From the NCBI RefSeq assembly GCF_018413645.1, contig NZ_JAHCDA010000002.1, positions 868,001 to 932,000 of the forward strand: a stretch of DNA of 64,000 bases, given 5' to 3'. How positions within the stretch are numbered: the stretch's first letter is position 1; each line of letters begins with the position of its first letter. The notes beneath the pieces were generated by a model. It had not been told where the DNA came from. It did no database searches and saw nothing but the letters and a program-made list of their open reading frames with translations. The translations under genes were made by a program, and so were the position numbers. Shown one piece after another: positions 1-64,000 of this stretch. Origin of the DNA: Roseococcus pinisoli (GTDB lineage Bacteria; Pseudomonadota; Alphaproteobacteria; Acetobacterales; Acetobacteraceae).

Positions 1-412
1 TCTGCAGGATGTCGAGGTCGGCGATGCCGAGCACGTTGCCGAAGAGGATGGTCTGCAGCCGCACGTTGGACGGGAAGAGCGAGAGCAGGAACAGGCCCGC
101 GCCGAAGAAGCCGGTGAAGACCACGCCGATGACGGCATCCTCGCGCAGCGGCGTGCGGCCGCGCAGGCCGGCCATTGCCGCCGCCGCCAGCAGGCCGGAG
201 GCGAAGGCGCCGATCGCGAAGGGAATGCCGCCCAGCCAGGCCAGCACCACCCCCGGCACCACCGCATGGCTCAACGCATCGCCCATGAGCGACCAGCCCT
301 TGAGCACGACGTAGCAGGAGAGCAGCCCCGCCACGGCGCCGATCAGTGCCGCGATGGCCATCGCGCGCAACATGTAATCGTACTGGAAGGGGATCAGCAG
401 CTCCTCGGCCAT
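1..412 (-). CDS. Metal ABC transporter permease, 3'-truncated by window edge
   Basis: Inner-membrane permease of a Mn/Zn-type (ABC-3 family) uptake system. From the ATG at 412 the frame reads [18 protein letters not shown] and then several hydrophobic segments, including the family-typical stretch GWSLMGDALSHAVVPGVVL near residues 38-56. It stays open to base 1, so about 137 N-terminal codons are present and roughly half the protein is outside. The ATG shares one base with the stop of the ATPase gene (TGATG), which indicates translational coupling. The operon order is binding protein, ATPase, permease. Confidence 0.9.
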   Translation of the reverse strand, partial: MAEELLIPFQYDYMLRAMAIAALIGAVAGLLSCYVVLKGWSLMGDALSHAVVPGVVLAWLGGIPFAIGAFASGLLAAAAMAGLRGRTPLREDAVIGVVFTGFFGAGLFLLSLFPSNVRLQTILFGNVLGIADLDILQ

Positions 413-1191
413 CAGGCGGGCTGTCCCTGGATTTCCCGCGGCGCGAGGCCCGGCCGCCGCAGGGCGCTGCCGAAGGCGAGGCGCAGGTTCTCCTCGGTGA
501 AGGCCTCCGCGGTCGGGCCCGCCGCCACCACCGTCCGCTTCACCAGCACGACCCGGTCGCAGAAGGTCGGAATGCTGTCGAGGTCATGCGTGGAGACGAG
601 GACGATGCCCCCTTCCCCGGCAAAAGCGCGCAGCAGGGCGATGATCGCCTGTTCCGTCGTCGCGTCGACGCCGGTGAAGGGCTCGTCCAGCAGCAGCAGC
701 CGTGCGCCCTGCGCCAGGGCGCGTGCCAGGAAGACGCGCTTGCGCTGCCCGCCCGAGAGTTCGCCGATCTGCCGGTCGGCCAAGGTTTCGAGGCCGACCC
801 GCGCCAACGCGGCCGTCACCGCCTCGCGGTCCGCCGCACGGGGAATACGCAGGATGTTCATGTGCCCGTAGCGGCCCATCATCACCACGTCGCGCACGCG
901 CACAGGGAAGGTCCAGTCGACATCCTCACTCTGCGGCACATAAGCCACGCGATTGCGCCGCAGCGCTGCCTCGACCGGCTCGCCCGCGATGAGCACGCGC
1001 CCGGCGCTGGGGCGGGCAAGGCCCATGATGGCCTTGAACAGCGTGGACTTGCCGGCGCCGTTCACGCCCACCAGCCCGCAGACCGTGCCGGCGCCGAGAC
1101 GAAAGCTCGCCTCGCGCAGCGCCGTGTGGCCGTTCGGATAGACGACGGTGAGATCCTCGACGGCGAGGTCGAACGGCCTCTCCGCCGCCAT
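412..1191 (-). CDS. Metal ABC transporter ATP-binding protein (Mn/Zn type)
   Basis: ATPase (259 aa) that energises uptake of a divalent metal. Visible motifs are Walker [10 protein letters not shown] (residues 42-50), Q-loop [13 protein letters not shown] (about 85-97, a form common in Mn/Zn importers), signature LSGGQ (145-149), Walker B LLLLDE (165-170) and the switch histidine in LVSTHDLDS. The start ATG at 1191 overlaps the end of the binding-protein gene and its stop touches the permease start, so the three genes form one operon. The metal cannot be fixed from the ATPase alone; the binding protein points to manganese. Confidence 0.93.
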
Positions 1192-2117
1192 CAGCGGGAG
1201 GCCTGCTCGGCGCCGAAAGCCTGGAGGATGGTATCCGCATTGGCCTCAAGCAGCCGCAGATAGGTGGGCGCCGGCCCGTCGGCGGCGGTGAGGCTGTCCA
1301 CATGCAGCACGCCGCCGAAGCGGGTCCGGGCCTCGCGCGCCACCTGTCGCATCGGCCGATCGTTGACCGTGCTCTCGCAGAAGACGGCGGGCGGGCGGCT
1401 GCGGCGCAGCTCGTCGATCAGCGCGCGCACCTGCCGCGGCGTGCCCTCCTCCTCGGCATTGATGGCCCAGAGATAGGCCTCGCGCAGGCCGTAGTCGCGG
1501 GTCAGGTAGCTGAAGGCGCCCTCGCAGGTGGCGAGGACGCGCCGCTCCTCCGGAATGGTGGCGAGGCGGGCCTGGAGCGTCGCGTCCAGGGCACGGATGC
1601 GCTCGGAATAGGCGGCCGCATTGGCGGCGAAAAGCTCGGCGCGCGCGGGGTCCAGCTCCGTCAGCGCCTTGCGGATATTCTCCACATAGGTCAGCGCGAG
1701 GCGCGGCGACATCCAGGCATGCGGGTTGGGCTGGTTCTGATAGGGCCCCTCGCCGATGCCGATGGGCGTTACGCCCTCGGTCAGCACCGCCTGGCGCACC
1801 TGGCCCACGCGGCTGAAGAAGCGCTCGAACCAGCGCTCCAGCCCCATGCCGTTCCAGAGCACGAGATCGGCGCCGCGCGCCCGGGCGACGTCCTGCGGCG
1901 TCGGGTCATAGTCGTGGATCTCGGCGCCCAGCCGGGTGAGGCTCTCCACGACGGCGCCCTCGCCCGCGACGTTCCGCGCCATGTCGGCCAGGACGGTGAA
2001 GGTCGCGACCACGCGCTTGGGGGCGCCAGGGGCCTGGGCGCGCGCCAGGCGCGGGCTGGCGATCCCGGTCAGAAGAGCGCCGAGCAGGACCCGGCGGGAA
2101 GCGAACGGCGCCATCAC
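1191..2117 (-). CDS. Periplasmic metal-binding protein of ABC importer (SitA/MntC/ZnuA family)
   Basis: Exported binding protein (308 aa) with an RR-containing N-terminus and a cleavable signal ending near ARAQA (about residue 28). The four expected metal ligands are visible: H68 (EIHDYDP), H133 (NPHAW), E199 (CEGAFSYL) and D274 (HVDSL). There is no His-rich loop of the kind many ZnuA proteins carry, and the glutamate in EGAFSYL is the manganese/iron (SitA/MntC) arrangement rather than the third His typical of zinc. I therefore favour Mn2+, by inference. It is the first gene of the operon; the ATG at 2114 is an equally possible start. Confidence 0.9.
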
Positions 2118-2174
2118 AGTCTCCTATCGCGCCGACCGAACAATCACGCCGCCGGATCACATTCGGGTGAGACA

Positions 2175-2194
2175 AGCACAATTTAGTTTGTGCT
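2175..2194. promoter_or_regulatory. Operator-like inverted repeat upstream of metal ABC operon
   Basis: Perfect 7-bp inverted repeat with a 6-bp spacer: AGCACAA, TTTAGT, TTGTGCT. It lies in an AT-rich island 58 bp upstream of the binding-protein start, overlapping TATA/TAAATT-like -10 sequences readable on the minus strand. It is the natural candidate for the site of a manganese-responsive repressor (MntR- or Mur/Fur-type). Which regulator binds is not shown by the sequence. Confidence 0.6.
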
Positions 2195-2368
2195 ATATTT
2201 GGAAGCCGAAGGAAAGCCGTCAAGCGCCCTGGCCTGCCTCGCGCCAGGAAGCGCGGGCGCCGGGCACCCACATTCGCGACCATCCGGCGGTACCGAGCTC
2301 CAAACCAGGCGTGGCCGACAAAGCGCCCCCCGGGCCTTCACGCTTCCCGCTCTGCGTTCTAGCTTCCG

Positions 2369-2382
2369 ACCGACCATTCGGT
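2369..2382. promoter_or_regulatory. Inverted repeat directly upstream of SDR ribosome-binding site
   Basis: ACCGA, CCAT, TCGGT forms a perfect 5-4-5 inverted repeat that abuts the strong AGGAGG ribosome-binding site at 2383-2388, ten bases before the SDR start. Short CG-rich palindromes in this position are typical of TetR-family operators controlling fatty-acid and acyl-CoA genes, but no such regulator is adjacent, so the assignment is inference. Confidence 0.4.
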
Positions 2383-2398
2383 AGGAGGAATCGCGACT

Positions 2399-3307
2399 AT
2401 GATGCTCAAGGACAAGGTTGCCGTCGTCACCGGTGCGGGTGGCGGCATCGGGCGTGAGATCGCCATCGCCATGGCCGAGGCCGGCGCGAAGGTCGTCATC
2501 AACGACATCGGCGCCTCGCTGGGCGGCGAGGGCTTCTCCGCCTCCCCGGCCGAGCAGACCAAGGCGATCATCGAGCAGAAGGGCGGCCAGGCCGTCATCA
2601 ACACGGACAGCGTCTCCGAGTGGGACAACGCCAAGAAGATCATCCAGACCGCGATCGACGCCTTCGGCAAGATCGACATCGTGGTGAACAACGCGGGCAT
2701 CCTGCGCGACCAGATCTTCCACCGCATGACGCCGGAAGAGTGGCTGTCGGTCATCAACGTGCACCTCAACGGCACGTTCTTCATGAGCCGCGCCGCCGCC
2801 GAGCATTTCCGCAAGCAGGAAAGCGGCAGCTTCGTCCACATCACCAGCACCTCGGGCCTCATCGGCAACTTCGGCCAGGCGAACTACTCGGCGGCCAAGC
2901 TCGGCATCGTCGCGCTGTCGAAGTCCATCGCGCTCGACATGAAGCGCTACAACGTGCGCTCCAACTGCCTGGCGCCCTTCGCCTGGTCGCGCATGACGAG
3001 CTCCATCCCGGCCGAGACGCCGGAGCAGAAGGCGCGCGTCGAGCGCATCATGCGCATGGGCCCGGAGAAGAACGCGCCGCTCGCGGTGTTCCTCGCCTCG
3101 GACGCCGCGAAGGAGGTCACCGGCCAGATCTTCGCGCCGCGCATGCATGAGCTGTTCCTGTTCAGCCAGAACCGTCCGATCCGCTCCGTGCACAGCGAGC
3201 CGGGCTGGACGCCGGAGAAGATTGCCGAGATCGCGCTGCCGGCCTTCCGCTCCAGCTTCGTGCCGATGGAACGCTCGGGTGACGTGTTCAGCTGGGATCC
3301 CGTCTGA
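2399..3307 (+). CDS. SDR family NAD(P)-dependent oxidoreductase
   Basis: Classical-type short-chain dehydrogenase (302 aa). Cofactor motif TGAGGGIG is at residues 11-18, NNAG at 97-100, and the catalytic set is S150/S152, Y163 and K167 (NYSAAK). The C-terminus is about 50 residues longer than a minimal SDR (SRMTSSIP... to FSWDPV), like 3-hydroxyacyl-CoA dehydrogenase-like SDRs. A second ATG lies at 2402; the AGGAGG at 2383-2388 serves either. It heads a run with an acyl-CoA synthetase and a nitroreductase, which suggests oxidation of a hydroxyacyl-CoA or similar alcohol; the substrate is unknown. Confidence 0.9.
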   Translation: MMLKDKVAVVTGAGGGIGREIAIAMAEAGAKVVINDIGASLGGEGFSASPAEQTKAIIEQKGGQAVINTDSVSEWDNAKKIIQTAIDAFGKIDIVVNNAGILRDQIFHRMTPEEWLSVINVHLNGTFFMSRAAAEHFRKQESGSFVHITSTSGLIGNFGQANYSAAKLGIVALSKSIALDMKRYNVRSNCLAPFAWSRMTSSIPAETPEQKARVERIMRMGPEKNAPLAVFLASDAAKEVTGQIFAPRMHELFLFSQNRPIRSVHSEPGWTPEKIAEIALPAFRSSFVPMERSGDVFSWDPV

Positions 3308-3346
3308 CGTGAGGCCCACGTCCGGGGCGCCGGGGCGCGTTTCGCC

Positions 3347-5383
3347 ATGAGGGCGCTGCTCGCGCCCTCCAGCATCGCGCTCATCGGCGCCTCGGGCGAC
3401 CCCGCGCGCCTCACGGCGCGCGCACAGATCTACCTGCGCAAGCACGGCTATGGCGGTGCCCTTCACCCGGTCAATCCGCGCGCGTCCGAAGTATTGGGCG
3501 AGCGCGCCTTTGCCCGGGTGGAGGACATCCCCGGCTCCATCGACTTCGCCTATATCTTGCTCGGCACCGGGCAGGTGGAATCGCAGATTGCCGCGGTCGC
3601 GGCCAAGGGCGCCAAGGTCGCCTGCATCCTGGCCGACGGCTTCGCCGAGGCCGGGCCCGAGGGCCAGGCGCTGCAGGACCGCTGCGTTGCCGCCGCGAAG
3701 GCCGCCGGCCTGCGGCTGCTCGGCCCCAATTCCATGGGCATCATCAATATCCCCGAGAAGATCGCGGCCAGCGTGAACGCGGCGCTGGAGGCGGAGACGC
3801 TGCCGCCCGGTCGCCTGGCGCTGGTCAGTCAGTCGGGCTCCATGCTCGGCGCGATCATGAGCCGCGGCGCCGCGCGCGGCCTGGGCTTCAGCCACCTGAT
3901 CGCGACCGGCAACGAGGCCGATCTCACGGCCGGCGAGATCGCCGCCATGCTGGTCCAGGATCCGGGCGTGGATGCCGTGATGCTCTTCCTGGAGGCGATC
4001 CGCGCGCCCGAGCATTACGTCGAGGCCGCGCGCCTCGCCCATGCGGCCGGCAAGCCGCTCATCGCCTACAAGCTCGGCCGGTCGAGCTACGGCGCCGAGC
4101 TCGCGACGAGCCATACCGGCGCGCTGGCCGGCAGCGATGCCGCGGCCGAGGCCTTCTTCCGTGCCAACGGCATCCTGCGCGCGACCATGCTGGAGAGCTT
4201 CCTGGAGCTGCCGGCACTGGTGCTCGGCCGCAAGCCCCTCGCCCAGCCGCATCGCGCCGTCTCGGTCCTGACGACGACGGGCGGCGGCGGCGCCATGGTC
4301 GTGGACGCGCTGGGCGTGGCCGGCATCGAGGCGCGCGCGCCGGATGCCGCCGCGACCGAAAAGCTGCACGCCGTCGACATGCATCCGCATGGTCGGCTGC
4401 TCGACATGACGCTGGCCGGCACCAGGCCCGAGCGCATCGAGGCCGCCATCACCGCGCTGGCCGCCGCCGGCGATACGGATGCGGTCATCCCCGTCATCGG
4501 TTCCTCCGCCCAGTTCCGCCCCGCCGATGCGGTGGCCGGCATTCTGCGCGGCCGCGACGCGGTGGGCGCGGAGAAGCTTGTGGCGGCCTTCCTGGTTCCC
4601 CAGGCCGATGCCTCGCTGCGGCTGCTGGCCGAGGCCGGTATCCCCGCTTTCCGCACGCCAGAAAGCCTGGCCGACGCCCTGCGCGCCTATCTCGACTGGC
4701 GTGCGCCCGTCCCGGCCGACATCTCGATGCCGCCCTTCTTCGATCTGGCCGAAGCGCCCGACGAGGGCGATGCACGCGACCTCTTCGCCGCGCTGGGCCT
4801 CGCCACGCCCTATGCGCGGATGGGCGATGTCGCGGATGTTCCGGAGGGGATGAGCTACCCCGTCGCGTTGAAGATCCTGTCGCCCGATATCGCGCATAAG
4901 ACCGAGGCCGGCGGCGTCGCGCTGAACCTCCCCGATGCGGAAGCTCTTGCCGAAGCCGCGGCGCGGATGGAAGCGCGCGTGAACGTCGCTGCCCCGGAAG
5001 CCCGGCTCACCGGCTTCCTCGTCCAGCCCATGTCGAGCGGCCTGTCCGAGGTGATCCTTGGCTTCCGGCGCGATGCCGAGGTCGGCCCCGTGGTGCTGCT
5101 CGGCGCCGGCGGCGTGCTGGCGGAACTGCACCGCGACGTGGCCCTGCGCCTCGCCCCCGTCGACGAGGCGGGCGCGCGCGAGATGATCGCCGAAGTCCGG
5201 GCGCTGCGCGTCATCGAGGGCTGGCGCGGCCTGCCGAAGGGCGATGTCGAGGCGCTGGTGAAGGCCATCGTCGCCGTCTCGCGCCTCGCGACCATGCCCG
5301 ACATCGCCGAGGCAGAGGTCAATCCCCTGATGATTCACGAGAGCGGCGTCACCGTCGCCGATGCCTGGGTGGTACGCGCATGA
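3347..5383 (+). CDS. ADP-forming acyl-CoA synthetase / acetate--CoA ligase family protein
   Basis: Single-chain NDP-forming acyl-CoA synthetase (678 aa) that activates an acid to its CoA thioester with ATP via a phosphohistidine. Residues 1-130 are the CoA-binding Rossmann domain (PSSIALIGASGDP). The succinyl-CoA-ligase-like domains follow with the probable phosphohistidine H256 in ATSHTGALAGS. The last 210 residues are the ATP-grasp part (PVALKILSPDIAHKTEAGGV). The gene starts 39 bp after the SDR stop, and its own stop overlaps the nitroreductase start (ATGA). The acid substrate cannot be read from sequence. Confidence 0.9.
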   Translation: MRALLAPSSIALIGASGDPARLTARAQIYLRKHGYGGALHPVNPRASEVLGERAFARVEDIPGSIDFAYILLGTGQVESQIAAVAAKGAKVACILADGFAEAGPEGQALQDRCVAAAKAAGLRLLGPNSMGIINIPEKIAASVNAALEAETLPPGRLALVSQSGSMLGAIMSRGAARGLGFSHLIATGNEADLTAGEIAAMLVQDPGVDAVMLFLEAIRAPEHYVEAARLAHAAGKPLIAYKLGRSSYGAELATSHTGALAGSDAAAEAFFRANGILRATMLESFLELPALVLGRKPLAQPHRAVSVLTTTGGGGAMVVDALGVAGIEARAPDAAATEKLHAVDMHPHGRLLDMTLAGTRPERIEAAITALAAAGDTDAVIPVIGSSAQFRPADAVAGILRGRDAVGAEKLVAAFLVPQADASLRLLAEAGIPAFRTPESLADALRAYLDWRAPVPADISMPPFFDLAEAPDEGDARDLFAALGLATPYARMGDVADVPEGMSYPVALKILSPDIAHKTEAGGVALNLPDAEALAEAAARMEARVNVAAPEARLTGFLVQPMSSGLSEVILGFRRDAEVGPVVLLGAGGVLAELHRDVALRLAPVDEAGAREMIAEVRALRVIEGWRGLPKGDVEALVKAIVAVSRLATMPDIAEAEVNPLMIHESGVTVADAWVVRA

Positions 5384-6195
5384 CCGATCCTCGTCCCCTG
5401 ATCGAGGCCCGCTTCGGCCACCTCCCCTTCGAGCCGCCGGCCGATATCCCGCCCGCGCTGGCCGCGATCCTCGATCGGCGCGTGACGCGCCGCTACAAGC
5501 CCGACGCCATCCCGGAGCCGCTGCTCGCCACCGTGCTCGCCGCCGCGCAATCGGCGCCGAGCAAGAGCGACATGCAGCAGCTCTCCATCGTCGTGCTGGA
5601 GGACAAGGCCCGCATCGCCGCCATCGCCGACTGGATCGGCAGCATGCCCTGGATCAAGGACGCGCCCGTCCTGCTGATCTTCTGCGCCGATATCCGCCGC
5701 AACCGCGACATCACCGCCCGCGCCGGCCGCGAGCACGCGAACGACAACCTCGACACCCTGCTGAACGCGACGGTGGATTCCGCGCTGGCCCTGGGCATGA
5801 CCATCGCGGCTGCCGAGGCTGCGGGCCTCGGCACCTGCCCCATCAGCTATGTGCGCAACCACCTGGAGAAAGTCGGGCCGCTGCTCTCGCTGCCCAAGGG
5901 CGTTTTCCCCATCGCGGGACTGACCCTGGGCTGGCCTTCCGCGCGCAACGAGCCCAGCGCGCGCCTGCCGCCCTCCGTGGTGATCCATCGCGACCGCTAC
6001 TCGACCGAGGGCGAGGAAGCCGCCCTCGCCGCCTATGACGCGCGGCGCGAGAAGGCCAAACCGCGCTATCCGGAAGTGCATGGCTCGGCGCCGGAAGGCT
6101 GCAGCTGGACCGAGAACGTGGCCCGGCAGCTTTCCGTACCGGAGCGGGCGGGGTTCAGGACATGGCTCAGATCGCGTGGCTTCGCGCTTGACTGA
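5380..6195 (+). CDS. Nitroreductase family protein
   Basis: FMN-dependent nitroreductase-fold protein (271 aa). The N-terminal signature RRVTRRYKPDAIPEPLL, the stretch AAQSAPSKSDMQQ and the C-terminal GLGTCPISYVRNHLEKV followed by PIAGLTLGWPS are family-typical FMN- and NAD(P)H-contact regions. The start overlaps the upstream synthetase stop (ATGA). Family members reduce nitro groups, quinones or enones; here the operon suggests reduction of an unsaturated or aromatic acyl intermediate, but that is only context. Confidence 0.88.
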   Translation: MTDPRPLIEARFGHLPFEPPADIPPALAAILDRRVTRRYKPDAIPEPLLATVLAAAQSAPSKSDMQQLSIVVLEDKARIAAIADWIGSMPWIKDAPVLLIFCADIRRNRDITARAGREHANDNLDTLLNATVDSALALGMTIAAAEAAGLGTCPISYVRNHLEKVGPLLSLPKGVFPIAGLTLGWPSARNEPSARLPPSVVIHRDRYSTEGEEAALAAYDARREKAKPRYPEVHGSAPEGCSWTENVARQLSVPERAGFRTWLRSRGFALD

Positions 6196-6199
6196 CCAC

Positions 6200-6928
6200 G
6201 TGAAGCAACCCGCCGCCGCCCCGACGCAGGACGACAATCCCGGCGGCGCCGACCAGGGCGGCCGCCCGCCGAGGCGGGCCGTACGGCCCAAGGACGCGGC
6301 CAGCCTGATCCTCTGGAAGGATGGCCCGCGCGGCATCGAGATCCTGATGGGCCGGCGGCACCACAATCTGCGCTTCATGCCGGGCGTGCTGGTCTTCCCC
6401 GGCGGGCGCGTGGATCACGACGACCACCGCGCGCAGCCGATCAGCGCCCTTTCCGCCGAGACACGCCGCCTGCTGGAGATCAGCGGCACGCCGGCCCGCG
6501 CACGGGCGCTCGCCTATTGCGCGCTGCGCGAGCTGCATGAGGAGGCCGGCCTGGTGGTGGGCCGGATGGAGGGCGAAACGCTGCGCCCGGACTTCGCGCC
6601 GCTGAGCTATCTGACACGCGCGATCACGCCGGCCGATCGCCCGATGCGCTTCCACGCGCGCTTCCTGATCGCCGAGGCGCGCCACGCGACGGGCGAGATC
6701 CGCGGCTCGGGCGAGCTCGAGGAGATCCGCTTCTTCGCGCTGACGGAGCTGCACGCGCAGCCCGTGGCCAAGATCACTGCGATGATCCTCGAGGAATTCG
6801 AGGCTTGGCTGGCGACGCCGGCGGCGGAGCGCGTGCACCGCCAGTTCATCCGCATCCAGGGCCGCGATAGTCGCCTCCCTGAAAAAACCCCAGGGTCCAG
6901 GGCCAAAAGCCCTGGCAGGGGAGTTTGA
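6200..6928 (+). CDS. NUDIX hydrolase, NUDT19-like
   Basis: NUDIX-fold pyrophosphatase (about 242 aa from the GTG at 6200; a TTG at 6188 overlapping the previous stop is an alternative, and the longer ATG frame from 6035 overlaps the nitroreductase too far). LMGRRHHNLRFMPGVLVFPGGRVD is followed by the core RELHEEAGL. The REUXEEXGU half of the NUDIX box is intact. The distance from PGG to it is extended by an insert and the leading Glu is absent, as in NUDT7/NUDT19-type CoA-diphosphatase relatives. A CoA-related substrate would fit the acyl-CoA operon, but this is inference. The stop TGA forms the left foot of a terminator hairpin. Confidence 0.82.
   Translation: MKQPAAAPTQDDNPGGADQGGRPPRRAVRPKDAASLILWKDGPRGIEILMGRRHHNLRFMPGVLVFPGGRVDHDDHRAQPISALSAETRRLLEISGTPARARALAYCALRELHEEAGLVVGRMEGETLRPDFAPLSYLTRAITPADRPMRFHARFLIAEARHATGEIRGSGELEEIRFFALTELHAQPVAKITAMILEEFEAWLATPAAERVHRQFIRIQGRDSRLPEKTPGSRAKSPGRGV
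6897..6915. terminator. Stem-loop at the 3' end of the NUDIX gene
   Basis: CCAGGGC, loop CAAAA, GCCCTGG forms a perfect 7-bp stem inside the last codons of the NUDIX gene, just before the larger shared hairpin. It could pause or terminate transcription, or stabilise the transcript end. Confidence 0.4.
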
Positions 6929-6946
6929 GGGGGCAGAGCCCCCTCA
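6926..6946. terminator. Bidirectional terminator hairpin containing both stop codons
   Basis: Perfect 9-bp stem TGAGGGGGC / GCCCCCTCA with an AGA loop. The first three bases are the TGA of the NUDIX gene on the plus strand. The last three are, on the minus strand, the TGA of the metallo-hydrolase gene. The two convergent genes are thus separated only by this hairpin. Confidence 0.7.
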
Positions 6947-7813
6947 ATTAAGCTTCCAGACCTCGCCGTCCCTGGCCGCTGCGCCTTCTTCCTCCAGCAT
7001 GAGGAGCTGCGCCAGCATGCTGCGCCCCGCTGCTGCGACGAGCTTTGGATCGAGCGGGCCGTAGACCGGCCCGACCAGCGCCTCGACCGTGGAGGGCCCA
7101 CGATCGCGCAGGGCCGCGACGATGCGCTCTTCGCGCTTCTGCCGGTGCGCCGAAAGGCCATCCAGGAAGGGCATCGGGTCCGGCAGGCTCGGGCCATGGC
7201 CCGGGAGGTAGAGCGTGTCGATGCCCTCGCGCGCGCGGAGCTTCGCGATGCTGTCCATATAGGCGCGCATGCTGCCATCGGGCGGGCTGACGACGCTGGT
7301 GGACCAGGCCATCACGTGGTCGGCGCTGAAGAGGATGCCGGTGCCGTCCAATGCGAAGCAGAGATGGTTGCCACAATGGCCGGGCGTGAACAGCGACGTC
7401 ACCGCACGGCCGCCGATCTCCGCCGTCTGGCCGTCGGCCAGGCGGATCTCGGGGACGAAGCTCTCGTCGCCGCCGACGCCAGGCGTCGCGTGCGGGCCGT
7501 AGCCGTAGGTCGTGGCGCCGGTGATCTCCTTCAGCGGCGCCACGCCGGGCGAATGGTCCCGATGCGTGTGCGAGACGACGATCTGTGTGATGGTCTCGCC
7601 GCGCGTGGCGTCCAGGATCGCGGCGAGATGCGCCTCGTTCACCGGCCCAGGATCGAGCACCGCGACGGAGCTGCCGGTGCCGATCAGATAGGTGTTGGTG
7701 CCGCGGAAGGTGAAGGCGCTCGGATTATCGCAGAGCAGGCGGCGCACGCCGGGGGCGATGGTCTCCACCTCGCCGGACACCAGCGCGTCCTCGCGCCGGA
7801 AGGGAATATTCAA
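6944..7813 (-). CDS. MBL-fold metallo-hydrolase (LACTB2-like)
   Basis: Metallo-beta-lactamase-fold hydrolase (289 aa). The metal motif HTHRDH is at residues 82-87; further ligands appear in TPGHCGNH, FSADHVM and LPGHGP. A C-terminal winged-helix-like part (ALVGPVYGPLDPKLVAAAGRSMLAQLLMLEEEG) matches LACTB2/beta-lactamase-like hydrolases. The preferred start is the TTG at 7813, whose bases overlap the preceding stop (TTGA). A longer in-frame reading runs back through the transporter gene but has no plausible start. It is the last gene of the 12022-6944 minus-strand run. Substrate unknown, possibly an acyl-CoA or other thioester. Confidence 0.85.
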   Translation of the reverse strand: MNIPFRREDALVSGEVETIAPGVRRLLCDNPSAFTFRGTNTYLIGTGSSVAVLDPGPVNEAHLAAILDATRGETITQIVVSHTHRDHSPGVAPLKEITGATTYGYGPHATPGVGGDESFVPEIRLADGQTAEIGGRAVTSLFTPGHCGNHLCFALDGTGILFSADHVMAWSTSVVSPPDGSMRAYMDSIAKLRAREGIDTLYLPGHGPSLPDPMPFLDGLSAHRQKREERIVAALRDRGPSTVEALVGPVYGPLDPKLVAAAGRSMLAQLLMLEEEGAAARDGEVWKLN

Positions 7814-8718
7814 GGCCTGGCTCCTGACTTCTTCTGCGCGGCGCGGATCATCTCGCGGCGCAGGATGTAGAGGGCGGCAAGAACGATCAAGCCCGCGCCC
7901 AGGAAGGTCGGCCAGCCGGGCTGCTCGCCGAAGAACAGCCAGCCGATGACCACGGCCCAGAGGATGCCCGTATAGGAATAGGCCCCGAGCGAGGAGACCT
8001 GCGCGCTGGCATAGGCTTCCGTCAACATCACCTGCGCCACGCCGCCCACGCCGCCGATAGCGATCAGCACCAGGAAGGTCTCCCACGAAGGCGTCGTCCA
8101 GACGAAAGGCAAGGCCAGGGCAGTGAGGGCCGTGGTCAACAGGGACTGCCAGATGACGATGGTGGTCGACCGCTCGGTCCCGGAAAGGGTGCGCACCAGC
8201 AGCGTGCTCGAGGCGGAGAAAAGGCCGTGGATGGTGGCGAGGCCCATGCCGATGGCGATCCACGGATCGACCTGCCCGCCGAAAGCCCCCTGCCCCAGCG
8301 CGATCACCAGCACGCCCACGAAGCCAAGGCCGACCGCGCTGAACCGGTGCACGCCCACTTTCTCGCCCAGGAAGGGGATGGCCAGCAGCGTCGCGAAGAT
8401 GGGCGTGGTGTAGGTGAGCGCGGTCTGCTCCGCGAAGGGCAGCAGGGTCAGCGAGTAGAAGGAGCAGGCCATGGCCGCCGCGCCGGTCAGGGCGCGCAGC
8501 ACATGGGCCGGCAGCCGCTTCGTCGCGAGCTGCGGATTGCCCATGCGCAGCACGATGGCCAGCACCACCGGCATCGCGAAGAGGCTGCGGAAGAACATGA
8601 TCTCGAAAAAGTGGACGCGGTCGCCGATCAGCTTGATCAGCGCACCCATGATGGTGAAGAGCGCGGTCGCGGCCAGCATGAGCAGCGCGCCGCGGCGCGC
8701 GTCATGCCTCAGCGGCAC
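7810..8718 (-). CDS. EamA/DMT family transporter (first copy in transcript-distal order)
   Basis: Inner-membrane transporter (about 302 aa) with two EamA repeats and around ten hydrophobic segments (for example LLMLAATALFTIMGALIKLIG and WPTFLGAGLIVLAALYILRRE). The chosen start is the GTG at 8718 (VPLRHDARRGALL), overlapping the previous DMT gene by 17 bases; the longer ATG frame runs into that gene's coding sequence. It is a paralogue of the adjacent upstream gene, so the pair may act as a heterodimer or be a tandem duplicate. Family members export amino acids, nucleosides or other metabolites; the substrate is unknown. Confidence 0.85.
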   Translation of the reverse strand: MPLRHDARRGALLMLAATALFTIMGALIKLIGDRVHFFEIMFFRSLFAMPVVLAIVLRMGNPQLATKRLPAHVLRALTGAAAMACSFYSLTLLPFAEQTALTYTTPIFATLLAIPFLGEKVGVHRFSAVGLGFVGVLVIALGQGAFGGQVDPWIAIGMGLATIHGLFSASSTLLVRTLSGTERSTTIVIWQSLLTTALTALALPFVWTTPSWETFLVLIAIGGVGGVAQVMLTEAYASAQVSSLGAYSYTGILWAVVIGWLFFGEQPGWPTFLGAGLIVLAALYILRREMIRAAQKKSGARP

Positions 8719-9643
8719 GTTTCGCCCTTTCCTCGGCGCGGCGCACGCGCTCGCGATGAACGTTGTAAATGCCGGCGCAGATAACGATGGCCGCACCGCC
8801 GAGCGTGGTCCAAGCCGGGACCTCGCCGAAGATGACGAAGCCCAGGGCCAGGCCCCAGAGGAGCGGCGTGTATTCCAGCGGCGCGAGGGTCGCGACGCTC
8901 GCCAGCGCATAGCCGCGCGAGAAGAGCATATGCGCCACCGCGTTGGACGCGCCGAAGAAGCAGAGCAGCAGCACCAGGGTGAAGGACGGGAATAGGTTCG
9001 GCCCTCCCCCCACCTCCGGCCAGAAGATCGGGAAGGGCAGCACCGCGAGACCGAAGGGAATGTGGATGAGCATGAGCCAGAAGGCGATGGTGGTGGGGGT
9101 GTCGGTGGCGGCCAGCACGCGCGTCCAGATGCGGCTGACGGCCATGGCGCAGACCGCGACGAGCAGCAGCGCCGTCTCCCAGCGCCACAGGTCGCCCCCG
9201 GGCTGCAGCATGACCAGCACGCCGCAGAAGCCGACGAGACAGGAGGTCCAGCGCCGCCAGCCCACCTTTTCGCCGAGCATGGGAATGGCGAGCAGCGTCA
9301 TCAGGAGCGGTGCGGCGGCCGCGACGGCATAGGAATCCGCGAGACGGTAGCCCCGGACCCAGACGACATACCAGATGATGGAGCTCGCGCAGTGCAGCGA
9401 GGAACGCAGCAAAATCAGCCGGAGATTGCGCGGCCAGAGGTTGCGCCCACGCGACATCAGCGCAACCGCCGTCGCCCCGGCACACCCACGCCACAGCAGC
9501 GCGCCGACAACGCCGATGGTCGGCAGGGCAAATTTCACCGCGACGTCGGCCAGCGTGATGATGACGAAGCCCGTCAGCGCGATGGTGAGGCCTCGGACAG
9601 CTGCCTCTCCGCTGGTCGACCGGCCCGGCGCTGCTTCAGCCAA
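8702..9643 (-). CDS. EamA/DMT family transporter (second copy)
   Basis: Ten-segment EamA transporter (about 313 aa from the TTG at 9643; an ATG at 9685 would overlap the MaoC gene by 50 bases). Recognisable segments include GFVIITLADVAVKFALPTIGVVGALLWRG and the EamA end LGGAAIVICAGIYNVHRER. It lies between a MaoC-type hydratase and a second EamA gene with overlapping ends, so all are probably co-transcribed. Substrate unknown; export of an organic acid or amino acid tied to the hydratase would fit the location. Confidence 0.83.
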   Translation of the reverse strand: MAEAAPGRSTSGEAAVRGLTIALTGFVIITLADVAVKFALPTIGVVGALLWRGCAGATAVALMSRGRNLWPRNLRLILLRSSLHCASSIIWYVVWVRGYRLADSYAVAAAAPLLMTLLAIPMLGEKVGWRRWTSCLVGFCGVLVMLQPGGDLWRWETALLLVAVCAMAVSRIWTRVLAATDTPTTIAFWLMLIHIPFGLAVLPFPIFWPEVGGGPNLFPSFTLVLLLCFFGASNAVAHMLFSRGYALASVATLAPLEYTPLLWGLALGFVIFGEVPAWTTLGGAAIVICAGIYNVHRERVRRAEERAKRAAEA

Positions 9644-10460
9644 GGACGGCCTCGGCCTGCATACAGATGGCGCCCGTGCCGTCACGCGTCTCGGCCACGG
9701 CGCGATCGCCCTCGACGCGCGCGAGCACGCTCAGCGGATTGTCGGCAAAGGCGGGGCGGCGGCCACGGAAGGCGAAGCGCTGCAGCCTAAGGCCGGGTGC
9801 CGCCTCCAGGATGGTCTGGGCCAGGAAGGTCGCCTGCAGCGGGCCGTGGACGACGAGGCCGGGATAGCCCTCCTCGCCCGTGGCATAGGGGCGGTCGTAA
9901 TGGATGCGGTGGCCGTTGCCGGTCAGCGCGGAGTAGCGGAACAGCAGGAGGGCATCGGGCAGGAGATCCAGCCGCGCATCGGCCGCGAAGTCCGGCGCCG
10001 CCTCGCCCGCGCGCACGGCCGCGCCCTCGGCACCGCGATAGACGATGTCCTGCTCCTCATGCAGCACCGGGCCGGCGGCGCCGCTGACCTCGTGCCGCAC
10101 CGTCACGAAGACCAGCCGGCCCGAGCCGCCCGACTTCTCGGAGACCGCGGTGATGGTCGAACGGCGGCGCACCACCTCGTCGGCGCGCAGGGCGTTGGAG
10201 GTGAATTCCAGCCTTCCGCCGGCCCACATGCGGCGCGGCAGGTCGTCGACGGGCGGCAAGAAGCCGCCGCGCTTCGGATGGCCGTCGGTCCCGACGCCGT
10301 CCGGCCGGCGCCAATCCTGGAAGAGCATCCAATGCCAGAGCGGCGGGATCTCTCCCTCGGGAACCGGCCGGTCGAGCGTGGCGGCCAGGCCGGCGACCAG
10401 GCGCGGGTCCAACCGATCCTCCTGGGTTTCGGTGCGGCCGACATAGTCCTGGTAGGTCAT
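9636..10460 (-). CDS. MaoC / FAS1-like dehydratase (mesaconyl-C4-CoA hydratase-like)
   Basis: Hotdog-fold hydratase (274 aa) with an N-terminal FAS1-like dehydratase half and a C-terminal MaoC half. The hydratase motif is in FRYSALTGNGHRIHYDRPYATGEEGYPGLVVHGPLQ: the D-x(4)-H-type catalytic pair in this family is replaced by the GNGHRIHYD arrangement of mesaconyl-/itaconyl-CoA hydratase relatives. The ATG at 10460 overlaps the stop of the upstream GT-C gene (ATGA). I infer hydration of an enoyl-CoA; the exact substrate is not visible. Confidence 0.85.
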   Translation of the reverse strand: MTYQDYVGRTETQEDRLDPRLVAGLAATLDRPVPEGEIPPLWHWMLFQDWRRPDGVGTDGHPKRGGFLPPVDDLPRRMWAGGRLEFTSNALRADEVVRRRSTITAVSEKSGGSGRLVFVTVRHEVSGAAGPVLHEEQDIVYRGAEGAAVRAGEAAPDFAADARLDLLPDALLLFRYSALTGNGHRIHYDRPYATGEEGYPGLVVHGPLQATFLAQTILEAAPGLRLQRFAFRGRRPAFADNPLSVLARVEGDRAVAETRDGTGAICMQAEAVLG

Positions 10461-12022
10461 GGGTCCTCGCGTTGGAAAATCCGGTAGCCGGCGAAATCGG
10501 CCTTCAGGCGGTAGCGTTGCAGCGCCGCGGCGAAGCCCGGATCACGGCCGTAATATTCGAGGTAATCGAAGTCCCGGCCGCAGAAGGGGATGGACGTGTC
10601 ACGCGCGACCATCAAGGCCTCCGGGGGCCGGTGTGCCATGCCCTGGGTGACGGCATCCCAGATCAGGCGCTCGCCCACGCCCATCTCGCTGGGTTCGCGG
10701 TAGCGCGCGCCGTTGGGCAGGCACGTCTCGTTCGCGGCCTGGACCAGCCAGTTGTTGAGAGTCGGCAGGGTCGAAAGCGCATGGGCATAGTTGATCGCCG
10801 GAAAGATCGGGTGGATGCCGGGCGCGAGGACGAGCACGCGCCCGCCCGGCGCATCCCTGCCGATCTCCGCCGCGATGACCCCGGGCCAGGAACCCTCGAA
10901 CGAGACCGCCCGCCAGGTCTCGCCATTCAACAGCGCCTGGAGCGTGAAGAAGCCGGCGGTCAGGGCCGCGAAGCCCGGGGCGGCTCTGGCCGGCGTGCGG
11001 AGGTTCGCGTCCAGCCAGCGGCCCGTGAGCTGCGCCGCCAGCAGGCTGCCCAGCAGCTTGAACGGCATGGCGTGGTAGGTCCAACCGCGCATCTGGATGA
11101 GCGCCGCGGCCAGCGCCGCCAGCCCCGCAAGCGCCAGCACGGGGGCGAGCCCGCGCGGCCGGCGCAGGGCGATGGCGGCGGCCGGCAGCATGACCAGTAT
11201 CGAAGGCGCCATCCGTTCGTTCGCCAGCACCCAGGTCAGCCCGCCCGAGCTGTGGTAGAACTCGACCGCCAGCGGCAGCGCGAATTGCGTGTAGGCAGGG
11301 AAGGCGAGCTGGATCATCGCGAGATAGGCGATCCAGACGACCGCCATGACCCAGGGCACCGGATCCCGGAAACCCGGCCGGCCCACCCGCCAGAGGACAT
11401 AGAGCTCGACCAGGGCCGGGATGCCCAGGAAATGCGGCTTGAGCGCGAAGAAGCACGCGGCCAGCACGGCGACGCCGAGCGCCAGCGGGCGGGACGTCGC
11501 CACCCCTTCGGCCCGGCGCGTGGCCAGCATGAGATAGGGCAGCGAGGCCGCCAGCATGAGATGCTCGCGCTGGCCGAAATCATAGGCGACGGTGATCAGC
11601 AGCAGGGGCAGCCCCACCGCGACCGCGGCGGCCTCGATCGGCCCCTTCGGCAGGTCCCGCCAGAGCCGGAGCGCCAGCGTGGCGCCGATCGCGCAAAGCA
11701 TCAGCACCGACCACAGGACCGACTGGATCGGCCCGATGCCGAACGCCTCTCCCAGCACGACGGCGCCGCGCGTGAGCATGAAGATGAGCGGCGGATTCAT
11801 GTCTATGAGGTCGCGATAGAGGACCTCTCCGTTCCGCCAGCGCATGGCGAAGTCGAGCACCGCCGCCACGTCGTGGTTCATGGGCGGCGAGATCACCATC
11901 ACCAGGAAGGCGAGGACCACGAGCCCGACCAGGATCGGGACCAGCGGCGGCAAGCCGAGGGCGGTTCGCCGTTGCGGTTCCGGATCGATGGAAGGGAGGC
12001 CGGGCAGTGTGCTCTGGTTCAT
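10457..12022 (-). CDS. Multi-pass membrane protein, probable GT-C-fold glycosyltransferase
   Basis: Polytopic inner-membrane protein of 521 aa starting at ATG 12022 (MNQSTLPGLPS). About ten to twelve hydrophobic segments precede a soluble C-terminal domain of about 130 residues. After the first segment comes SPPMNHDVAAVLDFAMRWRNGEVLYRDLIDMNPPLIFML, with acidic residues in the first periplasmic loop as in ArnT/PMT-type GT-C enzymes. It lies divergent to a GT2/flippase-like trio and so could be the enzyme that uses a polyprenyl-phosphate sugar. It is also translationally coupled to the MaoC gene, an odd pairing. No specific family assignment can be made. Confidence 0.7.
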   Translation of the reverse strand: MNQSTLPGLPSIDPEPQRRTALGLPPLVPILVGLVVLAFLVMVISPPMNHDVAAVLDFAMRWRNGEVLYRDLIDMNPPLIFMLTRGAVVLGEAFGIGPIQSVLWSVLMLCAIGATLALRLWRDLPKGPIEAAAVAVGLPLLLITVAYDFGQREHLMLAASLPYLMLATRRAEGVATSRPLALGVAVLAACFFALKPHFLGIPALVELYVLWRVGRPGFRDPVPWVMAVVWIAYLAMIQLAFPAYTQFALPLAVEFYHSSGGLTWVLANERMAPSILVMLPAAAIALRRPRGLAPVLALAGLAALAAALIQMRGWTYHAMPFKLLGSLLAAQLTGRWLDANLRTPARAAPGFAALTAGFFTLQALLNGETWRAVSFEGSWPGVIAAEIGRDAPGGRVLVLAPGIHPIFPAINYAHALSTLPTLNNWLVQAANETCLPNGARYREPSEMGVGERLIWDAVTQGMAHRPPEALMVARDTSIPFCGRDFDYLEYYGRDPGFAAALQRYRLKADFAGYRIFQREDP

Positions 12023-12155
12023 TCGCTTAGGCTCGGCCTTTGCCTCGCACCTTAGCCCGTCCTGCGCTGCCATTGCGGCACTTTCCGGGCGATCTGCCCT
12101 GCTTCGGACGCAAGGATGACTTGCAGCCGCCGCCCCGGGAGCGGAGAAGACTCCC

Positions 12156-12899
12156 GTGGAAGCTGCCGAATACAGCCTGATGGACTCGGTCGAGGACCGG
12201 ATGTGGTGGTATCGCGCCATGCATCGCCACGCGCTCGAGGCGCTGGCGCCGCTGCCGCGCACCGCCCGCGTGCTCGATGCCGGCTGCGGCACCGGCGGGT
12301 TCCTGGCGCGCCTGCGGCAGGCCCGGCCCGAGGCCGATCTCTACGGCCTGGAATTCGCCGAGGCCGCGGCTGCCCGCGCCACCGCCAAGGCGAAGGCACG
12401 GGTCGCCTGCGGAACGGTGAATGCCCTGCCCTTCCCGGATGCCTGCTTCGATGCCGTCGTCAGCCTCGACGTCATCTGCCATGGCGGCGTGGATCCCGAC
12501 GCGGCCCTCGCGGAATTCCGCCGCGTCCTGCGGCCGGGCGGCCTGCTCGTGCTCAACCTGCCCGGGCATGAATGGCTGAAGTCGGCCCATGACCTGCGCG
12601 TGCACAACGTCCGCCGGTTCGAGCGCGCGGGGGCGAAGGCGATGCTCACCTCCTCGGGCTTCACGGCGCCCGATCCCCGCCATTGGATCAGCCTGCTGCT
12701 CCCGCTGATGGTCCTGCAGCGCAAGGTCCTGGCCCGTGGCGAGGAGGATGCCTCCGACGTGATGCCCTACCCCGCCTGGCTCGATGCCAGCCTCTACGCC
12801 ATCTGCCGCCTCGAGGCCGGGCTGCTGCGCGCCGGGCTCCGCTTCCCGGCCGGCGGCTCGCTCCTCACGACCGCCCTTCGTTCCGAGAACAGTCCATGA
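12156..12899 (+). CDS. Class I SAM-dependent methyltransferase
   Basis: Methyltransferase of 247 aa starting at GTG 12156, with a GGAGCGGAGA ribosome-binding region ahead. SAM motif I is VLDAGCGTGGFLARL (about residues 40-54). The acidic motif II is in YGLEFAE, and NALPFPDACFDAVVSLDVICH and LRPGGLLVLNLP are the later class-I motifs. Its stop overlaps the next start (ATGA). Similar methyltransferases sit next to dolichyl-phosphate-type GT2 genes and probably modify a glycan or lipid; the acceptor is unknown. Confidence 0.88.
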   Translation: MEAAEYSLMDSVEDRMWWYRAMHRHALEALAPLPRTARVLDAGCGTGGFLARLRQARPEADLYGLEFAEAAAARATAKAKARVACGTVNALPFPDACFDAVVSLDVICHGGVDPDAALAEFRRVLRPGGLLVLNLPGHEWLKSAHDLRVHNVRRFERAGAKAMLTSSGFTAPDPRHWISLLLPLMVLQRKVLARGEEDASDVMPYPAWLDASLYAICRLEAGLLRAGLRFPAGGSLLTTALRSENSP

Positions 12900-13855
12900 C
12901 CCTTGCAGACCACCCTGTCGGCCTTTCCATCGTCGTGCCGGTCTATCGCGGTGCCGCGACGGTCGGACGGCTCGTCGAGGCCCTCTCCGCGCTCCGCCCC
13001 GCCGGCGGGCTCGAGATCGTGCTGGTGAATGACGGAAGCCCGGACAACAGCGGCGACGTCTGCCGCGAGCTGGCCCGGACCGCGACGGTCCCCCTCACCT
13101 ACATCGAGCACGCCCGGAACTTCGGCGAGCACAATGCGGTGATGACCGGGCTCCGGCACGCGCGCGGCGCCTATGTCATCAACATGGACGACGACCTGCA
13201 GAACCCGCCCGAGGAGGTCATCCGCCTCTACGACCATGCGCGGCTGGGCGGCTGGGACGTGGTCTACACGCGCTACGCCAAGAAGGAGCACGAGGGCTGG
13301 CGCAACCTGGGCTCGCGCTTCGCGAACTGGGTGGCGGACCAGCTGATGGACAAGCCGAAGGGCCTCTACCTCTCCTCCTTCCGCTGCATGAGCGCGATGG
13401 TGGTGCGGGAGGTCGCGCGGTATTCCGGCCCCTATCCCTATATCGACGGCCTGGTCATGCAGGTGACGCAGCGGATCGATTCCATCGAGGTCGCTCATTA
13501 CGCACGCGTGGAAGGGCGCTCCAACTACACGGTCCGGCGGCTCATCCGCCTCTGGCTGAACCTGGCCACCAACTTCTCGGTCCTGCCGCTGCGCCTCGCC
13601 ATCTTCGCGGGTGCCGCGATGGGCGCGCTAGGCTTCCTCCTGGCGATCTTCGTCGTCGTCGAGGCCTTCCTGAGCGAGACGCCGTCCGGCTGGGCCTCGA
13701 GCATGACGCTGATGCTGCTCATCGCCGGCGTGCAGTTCCTGATCCTGGGCGTGATGGGCGAATATGTCGGCCGCGCCTTCCTCTCGGCCAACGGCAAGCC
13801 CCAGGGCGTGGTGCGCGACGTGGTGCGGGCGCATGAGACGGCGGACCGGTCATGA
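12896..13855 (+). CDS. GT2 glycosyltransferase, polyprenyl-phosphate sugar synthase-like
   Basis: DPM1/ArnC/GtrB-type glycosyltransferase (319 aa) that transfers a sugar from a nucleotide donor to undecaprenyl phosphate on the cytoplasmic face. The GT-A start is SIVVPVYRGAATV, with LVNDGSPD and the metal-binding DDD in INMDDDLQNPPEE (about 97-99). Two C-terminal hydrophobic helices (LAIFAGAAMGALGFLLAIFVV and MTLMLLIAGVQFLILGVMGEY) match the membrane anchor of this subfamily. Start ATG 12896 overlaps the methyltransferase stop. The sugar is not predictable. Confidence 0.9.
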   Translation: MTLADHPVGLSIVVPVYRGAATVGRLVEALSALRPAGGLEIVLVNDGSPDNSGDVCRELARTATVPLTYIEHARNFGEHNAVMTGLRHARGAYVINMDDDLQNPPEEVIRLYDHARLGGWDVVYTRYAKKEHEGWRNLGSRFANWVADQLMDKPKGLYLSSFRCMSAMVVREVARYSGPYPYIDGLVMQVTQRIDSIEVAHYARVEGRSNYTVRRLIRLWLNLATNFSVLPLRLAIFAGAAMGALGFLLAIFVVVEAFLSETPSGWASSMTLMLLIAGVQFLILGVMGEYVGRAFLSANGKPQGVVRDVVRAHETADRS

Positions 13856-14193
13856 CGATGCACTGGATCGCGCTCGCCGCGGCCATCTGCTCCTCGCTGG
13901 TGGGGCAGATCCTGCTGAAGGCCGGCGCTGAGTCGCTCGCCGGCGCGGGCTTCGTCGAGCAGATGCTGCGTTGGCAGACCATGCTCGGCCTCTGCTTCTA
14001 CGGGATGGGCGCAATGCTCTACATCGCGGCGCTGCGGAAGATCCCGATGAGCGTGGCCCTGCCCTGCACGGCCGCGAGCTATGTGGTGATCGCCCTCGTC
14101 GGCTGGTGGTTCTTCGGCGAGGCGCTGGGGACACAGAAGGTGGCGGCCATCAGCCTCATCGCGGCCGGCGTCCTCGTGCTGGCGACGGCCTGA
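13852..14193 (+). CDS. Small EamA/SMR-type membrane protein, ArnE-like flippase candidate
   Basis: Four-helix membrane protein (113 aa), half the size of a normal EamA transporter and the size of ArnE/ArnF or SMR proteins. Features are SSLVGQILLKAGAESL near the N-terminus and ALPCTAASYVVIALVGWWFFGE. Its start overlaps the GT2 stop (ATGA). With a GT2 enzyme next door the likely role is flipping the polyprenyl-linked sugar across the membrane, as ArnE/F or GtrA do. This rests on context and size. Confidence 0.8.
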   Translation: MTMHWIALAAAICSSLVGQILLKAGAESLAGAGFVEQMLRWQTMLGLCFYGMGAMLYIAALRKIPMSVALPCTAASYVVIALVGWWFFGEALGTQKVAAISLIAAGVLVLATA

Positions 14194-14347
14194 AGGCGGC
14201 CCAAATCCTTGCGGCGTGGATAGTGACGCGAGTTGCTCCGCGCGGCTTTTCTCGGACCACGCCCAATCCCGCCGCCGCTCCGAGCTGGCCGTCTCACCTA
14301 ACGGCGGTGAGCACGCGGTCCACCAAACCTGCGCCGCCCGGAAAACC

Positions 14348-14839
14348 TCAGCGCGCCGGCTCAACCACAGGTGCCACTCTCGGCGCCAATTGACCGGGCG
14401 CCCGTTGGCGTGACCCGCCTACCGTGCCCGTCGGTGCCTGCTGGCCCGGCTGGACGTAGGTGATGATCGGCCGTCCATCCGCGCCCGTCCCCGTCACGTA
14501 GGGCGTGCCGGTGGGTCCGAGATCGCCGGCTCCTGGCCCCACTCGCGTCACCACGGGCCGTCCGTCTTCCGAGCCGACGACAACGGGCACGCCGGCCGAG
14601 GCACCTTCGGAGGTGCGCGGGCCAAGCGTCACCAACTGATCCTGGCCGTTGATATTCAGCCGGACCGCGGTGCCCGGCGGCGCGTTCCGTACGGCCGAGG
14701 GCGGGGCATAGGCCACGACGCGTCCCGTGCTGTCCAGCAGGGGATACATCTGGCTCTGCCCGCTCGACCCAGCCGGCATATCGCAGGCGGCGAGGCCCAG
14801 CATGGCGGTCATCGCCATCAGTGTCTTTCTATGGAACAT
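14348..14839 (-). CDS. Hypothetical lipoprotein
   Basis: Protein of 163 aa starting at ATG 14839 with a lipoprotein signal MFHRKTLMAMTAMLGLAAC; the lipobox LAAC places the acylated Cys at residue 19. The mature part is low-complexity and rich in Gly, Pro, Val and Thr, with DGRPVVTRVGPG and DGRPIITYVQPGQ as an internal near-repeat. No enzymatic motif is visible. It stands alone, convergent with the flippase-like gene. Confidence 0.65.
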   Translation of the reverse strand: MFHRKTLMAMTAMLGLAACDMPAGSSGQSQMYPLLDSTGRVVAYAPPSAVRNAPPGTAVRLNINGQDQLVTLGPRTSEGASAGVPVVVGSEDGRPVVTRVGPGAGDLGPTGTPYVTGTGADGRPIITYVQPGQQAPTGTVGGSRQRAPGQLAPRVAPVVEPAR

Positions 14840-15427
14840 CTTCAGACCCCATCCTGCGTCATGCGGGGAAGCTGCCGGTTGCGGGGGCAAGCGGCGCGCA
14901 CTTTCCCATTGGAGGACCGACCCTGATCCAGGCGGGCCGGCCGGCGGTATCGGTGCAACACCCGGGTCCATTCCGGCCGATCGAGTAGATCGGCATGCTG
15001 GCCTCACTCGGGCCGCCAGATACCTTCCCGCCCGTCGATCGGCGCGGCGCAGCAGTTTCCCGGCCGCATGGGCCCGATGGTCGGGCCTTCACCCGATGCC
15101 GGCTTGGGCGATGCCCGCCCTAGCCTTCCGGCCTCACGGCGGGGAGAAGAGAGATGCGCCTGCACGCCGCCCCGATCTCCTGGTCCGGCCTCGCCGTTCC
15201 GACCCTCGGGATGCGGAATCCGATCCCGGCCCGCTGCATCCCGATGATCGGCGTGGATGGTGAAGTCGCGGCGGATCCCGCTGGGCCGCAGCGCGTGGTG
15301 ACGGCTCTGGGCCAGCTGCCCTCGGCCTTCCCCGATAGGGCGGAGAGGTGGCGGCGACAACTCGCTGGCCCGGCAGGTGACGCTGCTGGCGCGCCGGCCC
15401 CTGTAGCGAAGCCCGCCCGCACGCGGA
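14840..15427. other. 588-bp intergenic region, no confident gene
   Basis: Lies between the lipoprotein start and the stop of the SphA-like gene. The one frame with a convincing ribosome-binding site is a 98-codon plus-strand frame from ATG 15154 (GGGGAGAAGAGAG ahead), but its predicted protein has no recognisable feature and it runs antisense into the SphA-like gene at 15428-15450. I treat it as unproven. Promoter elements for the lipoprotein presumably lie near 14840-14900. Confidence 0.4.
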
Positions 15428-16360
15428 TCAGAAGCGGCCGGAGACCCTGAACTGGAAGGCATTGCCCGTCGGCCGGTTCTCCACGCCGAATTCCGGCGCC
15501 CAGGAGAACATGGTCTGCAGATGCGCGCTTCCCAGCTGGAAGTTGTACCGGGCGATGGGCCCCACGGCGAAGGACTGCCCGCGGAAGCCGTTGAGCCGCG
15601 CCGCGATGCCTCCCCGATCATCCGCCACCTGGCTCATCATCGAGGCCAGGATGCCCAGGCCGAAGCCCGGCGCCACGTCGTAGATGGCGGTCGCGTCCAG
15701 GTGGAACATGGCGCCGCTGGTGTAGCGCGTCTTCGGGTTGCGCGTGTTGAGGTCGATGCCCGCGCCGATCGAGAGGTCGTAGTTCCGGCCGAGGCGGGTG
15801 TAAGCGATGGTCGGCACGAAGGACCAATAGTTCATGCCGACATTGGCGATGGACGAGGTGCTGTAGTTCCCGGTGGGCGCGAAGATGTCGAGCCGCGCCT
15901 GGAAGAAGTTCTGCCCGCTGCGATAGCCGAGCGCCACCGGCGTGATCACCATGTCGCCGAAGCTCCAGTTGTTCTCGCTGCGCTCGCGCGTGCCGCTGAA
16001 GATCCGGGCGTCGAGGTTCTGCAGCGGCAGGGCCACGCTGAAGGCGAGCGAGAAGTTCCCCAGATCCAGCTTGGGCACGTAGAGCCCGGCGATCGCGGTG
16101 CTGAAGAACCCCGCCTGCAGGCCGGACTCGATCCGCCCCGCGATGGGCAGCTGGACGGAGCGTCCCAGTGTGCCCTGGTAATAGAGTGTCTGGGAGGCCC
16201 AGTAGAGGCCAGGCTCCGGCGGCACGATGCCCGCGCCCGGCGCTGCATTGGCGCCGATGACGTAATGGCCGGCCGCGGCTTCCGTGGCCTGGGCCGCGCC
16301 CGGCAGCACGGCGGCGAACAGCGCCATTCCCGTCAGAATGGTCAGGTTGCTGGCGCGCAT
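15428..16360 (-). CDS. SphA-like outer-membrane beta-barrel protein (meta-pathway phenol degradation family)
   Basis: Exported protein (310 aa) with signal peptide MRASNLTILTGMALFAAVLPGAAQA. The body has alternating beta-strand patterns (NYSTSSIANVGMNYWSFVPTI, YDLSIGAGIDLNTR) and ends in the aromatic ...FQFRVSGRF, the terminal Phe expected of an outer-membrane barrel. LPLQNLDARIFSG and APTGNY resemble the Phenol_MetA_deg/SphA family, implicated in uptake of hydrophobic or aromatic compounds. It is a single gene; the ligand is unknown. Confidence 0.75.
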   Translation of the reverse strand: MRASNLTILTGMALFAAVLPGAAQATEAAAGHYVIGANAAPGAGIVPPEPGLYWASQTLYYQGTLGRSVQLPIAGRIESGLQAGFFSTAIAGLYVPKLDLGNFSLAFSVALPLQNLDARIFSGTRERSENNWSFGDMVITPVALGYRSGQNFFQARLDIFAPTGNYSTSSIANVGMNYWSFVPTIAYTRLGRNYDLSIGAGIDLNTRNPKTRYTSGAMFHLDATAIYDVAPGFGLGILASMMSQVADDRGGIAARLNGFRGQSFAVGPIARYNFQLGSAHLQTMFSWAPEFGVENRPTGNAFQFRVSGRF

Positions 16361-16558
16361 GCTGTGCTCCTTCGGGCAGGCGGCCGAAGGCTAGGGCGCC
16401 GACCCGGCGGCCCGTATCGGGTGGATCACCGAGATCGGCCGCGGCGATCCCATAGGGCGCGGCGGCCTCCGGAATGGCGGGAAGCGATCTCAGGTCTCGG
16501 GCCGATGGCTCGCGGCGACCGGCCGGCGCCCGATCATGGCCCAAGGATGGAGGGCATC

Positions 16559-17128
16559 ATGTCCCGAAGAATGACAATCAGTCTGGCGAGCCTCCTGCTG
16601 GCCACGGGCCTCATGCTGCCCGGCATGGCGCAGCAGCCCGCCTCGGTGGAACGCACCTTGGAGACGCGGTCCACGGTCGAGACGGTGGATGCGCAGGCGC
16701 GCACGATCCTGCTGCGCGACGCGACGGGCGGCCTTTCGACCTATGACATTGACCGGGACGTCCCCGATCTCGCCCGGATCCGTCCTGGCGATCAGGTCGT
16801 CGTGAACTACCGGGTGGGGGTGGTCGCCTCGATGGCGCGCCCCGGCAGCAGGCCGGCCATCGACGAGACGGTCAATGTCGATAATCCCCCCCTCGGCACC
16901 CGGCCCGGCGAAAGCGTGCAGGACACGGTGCGCATGCAGGTCCGTATCGAGAGCGTGGACCCGGCGACCAGTACGGTCAGCTTCGTCGGCCCGCGCGGCG
17001 TGCCGCGCCGCGTGGTGCTGCGCTCGCCCCAGATGCAGGCCTTCGCACGGGACCTGAAGCCGGGCGACGAGGTGGAGGTGGCCTATACCGAGGCGCGAGC
17101 CATCCGGATCGAGCCGGTGCGCCCCTGA
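16559..17128 (+). CDS. Exported protein of unknown function
   Basis: Protein of 189 aa starting at ATG 16559, with GGAGGG at 16549-16554 as ribosome-binding site; this fixes the start well inside a longer open frame. A signal peptide (MSRRMTISLASLLLATGLMLPGMAQQ) is followed by two similar beta-rich segments (VETVDAQARTILLRDATGG...IRPGDQVVVNY and IESVDPATSTVSFVGPRGV...LKPGDEVEVAY). They look like two copies of a small OB-like or DUF5666-type module. No catalytic residues are evident. Confidence 0.75.
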   Translation: MSRRMTISLASLLLATGLMLPGMAQQPASVERTLETRSTVETVDAQARTILLRDATGGLSTYDIDRDVPDLARIRPGDQVVVNYRVGVVASMARPGSRPAIDETVNVDNPPLGTRPGESVQDTVRMQVRIESVDPATSTVSFVGPRGVPRRVVLRSPQMQAFARDLKPGDEVEVAYTEARAIRIEPVRP

Positions 17129-17132
17129 CGCC

Positions 17133-17555
17133 TCATTCCGGGAGCTGGCCGGCCACGCCGAGCACCGCCAGAACCAATTGCTCGGCCGCCTCCTGCTTGG
17201 AGACCCAGGCGTGGACGTCCAGCCCCTCGGCGTCGGTCGTCGGCCCCTCGGGAAGCGGATGAAGCGTGACGATCACGATCCGGGTCTCGGGAAGGGTCGT
17301 GCGGATGAGGCGCGCGGCCTCGACGCCGGAGAGAAGCGGCATCGAGAGGTCGAGGACCGCCACGTCCGGCCGCGTCTCGGCCGCCTGCCGCACCGCCTCC
17401 TCGCCGTTCTTCGCCTCGGCACAGACCAGGAGGCGGCGATCGGCCTCCAGCATGCGCCGCAGGCTGCGGCGCATGCCGTCGTGATCGTCAGCAAGAAGGA
17501 CGCGGAGGGGTGGCTTGGCCGGGCCAGCCGGATCACTCTTGGAGGGGTTCGGCAT
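17133..17555 (-). CDS. Stand-alone response regulator receiver protein
   Basis: Receiver domain only (140 aa from ATG 17555). Acidic pocket DDHD (23-26), phosphoacceptor D69 (LDLSMP), T97 (IVTLHP) and K120 (WVSKQE) are all present. There is no C-terminal output domain, although the receiver is NarL-like. It is divergent from a PAS histidine kinase at 17883, so it probably exchanges phosphate with that kinase or modulates it. An upstream in-frame ATG would add about 20 residues. Confidence 0.8.
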   Translation of the reverse strand: MPNPSKSDPAGPAKPPLRVLLADDHDGMRRSLRRMLEADRRLLVCAEAKNGEEAVRQAAETRPDVAVLDLSMPLLSGVEAARLIRTTLPETRIVIVTLHPLPEGPTTDAEGLDVHAWVSKQEAAEQLVLAVLGVAGQLPE

Positions 17556-17882
17556 CAGGGTCGGCCGGCACCCGGCATTCCCCGCCGCGGGCGGAGGCGA
17601 GCCTTCCGCCATGCGTCGGCAGAAATGCCGTGAGCCACGAAGCCGTTCGCGCTGGGGTCGACCCGAGGCCTGGCTTGGCCAAAGCGGCTCTTTTGTCTCA
17701 AAAAATATCCAATCCGGCATTAATGGTTTGATGCGGCCGAAAAGGACGATTTATTGACGCTTCGGCAAGGCGCTTGACATGCTGACGCATGGGTTTGGGG
17801 AAAGTTGATTTCTGAATTTATATTAACACATGAACCGGAAGTTGATGCGTAGGGTTACATTCTCAAAACAGGGGGAAACGCC
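17556..17882. other. AT-rich divergent intergenic region of the two-component cluster
   Basis: 327 bp between the receiver gene and the histidine kinase gene. The part from about 17695 to 17870 is strikingly AT-rich for this genome and holds TTGACA at 17774-17779 and a TATATTAACA run near 17820. It is likely the promoter region for both genes. No clean -35/-10 pair with 17-bp spacing could be assigned. Confidence 0.45.
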
Positions 17883-19487
17883 ATGCTTTCACCCGCCCCT
17901 CCCATGGCCCGGATCGAAGCGTGCCGTTCTGCCTTCCATGAGGGGGCCGTAAGGCCTCCAGCCGTTTCCGCGACGTCCGAAACCGACAGCGTCTCTTTTT
18001 TCGGCGGGCGGCACAGGCACCACATCGCCTCCGCCCATTCCACGAGCTTCACGCGTCGACGCCTGGCGCAGGAGGCGGCGGGCATGGGCCATTGGGACTG
18101 GAACGTCGAGGCCGATACCCTCGCCCTCTCAAGCGAAGCCGCGGAGATGCTCGGCTTGCCGGCCGGCGCCTCGATGGCGCGGCTGCGCCGGGACTGGCCG
18201 CGGATCTGCCACCCGGACGATCTCCAGGAGATGGAGGCGGTGGGCCGCCAGGTCGCCGAAGGCCATTCCCTCATCCTGACCGAAGTGCGCCTCCGCCGAT
18301 GCGGGGAGCCGGGGGATTACCGCCGCGTGATCATCCGTGGGCGACTGGACCCCATGTCACGCCACCGCTTCATCGGCGAGCTGATCGACGTCACGGAACG
18401 GCGCCGGGCCGAGGCGGAGGCCGAAGCCGCCCACGCCATGTTCCGCCGCGTGACCGAGGCCGCGCCCGGGCTGCTCTACGTCCTCGACCTGCGGACCGGC
18501 GCGAGCGAGCACCTCAATCGCGGCTACCTCGCCTTCCTGCCCGACACGGGATCCTCGGAGACGGCCGACATGCTCATGTCGCTGGTCCATCCGGACGATC
18601 TGCCCAATCTGCTGCAGCATCGCCGCGCCTGCCTCGACCTCGAGGAAGGCGCGGTCGCGGAGATCACCCTGCGCCTTCGCCTCCAGGACGGATCGCAGCG
18701 CTGGATCCACAGCCAGCGAAGGGCCATCGCCCGCGGGCCCGATGGCCGGGTGACCCGGCTGGTCTGCTCGGCACAGGACGTGACGGCCATTCACCAATCC
18801 GCGGAGACCTTGCGGCGCCTCACCCGCCGGCTGCTGACCATGCAGGATGACGAGCGCCGCCGCATCGCCCGGGATCTGCATGATTCGACCGCGCAGAACC
18901 TTCTGGGCGCGTCCCTGGCCATTCGCAGCGCGCAGCGGCAGCTCGAAGACTCGCCGGACCTGGAGGAAGCGCTGAAGCTCATCGACGGCAGCCAGCAGGA
19001 AATCCGGACGCTGTCCTACCTGCTCTACCCGCCGCTGCTCGACGAGATGGGCCTGTCGGTGGCCCTCGCCTGGTTCGCCGACGGCTTCTCCAAGCGGACC
19101 GGCCTTTCCGTCCGGCTCGATCTGCCGGATGCCCGCGCCGGCCAAGGCCGGCTGCCGCTGTCCCGCGAGGCGGAGACGGCCATGTTCCGCGTGGCACAGG
19201 AAGCACTGGCCAATGCCTTCCGCCATGCAGGCGGTACCGGCGTCTCCCTCGGGCTCGGCCTGGCGCGAGCCTATGACGGCGAATGCGTGGCGCGGCTGCG
19301 CATCGCCGATGACGGCAAGGGCATGCCTCCACAGCGGCAACGGGCGGGTCTCGGCCTGGTCGGCATGGGCGAGCGGATGCGCGCAGTCGGCGGCACGCTG
19401 TCCATCGAATCCCGCCCTGGCAAGGGCACCGTCGTCGAGGCCTCCAGCCGGGTGGAGTTGGCCTCGGGCGCTCCAATGCCGGGTTGA
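17883..19487 (+). CDS. PAS-domain sensor histidine kinase, NarL/DegS (HisKA_3) type
   Basis: Cytoplasmic kinase (534 aa) without clear membrane helices. Two PAS domains (about 65-175 and 185-305; PAS/PAC-like WDWNVEADTLALS, LIDVTERRR and RWIHSQRRAI) precede a HisKA_3 dimerisation domain with phosphorylatable H333 (RRRIARDLHDSTAQNLL) and an HATPase_c domain (EALANAFRHAGG, DDGKGM, GLGLVGMGERM). The AGGGGGAAA ribosome-binding site sits 6 bp before the ATG. The likely partner is the NarL-type regulator downstream. The signal is unknown. Confidence 0.9.
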   Translation: MLSPAPPMARIEACRSAFHEGAVRPPAVSATSETDSVSFFGGRHRHHIASAHSTSFTRRRLAQEAAGMGHWDWNVEADTLALSSEAAEMLGLPAGASMARLRRDWPRICHPDDLQEMEAVGRQVAEGHSLILTEVRLRRCGEPGDYRRVIIRGRLDPMSRHRFIGELIDVTERRRAEAEAEAAHAMFRRVTEAAPGLLYVLDLRTGASEHLNRGYLAFLPDTGSSETADMLMSLVHPDDLPNLLQHRRACLDLEEGAVAEITLRLRLQDGSQRWIHSQRRAIARGPDGRVTRLVCSAQDVTAIHQSAETLRRLTRRLLTMQDDERRRIARDLHDSTAQNLLGASLAIRSAQRQLEDSPDLEEALKLIDGSQQEIRTLSYLLYPPLLDEMGLSVALAWFADGFSKRTGLSVRLDLPDARAGQGRLPLSREAETAMFRVAQEALANAFRHAGGTGVSLGLGLARAYDGECVARLRIADDGKGMPPQRQRAGLGLVGMGERMRAVGGTLSIESRPGKGTVVEASSRVELASGAPMPG

Positions 19488-19634
19488 CCGGCGCCTTCCC
19501 CACCCACGATCTTCCATTGGGCGTGAGGCCGGGCAGGCATCGCCTACAGGCGCTTCCTCCCGCCCTTGCGGGTTCCACCCGATCACATCCCGCCGGCCGG
19601 CGACTTAGCGTGGTTTCGGAATCGTCCGTAAATC

Positions 19635-20321
19635 ATGGAGCCCAGCCATCCGATGCGTAGGGAACCGGGTCCGCTTCGCATCCTCCTCGCCGACGACCAT
19701 GACGTCGTCCGGCACGGGCTTCGGGCCCTGCTGGAGACGCACGAAGGCTGGACCATCTGCGGCGAGGCGCTGAGCGGGCGCCAGGCCGTGGAGATGGCCG
19801 AGAAGCTGCAGCCGGACATCGCCATCCTCGATATCTCGATGCCGAGCCTGAACGGGCTGGATGCCACGCGGATCATCCGCCGCTCCTCACCCCGCACCGA
19901 GATCCTCATCTTCACCATGCACGAGACGGAGCAGCTGATCCGCGAGGTGCTGGCGGCCGGCGCCAAGGGATACCTGCTGAAGTCCGACGCCGGGCGTTCG
20001 GTGATCGCGGCCATCGAGGCGCTCGCGGCGCACCAGCCCTATTTCAACTGGAAGGTCAGCGAGACCATTCTCGACGGCTTCCTCCGCGCCGCCGCGCCGG
20101 ATGACGGCACCAAAAAGGATCAGGAACCGCTGACGACGCGCGAGCGGGAGATCGTCCAGCTCCTGGCCGAAGGGCTGAGCAACAAGGAGGTCGCCAAGCG
20201 CCTGGAGCTCAGCGTGAAGACGGTGGAGACGCACCGCTCCTCCGCGATGCGCAAGCTCGACGTCCATTCCGTCGTGGGGCTGGTGCACTATGCCGTGCGG
20301 AACAAGCTGACGCCCATCTGA
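19635..20321 (+). CDS. NarL/FixJ-family response regulator with LuxR HTH
   Basis: Response regulator (228 aa). The receiver has DDHD at 20-23 and phosphoacceptor D66 (LDISMP). The C-terminal LuxR helix-turn-helix reads LTTREREIVQLLAEGLSNKEVAKRLELSVKTVETHRSSAMRKL (about 160-205). It lies 147 bp after the histidine kinase stop and forms the expected kinase/regulator pair. An ATG at 19653 is an alternative start. Target genes unknown. Confidence 0.92.
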   Translation: MEPSHPMRREPGPLRILLADDHDVVRHGLRALLETHEGWTICGEALSGRQAVEMAEKLQPDIAILDISMPSLNGLDATRIIRRSSPRTEILIFTMHETEQLIREVLAAGAKGYLLKSDAGRSVIAAIEALAAHQPYFNWKVSETILDGFLRAAAPDDGTKKDQEPLTTREREIVQLLAEGLSNKEVAKRLELSVKTVETHRSSAMRKLDVHSVVGLVHYAVRNKLTPI

Positions 20322-20353
20322 AGGATTTTCCGCCCTTTCGGGGTCGCTATTCC

Positions 20354-21364
20354 TCAAACATCGGGAAAGACCCGCGCCCAGTCGTCGCGCATCGAGGTCA
20401 CAAGCCAGCGCTGCTGCGGCGCCGCCGTCAGCGCGCGGTCCAGCCTGCCGATATGCGACTGGCGATCATAGGCGTATTCGCGCGCCGCATCGTCGTGATG
20501 GACGATGAGGCCGAGGCGCCGCCCCGGGCCCGTCGTCGTGTATTCCAGCATCTCGTAATCGCCGTCGGAATTGCCGAAGGCCGCGATCGGCCGGCGGCCG
20601 AAGGCGCGCGCGATGCCGGCGGGCTTGCCCGGCCCGTCATCCAGCAGATCGACCTCCGACAGCGTGGTGAGCTCGCCGCGCCCGTTCGCGAGGCCGTAAT
20701 GCAGCTTGAAGGTCGTGCCCACGATCTGGTCGGGCGGCACGCCATAGGCCTGCTCGGCCCAGGGCCGCATGAACTCCAGCGTGCCGCCGGAGACGATGCA
20801 GGTGCGGAAGCCGCGCGCGCGGAACAGCGCCAGCACCTCCAGCATCGGCTGGTAGATGCATTCGGTGTAGGGGCGGGCGAAGCGCGGATGCCGGGCGGTG
20901 GCGAGCCAGGCGAGCGCGGTCTGGCGGAAGACCTCCGGCGACATGCCCGTATGCGTGACGGCGATGATCTCGGCGAGGCCGTGCTCCCCGGTCTGGACGA
21001 GGGCATGCATGTCATTGGCGAGGACGGCGCGGAAGGGATCGCGCATGGCCCATTCGGGGTGCTGCGGCGCCAGGGCCCGCACCCGGTCCAGCGCGAAGGC
21101 GAATTGCGCATAAAGCGGCTGCTCGACCCAGAGCGTGCCGTCATTGTCGAAGACGGCGAGGCGTTCGGCCGGCGCGACGAAATCGGCGCTGCCCGGCGTG
21201 GTCGTGGCGCGCAGGAAATCGAGAATGGCGCGTTTCGTTCCGCCCTCGCGCCAGGAGGGCAAGGGGTCGCCCCTGCCCTGCGCCGCCGCGAGGCCGGGCA
21301 AGGCGGCGAGGACCAGGGCAGACAGGGCGCGGCGCTGGATCACGGGGGTCATGGCGGGCCTCAT
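20354..21364 (-). CDS. Exported HAD-superfamily phosphatase
   Basis: HAD hydrolase (336 aa) with a signal peptide (RRALSALVLAALPGLAAAQ). Catalytic D73 and D75 are in VFDNDGTLW; motif II S/T is in IVSGGT and the later acidic motif in FGNSDGDYEML. The chosen start, ATG 21364, overlaps the BatD-like stop (ATGA); an internal ATG lies at 21352. It is the last gene of the long sulfatase/MoxR operon. Periplasmic dephosphorylation is inferred; the substrate is unknown. Confidence 0.85.
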   Translation of the reverse strand: MRPAMTPVIQRRALSALVLAALPGLAAAQGRGDPLPSWREGGTKRAILDFLRATTTPGSADFVAPAERLAVFDNDGTLWVEQPLYAQFAFALDRVRALAPQHPEWAMRDPFRAVLANDMHALVQTGEHGLAEIIAVTHTGMSPEVFRQTALAWLATARHPRFARPYTECIYQPMLEVLALFRARGFRTCIVSGGTLEFMRPWAEQAYGVPPDQIVGTTFKLHYGLANGRGELTTLSEVDLLDDGPGKPAGIARAFGRRPIAAFGNSDGDYEMLEYTTTGPGRRLGLIVHHDDAAREYAYDRQSHIGRLDRALTAAPQQRWLVTSMRDDWARVFPDV

Positions 21365-22578
21365 CGTTGGGGAGCTGTGGGGTTGAGCTCGGGCAGGAGC
21401 TGGGCTTGCGGCCGGCGCACCGCAGGATGAAGCAGCCGGTGCCTGGCGGCTTTCGCGGCGCGCAGCAGGGCGGAACCGCGCCAATCCGACGAAGGCGCCT
21501 TGGCGTAGAGCAGGTCTTCGAGCCGGCGTGCCTCCTTCAGGAGCGACGTGGCGTCGGTGGCAGCCCCGCTCACCGGCCGGGCCAGGGTATCGCGCCAGCG
21601 ATAGAGCGACGCGAAGGCCGCCGGGGCCCGATCGGCACGACAAGCCTCCCGAAGGGCGGCGAAGGCCTCGCGCTCCGGGGCATGCCGCGACCGACGCAGA
21701 AAGGGGATGAATCCTCCAATGGCGGCCAGGAAAAGGGCCAGCGCTCCGGCGGCGAGCCAGGGAAAGGGCCGTCCGGACGGAGGCACGGCTTCCGCGGGCA
21801 GCGCCTCGAAGCGGATGGGGGCGACGCTCACCGTCTGCATCCGTCCGGCGCGCGGCTCGAACCAGGTGAAGGCGAAGCCCGGCAGTTCCACCGCGCCGGG
21901 CCGCTGCGGCACATAGGCCGCGCGCTCCTGACGCGTCGCGCGCAGGTTCCCGCGCGAGGTCTCGTCATGCAGCTCGGGCGGATCGGGATAGACGGCGACG
22001 CCTTCAGGCCTTCCCCAGAGCGCGACGGGCAGCAGCATCGAGGCCGTATCGCGCGCCTCCAGCCGCAGCGTGCGCGTGATCGCCTCGCCGACGCGAAGCC
22101 CCTCCGGCGGGCGATCGGTCGTCGCCGTCAGCTGGAATTCCGGCGCGACGACCAGGCGCGAGAGGTCCGTGGCCCCGGGCGGCGCGCGAACCTGAATGCG
22201 CAGTCCGTCTACTTCCGCCGTGGCCTCCCCCCCATCGCCGACCCGAGCGGACATGCCGATCCGGGGCAGGACGAGCGTGCCGGCCTGGGCAGGGAAAAGA
22301 TCGTAGCTGTGCTGGAGCGTGACATGGTTCGCGCCGCCGACGCGATCGGAACCCGGTACCGTCGTCCCTTCCGGCAGCACGATCGCCCGGCTCTCCGGCG
22401 CAAGCTCCGGGAAGTTCGGCGAGGAGGCGAAGCGTGTGGGCGTCAGGGCCGTCAGCGTCACCGTCACGCGCTGGCCGATCCAGACCGGCCCCTGCGGCGA
22501 GACCTCCAGGCGCAGCGCCAGCGGCGCCTCCTGGGCCAGGGCCGGCAAGGCCAGGAACAGAAGCGGCAGGAATCTCAT
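21361..22578 (-). CDS. BatD-like membrane protein
   Basis: Protein of 405 aa with signal peptide MRFLPLLFLALPALAQ. A large periplasmic beta-rich part contains VWIGQRVTVTLTALT and LRVGEAITRTLRLEARD (the vG-dxvtvtv pattern of BatD/DUF7939 proteins). One membrane helix (FPWLAAGALALFLAAIGGFIPFLRR) and a cytoplasmic C-terminal tail of about 110 residues follow. The start ATG 22578 overlaps the stop of the VWA-TPR gene. BatD proteins act with MoxR and VWA proteins (BatA/BatB); the molecular role is unknown. Confidence 0.82.
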   Translation of the reverse strand: MRFLPLLFLALPALAQEAPLALRLEVSPQGPVWIGQRVTVTLTALTPTRFASSPNFPELAPESRAIVLPEGTTVPGSDRVGGANHVTLQHSYDLFPAQAGTLVLPRIGMSARVGDGGEATAEVDGLRIQVRAPPGATDLSRLVVAPEFQLTATTDRPPEGLRVGEAITRTLRLEARDTASMLLPVALWGRPEGVAVYPDPPELHDETSRGNLRATRQERAAYVPQRPGAVELPGFAFTWFEPRAGRMQTVSVAPIRFEALPAEAVPPSGRPFPWLAAGALALFLAAIGGFIPFLRRSRHAPEREAFAALREACRADRAPAAFASLYRWRDTLARPVSGAATDATSLLKEARRLEDLLYAKAPSSDWRGSALLRAAKAARHRLLHPAVRRPQAQLLPELNPTAPQR

Positions 22579-24050
22579 GGCTGGGCCTGCCGCGCGAAGC
22601 GCAGCCGCAGGAATTCCCGTGGCGTGCCGCCCACGCGGCGCATCCACATTTCCTGGATCTGGCCATCGGACAAGCCCTGGCCCGCGACGCGATTGGGGCT
22701 GGCGTCCTCCTGCTGCTGTGGCCCGGGCGGCGTCTGGTCGATCTGCGTGTCGCCGTCGCCCGGATGCTGCTGCTGGTCCGTCTGGTTGGCGGCGCGCTGG
22801 GCCTCGGCGGCCTGCCATTGCGCCCGGAAGGCGATGGCGATGTCGCGGTTGGCGCGGGCCTCGGGAAAATCCGGACGCAGCTGCAGCGCGCGGTCATAGG
22901 CGGGGATGGCGTCATCCCATCCCCGAGGGCGCATCATCAGCGCATTGCCGCGGTCGTATTGCGCCTCGGCCGTGTCGCGCAGCGCGAAGGCCGCAGCCGA
23001 GCCCTCGTAGTCCCCCGCGCGATAGAGCGCGACGCCGCGCCAGACCGGATCGGTGAAGAGGGCCGCGGCCCCTGCCGCGTCGCCGCGCTCCAGCATCAGC
23101 CGTGCCTGCTGGTCCGGCGTCCGCCAGAGGCGGGAGAACCAGCCCGGCTCCGCCGCTTGCGCCGGCAGGATCATGACCGCCGCGACCAGCATCCCGCGAC
23201 GGGCCCAGGGCAGCGCGAGCGGCACGAGCAGCAGCGCGAGCCAGGGGCCGGCATCCTGCCAGCGCATGGTGGGGTCGTCGGTCGGCGCCGCCGAGAAGTG
23301 CCGCTGCGCCCGCGCGACGATTCGCGCCACATCCGCGCCATCGGGCGTGCGCGCGATCACGCCGGCGCCGGGAACGCCCTCGAAGGGGCCGGGCCCGGTC
23401 GCCAGGACGAGGGCCGCGTGCCGGGAGCCGCGCATCGCCTCGGCGAAGGCGGCGGCCTCGACGGCCGGCACGGCCGGGGTGACGAGGATCAGCGTGCCCG
23501 CGCCCGGCTCGGCATCCAGGACGCGCAGCGCGGTCCGGGCCGCCGCGGCGGCGGACTGGCCATCGCGCGGCATCACCTCCGGCGCGAGGGCGTCGAGATA
23601 GGTCTCGATCAGGCGCGGATCGTCGGTCGGCGGCAGCACGGCATGGGCCGTGCCGGCATAGGCCACGAGCCCCGTCCGCGCGCCCCCGCGTGCGGCGACC
23701 AGGTCGCGGATCTTGCGCTTGCCCGCCTCCAGCGCCGGCGCCGAGGCGCGAGAGAGGTCGAGCGCCACGACCATGGTCGCGCTGTCGGTCACGAAGGGGC
23801 TGCGCTCGTGCCGCCAGGCCGGGCCGGCGAGGCAGACGGCCAGCACGGCCAGCATCGCGGCGGCGAGCATGGCCGGCCGCAGGCGGGAGCGCGTGCCCTG
23901 CACCATGAGCAGGGCGTCCAGCAGATGCGGCGCCACGATCCCGCGCCAGCCGCCGGCCTCGCGGTGCCGCACGCGGTCCAGCAGCAGGGGCAGCGGCGCC
24001 AGCAGAAGCAGCAGCAGCCACCAGGGCCTCAGGAGATGCAGCTCGCTCAC
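22575..24050 (-). CDS. VWA-TPR fusion protein (BatB/BatC-like)
   Basis: 491 aa. Two N-terminal membrane helices are followed by a VWA domain (about 90-255), a third and fourth hydrophobic stretch (WLALLLVPLALPW, MLVAAVMILPAQA), two TPR-like repeats (ALYRAGDYEGSAAAF, AIPAYDRALQLRPDFPEAR) and a Gln/Pro-rich tail. This fuses what are separate BatB and BatC proteins elsewhere. The MIDAS motif is degenerate: D98-L-S100-R-A102 instead of DxSxS, so metal binding may be weakened. Start and stop both overlap neighbours by ATGA. Confidence 0.85.
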   Translation of the reverse strand: MSELHLLRPWWLLLLLLAPLPLLLDRVRHREAGGWRGIVAPHLLDALLMVQGTRSRLRPAMLAAAMLAVLAVCLAGPAWRHERSPFVTDSATMVVALDLSRASAPALEAGKRKIRDLVAARGGARTGLVAYAGTAHAVLPPTDDPRLIETYLDALAPEVMPRDGQSAAAAARTALRVLDAEPGAGTLILVTPAVPAVEAAAFAEAMRGSRHAALVLATGPGPFEGVPGAGVIARTPDGADVARIVARAQRHFSAAPTDDPTMRWQDAGPWLALLLVPLALPWARRGMLVAAVMILPAQAAEPGWFSRLWRTPDQQARLMLERGDAAGAAALFTDPVWRGVALYRAGDYEGSAAAFALRDTAEAQYDRGNALMMRPRGWDDAIPAYDRALQLRPDFPEARANRDIAIAFRAQWQAAEAQRAANQTDQQQHPGDGDTQIDQTPPGPQQQEDASPNRVAGQGLSDGQIQEMWMRRVGGTPREFLRLRFARQAQP

Positions 24051-24985
24051 GCCGCCACCTCCCTTCGGGCGCCGCCGAGCGACAGCAGCGCGACCAGCGC
24101 CGCGACGCCGGCCAGCGGCCAGACGAAGAGCGGCGTGCGCGGCCGCCAGGACACGTTGCGCGAGATGGTGGGCTCCAGCGCCTCGATACGCCGGTAGATC
24201 CCGGTCAGCGCGGCAGGGTCGCCCGCATGGAAATAGGTGCCGCCGGTGCCGGTCGCGATCGCCTCCAGCGTCGCGACGTCCAGCGCCGCCTCGCCCACCG
24301 TCGCCGGATCGCCGAGCGAGACGGTGTAGATCCGCACGCCCATCCGCCCCGCGATCTCGGCCGCGCGGGCGGGCGGCACGCGGCTGCCGGTGTCATTGCC
24401 GTCGGTGAGCAGGACCATGAGCCGGCCGGCCACCTCGGCGCGCTCGAAGCTCTGCGCGGCGAGGCCGATGGCGTCGCCGATCATGGTCTGCGGGCCGGCC
24501 ATGCGGGGAAAGGTCTCATCCAGCAGGCCGAGAAGCGCCGTGTGATCCGCCGTGAAGGGCGCGAGCACGAAGGCGGCCGTGCCGAAGACCACCAGACCGA
24601 TACGGTCGCGCGGTCGGTCGGCGATGAAGCCCTTCAGGACGGCACGCGCCGCGTCGATGCGCGTGGCGCCCGCCATGTCCGGCGTTTCCATGGAACCGGA
24701 GAGATCGAGCGCGAGCAGCACGTCGCGCCCGCCCGTCTCCCGTGTCACGGGCGGCTCGATATGGACGGGCGCGGCAAGGGCCAAAACAAGCAGGCCCCAG
24801 GCGAAGACCGCCGCCACGCCGCGCCAGGGACGCGGTGCCTCGGCCCCCTGGCTCGCCGGCAGGCGCGCGAGGAAGGGCACACGCAGCGCCACCTGCCGGC
24901 CATGCCAGGCGGGCAGAAGCCAGCGCATCAGCCAAGGCAGCGGCAGCAGCGCGAGCGCCCAAGGGTGGTCAAGCCCGAAGGTCAT
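24047..24985 (-). CDS. VWA-domain membrane protein (BatA-like)
   Basis: 312 aa with N-terminal hydrophobic segments, a VWA domain from about 88 to 270, and a C-terminal helix (LFVWPLAGVAALVALLSLGG). The MIDAS DLSGS is intact (D94-S98), and LLTDGND supplies the later metal-coordinating Asp. The gene overlaps the DUF4381 gene by 17 bases and the next gene by 4. VWA proteins of this type are the partners of MoxR AAA+ ATPases; a role in handling an envelope client is inferred. Confidence 0.88.
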   Translation of the reverse strand: MTFGLDHPWALALLPLPWLMRWLLPAWHGRQVALRVPFLARLPASQGAEAPRPWRGVAAVFAWGLLVLALAAPVHIEPPVTRETGGRDVLLALDLSGSMETPDMAGATRIDAARAVLKGFIADRPRDRIGLVVFGTAAFVLAPFTADHTALLGLLDETFPRMAGPQTMIGDAIGLAAQSFERAEVAGRLMVLLTDGNDTGSRVPPARAAEIAGRMGVRIYTVSLGDPATVGEAALDVATLEAIATGTGGTYFHAGDPAALTGIYRRIEALEPTISRNVSWRPRTPLFVWPLAGVAALVALLSLGGARREVAA

Positions 24986-25412
24986 GCCGGCGGATCCAAT
25001 TTCGCGCCGCGTCCTTCGCGCCCGGCGGCATCACGGGCAGGTAGGCGAGCTCCGCAATGCGTTGCGCCATCGCTTCGGTCAGCCGCGCGCGCGGCGCGGA
25101 GGCGCGCAGCCAGGACGCCCACTCGGCACCGGTCAGCGAGGCCACGCTTGCGCGCGGCCAGGCGGCGAGTGCCGTGCGCTTCAGCACGATGGCGATCTCG
25201 GCGGGCGCCTGCGCTGCCTCCAGCTCACGCAACGCCTCGCGCCGATAGCTACGCCGCCGCCAGGCCCGCCAGCCGAGCCATGCCAGCCCCAGCAGCACCA
25301 GCAGGATCAAGGCGCCCAGCACGTACCAGGCCGGCGTCGCCGGCCAGAGCGAAATCGGAGGCGGCAGGATCATCCCCTGCATCGCCTCCCGGCTGGGACC
25401 CGCGGGGTTCAT
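24969..25412 (-). CDS. DUF4381 family membrane protein
   Basis: 147 aa starting at ATG 25412, which shares one base with the HlyD stop (TGATG). The typical DUF4381 pattern is visible: short Pro-rich lead (ILPPPISLWPATPAWYVLGALILLVLLGLAWLGWRAWRRR) with one membrane helix, then a cytoplasmic helical part (YRREALRELEAA, LTGAEWASWL). DUF4381 proteins occur in MoxR-DUF58-VWA operons, as here. Confidence 0.8.
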   Translation of the reverse strand: MNPAGPSREAMQGMILPPPISLWPATPAWYVLGALILLVLLGLAWLGWRAWRRRSYRREALRELEAAQAPAEIAIVLKRTALAAWPRASVASLTGAEWASWLRASAPRARLTEAMAQRIAELAYLPVMPPGAKDAARNWIRRHDLRA

Positions 25413-26353
25413 CAGAAGGGCAGCACGTAGTTGAGGATCGCCTGCTGGCGGAGCAGCACGCGGCGGATGACATGGCTGGCGGTCACGTGCTCCGTGAAGA
25501 TGGCCGCGGTGCCCGTGCTGCCGGCGGGCAGGCTGGCCGCCAGGGCGGCATCGTCCAGGGCCACCCGCACGACGAAGGGCGCGGCCTGTACCGTGCGCGC
25601 GCTGGCCGCCTGGCCGGACACCTGCACCTGGCCGGAGGCGATGGCCTGCAGCACGGCCTCCACCCTTCCCGTGACGATGCGGCCGGGCAGGAATTTCAGG
25701 GCCATCTCCACCTGCTGCCCCGGCGCGACGTAGCGCGCATCGATCTGCTGGATCTCGATCACGGCGATGGTGCTCGACGTGTCGATGAAGGCCATCACCG
25801 GCGAGAGCGGCAGGTTCGCAACACGTGCGCCCTTGCGTAGCGCGACGTTCGTCACGTAGCCGTCGCCCGGGGCGCGCACGGTCGTTTTCTCGAGATTCCA
25901 GCGGGCGCCGTCGAGCTCGGCCTGTAGCTGCTGCACCTCCGATTGCCGCTGCTCCACGTCGAAGGCGCGGCCCGCCTGCGAGCGCTGCAGCTGGGTCATC
26001 TGCTCCAGGCGAAGCCGTGCGAAGGAGAGCTGGGCCTCCAGCGCCGCGACCTGCGACCGGAAGGGGCGCGGGTCGATCTGGAACAGGATATCGCCGGCCC
26101 GCAGCGGCGCGTTCGGCTGAACCGGCACCTCGATCACCTCGCCGGCCACATCCGGCACGATGGCGACCGACATCCGGCCGATGATCGCCGGCCCGGAGGG
26201 GGCGCCCCAGCCCATCGGAACGAACAGGCCGACCAGCAGCAGCAGGAGGACCAGGAAGGGCGAGGCCTTCCAGAAGGCGTTGAATCGGATGACCCGCAGC
26301 CTGACCAGCAGGAAGAGGACGACGAGATAGACGTTGAGGAGGAAGACAATCAT
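25412..26353 (-). CDS. HlyD-family membrane-fusion-like protein (YibH/EmrA type)
   Basis: 313 aa from ATG 26353. Two N-terminal hydrophobic segments (IVFLLNVYLVVLFLLVRLRVI, ASPFLVLLLLLVGLFVPMGW) precede a biotinyl-lipoyl-like hairpin (VAIVPDVAGEVIEVPVQPNAPLRAGDILFQID...TVRAPGDGYVTNVALRKGARV) flanking a coiled-coil of about 70 residues (LEAQLSFARLRLEQMTQLQ...). A beta-barrel region ends the protein. It overlaps the DUF3302 gene (ATGA), an association known for YibH/YibI-type pairs. No pump or outer-membrane channel gene is adjacent. Confidence 0.85.
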   Translation of the reverse strand: MIVFLLNVYLVVLFLLVRLRVIRFNAFWKASPFLVLLLLLVGLFVPMGWGAPSGPAIIGRMSVAIVPDVAGEVIEVPVQPNAPLRAGDILFQIDPRPFRSQVAALEAQLSFARLRLEQMTQLQRSQAGRAFDVEQRQSEVQQLQAELDGARWNLEKTTVRAPGDGYVTNVALRKGARVANLPLSPVMAFIDTSSTIAVIEIQQIDARYVAPGQQVEMALKFLPGRIVTGRVEAVLQAIASGQVQVSGQAASARTVQAAPFVVRVALDDAALAASLPAGSTGTAAIFTEHVTASHVIRRVLLRQQAILNYVLPF

Positions 26354-26598
26354 GCGGCGGGCCGCCCCCGCGTTTCGCCCCTGGGCACGTCGACATAGGC
26401 CCAGACGAAGGCGACCGGCCACAGCACGAAGCCGAACAATAACGTGATCCAGCCGGCCACCTTCACGGCCTCGGCCCAGGGATGGTTGCGGCGGCTCGCG
26501 ATATGGCCCGGCAGCCAGCCCGCGATGCACACGACGCCGATGGTGCTGAGCGCCATCACGATCAGCACGATCCAGGCGAAGAGATCCAGGCCGGTCAC
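26350..26598 (-). CDS. DUF3302 family small membrane protein (YibI/YiaW type)
   Basis: 82 aa starting at GTG 26598 with an AGGGGGAA ribosome-binding site just upstream. Two membrane helices (LFAWIVLIVMALSTIGVVCIAGWLPG and AGWITLLFGFVLWPVAFVWAYV) are separated by the loop HIASRRNHPWAEAVK, the DUF3302 signature. It is coupled by ATGA to the HlyD-like gene and probably forms a membrane complex with it. Function unknown. Confidence 0.8.
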   Translation of the reverse strand: MTGLDLFAWIVLIVMALSTIGVVCIAGWLPGHIASRRNHPWAEAVKVAGWITLLFGFVLWPVAFVWAYVDVPRGETRGRPAA

Positions 26599-26635
26599 GG
26601 CGTTCCCCCTGCCCTGCGTTTTGCGCTGGACGGGT

Positions 26636-28108
26636 TCACCGGACGAGCTCGAAGTCGCCGGGCTTCCAGCTCTTGTCGAAGGCGCCCTCGGTCGGCCCGT
26701 AGATGCGGATATAGGCGAACCAGCCCCGGCCAGGCGCCGTCTTGATCCACCGCCCTTCCTGGCCGGTCGGCGCGCTGGGGCCGAAATACAGGCCCAGCGG
26801 TGCATCGGTCGGCGCGTCACGCAGCTCGAACATGGAGCGGAGCGCCGCCTTGTCCTGATCGGTCTGCACCTGAGACCGCGTGGCGGAATCATACAGCGTG
26901 ACCGACCAGAACAGCCGCCCCGGCACCGGCTGCGGCAGGGTCAACCGGTAGGGCTTCCCGCCGTCGAGGAAAGCGCCCGAGGCATCGCGCGCGCTGAGCC
27001 AATAGAGCGAGCCCGCCCCCGCGGTGCGGCGGAACATCGCCGGCGAGGTGACGATGGCCTGGGCGAACCAGCGGTCCCGCGCCTCGAGATCGATACCGCC
27101 CGGCGTCTCGAACTGCGCGCTGTCGGCGACCAAGCCGGCCCATTCCCACCGGCGATCCGGCCAGTTGACGCGATCCGGCCGGTCGCTGTCGAAGGCGGAG
27201 ACCAGCAGCTGGTCCCGACCGGCGCGTGCGGCCCGTTCCAGGATGCCGCGCATCCGGGCGTCCGGCGCGAACTGCTTGCCTTTCTCGATGCCAAGCGTGG
27301 CGAGCAGCCCATACATCGGCAAGAAGCGTTCGGCCGGCGCCTCCGCCTCGGTGATCCGGTGCAGGACCTCCCAGAACTGGAAATTGTCCTCCCAGCGCAG
27401 GCAGGTGGAATCCATCCGCCGGTCACTGGTGTCCACGAAATCCAGAAGGCGTGGGCTGGCGGCGCTCGCCAGCGGATAGATCCGGATGCGGCGCAGCGAT
27501 TCAAGCGCAGCCCGGGTGTCGGCGTTCACCGGCAGCGCACGCACGGCCAGAAGCGCCTTGAAGGAAGCGCATCGGCCCACCTGATGGCCCTCCGGCACCG
27601 GCCCCGTGTATCCCGGCGGCAGGATGAGGTGCTTGCCGCCTCGGCCCTCATTGGGTCCGGGCAGCCCCAGATCCAGCACCCAGCCCTGATGGTGGTCGTT
27701 GACCAGCCCGATGTAGCCGCCGGGGGGGACCTCGATCACCATCGGCCCGCCGGTCAGGTCCAGCGTGGCCGAGCCGTAGGGCGTGTCGGAATTGAGGGTG
27801 AAACCGACCTGGCGCGGCCCGGTGGCGGCGATGCCCATCGCCTTGTTGTCTTCAATGCCGGCCTCGCGACTGCCGTTGAAGATGCCTTCGACCGAGACCG
27901 TGGGATACCAGAAGCGATAGGCCGTGACGGCGCGCTGCATATCAGCCTCATCACGGAGCAGGCGGGACGTCTCCGCGGTGGGGTAGCCGCGCTCGAAGGC
28001 GGGGGGCCCAGGCTGTGCGGCGGCAGGCCGCGGCAAGACGTCGAGCGCCGCGAGCATGCCGCCGGCAAGAAGGGCGCTGCGTCGGGCGATGAAGGAGTTG
28101 CCGTGCAT
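26636..28108 (-). CDS. DUF1254 domain-containing exported protein, copy B
   Basis: 490 aa with a Tat-like signal (IARRSALLAGGMLAALDVLPRPAAAQ). The DUF1254 half (VTAYRFWYPTVSVEGIFNG..., GFTLNSDTPYGSATLDLTGGPMVIEVPPG) is followed by the DUF1214 half (YRLTLPQPVPGRLFWSVTLYDSATRSQVQTDQDKAAL, LYFGPSAPTGQEGRWIKTAPGRGWFAYIRIYGP). It is a distant paralogue of the gene just upstream. These periplasmic proteins have no established biochemical role; the conserved aromatic and DTPY/NDTPY motifs suggest a hydrolase-like or binding fold. Confidence 0.85.
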   Translation of the reverse strand: MHGNSFIARRSALLAGGMLAALDVLPRPAAAQPGPPAFERGYPTAETSRLLRDEADMQRAVTAYRFWYPTVSVEGIFNGSREAGIEDNKAMGIAATGPRQVGFTLNSDTPYGSATLDLTGGPMVIEVPPGGYIGLVNDHHQGWVLDLGLPGPNEGRGGKHLILPPGYTGPVPEGHQVGRCASFKALLAVRALPVNADTRAALESLRRIRIYPLASAASPRLLDFVDTSDRRMDSTCLRWEDNFQFWEVLHRITEAEAPAERFLPMYGLLATLGIEKGKQFAPDARMRGILERAARAGRDQLLVSAFDSDRPDRVNWPDRRWEWAGLVADSAQFETPGGIDLEARDRWFAQAIVTSPAMFRRTAGAGSLYWLSARDASGAFLDGGKPYRLTLPQPVPGRLFWSVTLYDSATRSQVQTDQDKAALRSMFELRDAPTDAPLGLYFGPSAPTGQEGRWIKTAPGRGWFAYIRIYGPTEGAFDKSWKPGDFELVR

Positions 28109-28138
28109 GTTGCGTGTCCTTTCGGTCGGATTCCGGGT

Positions 28139-29527
28139 TCAGCCCGCCCGCGTGATGGGCGGCATGTGCCACTGCCCGGTCTGCACGGCGGTGCTCGGCC
28201 CATACATGCGCAGCACCACGTTGAAGCCGCCGGAAGCGGGAACGGGCAGCCAATTGGCCTCACGCTCAGGGCCCGGCGAGGAGGCCTGCAGGTAGATCGT
28301 GACCGACCCGTCCGGGCCCGCCTTCAGCCCCGAGCGATCGCCCAGCGAGTACCGATTGATCGGGTTCGCCACGAGGAAGCGGTCCGGCATGCCGTAGACC
28401 GTCGCTGACCAGAAGATGGAGGCCGGCGGCAGGTTCTCGCGCTCGAAACGCAGCGTGTAGCGTTGGGCGCCGTCGAGCGGCCGGTGATCGCCATCCTTGT
28501 CGTCGCCCACATAGACTGCCTCTTCCTTCGAGAGGCCGTAGAGGCCCATCGCGGCGGCAACGGCACGCTTCATGTAGTCGTTGCCGAGGTCTTCGCGCGT
28601 GCCGAAGAGCCCGAGCGAGGAGGTCGTCGTCGAGATGGCCTGCCGCAGCGCGGCCGCGCCTTGCGCCGCGCCCTGCGTCACCGCCTCACGCTGTGGCTCC
28701 GGCAAGGCGGCGAGGTCGAAGGGCCGGCCGCCGCCGATGCCGATCCGGGCGAAGCGCTGGAACAGCGCCGTCTCGCTCGGATGGATGTCCGGATAGAAGC
28801 GCAGCAGCAGGTTCAGGTAGGAGACGAAGTCCGGACCCAGCGCGCGGCGCTCATCCCAGGGCAGCCAGTCCACGGCCGGCGCGGGCGGCGGCGCGGCGGT
28901 GCCGGTAAAGGCGCTGAGCGGTTGCAGGCGGTAGCCGGCCTGAATGGCGCGCAAGGCGGGGATGTCGTCAGGCCGATGCAGCGCGGTGCGTGTCACCGTG
29001 CCGATGATCTGCGTCTCCGGCCGGAAGACCTGCCTGATGCCGGGAGGGACGGTGCCATTCCAGCCAGGACCGGCGAAGAGGAAGTTCCCAGCCTCACGCC
29101 CCGTCGTGCGCGTGCCGAAGATCGCGAAGTTGTGGGTGAAGAGATCGAAATAGTGGCAGACGTAGTAGCGGTCGGCCTCGACGGCCGGGACGCTCAGCAC
29201 CATCGGTTCGGCCCGCAAGTCCAACCAGGCCCAGGAGTAGGGCGTGTCGTTATTGGGCGTGACGACGTCGTGATTGGCGGACGTGAAGAACTGGGCATAG
29301 TGACGGAATGTGTTGAAGCCGCCGACATATTCCGGCGCATTCCGATCGACCGTCTGGCGGTACATCGTGCCGTAGCTCATCAGCATGGCGTAGGCGTAGA
29401 TCCAGGCATCCTTCGCGATGGCCGTGGCGTCCTCCTGCGCGAAGACCGGGCGCGCCAGCGCGAGGCCTCCGGCAGTGCCCATCAGCGCCCGGCGGGGCAG
29501 ATCGGTTCCGAGGATGCGCGTGTTCAT
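28139..29527 (-). CDS. DUF1254 domain-containing exported protein, copy A
   Basis: 462 aa from ATG 29527, ten bases after the DUF58 stop. The Tat signal is LPRRALMGTAGGLALARPVFAQ. DUF1254 shows as KDAWIYAYAMLMSYGTMYRQTVD...VVTPNNDTPYSWAWLDLRAEPMVLSVP; DUF1214 shows as YTLRFERENLPPASIFWSATVYGMPDRFLVANPINRYSLGDRSGL and ANWLPVPASGGFNVVLRMYGP. The upstream in-frame codons overlap DUF58 and are not expected to be used. It lies inside what would otherwise be a contiguous MoxR-DUF58-DUF4381-VWA operon. Confidence 0.87.
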   Translation of the reverse strand: MNTRILGTDLPRRALMGTAGGLALARPVFAQEDATAIAKDAWIYAYAMLMSYGTMYRQTVDRNAPEYVGGFNTFRHYAQFFTSANHDVVTPNNDTPYSWAWLDLRAEPMVLSVPAVEADRYYVCHYFDLFTHNFAIFGTRTTGREAGNFLFAGPGWNGTVPPGIRQVFRPETQIIGTVTRTALHRPDDIPALRAIQAGYRLQPLSAFTGTAAPPPAPAVDWLPWDERRALGPDFVSYLNLLLRFYPDIHPSETALFQRFARIGIGGGRPFDLAALPEPQREAVTQGAAQGAAALRQAISTTTSSLGLFGTREDLGNDYMKRAVAAAMGLYGLSKEEAVYVGDDKDGDHRPLDGAQRYTLRFERENLPPASIFWSATVYGMPDRFLVANPINRYSLGDRSGLKAGPDGSVTIYLQASSPGPEREANWLPVPASGGFNVVLRMYGPSTAVQTGQWHMPPITRAG

Positions 29528-29537
29528 GGCAATCCTT

Positions 29538-30467
29538 TCAGCGTCGTTTGGGGGCGGCCGCCGCACCCAGCATCCGGCGGAGCTGCGGCGCTGCCTCCTC
29601 TTCCGTGCCGACCGGAAGGACCGGCGTCTCGAGCCGCAGGCCGCCCTTGCGGATCGCTTCCAGCCGTTGCGCATAGGCCTCCGGCACCTGCCAGCCGGCG
29701 CCGCGCGGATCGATCGTGGCGGTCTGTGCGCCGTCGGTGGCGCGACCGCGCCAGGGCGCCTCCGGCAAGGCGCGCTCCAGCGGGTCGGAGATCGGAACGG
29801 CAATGACGTCATTGTGGCGCGCGATCCGGCCGAGGCTGCGCGCCGCAGCCTCATCGGCGGCCTGGATATCGGCGATCACCACCACCATCGCGTCATGCGT
29901 CACCAATTCCTCGGCGCGGCGCAGCGCGGCGTTCAGTGCCGAAGGGCCCGCCGGGCGCGGTGGCGCGGCGGCCAGCGCCTCGGCCCGGCGCGCCACCTCG
30001 CCCAGGATGCGCATCACTGCGGCACGGCTGCGATGCGCGCGGAACTCCGTCACGCCGTCATCGCCGAAGACCAACGCACCGAGCCGGTCGCCCGCGCGCA
30101 GCCCGCGCCAGCAGCAGAGTGCGGCGACCTCGGCCGCGATCGCCGATTTCGTGGCGTGGACGGAGCCGAAGAACATCGCGGCCGTCAGGTCCACGACCAG
30201 CAGCGTCGGGCGGTCGCGCTCCTCGGTGAAGACGCGCGTCTGGGTGTCGCCGGTGCGGGCGCTGGCGCGCCAGTCGATGTGGCGGATGTCGTCGCCCGGC
30301 CGGTAGGAGCGGATCTCCTCAAAGGCCAAGCCGCGCCCGCGCACGCGGCTCGCTCGGCGGCCGGAGAGCAGCGAATGCACCGGCTGGCGATTCAGGAAGG
30401 AAAAGCCGCGCGCCTCGTGCTGCAGCCGGGCCAGGGCGGAGAGGTCCGGGGCGATCCGCGGATCCAT
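29538..30467 (-). CDS. DUF58 domain-containing protein
   Basis: 309 aa starting at ATG 30467, one base after the MoxR stop. The core DUF58 pattern is GRGLAFEEIRSYRPGDDIRHIDWRASARTG. A VWA-like domain follows with DLTAAMFFGS in the MIDAS position, which lacks the canonical DxSxS serines. DUF58 proteins are standard partners of MoxR ATPases. It has no obvious membrane helix here, so it is probably cytosolic or membrane-associated. Confidence 0.88.
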   Translation of the reverse strand: MDPRIAPDLSALARLQHEARGFSFLNRQPVHSLLSGRRASRVRGRGLAFEEIRSYRPGDDIRHIDWRASARTGDTQTRVFTEERDRPTLLVVDLTAAMFFGSVHATKSAIAAEVAALCCWRGLRAGDRLGALVFGDDGVTEFRAHRSRAAVMRILGEVARRAEALAAAPPRPAGPSALNAALRRAEELVTHDAMVVVIADIQAADEAAARSLGRIARHNDVIAVPISDPLERALPEAPWRGRATDGAQTATIDPRGAGWQVPEAYAQRLEAIRKGGLRLETPVLPVGTEEEAAPQLRRMLGAAAAPKRR

Positions 30468-30468
30468 C

Positions 30469-31469
<1,001 letters not shown>

Positions 31470-31473
<4 letters not shown>

Positions 31474-31820
31474 GGCGACGGGGCAACGCAGTCGTTGCCG
31501 CGGCTGGTGAAACCTTCGACGCGGCCACCCGTGACCTCAAAGGTCACGTTGCAGTCGAGCGTCATGACATCCACGCCGCCGCCCCGGCCCCAACCCCAGC
31601 CACCTACCGAGCTCGCCTGCACGCGCCGTCGCTCGTACTGGATGAAGCGACGGCCCTCCGGCGTCTGGAAGGTCCTCGCGGGCACGCCGAGCGACGCCAC
31701 CAGGTCACTCTCGCTGCGGCCGACATAGGCCTGCATGCGCTGGTCGAAGCCCGCGGAGCTGGCGCAGCCCGCGAGCATCAGCAGCGCTATCACGGCCAGT
31801 TCGAGATGCGCGCGTCTCAT
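31470..31820 (-). CDS. Small lipoprotein, BamE/SmpA-like
   Basis: 116 aa from ATG 31820, which overlaps the sulfatase stop (ATGA). The lipoprotein signal is MRRAHLELAVIALLMLAGC with lipobox LAGC. The mature part has AYVGRSESDLVASLGVPARTFQTPEGRRFIQYERRR, the pattern of BamE/SmpA-type domains, then CNVTFEVTGGRVEGFTSRGNDC with a possible disulfide. It probably sits in the outer or inner membrane periplasmic leaflet. Role unknown. Confidence 0.75.
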
Positions 31821-33448
31821 CTGGCGCCGCCCGTGGCGCCACGGGTCAGCATCTCCATGTACTGATCCACGTTGAAGGAGGCCGGCCGCTGTCGCGGCGG
31901 GAAGTCGCGGAAGGTGCCGAGGAAGGCGGCCGCCACGGGCTGCGCCGCTCCGATGAGGTAGGCGTTCTGGATGGTCCAGTGGAAGTAGTTGTTGGAATCC
32001 GTCATCGCGCGCTCGAAGGGATCCATCTTCATGTCGACAAGGTAGGGGATGCGCATGTGGATGAAGGGCTCCATCCATACCTGGAACTGACGCGCCCGCT
32101 GGACGGCGAAATGCACCTTCCATCGGCCGTTGCGCAGCGCGACGAGTTCTCCGTCGTCATCAAAGTAGAAGAACTGGTTGCGAGCCGATTCCGGCGCCTG
32201 TCCTGTGAGGTAGGGAAGCTGGTTGAAGCCGTCGAGATGGACCTTGTAGGTCATGCTGCCCGCCTGGTGGCCGGCCAGCAGCTTCTCCTTGATATCGGGC
32301 ACGCCGGCCGCGGCCAGCAGCGTCGGCATCCAGTCATTGGCCTGGACCATCCCGGTGCAGACTTTGGCCGGCTCGATGTGGCCTGGCCAGCGGATGGCGC
32401 AGGGCACGCGGAAAGCGCCCTCCCAATTGGTGTTCTTCTCGCTTTTGTAGGGCGTGATCGCCCCGTCCGGCCATTCGTTGAAATGCGGGCCGTTGTCGGT
32501 CGAGTAGACGACGATGGTGTTGTCGGCGATGCCGAGGTCGTCGAGCTTCTTCAGCAGCAGCCCGACATGGTCGTCGTGCTGGATCATGCCATCGGCATAG
32601 AAGTTCAGCCCACTCCGGCCTTCGTAGTTCGGCGGGATATGGGTGAAGACGTGCATGCGCGTGGCGTTGTGCCAGATGAAGAACGGCTTGTTCGCCGCGT
32701 GCTGCCGGTCGATGAAGTCCATTGTGGCGGCGGTGGTCTCGTCGTCGATGGTCTCCATCCGCTTGCGGTTCAGCGGGCCGGTATCCTCGATGCGGCCGTC
32801 GGCGAAGCTGCGGATGACGCCGCGGGGCCCGTAACGGCGGCGGAACTCGGGATCGCGCGGGTAGTCGCGGCGCTCAGGTTCCTCCTCGGCGTTGAGGTGG
32901 TAGAGGTTGCCGAAGAACTCGTCGAAGCCGTGCGCGGTCGGCAGGAACTCGTCCTTGTCGCCGAGATGGTTCTTGCCGAACTGGCCGGTGGCGTAGCCGA
33001 GCGGCTTCAGCAGCTCGGCGATGGTCGGGTCCTCCTTCTGCAGCCCCACATCGGCCCCGGGAATGCCCACCTTGGTGAGGCCCGTGCGCACCGGCGACTG
33101 TCCGGTGATGAAGGCGGCGCGGCCGGCGGTGCAGGACTGCTCGCCGTAATAATCCGTGAAGGTCGCGCCCTCGCGGTGGATGCGGTCGATGTTGGGCGTG
33201 CTGTAGCCCATGCCGCCACGGTTGTTGTGACTGATGTTCCACAGGCCGATATCGTCGCCGAAGATCACGAGGATGTTGGGGGGCCGGGCCGTTCCGGCGG
33301 TCGGCGTGGCCGGCCTTGGCGCGGCGGGCTGCGGCGTTGCGGGCGCGGGCTGGGCCTGTGCCAGCTGGACGCCGCCGCTGGCGACGCCCGCGGCGCCGCC
33401 CAGCAGGATATTCCTTCGATTCAGGAGACCCTCGCCATTCCGGTTCAT
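31817..33448 (-). CDS. Tat-exported arylsulfatase-type sulfatase, copy 1
   Basis: Type I sulfatase (543 aa) that hydrolyses sulfate esters through a formylglycine. Tat signal is LNRRNILLGGAAGVASGGVQLAQA. The metal-binding GDDIG is at 64-68, and the modified residue is C106 in YYGEQSCTAGRAAF, so the motif is CxAxR rather than the commoner CxPxR. GKNHLGD, YSTDNGPH and TNWEGAFRVPCAIRWPGHI are later active-site motifs. It is very similar to the next gene upstream, indicating tandem duplication. The natural sulfate ester is unknown. Confidence 0.93.
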   Translation of the reverse strand: MNRNGEGLLNRRNILLGGAAGVASGGVQLAQAQPAPATPQPAAPRPATPTAGTARPPNILVIFGDDIGLWNISHNNRGGMGYSTPNIDRIHREGATFTDYYGEQSCTAGRAAFITGQSPVRTGLTKVGIPGADVGLQKEDPTIAELLKPLGYATGQFGKNHLGDKDEFLPTAHGFDEFFGNLYHLNAEEEPERRDYPRDPEFRRRYGPRGVIRSFADGRIEDTGPLNRKRMETIDDETTAATMDFIDRQHAANKPFFIWHNATRMHVFTHIPPNYEGRSGLNFYADGMIQHDDHVGLLLKKLDDLGIADNTIVVYSTDNGPHFNEWPDGAITPYKSEKNTNWEGAFRVPCAIRWPGHIEPAKVCTGMVQANDWMPTLLAAAGVPDIKEKLLAGHQAGSMTYKVHLDGFNQLPYLTGQAPESARNQFFYFDDDGELVALRNGRWKVHFAVQRARQFQVWMEPFIHMRIPYLVDMKMDPFERAMTDSNNYFHWTIQNAYLIGAAQPVAAAFLGTFRDFPPRQRPASFNVDQYMEMLTRGATGGAR

Positions 33449-33514
33449 GGATATCGATCCCTTTTTGTTGTTGCGTGACGAAGGCGGCGCGGAGATCCGC
33501 GCCGTCGCTGAGGG

Positions 33515-35158
33515 CTACTGGTTGGGGGCCTGCTGCATGCGCCGCATCACCTCGTCGAGGTTGAACGAGGCCGGGCGCTGGCGGGGCGGGAATTCCCGGA
33601 AGGTCGCAAGGAACTCGCCCGCCAGCGCCTGGGTCGGCACCGCCAGGAAGGCATGCGAGATCAACCAGTCGAAGTAGACGTTTGCGTCAGTATTCGCGCG
33701 CTCGTAGGGGTCCATGCGCAGGTCGAAGAGCAGTGGCAGCCGGCGCCGCACGAAGGGCTCGGCCCAGACCTCCAGCCGGTGCGCCCGTTGCTCGAGGAAC
33801 ACCTGCTTCCAGCGGCCGTAGCGGATGGCCACCATCTCGCCGTCGTCATTCCAATAGAAAAAGCTTTTGCGCGGGCTCTCCTGCGTTTGCCCCGTCAGCA
33901 GCGGCAGGATGTTGTAGCCGTCGAGATGCACCTTGTAGGTCATGCTGCCGGCCTGGTGGCCGGCCAGCAGCTTCTCCTTGATGTCGGGCACACCAACCGC
34001 AGCCATCAGCGTGGGCATCCAGTCGTTGGCGCTGACGATCTCGTTGGTGCGGCTGCCCGGCTGGATATGGCCTGGCCAGCGGATGGCGCAGGGAACGCGA
34101 TAGGCGCCTTCCCAGTTGGTGTTCTTCTCGCTGCGGAAGGGCGTGATCGCGCCGTCCGGCCAGCCGTTGTAGTGCGGGCCGTTGTCGGTGGAGTAGATCA
34201 GGATCGTGTTGTCGGCGATGCCGAGGTCGTCGAGCTTCTTCAGCAGGACACCCACCGTGTCGTCATGCTGCATCATGCCGTCGGCGTAGAAGTTGAGCCC
34301 GCTGCGGCCTGCATAGTTCGGCGGGACATGCGTTCGCATGTGCATGCGGGTCGCGTTGTACCAGACGAAGAAGGGCTTGGTGGCCGCGTGCTGGCGGTCG
34401 ATGAAATCCGTGGCGGCGGCAACGGTCTCGTCGTCGATCGTCTCCATCCGCTTGATGTTGAGCGGCCCGGTGTCCTGGATCCGACCATCGGAAAAGCTGT
34501 GGATCACGCCGCGGGGGCCGAAGCGCCGGCGGAACTCGGGATCGCGCGGATAGTCGGGGTTCTCGGGCTCCTCCTCGGCATTGAGGTGGTAGAGGTTGCC
34601 GAAGAATTCGTCGAAGCCGTGATTGGTCGGCAGGAACTCGTCCCGGTCGCCGAGATGGTTCTTGCCGAACTGCCCTGTGGCGTAGCCGAGCGGCCTCAGC
34701 AGCTCGGCGATGGTCGGGTCCTCCTTCTGCAGACCGAGATCGGCACCCGGTAGGCCCACCTTGGTCATGCCCGTACGCACAGGGCACTGGCCGGTGATGA
34801 AGGCGGCGCGGCCGGCGGTGCAGGATTGCTCGCCGTAATAGTCAGAGAAGGTCATGCCTTCGCTGTGGATGCGATCGATGTTGGGCGTGGGGTAACCCAT
34901 CAGCCCGCGGCTGTTGAAATTGATGTTCGACAGGCCGATGTCGTCGCCGAAGATGACGAGGATGTTGGGCTGCCGTGCGGCACCGGCCGGGGCAGCGGCT
35001 GGCGCGGGTGCCGGGCGCGGCGGGGGCACGGCGGCTGGCGGCGCTGGCCTGGGCGCCGTCTGTGCCTGCGCATAGGTGGCACCGCCCACGGCAAGCGACG
35101 AAGCCCCCAGCAGCATCGACCGCCTGTTCAGCGGCCCCTCACCCGATCGATCCGTCAT
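33515..35158 (-). CDS. Tat-exported arylsulfatase-type sulfatase, copy 2
   Basis: Type I sulfatase (547 aa) from ATG 35158, overlapping the stop of the formylglycine-generating enzyme (ATGA). Tat signal is LNRRSMLLGASSLAVGGATYAQA, followed by a Pro/Ala-rich linker (about 35-62). Metal motif GDDIG is at 71-75, and the formylglycine precursor is C113 in QSCTAGR. DNGPH and NTNWEGAYRVPCAIRWPGHI are conserved. Long stretches are identical to copy 1; differences cluster in the C-terminal third (for example GRWKQVFLEQRAHRL versus GRWKVHFAVQRARQF), which may change substrate preference. Confidence 0.93.
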   Translation of the reverse strand: MTDRSGEGPLNRRSMLLGASSLAVGGATYAQAQTAPRPAPPAAVPPPRPAPAPAAAPAGAARQPNILVIFGDDIGLSNINFNSRGLMGYPTPNIDRIHSEGMTFSDYYGEQSCTAGRAAFITGQCPVRTGMTKVGLPGADLGLQKEDPTIAELLRPLGYATGQFGKNHLGDRDEFLPTNHGFDEFFGNLYHLNAEEEPENPDYPRDPEFRRRFGPRGVIHSFSDGRIQDTGPLNIKRMETIDDETVAAATDFIDRQHAATKPFFVWYNATRMHMRTHVPPNYAGRSGLNFYADGMMQHDDTVGVLLKKLDDLGIADNTILIYSTDNGPHYNGWPDGAITPFRSEKNTNWEGAYRVPCAIRWPGHIQPGSRTNEIVSANDWMPTLMAAVGVPDIKEKLLAGHQAGSMTYKVHLDGYNILPLLTGQTQESPRKSFFYWNDDGEMVAIRYGRWKQVFLEQRAHRLEVWAEPFVRRRLPLLFDLRMDPYERANTDANVYFDWLISHAFLAVPTQALAGEFLATFREFPPRQRPASFNLDEVMRRMQQAPNQ

Positions 35159-36135
35159 GGCTGTTCTCCCTTCATGGAAAGAGCCGATGCCGGCGGCGGG
35201 CGCCGGACACAGCGGAAGCCGATGTGGCTCATGCCGCTGTCGATCGGCTGCGCATGGCGCGCAGCCGGGCGGTAGCGGCGGCAATAGCCGGGCGCGCAGA
35301 GAAAGCTGCCGCCCTTCACCACCTTGCGCGGAATGGGGGAGATTCCGTCGCAGGAGGTGCGGCGGCGCACATCCTCCCGGGCGCCGCAGCAGGTCTTCGG
35401 CGCGGGACCCGCGGACCACCAGTCGGCGGTCCATTCCCAGACGTTGCCGATCATGTCGAAGAGGCCGAAGCCGGTCGGCGGAAAGGCGCCGACGGGCGAG
35501 GTGCCGGCGAAGCCGTCCTCCTCCGTGTTCCGGCACGGGAAGACACCCTGCCAGGTGTTCGCCCTTTGCCGGCCCTGAGGCGCGAACTCCCCGCCCCAGG
35601 CGAATTCCGCGCCCTCGAGCCCGCCGCGTGCGGCGAATTCCCACTCGGCCTCGGTCGGCAGCGCGCGGCCGGCCCAGGCGGCATAGGCCTCGGCATCGGC
35701 AAGCGCGATCTGCACGACCGGATGATCCTCACGCCCCTCGATGGAGCTGCCGGGGCCCTCCGGCCGGTGCCAGCAGGCGCCGCGGGTCCAATGCCACCAC
35801 TGGTGCATGTCGCGCGTGTCGACCGGGCCATCGGTGGGGCGGAAGACCAGGGAACCGGGCACGAGCGCCTCGGGCGAGGTGCCGGGGTAGTCGGCGGGAT
35901 CGAGCGGGCGCTCGGCGATGGTCACGTAATCGGTCCGCGCGACGAAATCGGCGAAGGCGCGGTTGGTGACGGGGGCGGCGTCGATCCAGAAGCCCTCGAC
36001 CTCCACGCGACGGGCAGGCGCCTCCTCTGGATAATGGCGGTCGGAGCCCATGGTGAAGGAGCCAGCCGGAATCCAGCGCTGGCCGAAGGGGGTCGCGGTC
36101 TCGTCCTGCGGGTCGGGCCAGACGGTGAGGCTCAT
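35155..36135 (-). CDS. Formylglycine-generating enzyme (SUMF1/FGE family)
   Basis: 326 aa from ATG 36135. This oxygen- and copper-dependent enzyme converts the sulfatase active-site Cys to formylglycine. The catalytic pair is C280 and C285 in GGSFLCAPGYCRRYRPAAR, the true FGE signature rather than a general SUMF1 domain. NVWEWTADWW, LPTEAEWEFAARGG and SHIGFRCV are further family motifs. There is no signal peptide, so it acts in the cytosol before Tat export of the folded sulfatases, and its stop overlaps the sulfatase start. Longer upstream in-frame codons have no support. Confidence 0.93.
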   Translation of the reverse strand: MSLTVWPDPQDETATPFGQRWIPAGSFTMGSDRHYPEEAPARRVEVEGFWIDAAPVTNRAFADFVARTDYVTIAERPLDPADYPGTSPEALVPGSLVFRPTDGPVDTRDMHQWWHWTRGACWHRPEGPGSSIEGREDHPVVQIALADAEAYAAWAGRALPTEAEWEFAARGGLEGAEFAWGGEFAPQGRQRANTWQGVFPCRNTEEDGFAGTSPVGAFPPTGFGLFDMIGNVWEWTADWWSAGPAPKTCCGAREDVRRRTSCDGISPIPRKVVKGGSFLCAPGYCRRYRPAARHAQPIDSGMSHIGFRCVRRPPPASALSMKGEQP

Positions 36136-36281
36136 CCTGCTTCTCCCCTGCCGCGCAAACCGGAAAAGTGCGGGCGGCGCGACGCTAGCGATGCCCCCGG
36201 CCCACGCGGCATCGGGCAAACAGCCGAGGGAGCGCGGGTTTTTTGAGGGGCTGGAGGCTTTGCCCAGCGAGGCCCGGACCA

Positions 36282-37277
36282 TCAGCCGCGCGGCGACGGG
36301 ACCGCGACCCAAAGCACGTTGCCGCCGATCATCACCGGCTGCAGCCAGTCGGCGCCGCAATGATCGAACTGGATGGGACCGATCTGCTCGGAGGAGCAGT
36401 CGGGCGGTGGTTCGGCGAGGTGCGAGCCGAGCGCGAAGCGCGCGCCGGGCGGAACCGGCCCGACGGCAGACGCGGGCGCGGGCGGCGGTGCCGGCGCGGG
36501 CGTTGTCGGCGCCGCCGGAGGCCCAGATCCTCCGGTCGAGGCAGATTGCCGGGCCTGCCGGGCCGCGGCTTCGGACCGGGCGGCCGCGCGGTTGGCAGCA
36601 TCGGCAGCGGATTGTGCCGAGGCGGCGTCCGTCGCTGTAGAGGGCGATCCGGCCGGCGGCGGCGTCTCGTAGATCACCGTGGTCTGAGGCGGCGGCGGTA
36701 CCGGGGTCGCCATGGCGCCGGCGACGAGGCCGGCCGTCGCACCGACCGCGATGCCGCCGACGATCGCCGCGCCCACATCCCATCCCGACGACCCGACATA
36801 GGCCGGGTAAGGCACGGCGACGGGCACGGGTCGCGCCCAGCCGCCGGGCGGCGGTGGGGGTGGCGGCCGGCCGCCCTGGGCCGGGCGGACATTGCCGCTG
36901 TTCCGGACGTTCGCGTTGTTGATCGTGACCTGGTTGCCGCCGTGAATCTCATTCCGCTGGGCCATGTTCGCGTTGCGGGCTTCGGGCCTCTGGACCCCTT
37001 GTCCGCCGCCACCGGGGCGATGCGCCTGGCCCCCGGCAGGCCGTTGGATGCCCTGCCCACCGCCACCGGGTCGCTGGAAGTTGCCGCCGGCCGGACGCTG
37101 GAAACCGCCTCCACCCTCCGGCCGGTGAAGGCCGCCGCCCTGAAAGCCGCCGCCACCGCGGAACCCGCCCCCGTGGAAGCCCCCGCCGCCACCGAGATGC
37201 GCCTCGGCCAGCGAAGGCAGCGCCACCAGGCTGACGGCGAACAGTAGGCGGGATCGGAAGTCGTTCGAACGGCTCAT
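36282..37277 (-). CDS. Gly/Pro-rich exported protein
   Basis: 331 aa with signal peptide (LLFAVSLVALPSLAEA). Residues 28-105 are a Gly-rich repeat region (units like GGGGFQRPAGG, NFQRPGGGGQG, IQRPAGGQAHRPGGGGQG). An Asn-rich patch (NQVTINNANVRNSGN), a Pro run (GGRPPPPPPPGGW), a hydrophobic hairpin-like stretch (AAIVGGIAVGATAGLVAGAMA), an Ala-rich coiled segment and a conserved-looking C-terminal part (CSSEQIGPIQFDHCGADWLQPVMIGGNVLWV) follow. No catalytic motif. It overlaps the DUF2092 gene by ATGA. Confidence 0.75.
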   Translation of the reverse strand: MSRSNDFRSRLLFAVSLVALPSLAEAHLGGGGGFHGGGFRGGGGFQGGGLHRPEGGGGFQRPAGGNFQRPGGGGQGIQRPAGGQAHRPGGGGQGVQRPEARNANMAQRNEIHGGNQVTINNANVRNSGNVRPAQGGRPPPPPPPGGWARPVPVAVPYPAYVGSSGWDVGAAIVGGIAVGATAGLVAGAMATPVPPPPQTTVIYETPPPAGSPSTATDAASAQSAADAANRAAARSEAAARQARQSASTGGSGPPAAPTTPAPAPPPAPASAVGPVPPGARFALGSHLAEPPPDCSSEQIGPIQFDHCGADWLQPVMIGGNVLWVAVPSPRG

Positions 37278-38011
37278 GGCCCATCGGTCTCCGTGCGCGT
37301 CGCGAGCGGCAGGCGGCGGACATTGGGGGGTGGGACGAAGGTGAAGAGGCGGTCCTCGATCTGCGGCCCGAGGCGCCAGTCGTTGAAGCGCAGCAGCGTG
37401 CGGTAGCCGCCGCGCCGGATGACGGCCAGCAGCGGCAGCGCCTGCTCCGACTGCTCCACCCAGAGCTCCCAGGACACCTCGCCGCTCTGCAGAATGAGGT
37501 GTTCCGCCGGCCGGCCGGAGATGGTGAAGGAGGGTTCCACCTCACCGATCGTGCCCGGCGCCAGCCGCGAATGGGGATCGGCGACCAGCAAGTTGCCGGC
37601 CTCCAGCGGCACGCCCAGCCGGTCCGAGAGGAGGGTCAGCGCGCCATCGATGGTGGGGGGCGCTGCGGCCTGGGCATAGGCGTTGTCCAGCGGCGCGTGG
37701 ATCGTGACCTGCCTGCCATCGTAATAGATGTCGGCCACCACCGCGTCGCCGCGGATATCGGCGCGCAGGCGGTTCGGGCGACGGAGCGCGATGCCGACAT
37801 CGGACAGCAGCGTGACCGTGCGGCCATCCTCCATGCGCACCTCGCGCAGCACGCCGAGATCGACGGCGAGGCTGGGCGCGCGGGCCAGCGTGTCGGAGAG
37901 GCGGCGCAGCAGCGCATCCGCTTCGGGGCGAAGGGTGTCAGGCGCGGCCGAGGCCGGAGCTGCGGCCAGGGCGGAAAGCAGCAGGCCGAGACCGCGGCGC
38001 GAGATGTCCAT
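37274..38011 (-). CDS. DUF2092 exported protein
   Basis: 245 aa; the RR-containing signal is ISRRGLGLLLSALAAAPASAA. DUF2092 features are LRPEADALLRRLSDTLARAPSLAVDL, RRPNRLRADIRGDAVVADIYYDGRQVTIHAPLDNAYA and HLILQSGEVSWELWVEQ, with a LolA/LolB-like beta-rich pattern. It is the first gene of the long minus-strand operon. The fold suggests periplasmic lipid or hydrophobic-ligand binding, but no function is established. Confidence 0.8.
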   Translation of the reverse strand: MDISRRGLGLLLSALAAAPASAAPDTLRPEADALLRRLSDTLARAPSLAVDLGVLREVRMEDGRTVTLLSDVGIALRRPNRLRADIRGDAVVADIYYDGRQVTIHAPLDNAYAQAAAPPTIDGALTLLSDRLGVPLEAGNLLVADPHSRLAPGTIGEVEPSFTISGRPAEHLILQSGEVSWELWVEQSEQALPLLAVIRRGGYRTLLRFNDWRLGPQIEDRLFTFVPPPNVRRLPLATRTETDGP

Positions 38012-38195
38012 CTCAGCGCGCCCTCGAGCCCGGTAAGGTGTATCCCGCGATTTCCATTGGACTGCCTCCCTCGGCGACGAGGCGAGCCTAGGGCCTCCGC
38101 CTGGCGGATGAGGATCAGCCCAACACCTGAGGAGGCAGGGGGAATTCCTGGCCGGGCGTGATCGAAGTCAGCGCCCTGGAGAACAGGTCCCGCGC

Positions 38196-39578
38196 CTAGA
38201 CGATCTCCGAATAGGACAGGGGCGCCACGCCCTGCAGCGCGGCCGCGATGGAATGGAGCGCGTGGCGCAGCGCCTCCCGCGTGGGCGCGGCGCCGAGAGC
38301 CAGCCGCACCGCCTCCGGCGCCGGGGCCGGCCCCACGGAGAAGGCGTCGCTCGGCACCACGGCGAGGCCCCGCTCCCGGCGCAGATGGGCGATGAAGTCG
38401 CGCCGATCCCAGGGCGCCGGCAGGCGGAGCCAGAGATGCAGCCCCTCCGGATGCGCCTGGACCAGCGACGCCGGCAGGATTCCGCGCGCCAGGCTTTGCC
38501 GCGCCGTGGCCTCGGCACGGATGCTGCCGAGGATGGCGCCGGACGTCCCGTCCTCATGCCAGCTGGTCACGAGGCCGGTGAGCAGCGGCGAGGCCATCAG
38601 GACATTCGCGCGCAGCGCCGTCGCGATCCGGCCCGCCATCGCGACGTCCGGTGCCGTCACATAGGCCAACCGCAAGGCGGGCGAGAGCACCTTGGAAAGC
38701 GTCGCGATGTGGAGGGCCCGCTCGGGCACGAAATGCGCGAGCGCGGGGATCGGGTCGGTCGGCAGCAGACCATAGGCATCGTCCTCGATGAGCATGAGCC
38801 CCTGCTCGCGAAGGATCGAGGCGATCGCCTGCCGGCGCTCCACCGGCATGGTGATCGCGGCGGGGTTGTGCATCGTGGGCACGCAGTAGAGCGCCTTGGG
38901 CCGGTGGTCGCGGCAGGCGGCGGCCAGCGCCTCGGGGTCCAAGCCATGCTCGTCGGAGGGAAGTCCCAGCAGCCGCAGCCCGCGCTGCCCTGCCGCGCTG
39001 CGCAGGCCCGGATAGGTGAGTTGGTCGGCGAGGATGAGCTCGCCCGGCTCCGCCAGCAGCCCGAGCGTGGCCAGCAAGGCCGGCTGGGCGCCCGGGGAGA
39101 GCACGAGGCGCGCCGGATCGACCTCCCCCAGGCTCGGCCGGACCCAGGCGGCGCCCGCGGCGCGCTCCTCCAGCGTGCCGGCCCCACTGCGATAGGTAAG
39201 CAGCGTCGAGGGATCCGCCTGGCCGATGACACGGGCGAAGTCGCGCTGGAGCCGCCCCCGGAGATCGGCCGGCACGGGCGGAAGGTTCATCGCGAGATCG
39301 ACGGGCCCGGCCTCCTGCGGCCGGGAAAGCGGCGCCGCGGACCGGACGAAGGTTCCCCGGCCGACCGTTGCCTCGAGGAGGCCGCGGCGCCGCGCCTCGG
39401 CATAGGCGCGCGTAATGGTCGTGAGGTCGACCCCCAGCGCCTCGGCCAGCGCGCGATGGGTGGGCAGGCGGTCGCCGGGACGGAGCGCGCCCTCGGCGAT
39501 GGCGGCGGCCATGGCGTCGACGACCGCGAGGTAGATGGGGCCGCCCCTTCCGGCGATGTCGGGCATCCATACGGACAT
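38196..39578 (-). CDS. MocR-type (GntR-aminotransferase) transcriptional regulator 1
   Basis: 460 aa from ATG 39578 (upstream ATGs at 39641 and 39617 would lie inside the operator repeats). An N-terminal GntR winged helix (GDRLPTHRALAEALGVDLTTITRAYAEARRRGLLEATVGRGTF) is joined to a fold-type-I aminotransferase domain with PLP lysine K296 (HIATLSKVLSPALRLAY). It is divergent from the DUF983 gene, with striking repeats between. It probably senses PLP or an amine; target likely itself and DUF983. Confidence 0.9.
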   Translation of the reverse strand: MSVWMPDIAGRGGPIYLAVVDAMAAAIAEGALRPGDRLPTHRALAEALGVDLTTITRAYAEARRRGLLEATVGRGTFVRSAAPLSRPQEAGPVDLAMNLPPVPADLRGRLQRDFARVIGQADPSTLLTYRSGAGTLEERAAGAAWVRPSLGEVDPARLVLSPGAQPALLATLGLLAEPGELILADQLTYPGLRSAAGQRGLRLLGLPSDEHGLDPEALAAACRDHRPKALYCVPTMHNPAAITMPVERRQAIASILREQGLMLIEDDAYGLLPTDPIPALAHFVPERALHIATLSKVLSPALRLAYVTAPDVAMAGRIATALRANVLMASPLLTGLVTSWHEDGTSGAILGSIRAEATARQSLARGILPASLVQAHPEGLHLWLRLPAPWDRRDFIAHLRRERGLAVVPSDAFSVGPAPAPEAVRLALGAAPTREALRHALHSIAAALQGVAPLSYSEIV

Positions 39579-39598
39579 CTTGCGTATCTGCCTTACAA

Positions 39599-39613
39599 TC
39601 CATATAATATGGA
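39599..39613. promoter_or_regulatory. 15-bp palindrome in MocR1/DUF983 intergenic region
   Basis: TCCATAT, A, ATATGGA is a perfect palindrome on an odd centre, in a strongly AT-rich stretch just upstream of MocR1. It is a candidate promoter/operator element. Confidence 0.5.
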
Positions 39614-39654
39614 ACATACAGTGTGATTGTATGTAGAACAACTCACATTGTATG
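39614..39654. promoter_or_regulatory. Candidate MocR operator: inverted plus direct repeats
   Basis: ACATACA/TGTATGT form a perfect 7-bp inverted repeat with a 7-bp spacer (39614-39634). Its right arm is part of ATTGTATG (39626-39633), which recurs as ATTGTATG at 39647-39654, exactly 21 bp (two helical turns) away. MocR regulators commonly bind direct repeats, so this is the probable binding region for the flanking regulator. Confidence 0.6.
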
Positions 39655-39672
39655 GCAATACGGAGAAGAGCG

Positions 39673-40092
39673 ATGAGCGGAAATTCTCAGATCTGGCTCG
39701 GCATGAAGCGTGGTCTCGCCTTGCGTTGCCCGCATTGCGGCAAGGGCCATCTGTTCCGCGGCTTCCTGAAGGTGCGCGAGACCTGCGAGGTCTGCGGACA
39801 CGACAATTCCATCTATCCCGCCGACGATGCCCCTCCCTATTTGACGCTCATGGTGGTGGGGCACGTGGTCGTGCCGCTGGTCTTCTGGTCGGACCGTGTC
39901 TGGGAGCCCCCGATGTGGGTCCAGTTCGCGATCTGGCTGCCCTTGATCACCGCCATCACCGTCGCGACGCTGCCCTACATGAAGGGCGCCGTGATCGGCA
40001 TCGCCTGGGCGACCGGCGTCACCCGCGGCAGCGTGGCGGGGCCGCTGAGCCGGCCCGAAGAGGCCGCTCCTCCCCGCGCCGAACGCCCATAG
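39673..40092 (+). CDS. DUF983 family zinc-ribbon membrane protein
   Basis: 139 aa from ATG 39673, preceded by GGAGAAGAG (the ATG at 39652 lacks such a site). Two Cys pairs, CPHC (LRCPHCGKGHLF) and CEVC (TCEVCGHD), form a zinc ribbon. Two membrane helices follow (YLTLMVVGHVVVPLVFW, FAIWLPLITAITVATLPYMKGAVIG). It is divergent from MocR1 and convergent with TetR. Function of DUF983 unknown. Confidence 0.85.
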   Translation: MSGNSQIWLGMKRGLALRCPHCGKGHLFRGFLKVRETCEVCGHDNSIYPADDAPPYLTLMVVGHVVVPLVFWSDRVWEPPMWVQFAIWLPLITAITVATLPYMKGAVIGIAWATGVTRGSVAGPLSRPEEAAPPRAERP

Positions 40093-40095
40093 GCT

Positions 40096-40698
40096 TCAGC
40101 GCGCCGGCTGGCCCTCCCCGGGACCGACCGGCACTTCCGGCGATGGCGAAGCGAGCCATTGCCGCTTCGTGGCGGCCAGCAGCCTGTCGGACAGCTCCGG
40201 GTCGTCCACCGCGCGGGCCAGCAGCAGGGCGCCGACCAGGGACGCCGCCGCGGCCAGCCTCTCCTCCTCCGTCGTCTCGGCTTCCCCCCGGTGCGAAGCC
40301 AGCTTCGTGCCGACAGAATCCAGGAAGCCCCGCACCCCACCCGTGAAGCTGCTTCGCACGGCCGACGCCCCCCGGGGCATGTCGGCGCAGAGCGCGGCGA
40401 TGCCGCAGCCCTGGCCAATGGCATCCCGGTGCCGCGGCGACAGGTAGTGGTCCAGGAAGGCGGCGAAGTCCTTCCCCTCATGCGTCTCGCGGCTGCGGCG
40501 GAAGGTGGCGGCCAGCGCCTCGACCGCGAGCTGCTCCTTCGAGCCGAACTGGCTGTAGAGGCTGCCATGGGTCAGACCCGCGGCCTCGGCCAGGGCGTCC
40601 ACGCCGGTCCCCGCAATGCCGCGCTCCCGGAAAAGCCGCCCGGCTTCCGACAGGATGCGCGCGCGGTTCTCCGCCGCCTTCTCCTTCGACACCCTCAT
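40096..40698 (-). CDS. TetR/AcrR family transcriptional regulator
   Basis: 200 aa from ATG 40698 (an upstream ATG at 40725 is less likely). The N-terminal HTH is RILSEAGRLFRERGIAGTGVDALAEAAGLTHGSLYSQFGSKEQL, followed by a helical ligand domain containing QGCGIAALCADMPRG. It is divergent from a thiolase/ketopantoate-reductase pair, with repeated operator-like sequences between, so it most likely represses those genes and itself. Ligand unknown. Confidence 0.88.
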   Translation of the reverse strand: MRVSKEKAAENRARILSEAGRLFRERGIAGTGVDALAEAAGLTHGSLYSQFGSKEQLAVEALAATFRRSRETHEGKDFAAFLDHYLSPRHRDAIGQGCGIAALCADMPRGASAVRSSFTGGVRGFLDSVGTKLASHRGEAETTEEERLAAAASLVGALLLARAVDDPELSDRLLAATKRQWLASPSPEVPVGPGEGQPAR

Positions 40699-40727
40699 TT
40701 CCGTTCCTTTCTTCGGCCTTGACAATT

Positions 40728-40777
40728 TTCATAACGCTCGCAATCAATAAAGTAATTCATAGCGGTCGCCATCAATA
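40728..40777. promoter_or_regulatory. Two 22-bp direct repeats between TetR and thiolase
   Basis: The sequence at 40728-40749 recurs at 40756-40777 with 19 of 22 positions identical, starts spaced 28 bp apart. Each begins TTCATA, has CG-TCGC in the middle and ends ATCAATA; the second contains the near-palindrome ATAGCG-GT-CGCCAT. These are probable TetR operators. Confidence 0.55.
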
Positions 40778-40778
40778 T

Positions 40779-40794
40779 ATGACCGGGAGGTCAT
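40779..40794. promoter_or_regulatory. Inverted repeat over the thiolase ribosome-binding site
   Basis: ATGACC, GGGA, GGTCAT is a perfect 6-4-6 inverted repeat ending one base before the thiolase ATG and covering the GGGAGG ribosome-binding site. It could act as an operator or, in RNA, as a hairpin hiding the start. Confidence 0.5.
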
Positions 40795-40795
40795 C

Positions 40796-41959
40796 ATGGT
40801 TGAAGATGCCATCGTCGTCGCCAGCGCGGTTCGCACCCCGCTCGGCCGTTTCCAGGGCGGGCTGACACATGTCCGTGCCCCGGAGCTCGGCGCGGCCGCC
40901 ATCCGCGCCGCCGTCGAACGTGCCGGGCTTTCGCCGGACGCCGTCGACGAGGTGCTGATGGGATGCGTGCTGCCCGCCGGCCTCCGCCAGGCCCCTGCCC
41001 GCCAGGCGGCGCGCGCCGCCGGCCTGCCCGACGGCACCGGCGCCACCACCGTCAACAAGGTCTGCGGCTCGGGCATGAAGGCGGTCATGCTCGGCCACGA
41101 CCTGCTGCGGTCCGGCTCGGCCGGGATCGTCGTGGCGGGCGGCATGGAGAGCATGTCCGGCGCGCCCTACCTGCTCGACAAGGCGCGCGGCGGCTATCGC
41201 GCCGGCCATGCCACGATCTACGACCACATGGTCCTCGACGGGCTGGAGGACGCCTATGACACCGGGCGCTCCATGGGCAGCTACGGCGAGGCGACGGCCG
41301 AGCGCTACCAGTTCTCCCGCGCGCAGCAGGACGCCTATGCCATCGAGACGCTGCGCCGCGCCAAGGAGGCGGTGACCGGCGGCGCCTTCGCGAGCCAGGT
41401 CGTCCCCGTGGGCGAGGTCGCGCTGGACGAGATACCGCTGAAGCTCTCGCCCGAGCGCATCCCGACGCTGAAGCCCGCCTTCGCGAAGGACGGCACCCTC
41501 ACCGCCGCGAGCAGCAGCGCCAATGCCGACGGTGCGGCGGCGCTGGTCCTGACCACGCGCTCGCAGGCGGAAAAGCTAGGCCTGCCCGTGCTTGCCACCC
41601 TCCTTGGCCATGCGACGCACAGCCAGGCGCCGGAATGGTTCACCACCGCGCCCGCTCCCGCCATCCGCAAGCTTCTGGACCGGGTGGGCTGGGAAACCGG
41701 CGAGGTGGACCTTTTCGAGATCAACGAGGCCTTCGCCGTCGTCACCATGGCCGCGATGCACGACCTCGGCCTGCCGCACGAGAAGGTGAACGTCCATGGC
41801 GGTGCCTGCGCGCTGGGCCATCCGATCGGCGCGACGGGCGCGCGCCTCATCGTGACCCTGCTGCACGCGCTGCAGGAGCGCGGGGCCCGAAAGGGCGTGG
41901 CGGCGCTTTGCATCGGCGGCGGCGAGGCCACGGCCGTCGCCCTGGAGGTGGTGAACTGA
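40796..41959 (+). CDS. Thiolase (acetyl-CoA C-acetyltransferase family)
   Basis: 387 aa. The nucleophile is C90 (VNKVCGSGMKAV). NEAFAV and the His in CALGHPIGATGARLI are intact, as is the second Cys in LCIGGGEA. Length and motifs match biosynthetic/degradative thiolases that condense or cleave acyl-CoA. A reductase-like gene follows one base after the stop, and a TetR gene lies divergent. Which acyl-CoA is used cannot be told. Confidence 0.93.
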   Translation: MVEDAIVVASAVRTPLGRFQGGLTHVRAPELGAAAIRAAVERAGLSPDAVDEVLMGCVLPAGLRQAPARQAARAAGLPDGTGATTVNKVCGSGMKAVMLGHDLLRSGSAGIVVAGGMESMSGAPYLLDKARGGYRAGHATIYDHMVLDGLEDAYDTGRSMGSYGEATAERYQFSRAQQDAYAIETLRRAKEAVTGGAFASQVVPVGEVALDEIPLKLSPERIPTLKPAFAKDGTLTAASSSANADGAAALVLTTRSQAEKLGLPVLATLLGHATHSQAPEWFTTAPAPAIRKLLDRVGWETGEVDLFEINEAFAVVTMAAMHDLGLPHEKVNVHGGACALGHPIGATGARLIVTLLHALQERGARKGVAALCIGGGEATAVALEVVN

Positions 41960-41960
41960 C

Positions 41961-42884
41961 ATGCGCATCCTGATTCTCGGCGCCGGCGCGATCGGCGGCT
42001 ATTACGGCCTGCAGCTGGCAAAGGCCGGTGCGGACGTGACCTTCCTCGTGCGCCCGAAGCGCGCCGAGATCCTCGCGCGCGAAGGGCTCGTGGTGCACAG
42101 TCGCGGCGAGGTGCTGCAGCACGAGGCCAGGACCGTCCTGGCCGGCGAATTGCGCGAGCCCTACGATCTCGTCTTCCTGACCTGCAAGGCCTTCGACCTC
42201 GACAGCGCGATCGAGGCCATCGCCCCCGCCATCGGCGAGAGCACCGCTCTCCTCCCGATCCTCAACGGCATGGCGCATTTCGATGTGCTGGATGCGCGTT
42301 TCGGCGCGGAACGGGTGCTGGGCGGCGTCTGCTACATCGCGACCATGCTCGCCGCCGACGGCGGCATTCGCCATACGAGCCCCTCCGACACCATCCTCTT
42401 CGGCCGCCGCGACGGCGCGCCCTCGCCCCAGTCCACGCAACTGGCCGAGGCCTTCGCGCGGACCAAGGTGAATGCCACCGCCACGCCCGAGATCGTGCCG
42501 GCACTCTGGGAGAAATGGGCGATGATCGCGGCCGGCGCGGGCCTCACCTCCCTCATGCGCGGGACGGTCGGCGAGATCATGACGACCTCCACCGGGCCCG
42601 CCACCACCGAGGGCATCATGGCGGAAACCCTGGCCATCGTGAGCGCCCTGGGCCATCCCCCGCGCCAGCCGGCCCGCGACCAGATGCGCAAGCAGCTCAC
42701 CGATCCGGCCTCACGCTGGGCCGCCTCGATGATGCGCGACATCGAGCAGAATGCGCCCAGGCTCGAGGTGGATCACATCATCGGTGACCTGCTGCGCCGC
42801 GGCGCCGAGGCGGGCGTCCAGGCGCCCATCCTCGCGGCCGCCAACGCCCATCTCCAGCTCTACAACGCCCGCCGCGCCGGCTAG
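41961..42884 (+). CDS. Ketopantoate reductase family protein (2-dehydropantoate 2-reductase-like)
   Basis: 307 aa. NAD(P) motif is GAGAIGGYYG (7-16); the ApbA/PanE signatures include LTCKAFDLDSAIEAIAP, LPILNGMAHFDVLDARFG and the catalytic Lys region in WEKWAMIAAGAGLTSLMRGTVGEI. It is preceded by the thiolase at a one-base gap and convergent with MocR2. Many family members outside the pan pathway reduce other 2-keto acids, so panE is not assigned. Confidence 0.87.
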   Translation: MRILILGAGAIGGYYGLQLAKAGADVTFLVRPKRAEILAREGLVVHSRGEVLQHEARTVLAGELREPYDLVFLTCKAFDLDSAIEAIAPAIGESTALLPILNGMAHFDVLDARFGAERVLGGVCYIATMLAADGGIRHTSPSDTILFGRRDGAPSPQSTQLAEAFARTKVNATATPEIVPALWEKWAMIAAGAGLTSLMRGTVGEIMTTSTGPATTEGIMAETLAIVSALGHPPRQPARDQMRKQLTDPASRWAASMMRDIEQNAPRLEVDHIIGDLLRRGAEAGVQAPILAAANAHLQLYNARRAG

Positions 42885-42895
42885 CCGGCGACGTC

Positions 42896-44266
42896 TCAGG
42901 CGCGAAGCGCCACCGGCGGGGGACGCCCCCCCGCCAGGTCGGCTAGGCGACGGCAGGCCTCCTCCAGCTCGGATAGGCCGAAATCGCCGCCCAGGCAGAC
43001 CCGGACGGCACCGGGCTGCCCGCCCCGCCCAACGTTGAAGGCGCCGGATTCCGCGAGGCGGATGCCGATCACCGAAGACGCCGCAACGAAGGTATCCGGC
43101 GTCCATGCGTCGGGCAGCGGCACCCAGGCGTGCCAGCTCCTCGGATGGAGGGCGGCGCCAAAGCGGCCGAAATGCCGGTCGGCCATGGCGGCGCGGCGCG
43201 CGCATTCCTCGCGCTGCAGCCCGACGATCCGGTCGATAGAGCCGCTGGAGATCAGCTCCGTCGCCACCGCCGGGATCAGCGGCGTGGTCATGCCGACGGA
43301 CATCCGGATGCCCGCCGCCAGGCGCTCGAGCAGCTCCTTCGGACCCGCCACATAGGCCACCTTGGCGCCCGGGCCGACGACCTTGCTGAGGCTGGAGACG
43401 AAGAGCGTGCGCTCCGGCGCCAGGCTGCGGATGGAGGGCAGCCGATCCTCCAGCAAGGGACCGTAGAGGTCGCTCTCGACGATCACCGCGTCGCAGGCGC
43501 GCGCCGCGCGAACCAGGGCCTGCCGGCCGGCCAGATCCATGGTGGCATTGGTGGGGTTGGCGAGGTTGGGCGTCACGACGAGCATGCGCAGGTCCTGGCC
43601 ACGGACGAAGTCCTCCAGCCTGTCCGTGTCCAGCTGCCAGCCGGTGGCGGGCAGCGGCAGCAGCCGCCGATCGGACAGGGCGGCCACCATGCGGAAGCTG
43701 GGATCGGTCAGCGCCTCCGTGCCGATGGCCTCGCCCGGGCGGGTCAGCGAGGCGATGACGACGAGCAGCGCGTGCTGGCTGCCGCCGCAGACCGCGACCT
43801 CGGCGGCCTCCGCCACCTCGCCCACCCGTCGCAGCCAGGCGGCGCCGGCGGCACGATCCTCGTCCGTGCCCAGGGCCGGAACCGCCGAAAAGGCGCCGAA
43901 TCCGCCGAGTCGCGAGACGGCGCGCCGCATCGCTTCCGCCAGCCCGGCATCGTCCGGGGCGATCGGGATGAGGTGCGAGGAGAGATCGCGGACCGTGCCA
44001 GGCTTCCGCCGCTTCTGCACGGCCGACGTTCCCAGGGCGGTGACGAAGGTCCCGCGGCCGGGGACCGCCTGCAGCAGTCCCAGCCGCTGCGCTTCCGCGT
44101 AGCCCTTGGTCACGGTGGCCAGCGAAACGCCGGTCCGGTCGGCGACCTCTCGATGGGTGGGCAGCCGGTCGCCGTCGCGGAGCGTGCCGTCGCGCAGGGC
44201 CGCGGCAATGGCGTCGCTGATGTCGAGATACCGCGCGCGGCGGCCGGAGAAGGTGATGTCGAACAT
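42896..44266 (-). CDS. MocR-type transcriptional regulator 2
   Basis: 456 aa from ATG 44266 (an ATG at 44299 lies inside the repeat region). The GntR winged helix is ISDAIAAALRDGTLRDGDRLPTHREVADRTGVSLATVTKGYAEAQRLGLLQAVPGRGTFV. The aminotransferase domain has the PLP lysine in FVSSLSKVVGPGAKVAYV. It is divergent from the BtpA-kinase-binding-protein-oxidoreductase cluster, which it probably controls. It is a second MocR gene within 5 kb of the first; the two are diverged paralogues. Confidence 0.9.
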   Translation of the reverse strand: MFDITFSGRRARYLDISDAIAAALRDGTLRDGDRLPTHREVADRTGVSLATVTKGYAEAQRLGLLQAVPGRGTFVTALGTSAVQKRRKPGTVRDLSSHLIPIAPDDAGLAEAMRRAVSRLGGFGAFSAVPALGTDEDRAAGAAWLRRVGEVAEAAEVAVCGGSQHALLVVIASLTRPGEAIGTEALTDPSFRMVAALSDRRLLPLPATGWQLDTDRLEDFVRGQDLRMLVVTPNLANPTNATMDLAGRQALVRAARACDAVIVESDLYGPLLEDRLPSIRSLAPERTLFVSSLSKVVGPGAKVAYVAGPKELLERLAAGIRMSVGMTTPLIPAVATELISSGSIDRIVGLQREECARRAAMADRHFGRFGAALHPRSWHAWVPLPDAWTPDTFVAASSVIGIRLAESGAFNVGRGGQPGAVRVCLGGDFGLSELEEACRRLADLAGGRPPPVALRA

Positions 44267-44268
44267 AA

Positions 44269-44305
44269 TGTCATAGGACAATATAGTGAATTGACTCACT
44301 TGTCA
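44269..44305. promoter_or_regulatory. Operator-like repeats between MocR2 and BtpA gene
   Basis: TGTC-ATAG-GACA (44269-44280) and AGTGA-ATTGAC-TCACT (44285-44300) are perfect short inverted repeats. TGTCAT occurs at 44269 and again at 44301 with 32-bp spacing. The whole segment is AT-rich and directly upstream of both divergent genes, so it probably holds the MocR2 binding sites and promoter. Confidence 0.5.
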
Positions 44306-44345
44306 TGCCTATTCTAGCTTCCGCCGCGTTATTCATGGGGTTCCG

Positions 44346-45137
44346 ATGATCGCTCTGACCGGACTGAAGAAGTCAGTTGTCGCAATGGCGCATCTGCCGC
44401 CGCTTCCGGGTTCGCCGCTCTACGACCGCGCGGGCGGCATGGCGCGCATCCAGGATCTGATCTGCCGCGACATCGAGGCGCTGCAGGAAGGCGGCGTCGA
44501 CGCCATCATGTTCGGCAACGAGGGCGACCGCCCCTATCTGCTGAAGTCCACGCCCGAGAGCCTCGCCGCGATGGCCGTCTGCGTCGCGCAGATCCTGCCG
44601 ACGCTGCGCGTGCCCTTCGGCGTGAACTACCTGTGGGATCCGGTGGCCACCGTCGCCCTCGCCCATGCGACCGGCGCGCGCTTCGCCCGCGAGGTCTTCA
44701 CCGGCGTCTACGACAGCGACATGGGCCTCTGGCAGCCGGACGCCGCCGCGGCCCTGCGGCTGCGGGCCAATCTCGGCTCCGAGACCAAGCTGCTCTTCAA
44801 CATCAATGCGGAGTTCGCGGCCCCGCTCGGCCAGCGCGACACCACGGCGAAGGCGCGCAGCGTCGTCTTCTCGTCCCTCGCCGACGCCATCTGCGTCTCC
44901 GGCCCGATGACGGGCGAGACGGGTGACGTCAGCACCCTCGCCGCCGTGAAGCGCGCCGTGGGCGATGTGCCGGTCTTCGCCAATACCGGCGTGAACCGCG
45001 ACAACATCACCGACATCTTCCGCCATGCCGACGGCGTGGTGGTCGGCACGCACCTGAAGCGTGACGGCGTCACCTGGAACGCCGTGGATCCGGAGCGCGT
45101 CAAGCGCTTCATGGACGTCGTCGCCGGGCTGCGCTGA
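44346..45137 (+). CDS. BtpA/SgcQ family protein
   Basis: 263 aa TIM-barrel-like protein. Signature segments are MAHLPPLPGSPLYD, GVDAIMFGNEGDRPYL, PFGVNYLWDPVATVALAHATGARFAREVFTGVYDSDMG and VFANTGVNRDNITDIFRHADGVVVGTHLKRDG. BtpA was named for photosystem I biogenesis in cyanobacteria, while SgcQ-like homologues occur in sugar-metabolism operons, as here with a kinase. An isomerase/aldolase-type activity on a sugar derivative is plausible but unproven. Confidence 0.88.
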   Translation: MIALTGLKKSVVAMAHLPPLPGSPLYDRAGGMARIQDLICRDIEALQEGGVDAIMFGNEGDRPYLLKSTPESLAAMAVCVAQILPTLRVPFGVNYLWDPVATVALAHATGARFAREVFTGVYDSDMGLWQPDAAAALRLRANLGSETKLLFNINAEFAAPLGQRDTTAKARSVVFSSLADAICVSGPMTGETGDVSTLAAVKRAVGDVPVFANTGVNRDNITDIFRHADGVVVGTHLKRDGVTWNAVDPERVKRFMDVVAGLR

Positions 45138-45140
45138 TCC

Positions 45141-46649
45141 ATGGCGGCGCTCCTCGGCATCGATATCGGGACAACCTCGACGATCGCTGTACTGGTGCGC
45201 CCCGACGGCACGAAGCTGGCGGAACGCAGCTTCCCGGTGCGGCTCCACTCCCCGCACCCCGGCTGGTCCGAGGAAGAGCCCGAGCAGTGGTGGGCCAATG
45301 CCCGCCAGGCCTGCCGCGAACTTTCCGCCGTGGCCCGGCAGGAGGGCGAGGAGCTCCTCGCCCTCGGCGTCTCGGGAATGGCGCCGGCGCTCGTGGCGCT
45401 GGACGCCGCCGGCACGCCGATCCGCCGCAGCATTCAGCAGAGCGATGGCCGCGCGGCCGTGGAGGTCGAGGCCATGAAGGCCTCGGTCAGCGCCGATTTC
45501 CACAGCCGCTCGGGCTGCGCCGTCTCGCAGCAGCTGCTCGCGCCGAAGCTGCGCTGGCTGGAGCGGCAAGAGCCGGAGAATTTCGCCCGCATCGCCACCG
45601 TGATGGGCTCCTACGACTACATCGCCCATCTCCTGACCGGCGAGCGCGTGGTGGAGGAGAACTGGGCCCTCGAGGCCGGCTTTCTCGACCTCGCCACCCG
45701 CCAGGTCGCCCCGGACCTCGTCGCGCTGGGCGGCATCGGCGCCTCCGCCGTGCCCCCGGTCCGTGCGGCGAGCCAGATTGCGGGCCGCATCAGCGAGGAG
45801 GCCGCGCGCGAGACGGGGCTGCCCGCCGGCCTGCCGGTCATCGGCGGCATCGCGGACCATGTCTCGGCCGCGCTGATGGCGGGCGTGACGGCGCCGGGCC
45901 AGGTGCTCATCAAGTTCGGCGGCGCGGGCGACATCCTGGCCGCGAGCACGACGCCGGTCCTGGATTCCCGCCTCTTCCTCGACATTCATCCGGTGCCCGG
46001 GCTCTTCATGCCCAACGGCTGCATGGCGACCTCGGGCACAGCGCTGGACTGGTTCGCCCGCGAATTCGCGCGCGATCTGGGCCAGGGCGGGCATGCCGCC
46101 CATGCGGCGCTGGACGAGGCGGCCGCCGCCCTCCCCGCCGCCGATGCGCCCGTCATGCTGCCCTATCTGCTCGGCGAGAAGACGCCGCTGAACGACCCGC
46201 GGGCGCGCGGCGTGATCTTCGGGCTCGAGCTCGGCCACACGCGCGCGCATCTCTGGCGTGCCCTGCTGGAAGCCGTCGCCTTCGGCTTCCGCCACCACCT
46301 GGACGTCTTCGCCGAGCTCGCCCTGCCGGCGGATCGCCTCATCGCCTCGGACGGCGGTACGCGCAGCGCCGTCTGGATGCAGATCACCGCCGACATCCTG
46401 CAGAAGCCGGTGGAGATCGTGGCCGGCCATGCCGGCTCCGCCCTCGGCGCCGCCTATGTGTCCGGCGTGGCCGTCGGCGCGATCCCGGGCTGGGGCGAGA
46501 CGCATCGCTTCGTCCGCAGCGGCGGGACCGTGCGCCCCAACCCCTCTGCGGCGGCCGCGCATGACCGCGCCTACCGCACCTATCGCGAGCTCTACGACCG
46601 GCTCGCACCGGTCTTCACGCCCCAGACGCCCACGACCACGGCCCCGTAG
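45141..46649 (+). CDS. FGGY-family carbohydrate kinase
   Basis: 502 aa, three bases after the BtpA gene. The ATPase-fold pieces are GIDIGTTSTIAVLV (phosphate 1), LIKFGGAGDIL and LIASDGGTRSAVWMQITADILQKPVEI (the adenosine/phosphate 2 region). QSDGRA and MGSYDYIAHLLTGE fit xylulokinase-like members. It phosphorylates a sugar or polyol; which one is not visible. It sits between BtpA and a binding protein, suggesting a small catabolic unit. Confidence 0.9.
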   Translation: MAALLGIDIGTTSTIAVLVRPDGTKLAERSFPVRLHSPHPGWSEEEPEQWWANARQACRELSAVARQEGEELLALGVSGMAPALVALDAAGTPIRRSIQQSDGRAAVEVEAMKASVSADFHSRSGCAVSQQLLAPKLRWLERQEPENFARIATVMGSYDYIAHLLTGERVVEENWALEAGFLDLATRQVAPDLVALGGIGASAVPPVRAASQIAGRISEEAARETGLPAGLPVIGGIADHVSAALMAGVTAPGQVLIKFGGAGDILAASTTPVLDSRLFLDIHPVPGLFMPNGCMATSGTALDWFAREFARDLGQGGHAAHAALDEAAAALPAADAPVMLPYLLGEKTPLNDPRARGVIFGLELGHTRAHLWRALLEAVAFGFRHHLDVFAELALPADRLIASDGGTRSAVWMQITADILQKPVEIVAGHAGSALGAAYVSGVAVGAIPGWGETHRFVRSGGTVRPNPSAAAAHDRAYRTYRELYDRLAPVFTPQTPTTTAP

Positions 46650-46706
46650 CGAAACCGGCCAGCTGAAGCCGACCGCACTCAACGCAAGAGTTTGGAGAGA
46701 CCAAGA

Positions 46707-48299
46707 ATGCAAAGACGTACCCTCATGGGAGGCGCGGCCGCGGCCGCCGCCGTCTCGGCCCTGCCGAACTTCTCGATCGCGCAGACCGCGGCACAGCGCG
46801 TTCTGCGCTTCGTACCGCAGGCCAATCTCAGCAGCCTCGATCCGCTGGCGACGACGGCCGTGATCACCCGCAACCATGGCTACATGGTCTATGACACGCT
46901 CTACGGCATGGACGACCGCTACCAGCCGCAGCCGCAGATGGCGGAAGGCGCGCGCTTCGAGAATGGCGGGCGGACCTGCGACGTCACGCTCCGCGCCGGC
47001 CTGAAGTTCCATGACGGCGAGATGGTCCGCGCCCGCGACTGCGTGGCCAGCCTCAACCGCTGGATGAAGCGCAGCCCCATGGGGCAGAAGCTGGAAGCGA
47101 CGCTGAACTCGCTGACGGCCGTCGACGACCGCACGCTCCGCTTCGACCTCAAGCGGCCCTTCCCCCTGCTCCTCACGGCGCTGGGCAGCCTGAACTCGCC
47201 CGTGCCCTTCATCATGCCGGAGCGGCTGGCGGTCACCGACCCCTTCACCAATGTGCGCGAGGCGGTCGGCTCGGGCCCCTTCAAGTTCCTTCCCGCCGAA
47301 TACAACAACGGCAGCTTCATGGCCTGGGAGCGCTTTGCCGACTACAGCCCCACGCCGGTCGGCCAGCCCAGCCTCACCGCTGGCCCGAAGCTCGCGAAGT
47401 TCGAGCGGATCCAGTGGCACGTCATCGCCGACAGCGCGACGGCGACGGCCGCCCTGCAGAACAACGAGGTGGACTGGTTCGAGGAGCCGACGCCCGAGCA
47501 GCAGCAGCTCCTGGGCCGGCGACGCGACCTCACGGTGGAGCGGCTGGATCCCGGGCCCTTCTGGTGCCTCATGCGGTTCAACCACCTCCAGGCGCCGTTC
47601 AACGACAAGCGCATGCGCCAAGCGCTGCTGCCGGCGCTGAGCCAGTCCGATTTCATGATGGCGATCGTCGGCACCAACCCGAACGACTACGTGGCCGATA
47701 GCGGCTTCTTCCTGCCGAACACGCCCTTCGCCACGGATGTCGGCCTCGGCCCGCTGAAGGGGCCGCGCAACCTCGACCGCGCGAAGCAGCTGCTGCGCGA
47801 GGCCGGCTACGCGAACCAGCCCGTCCGCCTCATCGGTCCGACCGACGACATGGAGCCGATGATGATGACGCAGGTCGCGGCCGACGTCTTCGGCAAGGTC
47901 GGCCTCAACGTCGACCTCGCCATGTCGGACTGGGGCACGGTGCTGCAGCGGCGCAACAACCGCGGCCCGGTCTCCGAGGGCGGCTGGTCGGTCTTCTGCA
48001 CGGGCGTTTCCAGCTTCGATGCGCTGAACCCGATCGGGCACAACTACATGCGCGGCAACGGGGCGGATGGCTGGTTCGGCTGGCCGGACGCACCGCAGCT
48101 GGAAACGCTGCGCAACCAGTGGTTCGACGCGCCCGATTTCGCCGCGCAGAAGCGGATCTCCGACGACATGCAGCGCGTGGCCATGGACGAGCTGCCGGCC
48201 GTGCCGATCGGCTGCTTCTATTCGAACACCGCCCTGCGGAAGGATCTGCGGGACCGCGTCCCCGGCTTCTCGATCTTCTGGAACATCCGCCGCGGCTGA
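46707..48299 (+). CDS. ABC transporter substrate-binding protein, family 5
   Basis: 530 aa from ATG 46707, with GGAGAG at 46694-46699 as ribosome-binding site. The signal is Tat-type (MQRRTLMGGAAAAAAVSALPNFSIAQT). SBP_bac_5 features are LDPLATTAVITRNHGYMVYDTLYGMD, LRAGLKFHDGEMVRARDCVASLNRWMKR, RQALLPALSQSDFMMAIVG and the C-terminal GCFYSNTALRKDLRDRVPGFSIFWNIRR. It would bind an oligopeptide-like or organic ligand, but no permease or ATPase gene is in the cluster. Confidence 0.9.
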   Translation: MQRRTLMGGAAAAAAVSALPNFSIAQTAAQRVLRFVPQANLSSLDPLATTAVITRNHGYMVYDTLYGMDDRYQPQPQMAEGARFENGGRTCDVTLRAGLKFHDGEMVRARDCVASLNRWMKRSPMGQKLEATLNSLTAVDDRTLRFDLKRPFPLLLTALGSLNSPVPFIMPERLAVTDPFTNVREAVGSGPFKFLPAEYNNGSFMAWERFADYSPTPVGQPSLTAGPKLAKFERIQWHVIADSATATAALQNNEVDWFEEPTPEQQQLLGRRRDLTVERLDPGPFWCLMRFNHLQAPFNDKRMRQALLPALSQSDFMMAIVGTNPNDYVADSGFFLPNTPFATDVGLGPLKGPRNLDRAKQLLREAGYANQPVRLIGPTDDMEPMMMTQVAADVFGKVGLNVDLAMSDWGTVLQRRNNRGPVSEGGWSVFCTGVSSFDALNPIGHNYMRGNGADGWFGWPDAPQLETLRNQWFDAPDFAAQKRISDDMQRVAMDELPAVPIGCFYSNTALRKDLRDRVPGFSIFWNIRRG

Positions 48300-48355
48300 G
48301 CGGCACGGCCGGCCAGCGATCCCGCTGGCCGGCGTCTTTCTTCAGGATAGAGTCG

Positions 48356-49558
48356 ATGGAACATCGCGGACTGAATTTCGGCGTCTTCATGGGGCCCTTC
48401 CACCGGCTGGGCGACAATCCCAGCCTGGCCATGGCGCGCGACCTCGAGATCATCGAGTGGCTGGACCATCTGGGCTATGACGAGGCCTGGATCGGCGAGC
48501 ACCACTCGGCGGGCTGGGAGCTGATCGCCTCGCCCGAGCTCACCATCGTGGCGGCCGCCGAGCGCACGAAGCACATCCGCCTCGGCTCCGGCGTCACCAG
48601 CCTGCCCTACCACCAGCCCTTCCTCGTGGCGCAGCGCTTCGTGCAGCTCGACCACATGACGCGCGGGCGGGTGATGCTCGGCTGCGGCCCCGGCGCCCTG
48701 CCTTCCGACGCCTACATGATGGGCATCGAGCCGGTGGATCAGCGGCGGCGGATGATGGAGAGCCTGGACGCCATCATGCAGCTCCTGAAGGGCGAGGAGC
48801 CGGTCACGGTGAAGACCGACTGGTTCGAGCTCCGCGAGGCGCGCCTTCACCTCGCCCCCTGGAGCGACCCGCATTTCGAGGTCGTGGTGGCGAGCACCAT
48901 GAGCCCTTATGGCATGATGGCGGCCGGCCGCCACGGCATCGGCGTCATCTCCACCGGCGCCGGCCTGCCGGGTGGGCCGGAGGCGCTGGCCGGCCACTGG
49001 AAGATCGCCGAGGACGAGGCCGCGAAGCACGGCAAGACCGTCAGCCGGAAGAAGTGGCGCATCGCCATCAACATGCACGTCGCCGAGACCGACGAGCAGG
49101 CGATGCGCGAGGTCGCGCATGGCGAGCGGCTGGAATCCGTCTCCTATTTCGAGGACATCCTGGCCCGCCCGCCCGGCCGCACGGAGGATCCGCTCGGCGA
49201 CGGGCTGCGGCGCGGAACGACGCTCGTCGGCTCGCCCGAGACGGTCGCCCAGGGCATCGAGCGGCTGATCGCCGTCAGCGGCGGCGGCTTCGGCGGCATC
49301 ATGTTCCGCACGCACGACTGGGCCAATCGCGAGCAGACGCTGCGCAGCTACGAGCTCTTCGCACGCTGGGTGATGCCCCGCTTCCAGGGTTCGCTGGACG
49401 CGGTGAAAAGCTCGGCCGATTTCGTGCGCGAGAACAGCCGCACAGTGCTCGGCGGGAATGTCGAAGCCATGCGGCGGGCCTTCACGGATACCGGCCGCGC
49501 GGTGCCGAAGGAGTTCCAGTCCCGCCTGACCGGCGCCGCCGCCGCGGTGACCGAGTAA
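48356..49558 (+). CDS. LLM-class flavin-dependent oxidoreductase
   Basis: 400 aa luciferase-like monooxygenase starting at ATG 48356. The TIM-barrel motifs are EWLDHLGYDEAWIGEHHSAGWE, GSGVTSLPYHQPFLVAQRFVQLDHMTRGRVMLGCGPGALPSDAYMMGI and LVGSPETVAQGIERLIAVSGGGFGGIMF. It is an FMNH2/F420-type two-component monooxygenase relative; no flavin reductase is adjacent. It closes the MocR2-linked cluster and is followed by a strong hairpin. Confidence 0.9.
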   Translation: MEHRGLNFGVFMGPFHRLGDNPSLAMARDLEIIEWLDHLGYDEAWIGEHHSAGWELIASPELTIVAAAERTKHIRLGSGVTSLPYHQPFLVAQRFVQLDHMTRGRVMLGCGPGALPSDAYMMGIEPVDQRRRMMESLDAIMQLLKGEEPVTVKTDWFELREARLHLAPWSDPHFEVVVASTMSPYGMMAAGRHGIGVISTGAGLPGGPEALAGHWKIAEDEAAKHGKTVSRKKWRIAINMHVAETDEQAMREVAHGERLESVSYFEDILARPPGRTEDPLGDGLRRGTTLVGSPETVAQGIERLIAVSGGGFGGIMFRTHDWANREQTLRSYELFARWVMPRFQGSLDAVKSSADFVRENSRTVLGGNVEAMRRAFTDTGRAVPKEFQSRLTGAAAAVTE

Positions 49559-49561
49559 ATC

Positions 49562-49591
49562 CTTCGGGGGCGCGGCAGCGCGCCCCCGAAG
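49562..49591. terminator. Strong bidirectional hairpin between LLM oxidoreductase and kdpE
   Basis: Perfect 13-bp stem CTTCGGGGGCGCG / CGCGCCCCCGAAG with a GCAG loop, located between two convergent genes. No long T-run follows, but the stem is very stable; it probably ends transcripts from both sides. Confidence 0.75.
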
Positions 49592-49606
49592 ACTTGCGAG
49601 GGCGGC

Positions 49607-50293
49607 TCAGTCCTCCTCGACGAGTCGGTAGCCGACGCCGGGCTCGGTCCGCAGCAGCCGCGCGGCCTCGCCCAGCTTCTGGCGCAACTGGCCGACATAG
49701 ACGCGAAGATACTGCGCATCCTCCGCATGCGCTGGGCCCCAGACCGCAGTCAGCAGGTGCCGCTGCGTCACCACCTTGCCCAGGTCCCGCGCCAGGGCGG
49801 CCAGCAGGTCCCACTCCCTCGGCGTCACGGCGACCCGGGCACCGGCCACGCGCACCATGCGATGCTCCAGATCGACCTCCAGCGCACCCGTCGTGACGGT
49901 CGGCGACGGCGTCTCGGCCTGCAAGGCGCGGCGGGTGGCGGCCCGGAGCCGGGCCAGCAGCTCCGCCAGACCGAAAGGCTTCTCGACGTAATCATCGGCC
50001 CCGGCATCGAGTGCGGCGACCTTCTCGGCCTCGCGGTCCCGCGCGCTGACGACGATCACCGGCACGCGGCTGAAGGCGCGCAGCCGCTCGAGCATCTCCT
50101 TGCCGTCCATGTCCGGCAGGCCGAGATCGAGCAGGATGCAGTCCGGCCCGCGCGAGGCCGCGAGGCGCAGGCCCTCCCGCGCATTGTCGGCGCGGAGCGG
50201 CGCATAGCCCGCGGCCTCCAGCGCAGGGCCGAGGAAGCGGTGGATCTGGGGTTCGTCGTCGATGACGAGGATGATGGGCGCGCCAGGGCTCAT
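49607..50293 (-). CDS. kdpE: KdpE response regulator
   Basis: 228 aa OmpR-family regulator of potassium-pump expression. The receiver has DDE (12-14) and phosphoacceptor D56 (LLDLGLP). The winged-helix C-terminus reads VTPREWDLLAALARDLGKVVTQRHLLTAVWGPAHAEDAQYLRVYVGQLRQKLG, the KdpE-typical sequence. Its start overlaps the kdpD stop (ATGA). It is the last gene of the kdp operon. Confidence 0.95.
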   Translation of the reverse strand: MSPGAPIILVIDDEPQIHRFLGPALEAAGYAPLRADNAREGLRLAASRGPDCILLDLGLPDMDGKEMLERLRAFSRVPVIVVSARDREAEKVAALDAGADDYVEKPFGLAELLARLRAATRRALQAETPSPTVTTGALEVDLEHRMVRVAGARVAVTPREWDLLAALARDLGKVVTQRHLLTAVWGPAHAEDAQYLRVYVGQLRQKLGEAARLLRTEPGVGYRLVEED

Positions 50294-52962
50294 GCCGGGA
50301 ATCTCAGGGTGATGCGCGTGCCGCGGCCCTCGGCGATCGGGCTTTCCGCCGCGATCCGGCCGCCCATGGCGCCCACCAGCCCCTTGCAGATGGAAAGGCC
50401 GAGGCCCGAGCCGGCGGCCACGCTGTCCGGCCGATGGACGCGGAAGAAGGCATCGAAGACGCGCGGCAGATCGGCGGGGGGAATGCCCGGTCCGTCATCC
50501 TCGACCGTGAGCGCGACCTGCGCGCCTTCCCGCCGGGCGCCCAGGCGCACCCTTCCCTCGGCATACTTCAAGGCATTGTCCACGAGGTTCTCCAGCACGC
50601 GGTCCAGCAGCGAGGGGTCGAGACGCGGTCGGGGCAGTCCGTCCGCCACCTCCAATACGACAGGCCGGCCCGGATGGATCTTTTCCGCGCGCGCAGCCGC
50701 ATTCTCCAGCGCCTCTCGCAGCGCCAGTGGCTCGCGCCGCGGCGTTAGCTGCCCGGTCTCCAGCCGCACAATGTCGAGGATGGCGGACATCCAGCGCGCC
50801 AGCCGCGTCGCCTCCTCCTCGATGCTGAGCAGGAGGTCGGCGCGCGTCGCTTCCGGCAGGTTCGAGACCCGCAAGGTTTCGGCCGCACCCCGAATGACGG
50901 TAAGCGGGGTGCGCAGGTCGTGCCCCAGGCTGGTCAGCAGCGCGGTGCGCAGCGCCTCGGCCTCGCCGCGGGCGCGGTCCCGCGCCGCGGCCTCGACGAG
51001 GCGCGCCCGTTCAAGCGCCACCACGGCCTGATCCACCAGCGCCTCCAGCGCCCGGCCCGCCTCCGGATCGGGGCGGTCCTGCTCGGGCCGGATGCCCAGC
51101 AGGCCGAGCATGCTCGCCTCACCATCCCGATGGGCCGTGAGCGGAACGAAGCGCCAGACGCTGGCGGGCAGCGTCGCGGTGCCTCTCCCCGCCTCGCGGC
51201 GATTGGCCATGGCCCAGCGCGCCGAGGCCATGGCGCCTTCGTCGAGCACGGCATGGGCCGGCGTGATGGCGCGCAGCACGGGCTCGTCGGTGGCCGCAAC
51301 CTCGCGCGCGAACTGGCCGGGCAGCGTGGTGGCCAGGGCCTCGTCCAGCGGCAGCAGCAGGCAGGCAGGGCCGCCGGCAATGCGCGACGCCTCCTCGACC
51401 ACGGCCATCTGCAGCTCGGGCAAGGTGGCCTGGGCGTTCAGCCGACGGGAGAGCGCCGCCAACCGCCGCAGCGCCACCAGCCGCGTCGCCGCCATGCGCA
51501 CATTGCGCCCGAGCCGGCCGGTCGTGCCCGTCAGCAGCGCGGCGACGACCCCGAACATCACCGCGCCCAGCACATCCTGCGCGGAGGCGATCGTCAGGGT
51601 GTAGCGCGGCGGCAGGAACAGGTAGTTCCAGGCCAGGAAGGACAGCACCGCGCCGAGGCTGGCCTGAAGCGGTCCGGTGGCGGCCGCGATGGCCACGATC
51701 GCCGCGAGATACACCATGCCGAGCCCCGCATCCGGGACGATGCCGTCCAGCGCGCCGCAAACCAGCGTCGCGGCCCCCACCAGCAGCGGGACGACGAGCC
51801 AGCTCGTCCAGGCCGGCGCGGGGCGCGGCGGCGGCGCCGGGCGCGCGGCGGCATCGGCCACGATATGGAGCGTGAATTCCGTGGCGCGGCGGGCCAGCGC
51901 CGCGATCAGCGTCCGGCCGAAGAGGCGTCGCCAGAGGGGCGGGTCGCCACGGCCGACGATGATATGCGTCGCGTTCCGCAGCCGGGCATGGGCCAGGATG
52001 GCGCCGGGCAGGTCAGTCGCCGTCGTCACCTCGGTCTCGGCACCGAGCTGCTGCGCCAGCGCGAGGCCGGGGCCCGGATCGCCGGACTGCCCCGGCAGCT
52101 CCACATGCAGCGCCAGCAAGGGCGCGCGGAGCGCCACGGCGATGCGCCGGGCCTGCTGCAGCACCGCATCGGCCGGCGCATTGCCCGGCACCAGCGCCAG
52201 CACGCGATCCCCCACCGGCCAGGGCCCGGCGACCGCGTTGCGCCGCATCCAGTCCGTGACGTCGGCATCGACGCGATCGGCGGTGCGGCGCAGCGCAAGC
52301 TCGCGCAACGCGGTGAGCGCGCCCTCCTTGAAGAAGCCGCGCAGGGCGCGCTCGGCCTGCTCCGGCCGGTAGATCTTTCCGGCCCGCATGCGCTCCAGGA
52401 GCTCGGTGGGCGGCAGGTCCACCAGCTCGACGGCGTCGGCGCCGGCGAGGACGCTGTCCGGCACCGTCTCGGCCACGCGCACGCCGGTTACCCGCGCGAC
52501 GGCCTCGGCGCTGCTCTCGAGGTGCTGGACGTTCATGGTGGTCCAGACTTCGATGCCCGCGTCACGCAGCTCCTCGACATCCTGCCAGCGCTTGGGGTGG
52601 CGGCTGCCGGGGGCGTTGGTATGCGCGAGCTCGTCGAGCAGCAGGATCGCCGGGTGGCGCGCCAGCGCAGCGTCGAGGTCGAATTCCTGCAGGGCCTGGC
52701 CGCGATAGGCCATGGAACGCAGCGGCAGCCGGGGGAGCGTGCCGACCGCCGCCTCGGTCTCGGCCCGGCCGTGCGTCTCGACCAGGCCGACCAGGACATC
52801 GCGCCCCGCCTCGTGGACGCGCCGGGCCTCGGCGAGCATCTCGACGGTCTTGCCCACGCCCGGCGCGGCGCCCAGGAAGACCTTGAGGCGCCCGCGCCCC
52901 TCGCGCGCGGCCAGCTCGGCCAGGGCGTCGGGGTCGGGGCGGACGGGTTCGGTTTCGGCCAT
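50290..52962 (-). CDS. kdpD: KdpD sensor histidine kinase
   Basis: 890 aa, normal length for KdpD. The N-terminal KdpD domain has Walker A GAAPGVGKT (31-39) and DELAHTNAPGSRHPKRWQDVEELRDAGI. A universal-stress-like domain follows (VLALVPGNAPADAVLQQARRIA), then a four-helix DUF4118 membrane region, a GAF-like part, HisKA with phosphorylatable His near residue 681 (SLGHDLRTPLTVIRGAAETL), and HATPase_c (NLVDNALKYAEG, DDGPGIP, GSGLGLSICKGLV). It senses potassium limitation and controls KdpE. Confidence 0.96.
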   Translation of the reverse strand: MAETEPVRPDPDALAELAAREGRGRLKVFLGAAPGVGKTVEMLAEARRVHEAGRDVLVGLVETHGRAETEAAVGTLPRLPLRSMAYRGQALQEFDLDAALARHPAILLLDELAHTNAPGSRHPKRWQDVEELRDAGIEVWTTMNVQHLESSAEAVARVTGVRVAETVPDSVLAGADAVELVDLPPTELLERMRAGKIYRPEQAERALRGFFKEGALTALRELALRRTADRVDADVTDWMRRNAVAGPWPVGDRVLALVPGNAPADAVLQQARRIAVALRAPLLALHVELPGQSGDPGPGLALAQQLGAETEVTTATDLPGAILAHARLRNATHIIVGRGDPPLWRRLFGRTLIAALARRATEFTLHIVADAAARPAPPPRPAPAWTSWLVVPLLVGAATLVCGALDGIVPDAGLGMVYLAAIVAIAAATGPLQASLGAVLSFLAWNYLFLPPRYTLTIASAQDVLGAVMFGVVAALLTGTTGRLGRNVRMAATRLVALRRLAALSRRLNAQATLPELQMAVVEEASRIAGGPACLLLPLDEALATTLPGQFAREVAATDEPVLRAITPAHAVLDEGAMASARWAMANRREAGRGTATLPASVWRFVPLTAHRDGEASMLGLLGIRPEQDRPDPEAGRALEALVDQAVVALERARLVEAAARDRARGEAEALRTALLTSLGHDLRTPLTVIRGAAETLRVSNLPEATRADLLLSIEEEATRLARWMSAILDIVRLETGQLTPRREPLALREALENAAARAEKIHPGRPVVLEVADGLPRPRLDPSLLDRVLENLVDNALKYAEGRVRLGARREGAQVALTVEDDGPGIPPADLPRVFDAFFRVHRPDSVAAGSGLGLSICKGLVGAMGGRIAAESPIAEGRGTRITLRFPA

Positions 52963-52987
52963 CCGCCCGACTATAGCGCGGGCCGGC

Positions 52988-53527
52988 TCAGCGGAGGTCC
53001 CGCAGCGCGAGGTTGAGGCGCAGCACGTTCACGCGGGGCTCGCCGAGCAGGCCCAGCTCCCGCCCCTCGACGAAGCGGTCCACCAGGGCCGCGATCTGCG
53101 GGGCCGGCAGACGGCGCGCCGCCGCAACGCGGACGACCTGCAGGCGGGCATTCTCCGGGCTGATGTGGGGATCGAGCCCCGAGCCGCTGGCCGTCGCGGC
53201 ATCGGCCGGGACGTGATGGCCCCCGGCCGTCCGCTCCCGGACGGCCGCCAGCAGGGCGGCGCTGGTCGGGCCCTGCTGCGAGGCCGCCGAGGAGGAGGCG
53301 TCATAGGGCCGGGCGGAGGTCGCCGAGGGGCGCGAATGGAACCACTCGTCCCCGGGGAAGTCCTGGCCGATCAGGGCGGAGCCGATCACCCGGCCATCCT
53401 GCCGGACAAGGCTGCCCTCCGCGCGTCCAGGCATCACGCGCTCCGCGACGGCGGTCATCGCCAGGGGGGTCGCGACGCCCAGCAGCAGCGTCGAGCCGAG
53501 CAGCAGGGAAAGAAGGGGGCGCAACAT
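52988..53527 (-). CDS. kdpC: KdpC potassium-transporting ATPase subunit C
   Basis: 179 aa. One N-terminal membrane helix (LLSLLLGSTLLLGVATPLAMTAVA) is followed by a periplasmic domain with the typical GSLVRQDGRVIGSALIGQDFPGDEWFHSRPSAT and SGSGLDPHISPENARLQVVRVAAAR. It acts as the accessory subunit of the KdpFABC pump. It begins three bases after the kdpB stop. Confidence 0.95.
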   Translation of the reverse strand: MLRPLLSLLLGSTLLLGVATPLAMTAVAERVMPGRAEGSLVRQDGRVIGSALIGQDFPGDEWFHSRPSATSARPYDASSSAASQQGPTSAALLAAVRERTAGGHHVPADAATASGSGLDPHISPENARLQVVRVAAARRLPAPQIAALVDRFVEGRELGLLGEPRVNVLRLNLALRDLR

Positions 53528-53530
53528 GGT

Positions 53531-55567
53531 TCAGGCCACTCCAAAGAAGGTGAGGAGCACGTCGATGATCTTGATGCCGATGAACGGCGCGACGAGGCCG
53601 CCGAGCCCGTAGATCAGCAGGTTCCGCCGCAGCAGCGCCGCGGCGCCGACGGGCGCATAGGCCACGCCGCGCAGGGCCAGCGGTACCAGCCCCGCGATGA
53701 TCAGCGCGTTGAAGATGACGGCGGAGAGGATGGCGCTCTGCGGGCTCGTCAGCCGCATCACGTTCAGCGCCATCAGCCCCGGATACTGTGCCACGAAGAT
53801 CGCGGGCAGGATCGCAAAGTACTTGGCCACGTCGTTGGCGATGGAGAAGGTCGTCAGCGCGCCGCGCGTGATGAGCAGCTGCTTGCCGATCTCCACCACC
53901 TCGATGAGCTTGGTGGGGTCGCTGTCGAGGTCGACCATGTTGCCGGCCTCGCGCGCGGCCTGGGTGCCGGTCTGCATGGCCAGGCCCACATCGGCCTGGG
54001 CCAGCGCCGGCGCGTCGTTGGTGCCGTCGCCGGCCATGGCGACGAGGCGGCCCTCGCCTTGCTGGGCGCGGATATAGTCCAGCTTGTCCTGCGGCTTGGC
54101 CTCGGCGAGGAAGTCGTCGACGCCGGCCTCGGCCGCGATGGCCGCGGCGGTCAGGCGGTTGTCGCCCGTCACCATCACCGTGCGGATGCCCATGCGGCGA
54201 AGCTCGGCGAAGCGCTCACGGATGCCGGGCTTCACGATGTCCTTCAGCTCGATGGCGCCGAGGATCCGACCATCCTTCGCCACGGCCAGCGGCGTGGCGC
54301 CGGCGCGCGCGATGCGGTCGATGCCCTGCGCCAGCTCCGGCGGCACCGACTGGTTCAGCGCGGCCGAAAGACTGTCCACCGCGCCCTTCCGGAAGGAGCC
54401 CTGCGGCAGGTCCATGCCCGAGATCCGCGTCTGCGCAGTGAAGGGAATGGGCGTGGCATCAGCCGGCCGGATGCCCGGGACGTCGATGCCGTACTTCTCC
54501 TTCGCGAAAGCGAGGATACTGCGGCCTTCCGGCGTCTCGTCGGCCAGGCTGGCGAGCACGGCGGCCTCGGCCACCTCCTGCAGGTGCACGCCGGGGGCCG
54601 TGATGAAGGCGGCGGCCTGGCGGTTGCCGAAGGTGATGGTGCCGGTCTTGTCCAGCAGCAGCACGTCCACGTCGCCCGCCGCCTCCACCGCACGGCCGGA
54701 GGTGGCCAGCACGTTAAAGCGCACCAGCCGGTCCATGCCCGCGATGCCGATGGCCGAGAGAAGGCCGCCGATCGTGGTCGGGATCAGCGTGACCAGCAGG
54801 GCCGAGAGCACGACCACGGAAGGCGCCGAGCCGCTGTAGCTCGCGAAGCCGACCAGCGTGGCCACGGCGATCAGGAAGACGATCGTCATGCCGGCCAGCA
54901 GGATGTCCAGCGCGATCTCGTTCGGCGTCTTCTGGCGCGAGGCCCCCTCCACCATCGCGATCATGCGATCCAAGAAGGTGCTGCCGGGCTCGGAGGTGAT
55001 GCGGACCAGGATGCGGTCGCTCACCACCAGCGTGCCACCGGTGACAGCGCTGCGGTCGCCGCCGGCCTCGCGGATGACGGGCGCGCTCTCACCGGTCACC
55101 GCGCTCTCGTTCACGCTGGCGATGCCCTGCACCACCTCGCCATCCGAGGGGATGATCTCGCCCGCCTCGACGATCACGTGGTCGCCGCGGCGCAGCTCGG
55201 AGGCGCTGCGGGGCGCGCTGATGGCGGGATCGTCGGGGTTCGGAACCCAGCGCGCCATCGTCTCGCCGCGCGAGGCGCGGAGCGAGGCGGCACGGGCCTT
55301 GCCGCGCCCCTCGGCCACCGCCTCGGCGAAGGTCGCGAAGAGGACGGTGAGCCAGAGCCAGGCCGCGACGCCGGCCTGGAAGCTCCAGGGATTTCCGGAC
55401 AGGGCATCGCGGAAGGCGAGCAGCGTGACGAGGATGGAGACCACCTCCGTCACGAAGATCACCGGATTACGGACGAGCTGCCGCGGGTTGAGCTTCCTCA
55501 CCGCCTCGAAGGCGGCCTGCCGGAGGATGGCGCCGTCGAGCAGCGCCGGGGTGCTTGTCATCGTCAT
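53531..55567 (-). CDS. kdpB: KdpB potassium-transporting P-type ATPase subunit
   Basis: 678 aa, full length. Phosphorylated D306 lies in DKTGT (306-310). The TGES actuator motif is at 158-161, the MVTGDN and [18 protein letters not shown] motifs are present, and the membrane helices carry [22 protein letters not shown]. It hydrolyses ATP to drive high-affinity K+ uptake via KdpA. It lies between kdpA (5-bp gap) and kdpC (3-bp gap). Confidence 0.97.
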
Positions 55568-55572
55568 GGCTT

Positions 55573-57267
55573 TCAGAAGGTCGTGCCGGCGAGCATGGAG
55601 AAGTGCTCCGCGATGGGGCCGAGGGCGAGCGCGGGCAGGTATTGCAGCCCGCCGAGGATCAGGATCACGCCGGCGAGAAGGCCGGCGAAGAGCGGCCCAT
55701 GGGTGGGCAGCGTGCCCGGCCCCTCAGGCGTGCGCGGCTTGGCGGCGATGCTGCCGGCGATCGCCAGCACCGGGATCACATAGGCGAAGCGGCCGAGCAT
55801 CATGGCGATGCCGAGGGTGACGTTCAGCCAGGGCGTGTCCGCCGTCAGACCGCCGAAGGCCGAGCCGTTGTTGCCCGCCGCCGAGGTATAGGCATAGAGC
55901 ATCTCGGTCAGCCCGTGCGGGCCCGCCGCCGCCAGCGACGAGATGCCCGTGCCGATGTTCAGCGCGACGGCGGCGAAGCCCAGGATCACCGCCGGCAGCA
56001 CCAGCACGGCGAGCATGGCGAGCTTGATCTCCCGCGCCTGCACCTTCTTGCCGAGGTATTCGGGCGTGCGGCCCACCATCAGCCCGGCGACGAAGACGGA
56101 CAGCAGCGCGAAGACCAGCATGCCGTAGAGGCCCGAGCCCACGCCGCCCGGCACGACCTCGCCGAGCTGGATGAGGAAGAGCGGGATCATCCCGCCCAGC
56201 GGCGTGAAGCTGTCCAGCATCGCGTTCACCGCGCCGCAGGAAGCGCCCGTGGTGGTGGCGGTGAAGAGCGCCGCCAAGGCCTGGCCGAAGCGGACGTCCT
56301 TGCCCTCCATGTTGCCGAGCTCCGGCGCCACCCCTGCCGCGAGGTGGAGCGGGTTGCCGCCGGCCTCGGCCGCATAGATGCCGAGCGTGGCGACGAGGAC
56401 GAAGCCCACCATGACGGCGAGCAGCGCCTGGCCCTGCCGCCTGTCGCCGACGACGCGCCCGAAGGTCAGGCAGAGCCCGAAGGGGATCAGGATCTGGAGG
56501 ATGATCTGCAAGGCCGTGGCGAGGGCGGAAGGCCCCTCGAAGGGATGCAGCGAATTCACGCCGAAGAAGCCGCCGCCATTGGTGCCGAGGTGCTTGATGG
56601 CCAGCTGGAGGCCCACGGGTCCCAGCGGGATCGTCTGCTCCCCACCGCCCAGCGTGGCGGCGGTGACACCGGCGTCCAGCGTCTGCGGCACGCCCATCGC
56701 GATGAAGGCGAAGCCGGCGAGGACCGCGCCCGGCAGCAGCACATAGAGCGTGACGCGCGTCGCATCCGCCCAGAAGTTCCCGAGCTCGCGCAGACTGCCC
56801 TGCGCGAAGGCGCGCATCACCGCGAAGGCCAGGGCGATGCCCGTCGCCGCGGACAGGAAATTCTGCACCGCGAGGCCGGCCATCTGGCTGAAATGCGACA
56901 TCGCCACCTCACCGGAATAGGCCTGCCAGTTCGTGTTGGTCACGAAGGAGACGGCGGTGTTGAAGGCGAGGAAGGGCGGGACGCCGTCGAAGCCCTGCGG
57001 GTTCAGCGGCAGCACCCCCTGCAGGCGCAGGATCAGGTAGAGCAGCACGAGGCCGGCCGCGTTGAAGGCCAGCATGGCCAGCAGGTAGCGCTGCCAGCCC
57101 TGGCCCGCCCCGTCGATGCCGGCGGCGCGCAGCACCCCCCGGTCGAAGCGCGCGAGAAAGCCGAGGCGTCCTTGTGCGATGGCGGCGAGCCATCGGCCGA
57201 CGGGCACCGCCGCGAGCACGGCGATGCCCAGCACGAGCGCGATCTGCGCCCAGCCATTGAGGGTCAT
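55573..57267 (-). CDS. kdpA: KdpA potassium-translocating subunit
   Basis: 564 aa polytopic protein with the four selectivity-filter-like loops: [50 protein letters not shown] and [21 protein letters not shown]. It forms the K+ channel-like subunit of the Kdp pump. The start ATG 57267 is one base after the stop of the tiny KdpF-like gene. Confidence 0.97.
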
Positions 57268-57268
57268 G

Positions 57269-57358
57269 TCAGAGGCTTTCCGGCCGCAGGAGGGCCCAGA
57301 GGAGATAGGCCAGCAGGCCGAGCGCGACGGCGGCGCCGAGCCAGAGTTCGAGCGTCAT
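57269..57358 (-). CDS. kdpF: KdpF-like small membrane peptide
   Basis: 29-codon frame ATG 57358 to TGA 57269 encoding [20 protein letters not shown] followed by WALLRPESL. It has one membrane helix and the KdpF-typical end ([10 protein letters not shown]). It lies one base before kdpA, the usual place for KdpF, a lipid-like stabiliser of the KdpABC complex. Too short for ordinary gene finders. Confidence 0.88.
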
Positions 57359-57360
57359 GG

Positions 57361-57444
57361 TCACACGCGCCCGCAGGCATGAACGTAGAGGGCGAGCACG
57401 GCGAAAAGGCCGAGTCCGCCCAGAAGAAGCAGGATGTCGAGCAT
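57361..57444 (-). CDS. 27-aa membrane peptide heading the kdp operon
   Basis: Frame ATG 57444 to TGA 57361 encoding MLDILLLLGGLGLFAVLALY followed by VHACGRV. It is preceded by AGAGGGAC as ribosome-binding site and ends two bases before the KdpF-like start. One helix with a short basic/cysteine tail. Similar tiny ORFs precede kdpF in other proteobacteria (from general knowledge of kdp loci). It may be a second regulatory or structural peptide of the pump. Confidence 0.7.
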   Translation of the reverse strand: MLDILLLLGGLGLFAVLALYVHACGRV

Positions 57445-57517
57445 GGCTGTCCCTCTTGGGATTGGGCCCCGGACCATGCCGCCACGGCGCGTAGCGTTTC
57501 GATGTGAAGGAAGGGGC

Positions 57518-57539
57518 CGCGGCGTAAGCGCGGCGTAAA
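57518..57539 (-). promoter_or_regulatory. Candidate KdpE binding site, 11-bp tandem repeat
   Basis: On the minus strand TTTACGCCGCG is followed directly by CTTACGCCGCG, two 11-bp units differing at one base, 74 bp upstream of the first kdp ORF. OmpR/PhoB-family regulators such as KdpE bind head-to-tail direct repeats with 11-bp period, and E. coli KdpE uses a TTTACA-type core. Confidence 0.65.
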
Positions 57540-57627
57540 GAAGCGGCGGGCGGCGATCCGGAAATCCGCTCCGGACCGCCCTCCTCAGTCGACCGGCAGG
57601 TCGTGCCGGGGCCGCTCGCTGGTCAAC

Positions 57628-58296
57628 TCAGGCGGAAAGGGCCGCCGCACGCCGGGCCAGCTCGCCCATCAGCAACTTGGGGCTCGCCAGGACGGGGCAA
57701 GGAAGGTCGGCGGCCAGCCCGTCGCGCAGATGCGCCAGCGAAGCCTGGGCCAGGACGACGACATCGACCTCCTTCGCCAGATCGGCGGCGGCCTGGCGCA
57801 TCAGGCTGTCATGCTGCGCCCGGTCGCCGCTCATCAGGGCGGCATAGGCATCCGGCCGGATGACCGGGGTGATCTCGATCGCCCGCTGCTGCTCCTGGGC
57901 ATGCGCCCGCAGCAGGGCGCTGCTGGGCGTCACCGTGCTCTCGGCCGTGCAGAGGAGACCGACGCGCCCGCCGAGGCGCACCGCCTCCGCCGCCATCGGG
58001 TCGTCGATCTTCAGGATGGGCTGGGACACCAGGCGCCGCGCGATATCCACCGCCGGCGAAGTGGAGGAACAGGTGACCACGATCAGATCGGGCGCGGCCT
58101 CCGCAGCCAGGACGATCTGCGCGGTGATGCGCCGGTAGACGAGCGCCTGCGGCTGCCCGCGCAGCAGATCCTGCAGCAGGCTTTCGTTGAGGACATGAAA
58201 GCTGTCGGCCTCCGGCAGCTGCTCCTTCATCAAGCGCCGGAATTCCTCGACCAGAAATCCGACGGTGTGAACGAAGGCGATTCTCGGCCGCATCAC
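57628..58296 (-). CDS. Aspartate/glutamate racemase family protein
   Basis: 222 aa. The first catalytic-type Cys is in VTCSSTSPAVDIA (about residue 75). The second position, usually a Cys, reads VVLAQASLAHL, so Ala replaces it. Proteins with a single Cys in this superfamily include decarboxylases and isomerases (AMDase/maleate-isomerase-like) rather than true racemases. It follows bioB on the same strand (73-bp gap). A second ATG is at 58293. Substrate unknown. Confidence 0.8.
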   Translation of the reverse strand: MMRPRIAFVHTVGFLVEEFRRLMKEQLPEADSFHVLNESLLQDLLRGQPQALVYRRITAQIVLAAEAAPDLIVVTCSSTSPAVDIARRLVSQPILKIDDPMAAEAVRLGGRVGLLCTAESTVTPSSALLRAHAQEQQRAIEITPVIRPDAYAALMSGDRAQHDSLMRQAAADLAKEVDVVVLAQASLAHLRDGLAADLPCPVLASPKLLMGELARRAAALSA

Positions 58297-58368
58297 TTCA
58301 TCTCCTGCATTTCGAAAGCAGGGTCTTGTCGCCCGACTTCGCCCGGTGGTGAAGAGACCGGAAGCCCT

Positions 58369-59349
58369 TCAGGCAAGGGTCTCCGCCGTCAGCCCCAGCC
58401 GGTCCAGCAGGCGCGTGTCGCGATCGGCGCCGGGATTGGCGGCCGTCAGCAGGGTGTCGCCGATGAAGATCGAGTTGGCGCCCGCGAAGAAGCAGAGGGC
58501 CTGCATCTCGTCGCTCATCGCCGTCCGCCCGGCGGTGAGCCGCACATGGGAGGAAGGCATCAGAAGCCGGGCAAGGGCCACGATGCGCACGAAGGCGATC
58601 GGGTCGACCGAGCTGGCCTCCGCCATCCGGGAGCCCGGCATCGGGATCAGCATGTTGATCGGCACGCTTTCCGGCGGCTCCGGCAGGTTGGCCAGCGTCA
58701 CCAGCATGTCGATCCGGTCGTCGGCCGTCTCGCCCAGGCCCAGGATGCCGCCGCTGCAGACCTTGATTCCTGCCTCGCGCACATGGGCCAGCGTCTCCAG
58801 CCGGTCGTCGAAGCTGCGCGTGGTCACGACCTCAGGGTAGAAGCGCTCCGAGGTGTCGAGGTTGTGGTTGTAGTAGTCGAGGCCCGCCTCGGCGAAGCGC
58901 CGCGCCTGCCCGGGCGACAGCATGCCCAGCGTCATGCAGGTCTCCAGGCCGAGCGCCTTCACCCCCTCCACCATGGCGACGATGGCCGCTTCGTCGCGCG
59001 GCTTGGGGCTGCGCCAGGCGGCACCCATGCAGTAGCGTGTCGCGCCGGCCTCCATGGCCTTCCTCGCCTCGGCCATCACCGCTTCCGGCTCCATGAGCTT
59101 GGAGGCCTTCAGGCCGGAGGCGTGATGGGCGGATTGGCTGCAATAGCCGCAATCCTCCGGGCATCCGCCGGTCTTGATGTTCAGCAGCTTGCTGAGCTGG
59201 ACGCGATTGGGATCGAAATTCGCCCGATGGGCGGTCTGGGCCTGGAACAGCAGGTCGTTGAACGGAAGCTCATAGAGCGCCCGGGCCGAGCTCAGCGTCC
59301 AGCGAGGGGCGCTGAGACCATCCTTCAGGCTCATTTCGCTTTCCAACAT
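58369..59349 (-). CDS. bioB: Biotin synthase BioB
   Basis: 326 aa radical-SAM enzyme that inserts sulfur into dethiobiotin. The start ATG 59349 is chosen because AGGAG lies 7 bp ahead; a GTG at 59373 is poorer. The radical-SAM cysteines are C63, C67 and C70 (CPEDCGYC). [60 protein letters not shown] and [13 protein letters not shown] are BioB signatures. No other bio gene is in the window. Divergent from bioR with BioR-type boxes between. Confidence 0.96.
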
Positions 59350-59392
59350 CGGCACACTCCTGAACCAAGCCACGCAATCGAGATGGCTTTAA

Positions 59393-59407
59393 TTATAGAT
59401 AATCTAT
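59393..59407. promoter_or_regulatory. BioR box 1
   Basis: TTATAGATAA at 59393-59402 is the exact reverse complement of the known alphaproteobacterial BioR consensus TTATCTATAA. It is embedded in the perfect palindrome ATAGAT-A-ATCTAT (59395-59407), 46 bp upstream of the bioB start. Confidence 0.85.
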
Positions 59408-59464
59408 GATTATGCTTGAGAGGTTCAGGCTACGGTCTGGATGAATGTCGATCAAATTGAATTA

Positions 59465-59479
59465 TCATAGATAATCTAT
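59465..59479. promoter_or_regulatory. BioR box 2
   Basis: The same 13-bp palindrome ATAGAT-A-ATCTAT recurs at 59467-59479, 72 bp from the first, 11 bp before the bioR start. TCATAGATAA (59465-59474) differs from the BioR consensus at one base. This suggests autoregulation of bioR as well as bioB control. Confidence 0.8.
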
Positions 59480-59489
59480 CGAGAGTGGC

Positions 59490-60128
59490 ATGGCCGAAAC
59501 CGTCGCTGAGCGCATTGCCCGCGTGATCGGGGAAAGAATTGTCGCGGGCGAGCTCGCCCCCGGCGCGCCGCTCCGCCAGGACCGGATCGCGGAGGAGTTC
59601 GAGGCCAGCCACGTGCCGGCCCGCGAAGCCTTCCAGCTCCTCCGCGCCCAGGGGCTGGTGGTCAGCGAGGCCCGGCGCGGCATGCGCGTCGCGCCGCTGG
59701 ACCCCGGCTCGATCCAGGAGGTCATCGAGATCCGGGCTTCGCTGGAGACACTGGCGCTCCGGCTCGCCGCGCCCCGGATGAACGCCGCTGCCTTCGAGAA
59801 GGTCGAACAGGCTTTGTCGGCCGGCGATCAGGCCAGGACCATGGTGGCCTGGGAGCAGGCGAACCGGGCCTTCCACCGGGCGCTCGTCACCCCCTGCCGG
59901 ATGCCCCGGCTGCTCGCCATGCTGGACGACCTGCAGCTCGCGAATTCGCGCATCATCTTCTCGGCCACGCGCTCCGCGGGCTGGCAGCCGGGCTCCGGCC
60001 AGGCCCATCGCCTGATCGTGAGTGCCCTTCGCCGACGCGACACCGGCAGGGCCGTGGCCCTTCTCGACGCCCATATCCGCGGGCTGGAACGCCCGGCGGG
60101 TGAAGGGCCTTCGGAGAGACCCGCCTGA
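59490..60128 (+). CDS. bioR: BioR, GntR-family biotin repressor
   Basis: 212 aa FadR/FCD-type GntR regulator. The winged helix is RIARVIGERIVAGELAPGAPLRQDRIAEEFEASHVPAREAFQLLRAQGLVVSEARRGMRVAPL; a helical FCD domain follows (IQEVIEIRASLETLALRLA...). Divergence from bioB and two boxes matching the BioR consensus support the assignment. BioR represses bio genes when biotin is sufficient in alphaproteobacteria. Convergent with the amidohydrolase, only four bases apart. Confidence 0.85.
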   Translation: MAETVAERIARVIGERIVAGELAPGAPLRQDRIAEEFEASHVPAREAFQLLRAQGLVVSEARRGMRVAPLDPGSIQEVIEIRASLETLALRLAAPRMNAAAFEKVEQALSAGDQARTMVAWEQANRAFHRALVTPCRMPRLLAMLDDLQLANSRIIFSATRSAGWQPGSGQAHRLIVSALRRRDTGRAVALLDAHIRGLERPAGEGPSERPA

Positions 60129-60132
60129 GGCG

Positions 60133-61524
60133 TCAGCCCATGCCGAGCGGCCGCAGGCCCAGCGGCCGCTCGATTTGCGGATTCTCGGCGAAGAGGCGGG
60201 CCCAGGCGCGGTCCGCCACCTCCTCCGCCTCGCGGATCACGCGCGCTTCGTCGAGGGTCAGCACCTTGCCGTCCCGCATGATCCAGCGGCCGTCGACCAT
60301 CACGTCATGGACGTCGCTCGCCTGCCCCTGATGCACGAAGGCCGCGACGGCCCGCAGGAAGGGCGCCAGATGCGGCCGGTCGACCCGGATCATGATGAAA
60401 TCCGCCAGGTTGCCCTCGGCCAGCCAACCGCCCTTGGGCACGCCCATGGCGCGATAGCCGTTCACCGTCGCCCAGCGCAGCGCCTCCTCCGGCGTCGGGT
60501 TGCGCCCGTCGCGGCGGCGGACGCGCTCCATGAAGAGGCCGGTCCGCGTAACCTCCACCATGTCCTCGGCCATGTTGTCGCTGCCCATGCCGACATTGCA
60601 GCCGGCCTCGACGAGTTCGCAGATGCGGGGGCTGAGGCCACGCCGCGCCGCGATGGCCGAGTTGAAGGCGATGTTGACGCGATGGCGGCCCAAGATGCCC
60701 TCTTCCTCGGCGGTCATGCAGCGGCAATGCGCGGCGATCAGCCGGTCGTTGAGGAAGTCGATGCTCTCCAGGAACTCGCTCGGCAGCATGTTGTGATGCG
60801 CCTGCACCGCCGCGACCTCGCCCCAGATCTGGTTCAGGTGGATCGTGCCGATGGTCTCCAGCCGCGCCTGCAGCGCGCGCAACTCGCGCAGCAGTTCGAC
60901 CGAGCACATGTCCGGCGCCCAGGCGGAGACCCCTACCCGAACGCGTCCCTCGCCCGCCCCGTTCCAGCGCGCATGCAGGCGCTCGATACGCCCGAGCCCC
61001 GCCTGGCCCAGCGCCGCATCGCGCCGGAACTCCGAGGGATCGCCGATCGACGCTCCGACACGGTCCCAGGCACGTTCCGCCAGGACCAGGCGCAGCCCCG
61101 TCTCCACCATGTCCCCCGCATAATTCTCGATATTGATCGCGTCCTCGAGCAGGGCCGTGGTGCCCGAGCGGATCGCCTCCAGCGCACCCAGCCGGCACAT
61201 GACCGCCTGCTCGGCCGGCGAGAGAGAGGGCAGCGGGATCGGCGAGAGCCCGCCGCAGAAGGGCGGCTCGTGGGGCGGGGAAAGGTCCTCGAAGACGCCG
61301 CGCGCCAGGGTCATCACCAAATGGGTGTGGATATTGGCGAAGCCAGGGAAGATCGCCCGCCCTGCGGCGTCGATCATCTCCGCCTTCTGGAAGCGCGCCG
61401 CCATCTCCGCATCCGGCCCGATGGCCGCGATGCGGTTGCCGACGATCGCCAGCGCGGCGCCGTAATGGATGGTGTCCTCGGCATCGCCCGTCACGACGGT
61501 CGCATTGCGGATCAGAATGGCCAT
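60133..61524 (-). CDS. Amidohydrolase family protein (ATZ/TRZ deaminase-like)
   Basis: 463 aa from ATG 61524. The metal site is H66 and H68 (GFANIHTHL), H in IHLNQIWGEV and AAHCRCM, and D in GMGSDNMAEDM, the order seen in the ATZ/TRZ/guanine-deaminase branch that removes amino or chloro groups from N-heterocycles. VSAWAPDMCS and PTPEEALRWATVNGYRAMG are further family blocks. Substrate unknown. It is divergent from a LysR gene, its likely regulator. Confidence 0.9.
   Translation of the reverse strand: MAILIRNATVVTGDAEDTIHYGAALAIVGNRIAAIGPDAEMAARFQKAEMIDAAGRAIFPGFANIHTHLVMTLARGVFEDLSPPHEPPFCGGLSPIPLPSLSPAEQAVMCRLGALEAIRSGTTALLEDAINIENYAGDMVETGLRLVLAERAWDRVGASIGDPSEFRRDAALGQAGLGRIERLHARWNGAGEGRVRVGVSAWAPDMCSVELLRELRALQARLETIGTIHLNQIWGEVAAVQAHHNMLPSEFLESIDFLNDRLIAAHCRCMTAEEEGILGRHRVNIAFNSAIAARRGLSPRICELVEAGCNVGMGSDNMAEDMVEVTRTGLFMERVRRRDGRNPTPEEALRWATVNGYRAMGVPKGGWLAEGNLADFIMIRVDRPHLAPFLRAVAAFVHQGQASDVHDVMVDGRWIMRDGKVLTLDEARVIREAEEVADRAWARLFAENPQIERPLGLRPLGMG
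60145..60171. terminator. Perfect stem-loop in the 3' end of the amidohydrolase gene
   Basis: GAGCGGCCGC, loop AGGCCCA, GCGGCCGCTC is a perfect 10-bp stem formed inside the last codons of the amidohydrolase, 17 bp from the convergent bioR stop. It encodes the peptide repeat RPLGLRPLG. A shared terminator is likely. Confidence 0.5.
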
Positions 61525-61625
61525 GGTCGCCGGCACTCCTCGATTTTCGCGCCTCGGTCGTGGACGCGTTCGTTTTTGTCGGTAAACAGCTTCAGAGCGT
61601 CATCGAGCCGCAGAGGGCCAAATCC

Positions 61626-62525
61626 TTGAATCTCCGCGCCCTGGCCCTGTTTCGTGAGATCTACTGGTCCGGCAGCATCACCGGCGGCGCCACGCGCCTG
61701 GGCGTCTCGCAACCCTCGGCCAGCCGCATGCTGCGGCACCTCGAGGAGCAGATCGGCTATGCGCTGTTCGAGCGCGCCGATGGCCGCATCCGGCCCACCC
61801 GCGAGGCCGAGGTCCTCATCCAGGACGTCGACCAGATCTTCCTCCGCGTCGACCAGACCAGTGCCATGGCGCGACGCCTGGCCCGCGGCGGCGGCGAACG
61901 CATGGCGGTGGTCTGCGTGCACATGCTCGCGACCACGCTGCCGCGCGTGATGGGCCGCCTGCTGCGGAAATACCCGGAGCTCGAGCTGGAGCTCGATACC
62001 AAGGGCCAGGCCGAGCAGGTGAACACGCTGCTGGGCCGCGGGGCGGATCTCGGCATCGCGACAGGGCAGGAACCGCCCTCCAGCCTCGCCTCCCGGGTCT
62101 TCGGGCGATCGCGGCTGATGGCCGTGCTGCCGGCGGCCCATCCCCTCGCGGCGCGGGAGGTCGTGGCGCTGGAAGATTATGCGCACCACCCCTGCCTCCT
62201 GGCCTCCGACCGCGATCCCCTCGGCGCGCTGGCGATGGAGCTGTTCAATCGCCATAACATCCGCCCGAAGACGAAGCTGACGATCGGATCGCCGCTCTTC
62301 TGCTACGACGCGGTGCGGACCTTCGGGCTCATCGCCATCGCGGGCCCGCTGACGACCGCGGCCATGACCAATCGGTCCGATGTCGTCATCCGTCCGCTCG
62401 AGCCGGAGGCCGACTATGCCATCTATGCCCTGTGGAACCCCGGCGCCGCCCCCAGCGCGGCGCGGGAGACGCTCCTCAAATGGCTGGCCGAGGACCTCCG
62501 GCCCTTGCTGAACGCCACGCCCTAG
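61626..62525 (+). CDS. LysR-family transcriptional regulator
   Basis: 299 aa from TTG 61626, which has AGAGGG eight bases ahead and gives the normal LysR length and N-terminus (NLRALALFREIYWSGSITGGATRLGVSQPSASRMLRHLEEQIGYALFER). A GTG at 61560 would add 22 residues without family similarity. The ligand domain follows (LEDYAHHPCLL, GLIAIAGPLT). It is divergent from the amidohydrolase and convergent with the binding-protein gene; likely regulates one or both. Ligand unknown. Confidence 0.87.
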   Translation: MNLRALALFREIYWSGSITGGATRLGVSQPSASRMLRHLEEQIGYALFERADGRIRPTREAEVLIQDVDQIFLRVDQTSAMARRLARGGGERMAVVCVHMLATTLPRVMGRLLRKYPELELELDTKGQAEQVNTLLGRGADLGIATGQEPPSSLASRVFGRSRLMAVLPAAHPLAAREVVALEDYAHHPCLLASDRDPLGALAMELFNRHNIRPKTKLTIGSPLFCYDAVRTFGLIAIAGPLTTAAMTNRSDVVIRPLEPEADYAIYALWNPGAAPSAARETLLKWLAEDLRPLLNATP

Positions 62526-62586
62526 GCTGGCCCCGTGGGAGGCACTGGGCAAGTTCCCGCAGGCGGCGCCGATCAGCACGCGCGCG

Positions 62587-64000
62587 TCACGCCTTCTCGA
62601 CGTTCCAGTAGAAGACGGCGGGCGCGGGGATCAGCCCGCGCAGCCCTTCGCGATAGGCGATCGCGCTGCGGTACTGGCCGAGCGGAATGGTCGTCACATT
62701 CCGGATGTGCAGGCGGTTCAGCTCGGTCATCAGCGATCGCCGGCGGGCTTCGTCGGTTTCGAAGGTCCAGGCCTCGGACATGGCGCTGATCTGCCGGTCG
62801 CAGGGCCAGCCGAAGCTCGCCTGCTCGCAGTTGCGCACGAAGTTGTTGGTCAGCGGCGTCGCGATGCCGGTCATGGTCGCGTTGGTGGCGTAGAGGTTCC
62901 AGCCGCCCTGATCGACCGGCGCGCGGGAGGAACGACGCGCGACGAGCGCGCTCCAATCCATCGCCAGCAGGTTGACGTTCGCGCCGATGTTCCGAAGCGC
63001 CTCCGCCAGAAGAAGCGCGCTGGGATGGAGGGTGGCGAGGTCCGCCGGATCCATGACCAGGACCGGCCGTCCGTCATAGCCCGAGGCCGCGAAGAGGGCG
63101 CGGGCGCGCGCCAGGTCGTAGGGCGGCCAGCCGAGCTCCTCCCGCCGCGCGTCCTCCTGGGCCGCACAGCCGAAGACGGCGGCGCATTCCCGCCAGGGGC
63201 TCTCATCGCCCACCGTGGCCTGCATGAAATCCGCCTGGCGGATCGCCATCATCAGGGCACGCCGCGCCTCGACCTTGTCGAAGGGCGGATGCAGGTGGTT
63301 CAGCACCGCGAAGAGGCCGTAGCCGAGAGGATCGTTGGCGCCCACCTTCACGCCGCGCGCCCGGCGCAGCATGCCCAGGAGATCCGGTGCCGGGGATTCA
63401 ACGATATCGAACTCGCCCGTCACCAGCCCGCTCGCGGCCGTCGCGGCGTCGGGCGTGTAGGACATCTCCACCCGGTCGACCTTGGCGACCTTGCCGCCGG
63501 CCGCGCCGCTGGCGGGCTCCGCGCGGGGCACATATCGATCGAAGCGCTCGTAGACGACCTTCGCGCCCGGCATCCATTCATCGGCCAGGAAGCGGAAGGG
63601 GCCGGAGCCGATCATCTCGCGGATCGCCGTATTGGGCGACGTCTGCGCCAGGCGCTCGGGCATCATGAAGGGGACGTTGCTGTCGATCTTGCCCAGGGCC
63701 TCGAGAACGAAGGCCACGGGGCGGCTGAGTACGAGGCGGAAGCTCCGCTCGTCCAGGGCCTCCAGCGAGTGCGTGACGGACATCAGCGCCTGGCCCATCC
63801 CGTCGCGCGCGCCCCAGCGGCGAATGGAGGCAACGCAGTCGGCGGCGCGTACCGGCCCGCCATCATGCCAGAGCATCCCGGGGCGGAGGGTGAAGTTCCA
63901 GGTCAGCCGGTCGGGGCTGACCTCGAAGCTATCCACCATCTGGGGGCGGGGCACGCCTTGCTCGTCCAGGGCGAAGAGCGTGTCCCAGACGAGGTAACCG
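62587..64000 (-). CDS. ABC transporter substrate-binding protein, family 5, 5'-truncated by window edge
   Basis: C-terminal 470 residues of an SBP_bac_5 protein; the frame is open to base 64000 (GYLVWDTLFALDEQGVPRPQMVDSF), so its signal peptide and start lie outside. The GTG at 63954 is internal. It shares the family layout of the 46707-48299 protein (LRPGMLWHDGGPVRAADCVASIRRWG, RRALMMAIRQADFMQATVG, GQYRSAIAYREGLRGLIPAPAVFYWNVEK). Other transporter genes may follow or precede it beyond the window; to the left there is none. Confidence 0.88.
   Translation of the reverse strand, partial: GYLVWDTLFALDEQGVPRPQMVDSFEVSPDRLTWNFTLRPGMLWHDGGPVRAADCVASIRRWGARDGMGQALMSVTHSLEALDERSFRLVLSRPVAFVLEALGKIDSNVPFMMPERLAQTSPNTAIREMIGSGPFRFLADEWMPGAKVVYERFDRYVPRAEPASGAAGGKVAKVDRVEMSYTPDAATAASGLVTGEFDIVESPAPDLLGMLRRARGVKVGANDPLGYGLFAVLNHLHPPFDKVEARRALMMAIRQADFMQATVGDESPWRECAAVFGCAAQEDARREELGWPPYDLARARALFAASGYDGRPVLVMDPADLATLHPSALLLAEALRNIGANVNLLAMDWSALVARRSSRAPVDQGGWNLYATNATMTGIATPLTNNFVRNCEQASFGWPCDRQISAMSEAWTFETDEARRRSLMTELNRLHIRNVTTIPLGQYRSAIAYREGLRGLIPAPAVFYWNVEKA

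Follow-up and report, generated by a model that had tools for sequence, protein, structure and literature searches.

Within the window, i.e., the 64,000-nucleotide stretch of the Roseococcus pinisoli genome analysed here (contig NZ_JAHCDA010000002.1), 17 genes run in one direction from position 38011 to 20354. They constitute a real operon. The initial annotation had noted the shared direction, and every gene of the locus indeed lies on the minus strand; its count of 18 genes has to be corrected to 17. The close packing it described is evident as well. With the starts used, there are eight 4-base overlaps and one 1-base overlap (DUF4381 gene); at the start of the first VWA gene, again with the starts as chosen, the overlap is 17 bases. 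Two larger gaps, 146 bases (36136-36281) and 66 bases (33449-33514), are located where they had been placed. A consensus scan of positions 20000-39000 returned 0 sigma-70-like promoters versus 1.2 expected and 4 terminator-like sites versus 5.5 expected, figures that speak neither for nor against internal promoters in the two gaps. A LuxR-type response regulator (19635-20321, plus strand) borders the operon tail to tail; upstream, a MocR-type gene (GntR plus aminotransferase; 38196-39641, minus strand) ends 184 bases before it. The G+C content of the operon is 70.6%, that of the flanks 69.6% and 70.6%. Since the operon resembles both sides there is no sign of recent import, and foreign base composition is thus dismissed as such a sign.

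Pfam recovered the families that were named initially: DUF2092, FGE-sulfatase, two Sulfatase domains (PF00884), MoxR and DUF58, further DUF1254/DUF1214 twice, DUF3302, HlyD, DUF4381, VWA, VWA plus TPR, BatD and HAD. The recurrence of individual genes was counted in 58 listed loci of a MoxR clade and in 32 listed loci outside, both taken from an earlier MoxR tree; in both sets some stretches are short, thus absences may be artefacts.

The formylglycine-generating enzyme (FGE; 35155..36135; PF03781, 261.5 bits) possesses the FGE fold and the C-terminal Cys pair (CAPGYC), which lies in GGSFLCAPGYCRRYR. Its best-matching solved structures are FGEs (6s07, E 3e-72). It is a recurrent partner, present in 18 of the 58 listed clade loci. 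Two sulfatases belong to the core: sulfatase A (33515..35158; PF00884, 172 bits) and sulfatase B (31817..33448; PF00884, 166 bits) are 75% identical. The top PDB match of the AF2 model of sulfatase B (pLDDT 84) is 7aj0. The type I Cys sulfatase motif C-x-[AP]-x-R is present as SCTAGRA in the window, sulfatase A included, along with the catalytic and metal residues. In an alignment of 33 sulfatases (the two of the window plus 31 of 43 listed full-length enzymes) CTAGR is invariant, as are D65, D66, C106, R110, K159, H161, H266, D318 and N319, a subset of which we take to bind the metal. In the 58 listed clade rows the motif reads CTAGR 55 times, CTAAR twice and CTPSR once.

Both window sulfatases carry a twin-arginine pattern, and to this extent the initial designation as Tat-exported enzymes stands. 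It does not extend to the wider group. By a simple pattern search it was found in 16 of 33 sulfatases from the same family, 6 of 7 from the same genus and 3 of 28 from named Alphaproteobacteria, and in none of 7 same-class rows and none of 14 rows from Gammaproteobacteria, Bacteroidota and Calditrichota. These counts across lineages show that Tat export is not the rule in this subfamily.

The remaining core consists of six genes. The MoxR AAA+ ATPase (30469..31473) has the AAA_3 core (PF07726, 211 bits), the lid (PF17863) and Walker A and B motifs, which appear across the loci in the forms GxPGxAKT and LxDEINRA. The DUF58 protein (29538..30467; PF01882, 136 bits) is homologous to MxaS. The DUF4381 protein (24969..25412; PF14316, 97 bits) has one hydrophobic segment and is present in 53 of 58 listed clade loci. 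VWA protein 1 (VWA1; 24047..24985; PF00092, PF13519) is BatA-like and matches solved structures of BatB and aerotolerance VWA domains. Its MIDAS is intact, and DxSxS is preserved in 56 of 56 listed clade rows and 29 of 29 others. The residue beside this MIDAS differs: all 55 scored clade rows have D, and 26 of 28 scored outside rows have N. VWA protein 2 (VWA2; 22575..24050; PF13519) has a C-terminal TPR, and a BatD-like protein (21361..22578; PF25607, PF13584) completes the set. The Bat gene set MoxR-DUF58-VWA-VWA/TPR-BatD is thus present with an intact MIDAS in the BatA-like protein.

The last gene encodes an exported HAD phosphatase (20354..21364; PF12710, 59 bits; closest structure 4ovy). 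Its membership in the set, as originally proposed, is substantiated: HAD recurs in 31 of 58 listed clade loci versus 0 of 32 outside. In 6 clade loci the slot is taken by a PafA-like gene (of the six, one was compared with solved structures and the rest were grouped with it by clustering; a fragment is among them); in none do both occur together. Neither is found in 21 of 58, some with short stretches, and sulfatase is present in 51 of 58. HAD also adjoins sulfatases at loci lacking MoxR, often as FGE-sulfatase-HAD sets. A multihaem cytochrome is encoded in 15 of 58 listed clade loci and in 0 of 32 listed outside loci.

Other genes are accessory. The exported DUF2092 protein (37274..38011; PF09865, 140.7 bits) weakly matches LolA (NCBIfam lolA, E 0.0018, below its cut-off) and occurs in 2 of 58 listed clade loci, as does a glycine-rich protein of 331 aa (36282..37277) with a hydrophobic N-terminus and no Pfam or NCBIfam match. 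A small lipoprotein of 116 aa (31470..31820; lipobox LAGC) is found in 3 of 58; it was initially labelled BamE-like, a designation for which Pfam and NCBIfam returned no match. The DUF1254/DUF1214 proteins a (28139..29527, ATG at 29527 chosen as start; PF06863/PF06742) and b (26636..28108; PF06742/PF06863), the DUF3302 membrane protein (26350..26598, GTG start chosen; PF11742) and the HlyD-type membrane fusion protein (25412..26353; PF16576) had been counted as parts of the system. They are nearly absent from the other listed clade loci (2, 2, 0 and 1 of 58), which excludes them from the core and makes them look like passengers. In a close relative (genome G499, locus L096) one DUF1254 gene and a lipoprotein gene occupy the same spot between DUF58 and DUF4381. 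Hence, this is a local set which is not confined to the R. pinisoli genome.

In a tree of 127 listed MoxR rows, one branch of 59 rows (SH-aLRT 97) comprises 52 with a close sulfatase, 5 without and 2 unscored. Off this branch a sulfatase was found in none of 68 rows, of which 41 were scored and 27 were too short; altogether 29 of 127 rows are unscored because of short stretches. A locus was considered as linked when its stretch, mostly 10 kb on each side of MoxR, encodes a sulfatase sharing 40% identity or more with sulfatase A or B, and the counts refer to such sulfatases only. The first 15 short loci and MoxR matches below 600 bases were excluded; the trees are quick searches with SH-aLRT support only, and several rows are metagenome assemblies. 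Ten linked rows entered through sulfatase matches, i.e., they are linked by selection. Restricted to loci retrieved by MoxR (the best 80 of 563 confirmed candidates, a sample leaning to MoxRs near that of the window; selected rows and the window removed), 41 of 48 on the branch are linked and 0 of 32 off the branch. In these 32 listed loci neither sulfatase nor FGE nor HAD had a match within the stretches. The linked branch spans Alpha- and Gammaproteobacteria, Bacteroidota, Calditrichota and others. The closest sulfatase shares the strand of MoxR in 51 of 51 listed loci and is upstream in 44; a sulfatase on the opposite strand is seen in Sinorhizobium meliloti (L183, on pSymB) and at locus L180, and in Cupriavidus metallidurans MoxR and sulfatase are about 1 Mb apart. 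Rhizobium johnstonii 3841 has a linked locus (L029) close to 2.00-2.03 Mb of its chromosome.

Whole-genome searches lead to the same picture, although identity limits for a close MoxR (63% and 59%) were fixed after the matches had been seen, the R. pinisoli genome is part of both the family and the class sample, and all p values are inflated by shared ancestry: in 50 of the genomes of the above best 80 of 563, a sulfatase (E 1e-70) was detected in 37 of 37 on the branch and in 2 of 13 off the branch (Fisher p 2e-9); in an evenly drawn sample of 200 genomes of the same family, a close MoxR was detected in 8, with an adjoining sulfatase in 8 of 8 (p 2e-8); and in the class sample, likewise evenly drawn, it stands beside a sulfatase in 3 of 3, at a sulfatase base rate of 7 of 289 (p 9e-6). 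An order sample around genome G266 (40 genomes, 2 with sulfatase) is too small for use. The co-occurrence in other genomes which the initial annotation called for was therefore found, and the absence from relatives which was to speak against it was not seen. Gene neighbourhood lends strong support to the view that the MoxR/VWA genes are functionally linked to the FGE/sulfatase genes. The literature search, with the key MoxR reviews outside its scope, produced no description of a MoxR-sulfatase link; an FGE mention in a MoxR paper (PMC7159879) is no precedent, as it refers to lectin domains resembling FGE that belong to conflict systems.

The pairing is not reciprocal. In the family sample 25 of 200 genomes have the sulfatase, and 17 of these 25, some of them incomplete drafts, have no close MoxR. 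The machine thus cannot be obligatory; a strict need of the sulfatase for MoxR is ruled out, and the notion that such sulfatases generally require the MoxR part has to be abandoned. The distance correlations, calculated from 28-45 loci with a simple ORF calling which missed genes (at L097 and L099 MoxR was not called separately), are 0.86-0.90 between MoxR and the machine genes, 0.85 for HAD (28 loci) and 0.42 for the linked sulfatase. On the sulfatase tree linked and unlinked enzymes are intermixed; linkage changes 12 times, at least 9 of these forced by well-supported branches, as compared to 20 with shuffled labels. No feature marking the linked sulfatases was found among those compared. 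The machine genes evolve jointly while the linked sulfatase is exchanged within its subfamily, which suggests a fixed machine whose client can be replaced.

What the sequences directly support is the gene content, the recurrent linkage, the homology of most of the parts and the integrity of the catalytic and MIDAS motifs. A machine which resembles the one reported to load calcium into methanol dehydrogenase and is paired with sulfatases in distant bacteria suggests that it activates them. The locus probably is a set of exported sulfatases and a phosphatase equipped with a dedicated ATP-driven activation machine, presumably for metal insertion, serving one sulfatase subfamily. We infer the sulfatase as client, metal insertion as the step and the topology of the machine as follows. 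In the cytoplasm, FGE would convert the active-site Cys of each sulfatase into formylglycine. The sulfatase would then be exported, here via its twin-arginine signal and in most other lineages seemingly via Sec-type signals. At the inner face MoxR and DUF58 would drive, through the membrane proteins DUF4381, VWA1, VWA2-TPR and BatD, a conformational change of the exported sulfatase which permits metal uptake, most likely of Ca2+. The homologous Mxa proteins, as reported for methanol dehydrogenase, would be the model for the metal step, and a maturation or metallation mechanism gains plausibility from this homology. Tentatively, we go one step further: in these bacteria this sulfatase subfamily may need a second, ATP-driven periplasmic step after formylglycine formation, in which the MoxR/VWA/BatD machine, spanning the envelope, inserts or locks calcium and the D-for-N replacement beside the VWA1 MIDAS helps to fit the client. 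Within such a second-step reading, we regard it as possible, at a similarly cautious level, that this machine is a sister to the methanol dehydrogenase system.

Other explanations have to be weighed. The machine might order the envelope while sulfatase and phosphatase strip sulfate and phosphate groups from the same envelope material; all would serve one process, but the machine would not contact the sulfatase. The phosphatase slot, HAD or PafA-like and never both, does point to a chemistry shared with the sulfatase, DUF2092 and lipoprotein genes are neighbours at some loci, and the MoxR RL3499 of Rhizobium leguminosarum is said to be important for membrane integrity and cell shape in passages of PMC3893208. 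However, the listed off-branch MoxR loci, which lack matches to sulfatase, FGE and HAD within their stretches, indicate that a general envelope role does not require these genes, and the nearest understood homologues act on an adjoining enzyme; we consider a mere common pathway unlikely.

HAD tracks MoxR more tightly than the linked sulfatase, in fact like a machine gene. The client may therefore be a different one, namely the exported phosphatase (HAD or PafA-like) or else the multihaem cytochrome with its restriction to clade loci, and the sulfatase would be only a metabolic partner. Yet HAD also accompanies sulfatases in the absence of MoxR, and the clade loci devoid of either phosphatase within their stretches, some of them short, outnumber those devoid of sulfatase, which renders such a client quite improbable. 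Least credible, indeed scarcely so, is a co-mobilised cassette of genes which travel jointly on megaplasmids and islands without a joint function. The family distribution is patchy, as is evident from the few genomes with a close MoxR, and plasmid copies are many (221 records match MoxR, 204 the sulfatase); a pairing which spans phyla and keeps both genes on one strand despite repeated sulfatase exchange, on the other hand, is hard to obtain without selection.

Accounts of sulfatase biogenesis usually comprise two events, the formation of formylglycine and the binding of metal. If sulfatase activation by the MoxR machine holds true, an energy-dependent step would be added, and this might explain why some sulfatases are inactive in foreign hosts. 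Few clients of Bat-type MoxR machines are known, and a published passage on Borrelia states that a clear function has yet to be assigned. The recurrent pairing of one MoxR branch with one sulfatase subfamily points to a specific candidate client which is accessible to ordinary enzyme assays.

How does the locus compare with known systems? With the aerotolerance (Bat) operon, MoxR-DUF58-BatA-BatB/C-BatD, it shares the types of machine genes; sulfatase, FGE and HAD are not mentioned for Bat-type operons in the relevant passages of PMC5700661. NorQ/NorD and CoxD, systems of metal or cofactor insertion, according to passages of PMC13036017 and PMC2997495 likewise feature a MoxR ATPase acting on a metalloenzyme, and in NorQD a MIDAS VWA protein partners the MoxR-type ATPase. 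The clients, however, are nitric oxide reductase or CO dehydrogenase, and NorD is another, larger kind of VWA protein than those of the locus. With the type I Cys sulfatases the locus shares the sulfatase fold, the CxAxR motif and FGE, yet among 50 PDB matches listed none exceeds 28% identity (sulfatase B is best matched by PsFucS1, 7aj0, with 27%), and here these enzymes are joined to a MoxR/Bat machine.

The closest parallel is mxaRSACKL, genes described as Ca2+-insertion functions in passages of PMC3615186 and PMC12657314. As there, MoxR, DUF58 and two VWA proteins occur together, with a putative TPR-like counterpart, beside a periplasmic enzyme. hhalign probabilities, obtained without a background set, are 99.9 for MxaR, 96.1 for MxaS, 99.0 and 88.0 for VWA1 with MxaC and MxaL, and 94.4 and 81.0 for VWA2 with MxaC and MxaL; BatD matches MxaA weakly (34.7) and the VWA2 TPR end gives 73.9 with MxaK, so that MxaA-like and MxaK-like parts are putative. 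The mxa names at locus L187 were assigned from the order of the genes; for its MxaA and MxaK frames there was no Pfam match under E 0.1. VWA1 matches MxaC across residues 5-302 of 312. There are differences as well. The window MoxR is 34% identical, DUF4381 is an extra protein lacking an mxa counterpart, the gene order differs, and VWA2, closer to MxaC than to MxaL, carries as its own TPR end what resembles the separate MxaK. The R. pinisoli genome has no PF02315 match which would indicate a PQQ methanol dehydrogenase (MxaFI), and the neighbours are sulfatases. Where the mxa system serves a Ca2+-dependent PQQ methanol dehydrogenase, the putative client here is a sulfatase.

The association of sulfatase genes with MoxR/Bat genes is close to certain. 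The MoxR protein alone served as query for a genome collection of 84,980 species, and the 17 window proteins were mapped onto the best 80 of 563 confirmed loci, each taken with flanks of up to 10 kb. In many of these a close sulfatase adjoins the genes MoxR-DUF58-DUF4381-VWA-VWA-BatD, here called the machine, often accompanied by HAD phosphatase and FGE genes. A locus was considered linked when a stretch at least 40% identical to sulfatase A or B of the window was located near MoxR, mostly within 10 kb. In a MoxR tree of 91 rows one side of a single branch (SH-aLRT 99) holds every linked locus. Loci were then added, including all 26 other MoxR matches of an evenly drawn class sample. In the resulting tree of 127 rows the branch (SH-aLRT 97) comprises 59 rows, of which 52 are linked, 5 are unlinked and 2 could not be scored; of the 68 rows outside, none is linked, 41 are unlinked and 27 could not be scored. 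Ten of the linked rows are stretches fetched around sulfatase matches, so that their linkage follows from the selection; MoxR searches of the class or family samples independently recovered nine of the ten MoxRs. In the MoxR-only scan (best 80 of 563) 41 of 48 loci on the branch are linked compared with 0 of 32 off it. Thus, the co-occurrence of FGE/sulfatase with MoxR-DUF58-DUF4381-VWA, which the initial annotation had proposed to look for in other genomes, is recurrent.

Three of the five unlinked branch rows possess a sulfatase match about 12-16 kb off: L176 (Desulfoluna limicola), L179 (D. spongiiphila) and L180 from a rhizobium, where the match is in two pieces on the opposite strand. In the remaining two the sulfatase is at another place in the genome. 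Linked rows stem from Alpha- and Gammaproteobacteria, Bacteroidota and Calditrichota. Further members of the branch are Thermodesulfobacteriota and one Acidobacteriota assembly with a stretch too short for scoring.

Fifty of the 80 MoxR-locus genomes, selected mainly because their stretches were longer, were searched in full. The sulfatase (E 1e-70) occurs in all 37 genomes on the branch versus 2 of 13 off it (p 2e-9, inflated by shared ancestry). Among 289 genomes of the class, 7 possess the sulfatase (E 1e-80) and 27 MoxR (E 1e-85). The three MoxRs of at least 59% identity, including that of the window, all adjoin the sulfatase; none was found within the fetched stretches of the 26 other MoxR matches, some of which span only ~3 kb. 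Among 200 genomes of the same family the sulfatase occurs in 25 and MoxR (E 1e-75) in 17; eight of these MoxRs are at least 63% identical and all adjoin the sulfatase, and nine are at most 48% identical.

Plasmid records yielded 221 matches to MoxR (E 1e-60) and 204 to the sulfatase (E 1e-100). Among the matches listed (60 of the 221 and 50 of the 204, respectively), 24 records are shared, and according to the coordinates MoxR and sulfatase are at most 10 kb apart in 22. In the other two, both from Cupriavidus metallidurans, they are ~1 Mb apart. Three loci were examined from 36 further listed MoxR plasmid rows. The annotated order is sulfatase-HAD-MoxR-DUF58-DUF4381-VWA-VWA-hypothetical-multihaem cytochrome on an Alloyangia pacifica plasmid and FGE-HAD-MoxR-DUF58-DUF4381-VWA-VWA-hypothetical-BatD-sulfatase on one from Azospirillum argentinense; on pSymB of S. 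meliloti the machine is present with a sulfatase behind BatD on the opposite strand. The megaplasmid of C. metallidurans CH34 (L182) carries FGE and HAD and no sulfatase within 12 kb, the sulfatase being located on the same replicon ~1 Mb distant. The machine genes of L182 are split into DUF4381-VWA-VWA, then FGE-HAD, then MoxR-DUF58.

The operon of the window consists of 17 genes, not eighteen as initially counted, all on the minus strand between 38011 and 20354. At eight junctions the genes overlap by 4 bases, in agreement with the seven or more ATGA overlaps noted before, and the two larger gaps were again located at 36136-36281 and 33449-33514. The gene families assigned earlier were matched in Pfam; the one exception is the 'BamE-like' lipoprotein, for which Pfam gave nothing. 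The genome (4.79 Mb, 12 contigs), probably alphaproteobacterial judging by its relatives in the MoxR scan and tree, has its best FGE-family match in the operon FGE; a second covers about half of the profile only, and no others matched. Active motifs are intact in the operon FGE and both sulfatases. One additional MoxR (E 1e-8 or better; 43% identical) resides on the same contig, and in a 3.9-kb stretch no match to another window protein adjoins it. A MocR-type regulator with GntR and aminotransferase domains (38196-39641, operon strand) ends 184 bases upstream and could control the operon.

Which genes recur was examined by comparing the 58 loci of the MoxR clade with the 32 outside. HAD is present in 31/58 vs 0/32, FGE in 18/58 vs 0/32, DUF4381 in 53/58 vs 13/32 and BatD in 49/58 vs 20/32. 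Seven further operon genes are absent from all 32 outside loci and rare in the clade: DUF1254 a and b 2/58 each, DUF3302 0/58, HlyD 1/58, DUF2092 2/58, the glycine-rich protein 2/58 and the lipoprotein 3/58. In the window a DUF1254/DUF3302/HlyD block interrupts the machine genes; in L096 of the close relative G499 the interruption is at the same position and consists of one DUF1254 gene and the lipoprotein. In six loci a PafA-like alkaline phosphatase precedes MoxR at the position which HAD occupies elsewhere (L019:8171-9940, matching PDB 5tj3 with E 1.5e-94; L021, L036 as a fragment, L044, L059 and L135), and the two are never together in the 58 clade loci. A c-type multihaem cytochrome that contains HEAT/TPR repeats is nearby in 15 of 58 clade loci and none of the 32 outside; its cluster 8 numbers 16 loci, of which 15 belong to the MoxR branch (e.g., L025:16308-18284). 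The recurrent set therefore comprises a sulfatase, an exported phosphatase and the MoxR machine, often with FGE and sometimes with the cytochrome; it is real and larger than the initial annotation stated. Because many sulfatases of the family are in FGE-sulfatase-HAD sets without MoxR, HAD is a companion of the sulfatase, with the machine as an addition. DUF2092 homologues (28% identical) are near FGE-sulfatase loci without MoxR (L105, L107, L103); therefore DUF2092 may likewise belong with the sulfatase, not the machine. Off the branch, at 14 MoxR loci (cluster 9; e.g., L062, L078, L081), a ~1,620-codon gene adjoins MoxR on the opposite strand, by its size possibly a large glutamate dehydrogenase.

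Among the clade loci, pairwise distances follow those of MoxR with correlations of 0.86 for DUF58, 0.90 for VWA1, 0.88 for BatD and 0.85 for HAD, and of 0.42 for the nearest sulfatase. On the sulfatase tree linkage was gained or lost 12 times vs 20 with shuffled labels. Sulfatases move in and out of MoxR linkage. In 51 of 51 clade loci the closest sulfatase shares the strand of MoxR, and in 44 it lies upstream of MoxR. The MIDAS motif of VWA1 is intact in 56/56 clade rows and 29/29 others; the residue following T/SDGx is D in 55/55 scored clade rows versus N in 26/28 scored outside, and this D, close to the metal site, is characteristic of the branch.

Sulfatase B, modelled by AlphaFold2 from an alignment of 33 rows (mean pLDDT 84), has its closest PDB fold match in the PsFucS1 sulfatase (7aj0, 27% identity). 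Sulfatases of this type typically hold Ca2+. The best reading, which we favor by a modest degree, is that the machine activates the sulfatase; that calcium insertion is the exact step is a tentative proposal, rather doubtful at present. A MoxR-sulfatase link was not found described in the open-access literature searched, whose coverage is incomplete, and an earlier mention may exist; four open-access papers that contain both words use them in other contexts.

Known systems offer a comparison. An mxa cluster was located via MxaI (PF02315) in 1 of the 289 class genomes. This stretch, L187, encodes a PQQ dehydrogenase, MoxR, DUF58, a frame that matches no Pfam family, VWA, a frame with weak resemblance to TPR, a second VWA and a protein resembling polyketide cyclases; names were assigned by the order mxaR-S-A-C-K-L-D in PMC3615186. 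Profile comparisons paired MoxR with MxaR (99.9%), DUF58 with MxaS (96%), VWA1 with MxaC (99%) and MxaL (88%), VWA2 with MxaC (94%) and MxaL (81%), the TPR end of VWA2 with MxaK (74%), and BatD with MxaA (35%). DUF4381 has no mxa partner, and all remaining pairs are at 6% or below. VWA2 is therefore closer to MxaC than to MxaL, and a VWA2-MxaL pairing is one by elimination. MxaA and MxaC carry different labels in a table of PMC12482762. According to PMC3615186, the mxa accessory genes serve as chaperones, in regulation and in Ca2+ insertion; MoxR-MoxC/L pairs are reported to support the insertion of calcium into methanol dehydrogenase (PMC12657314), and for NorQD, a MoxR-VWA pair, twist and stretch have been proposed for metal insertion (PMC13036017). 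By analogy, the machine would act on the sulfatases as Mxa acts on methanol dehydrogenase.
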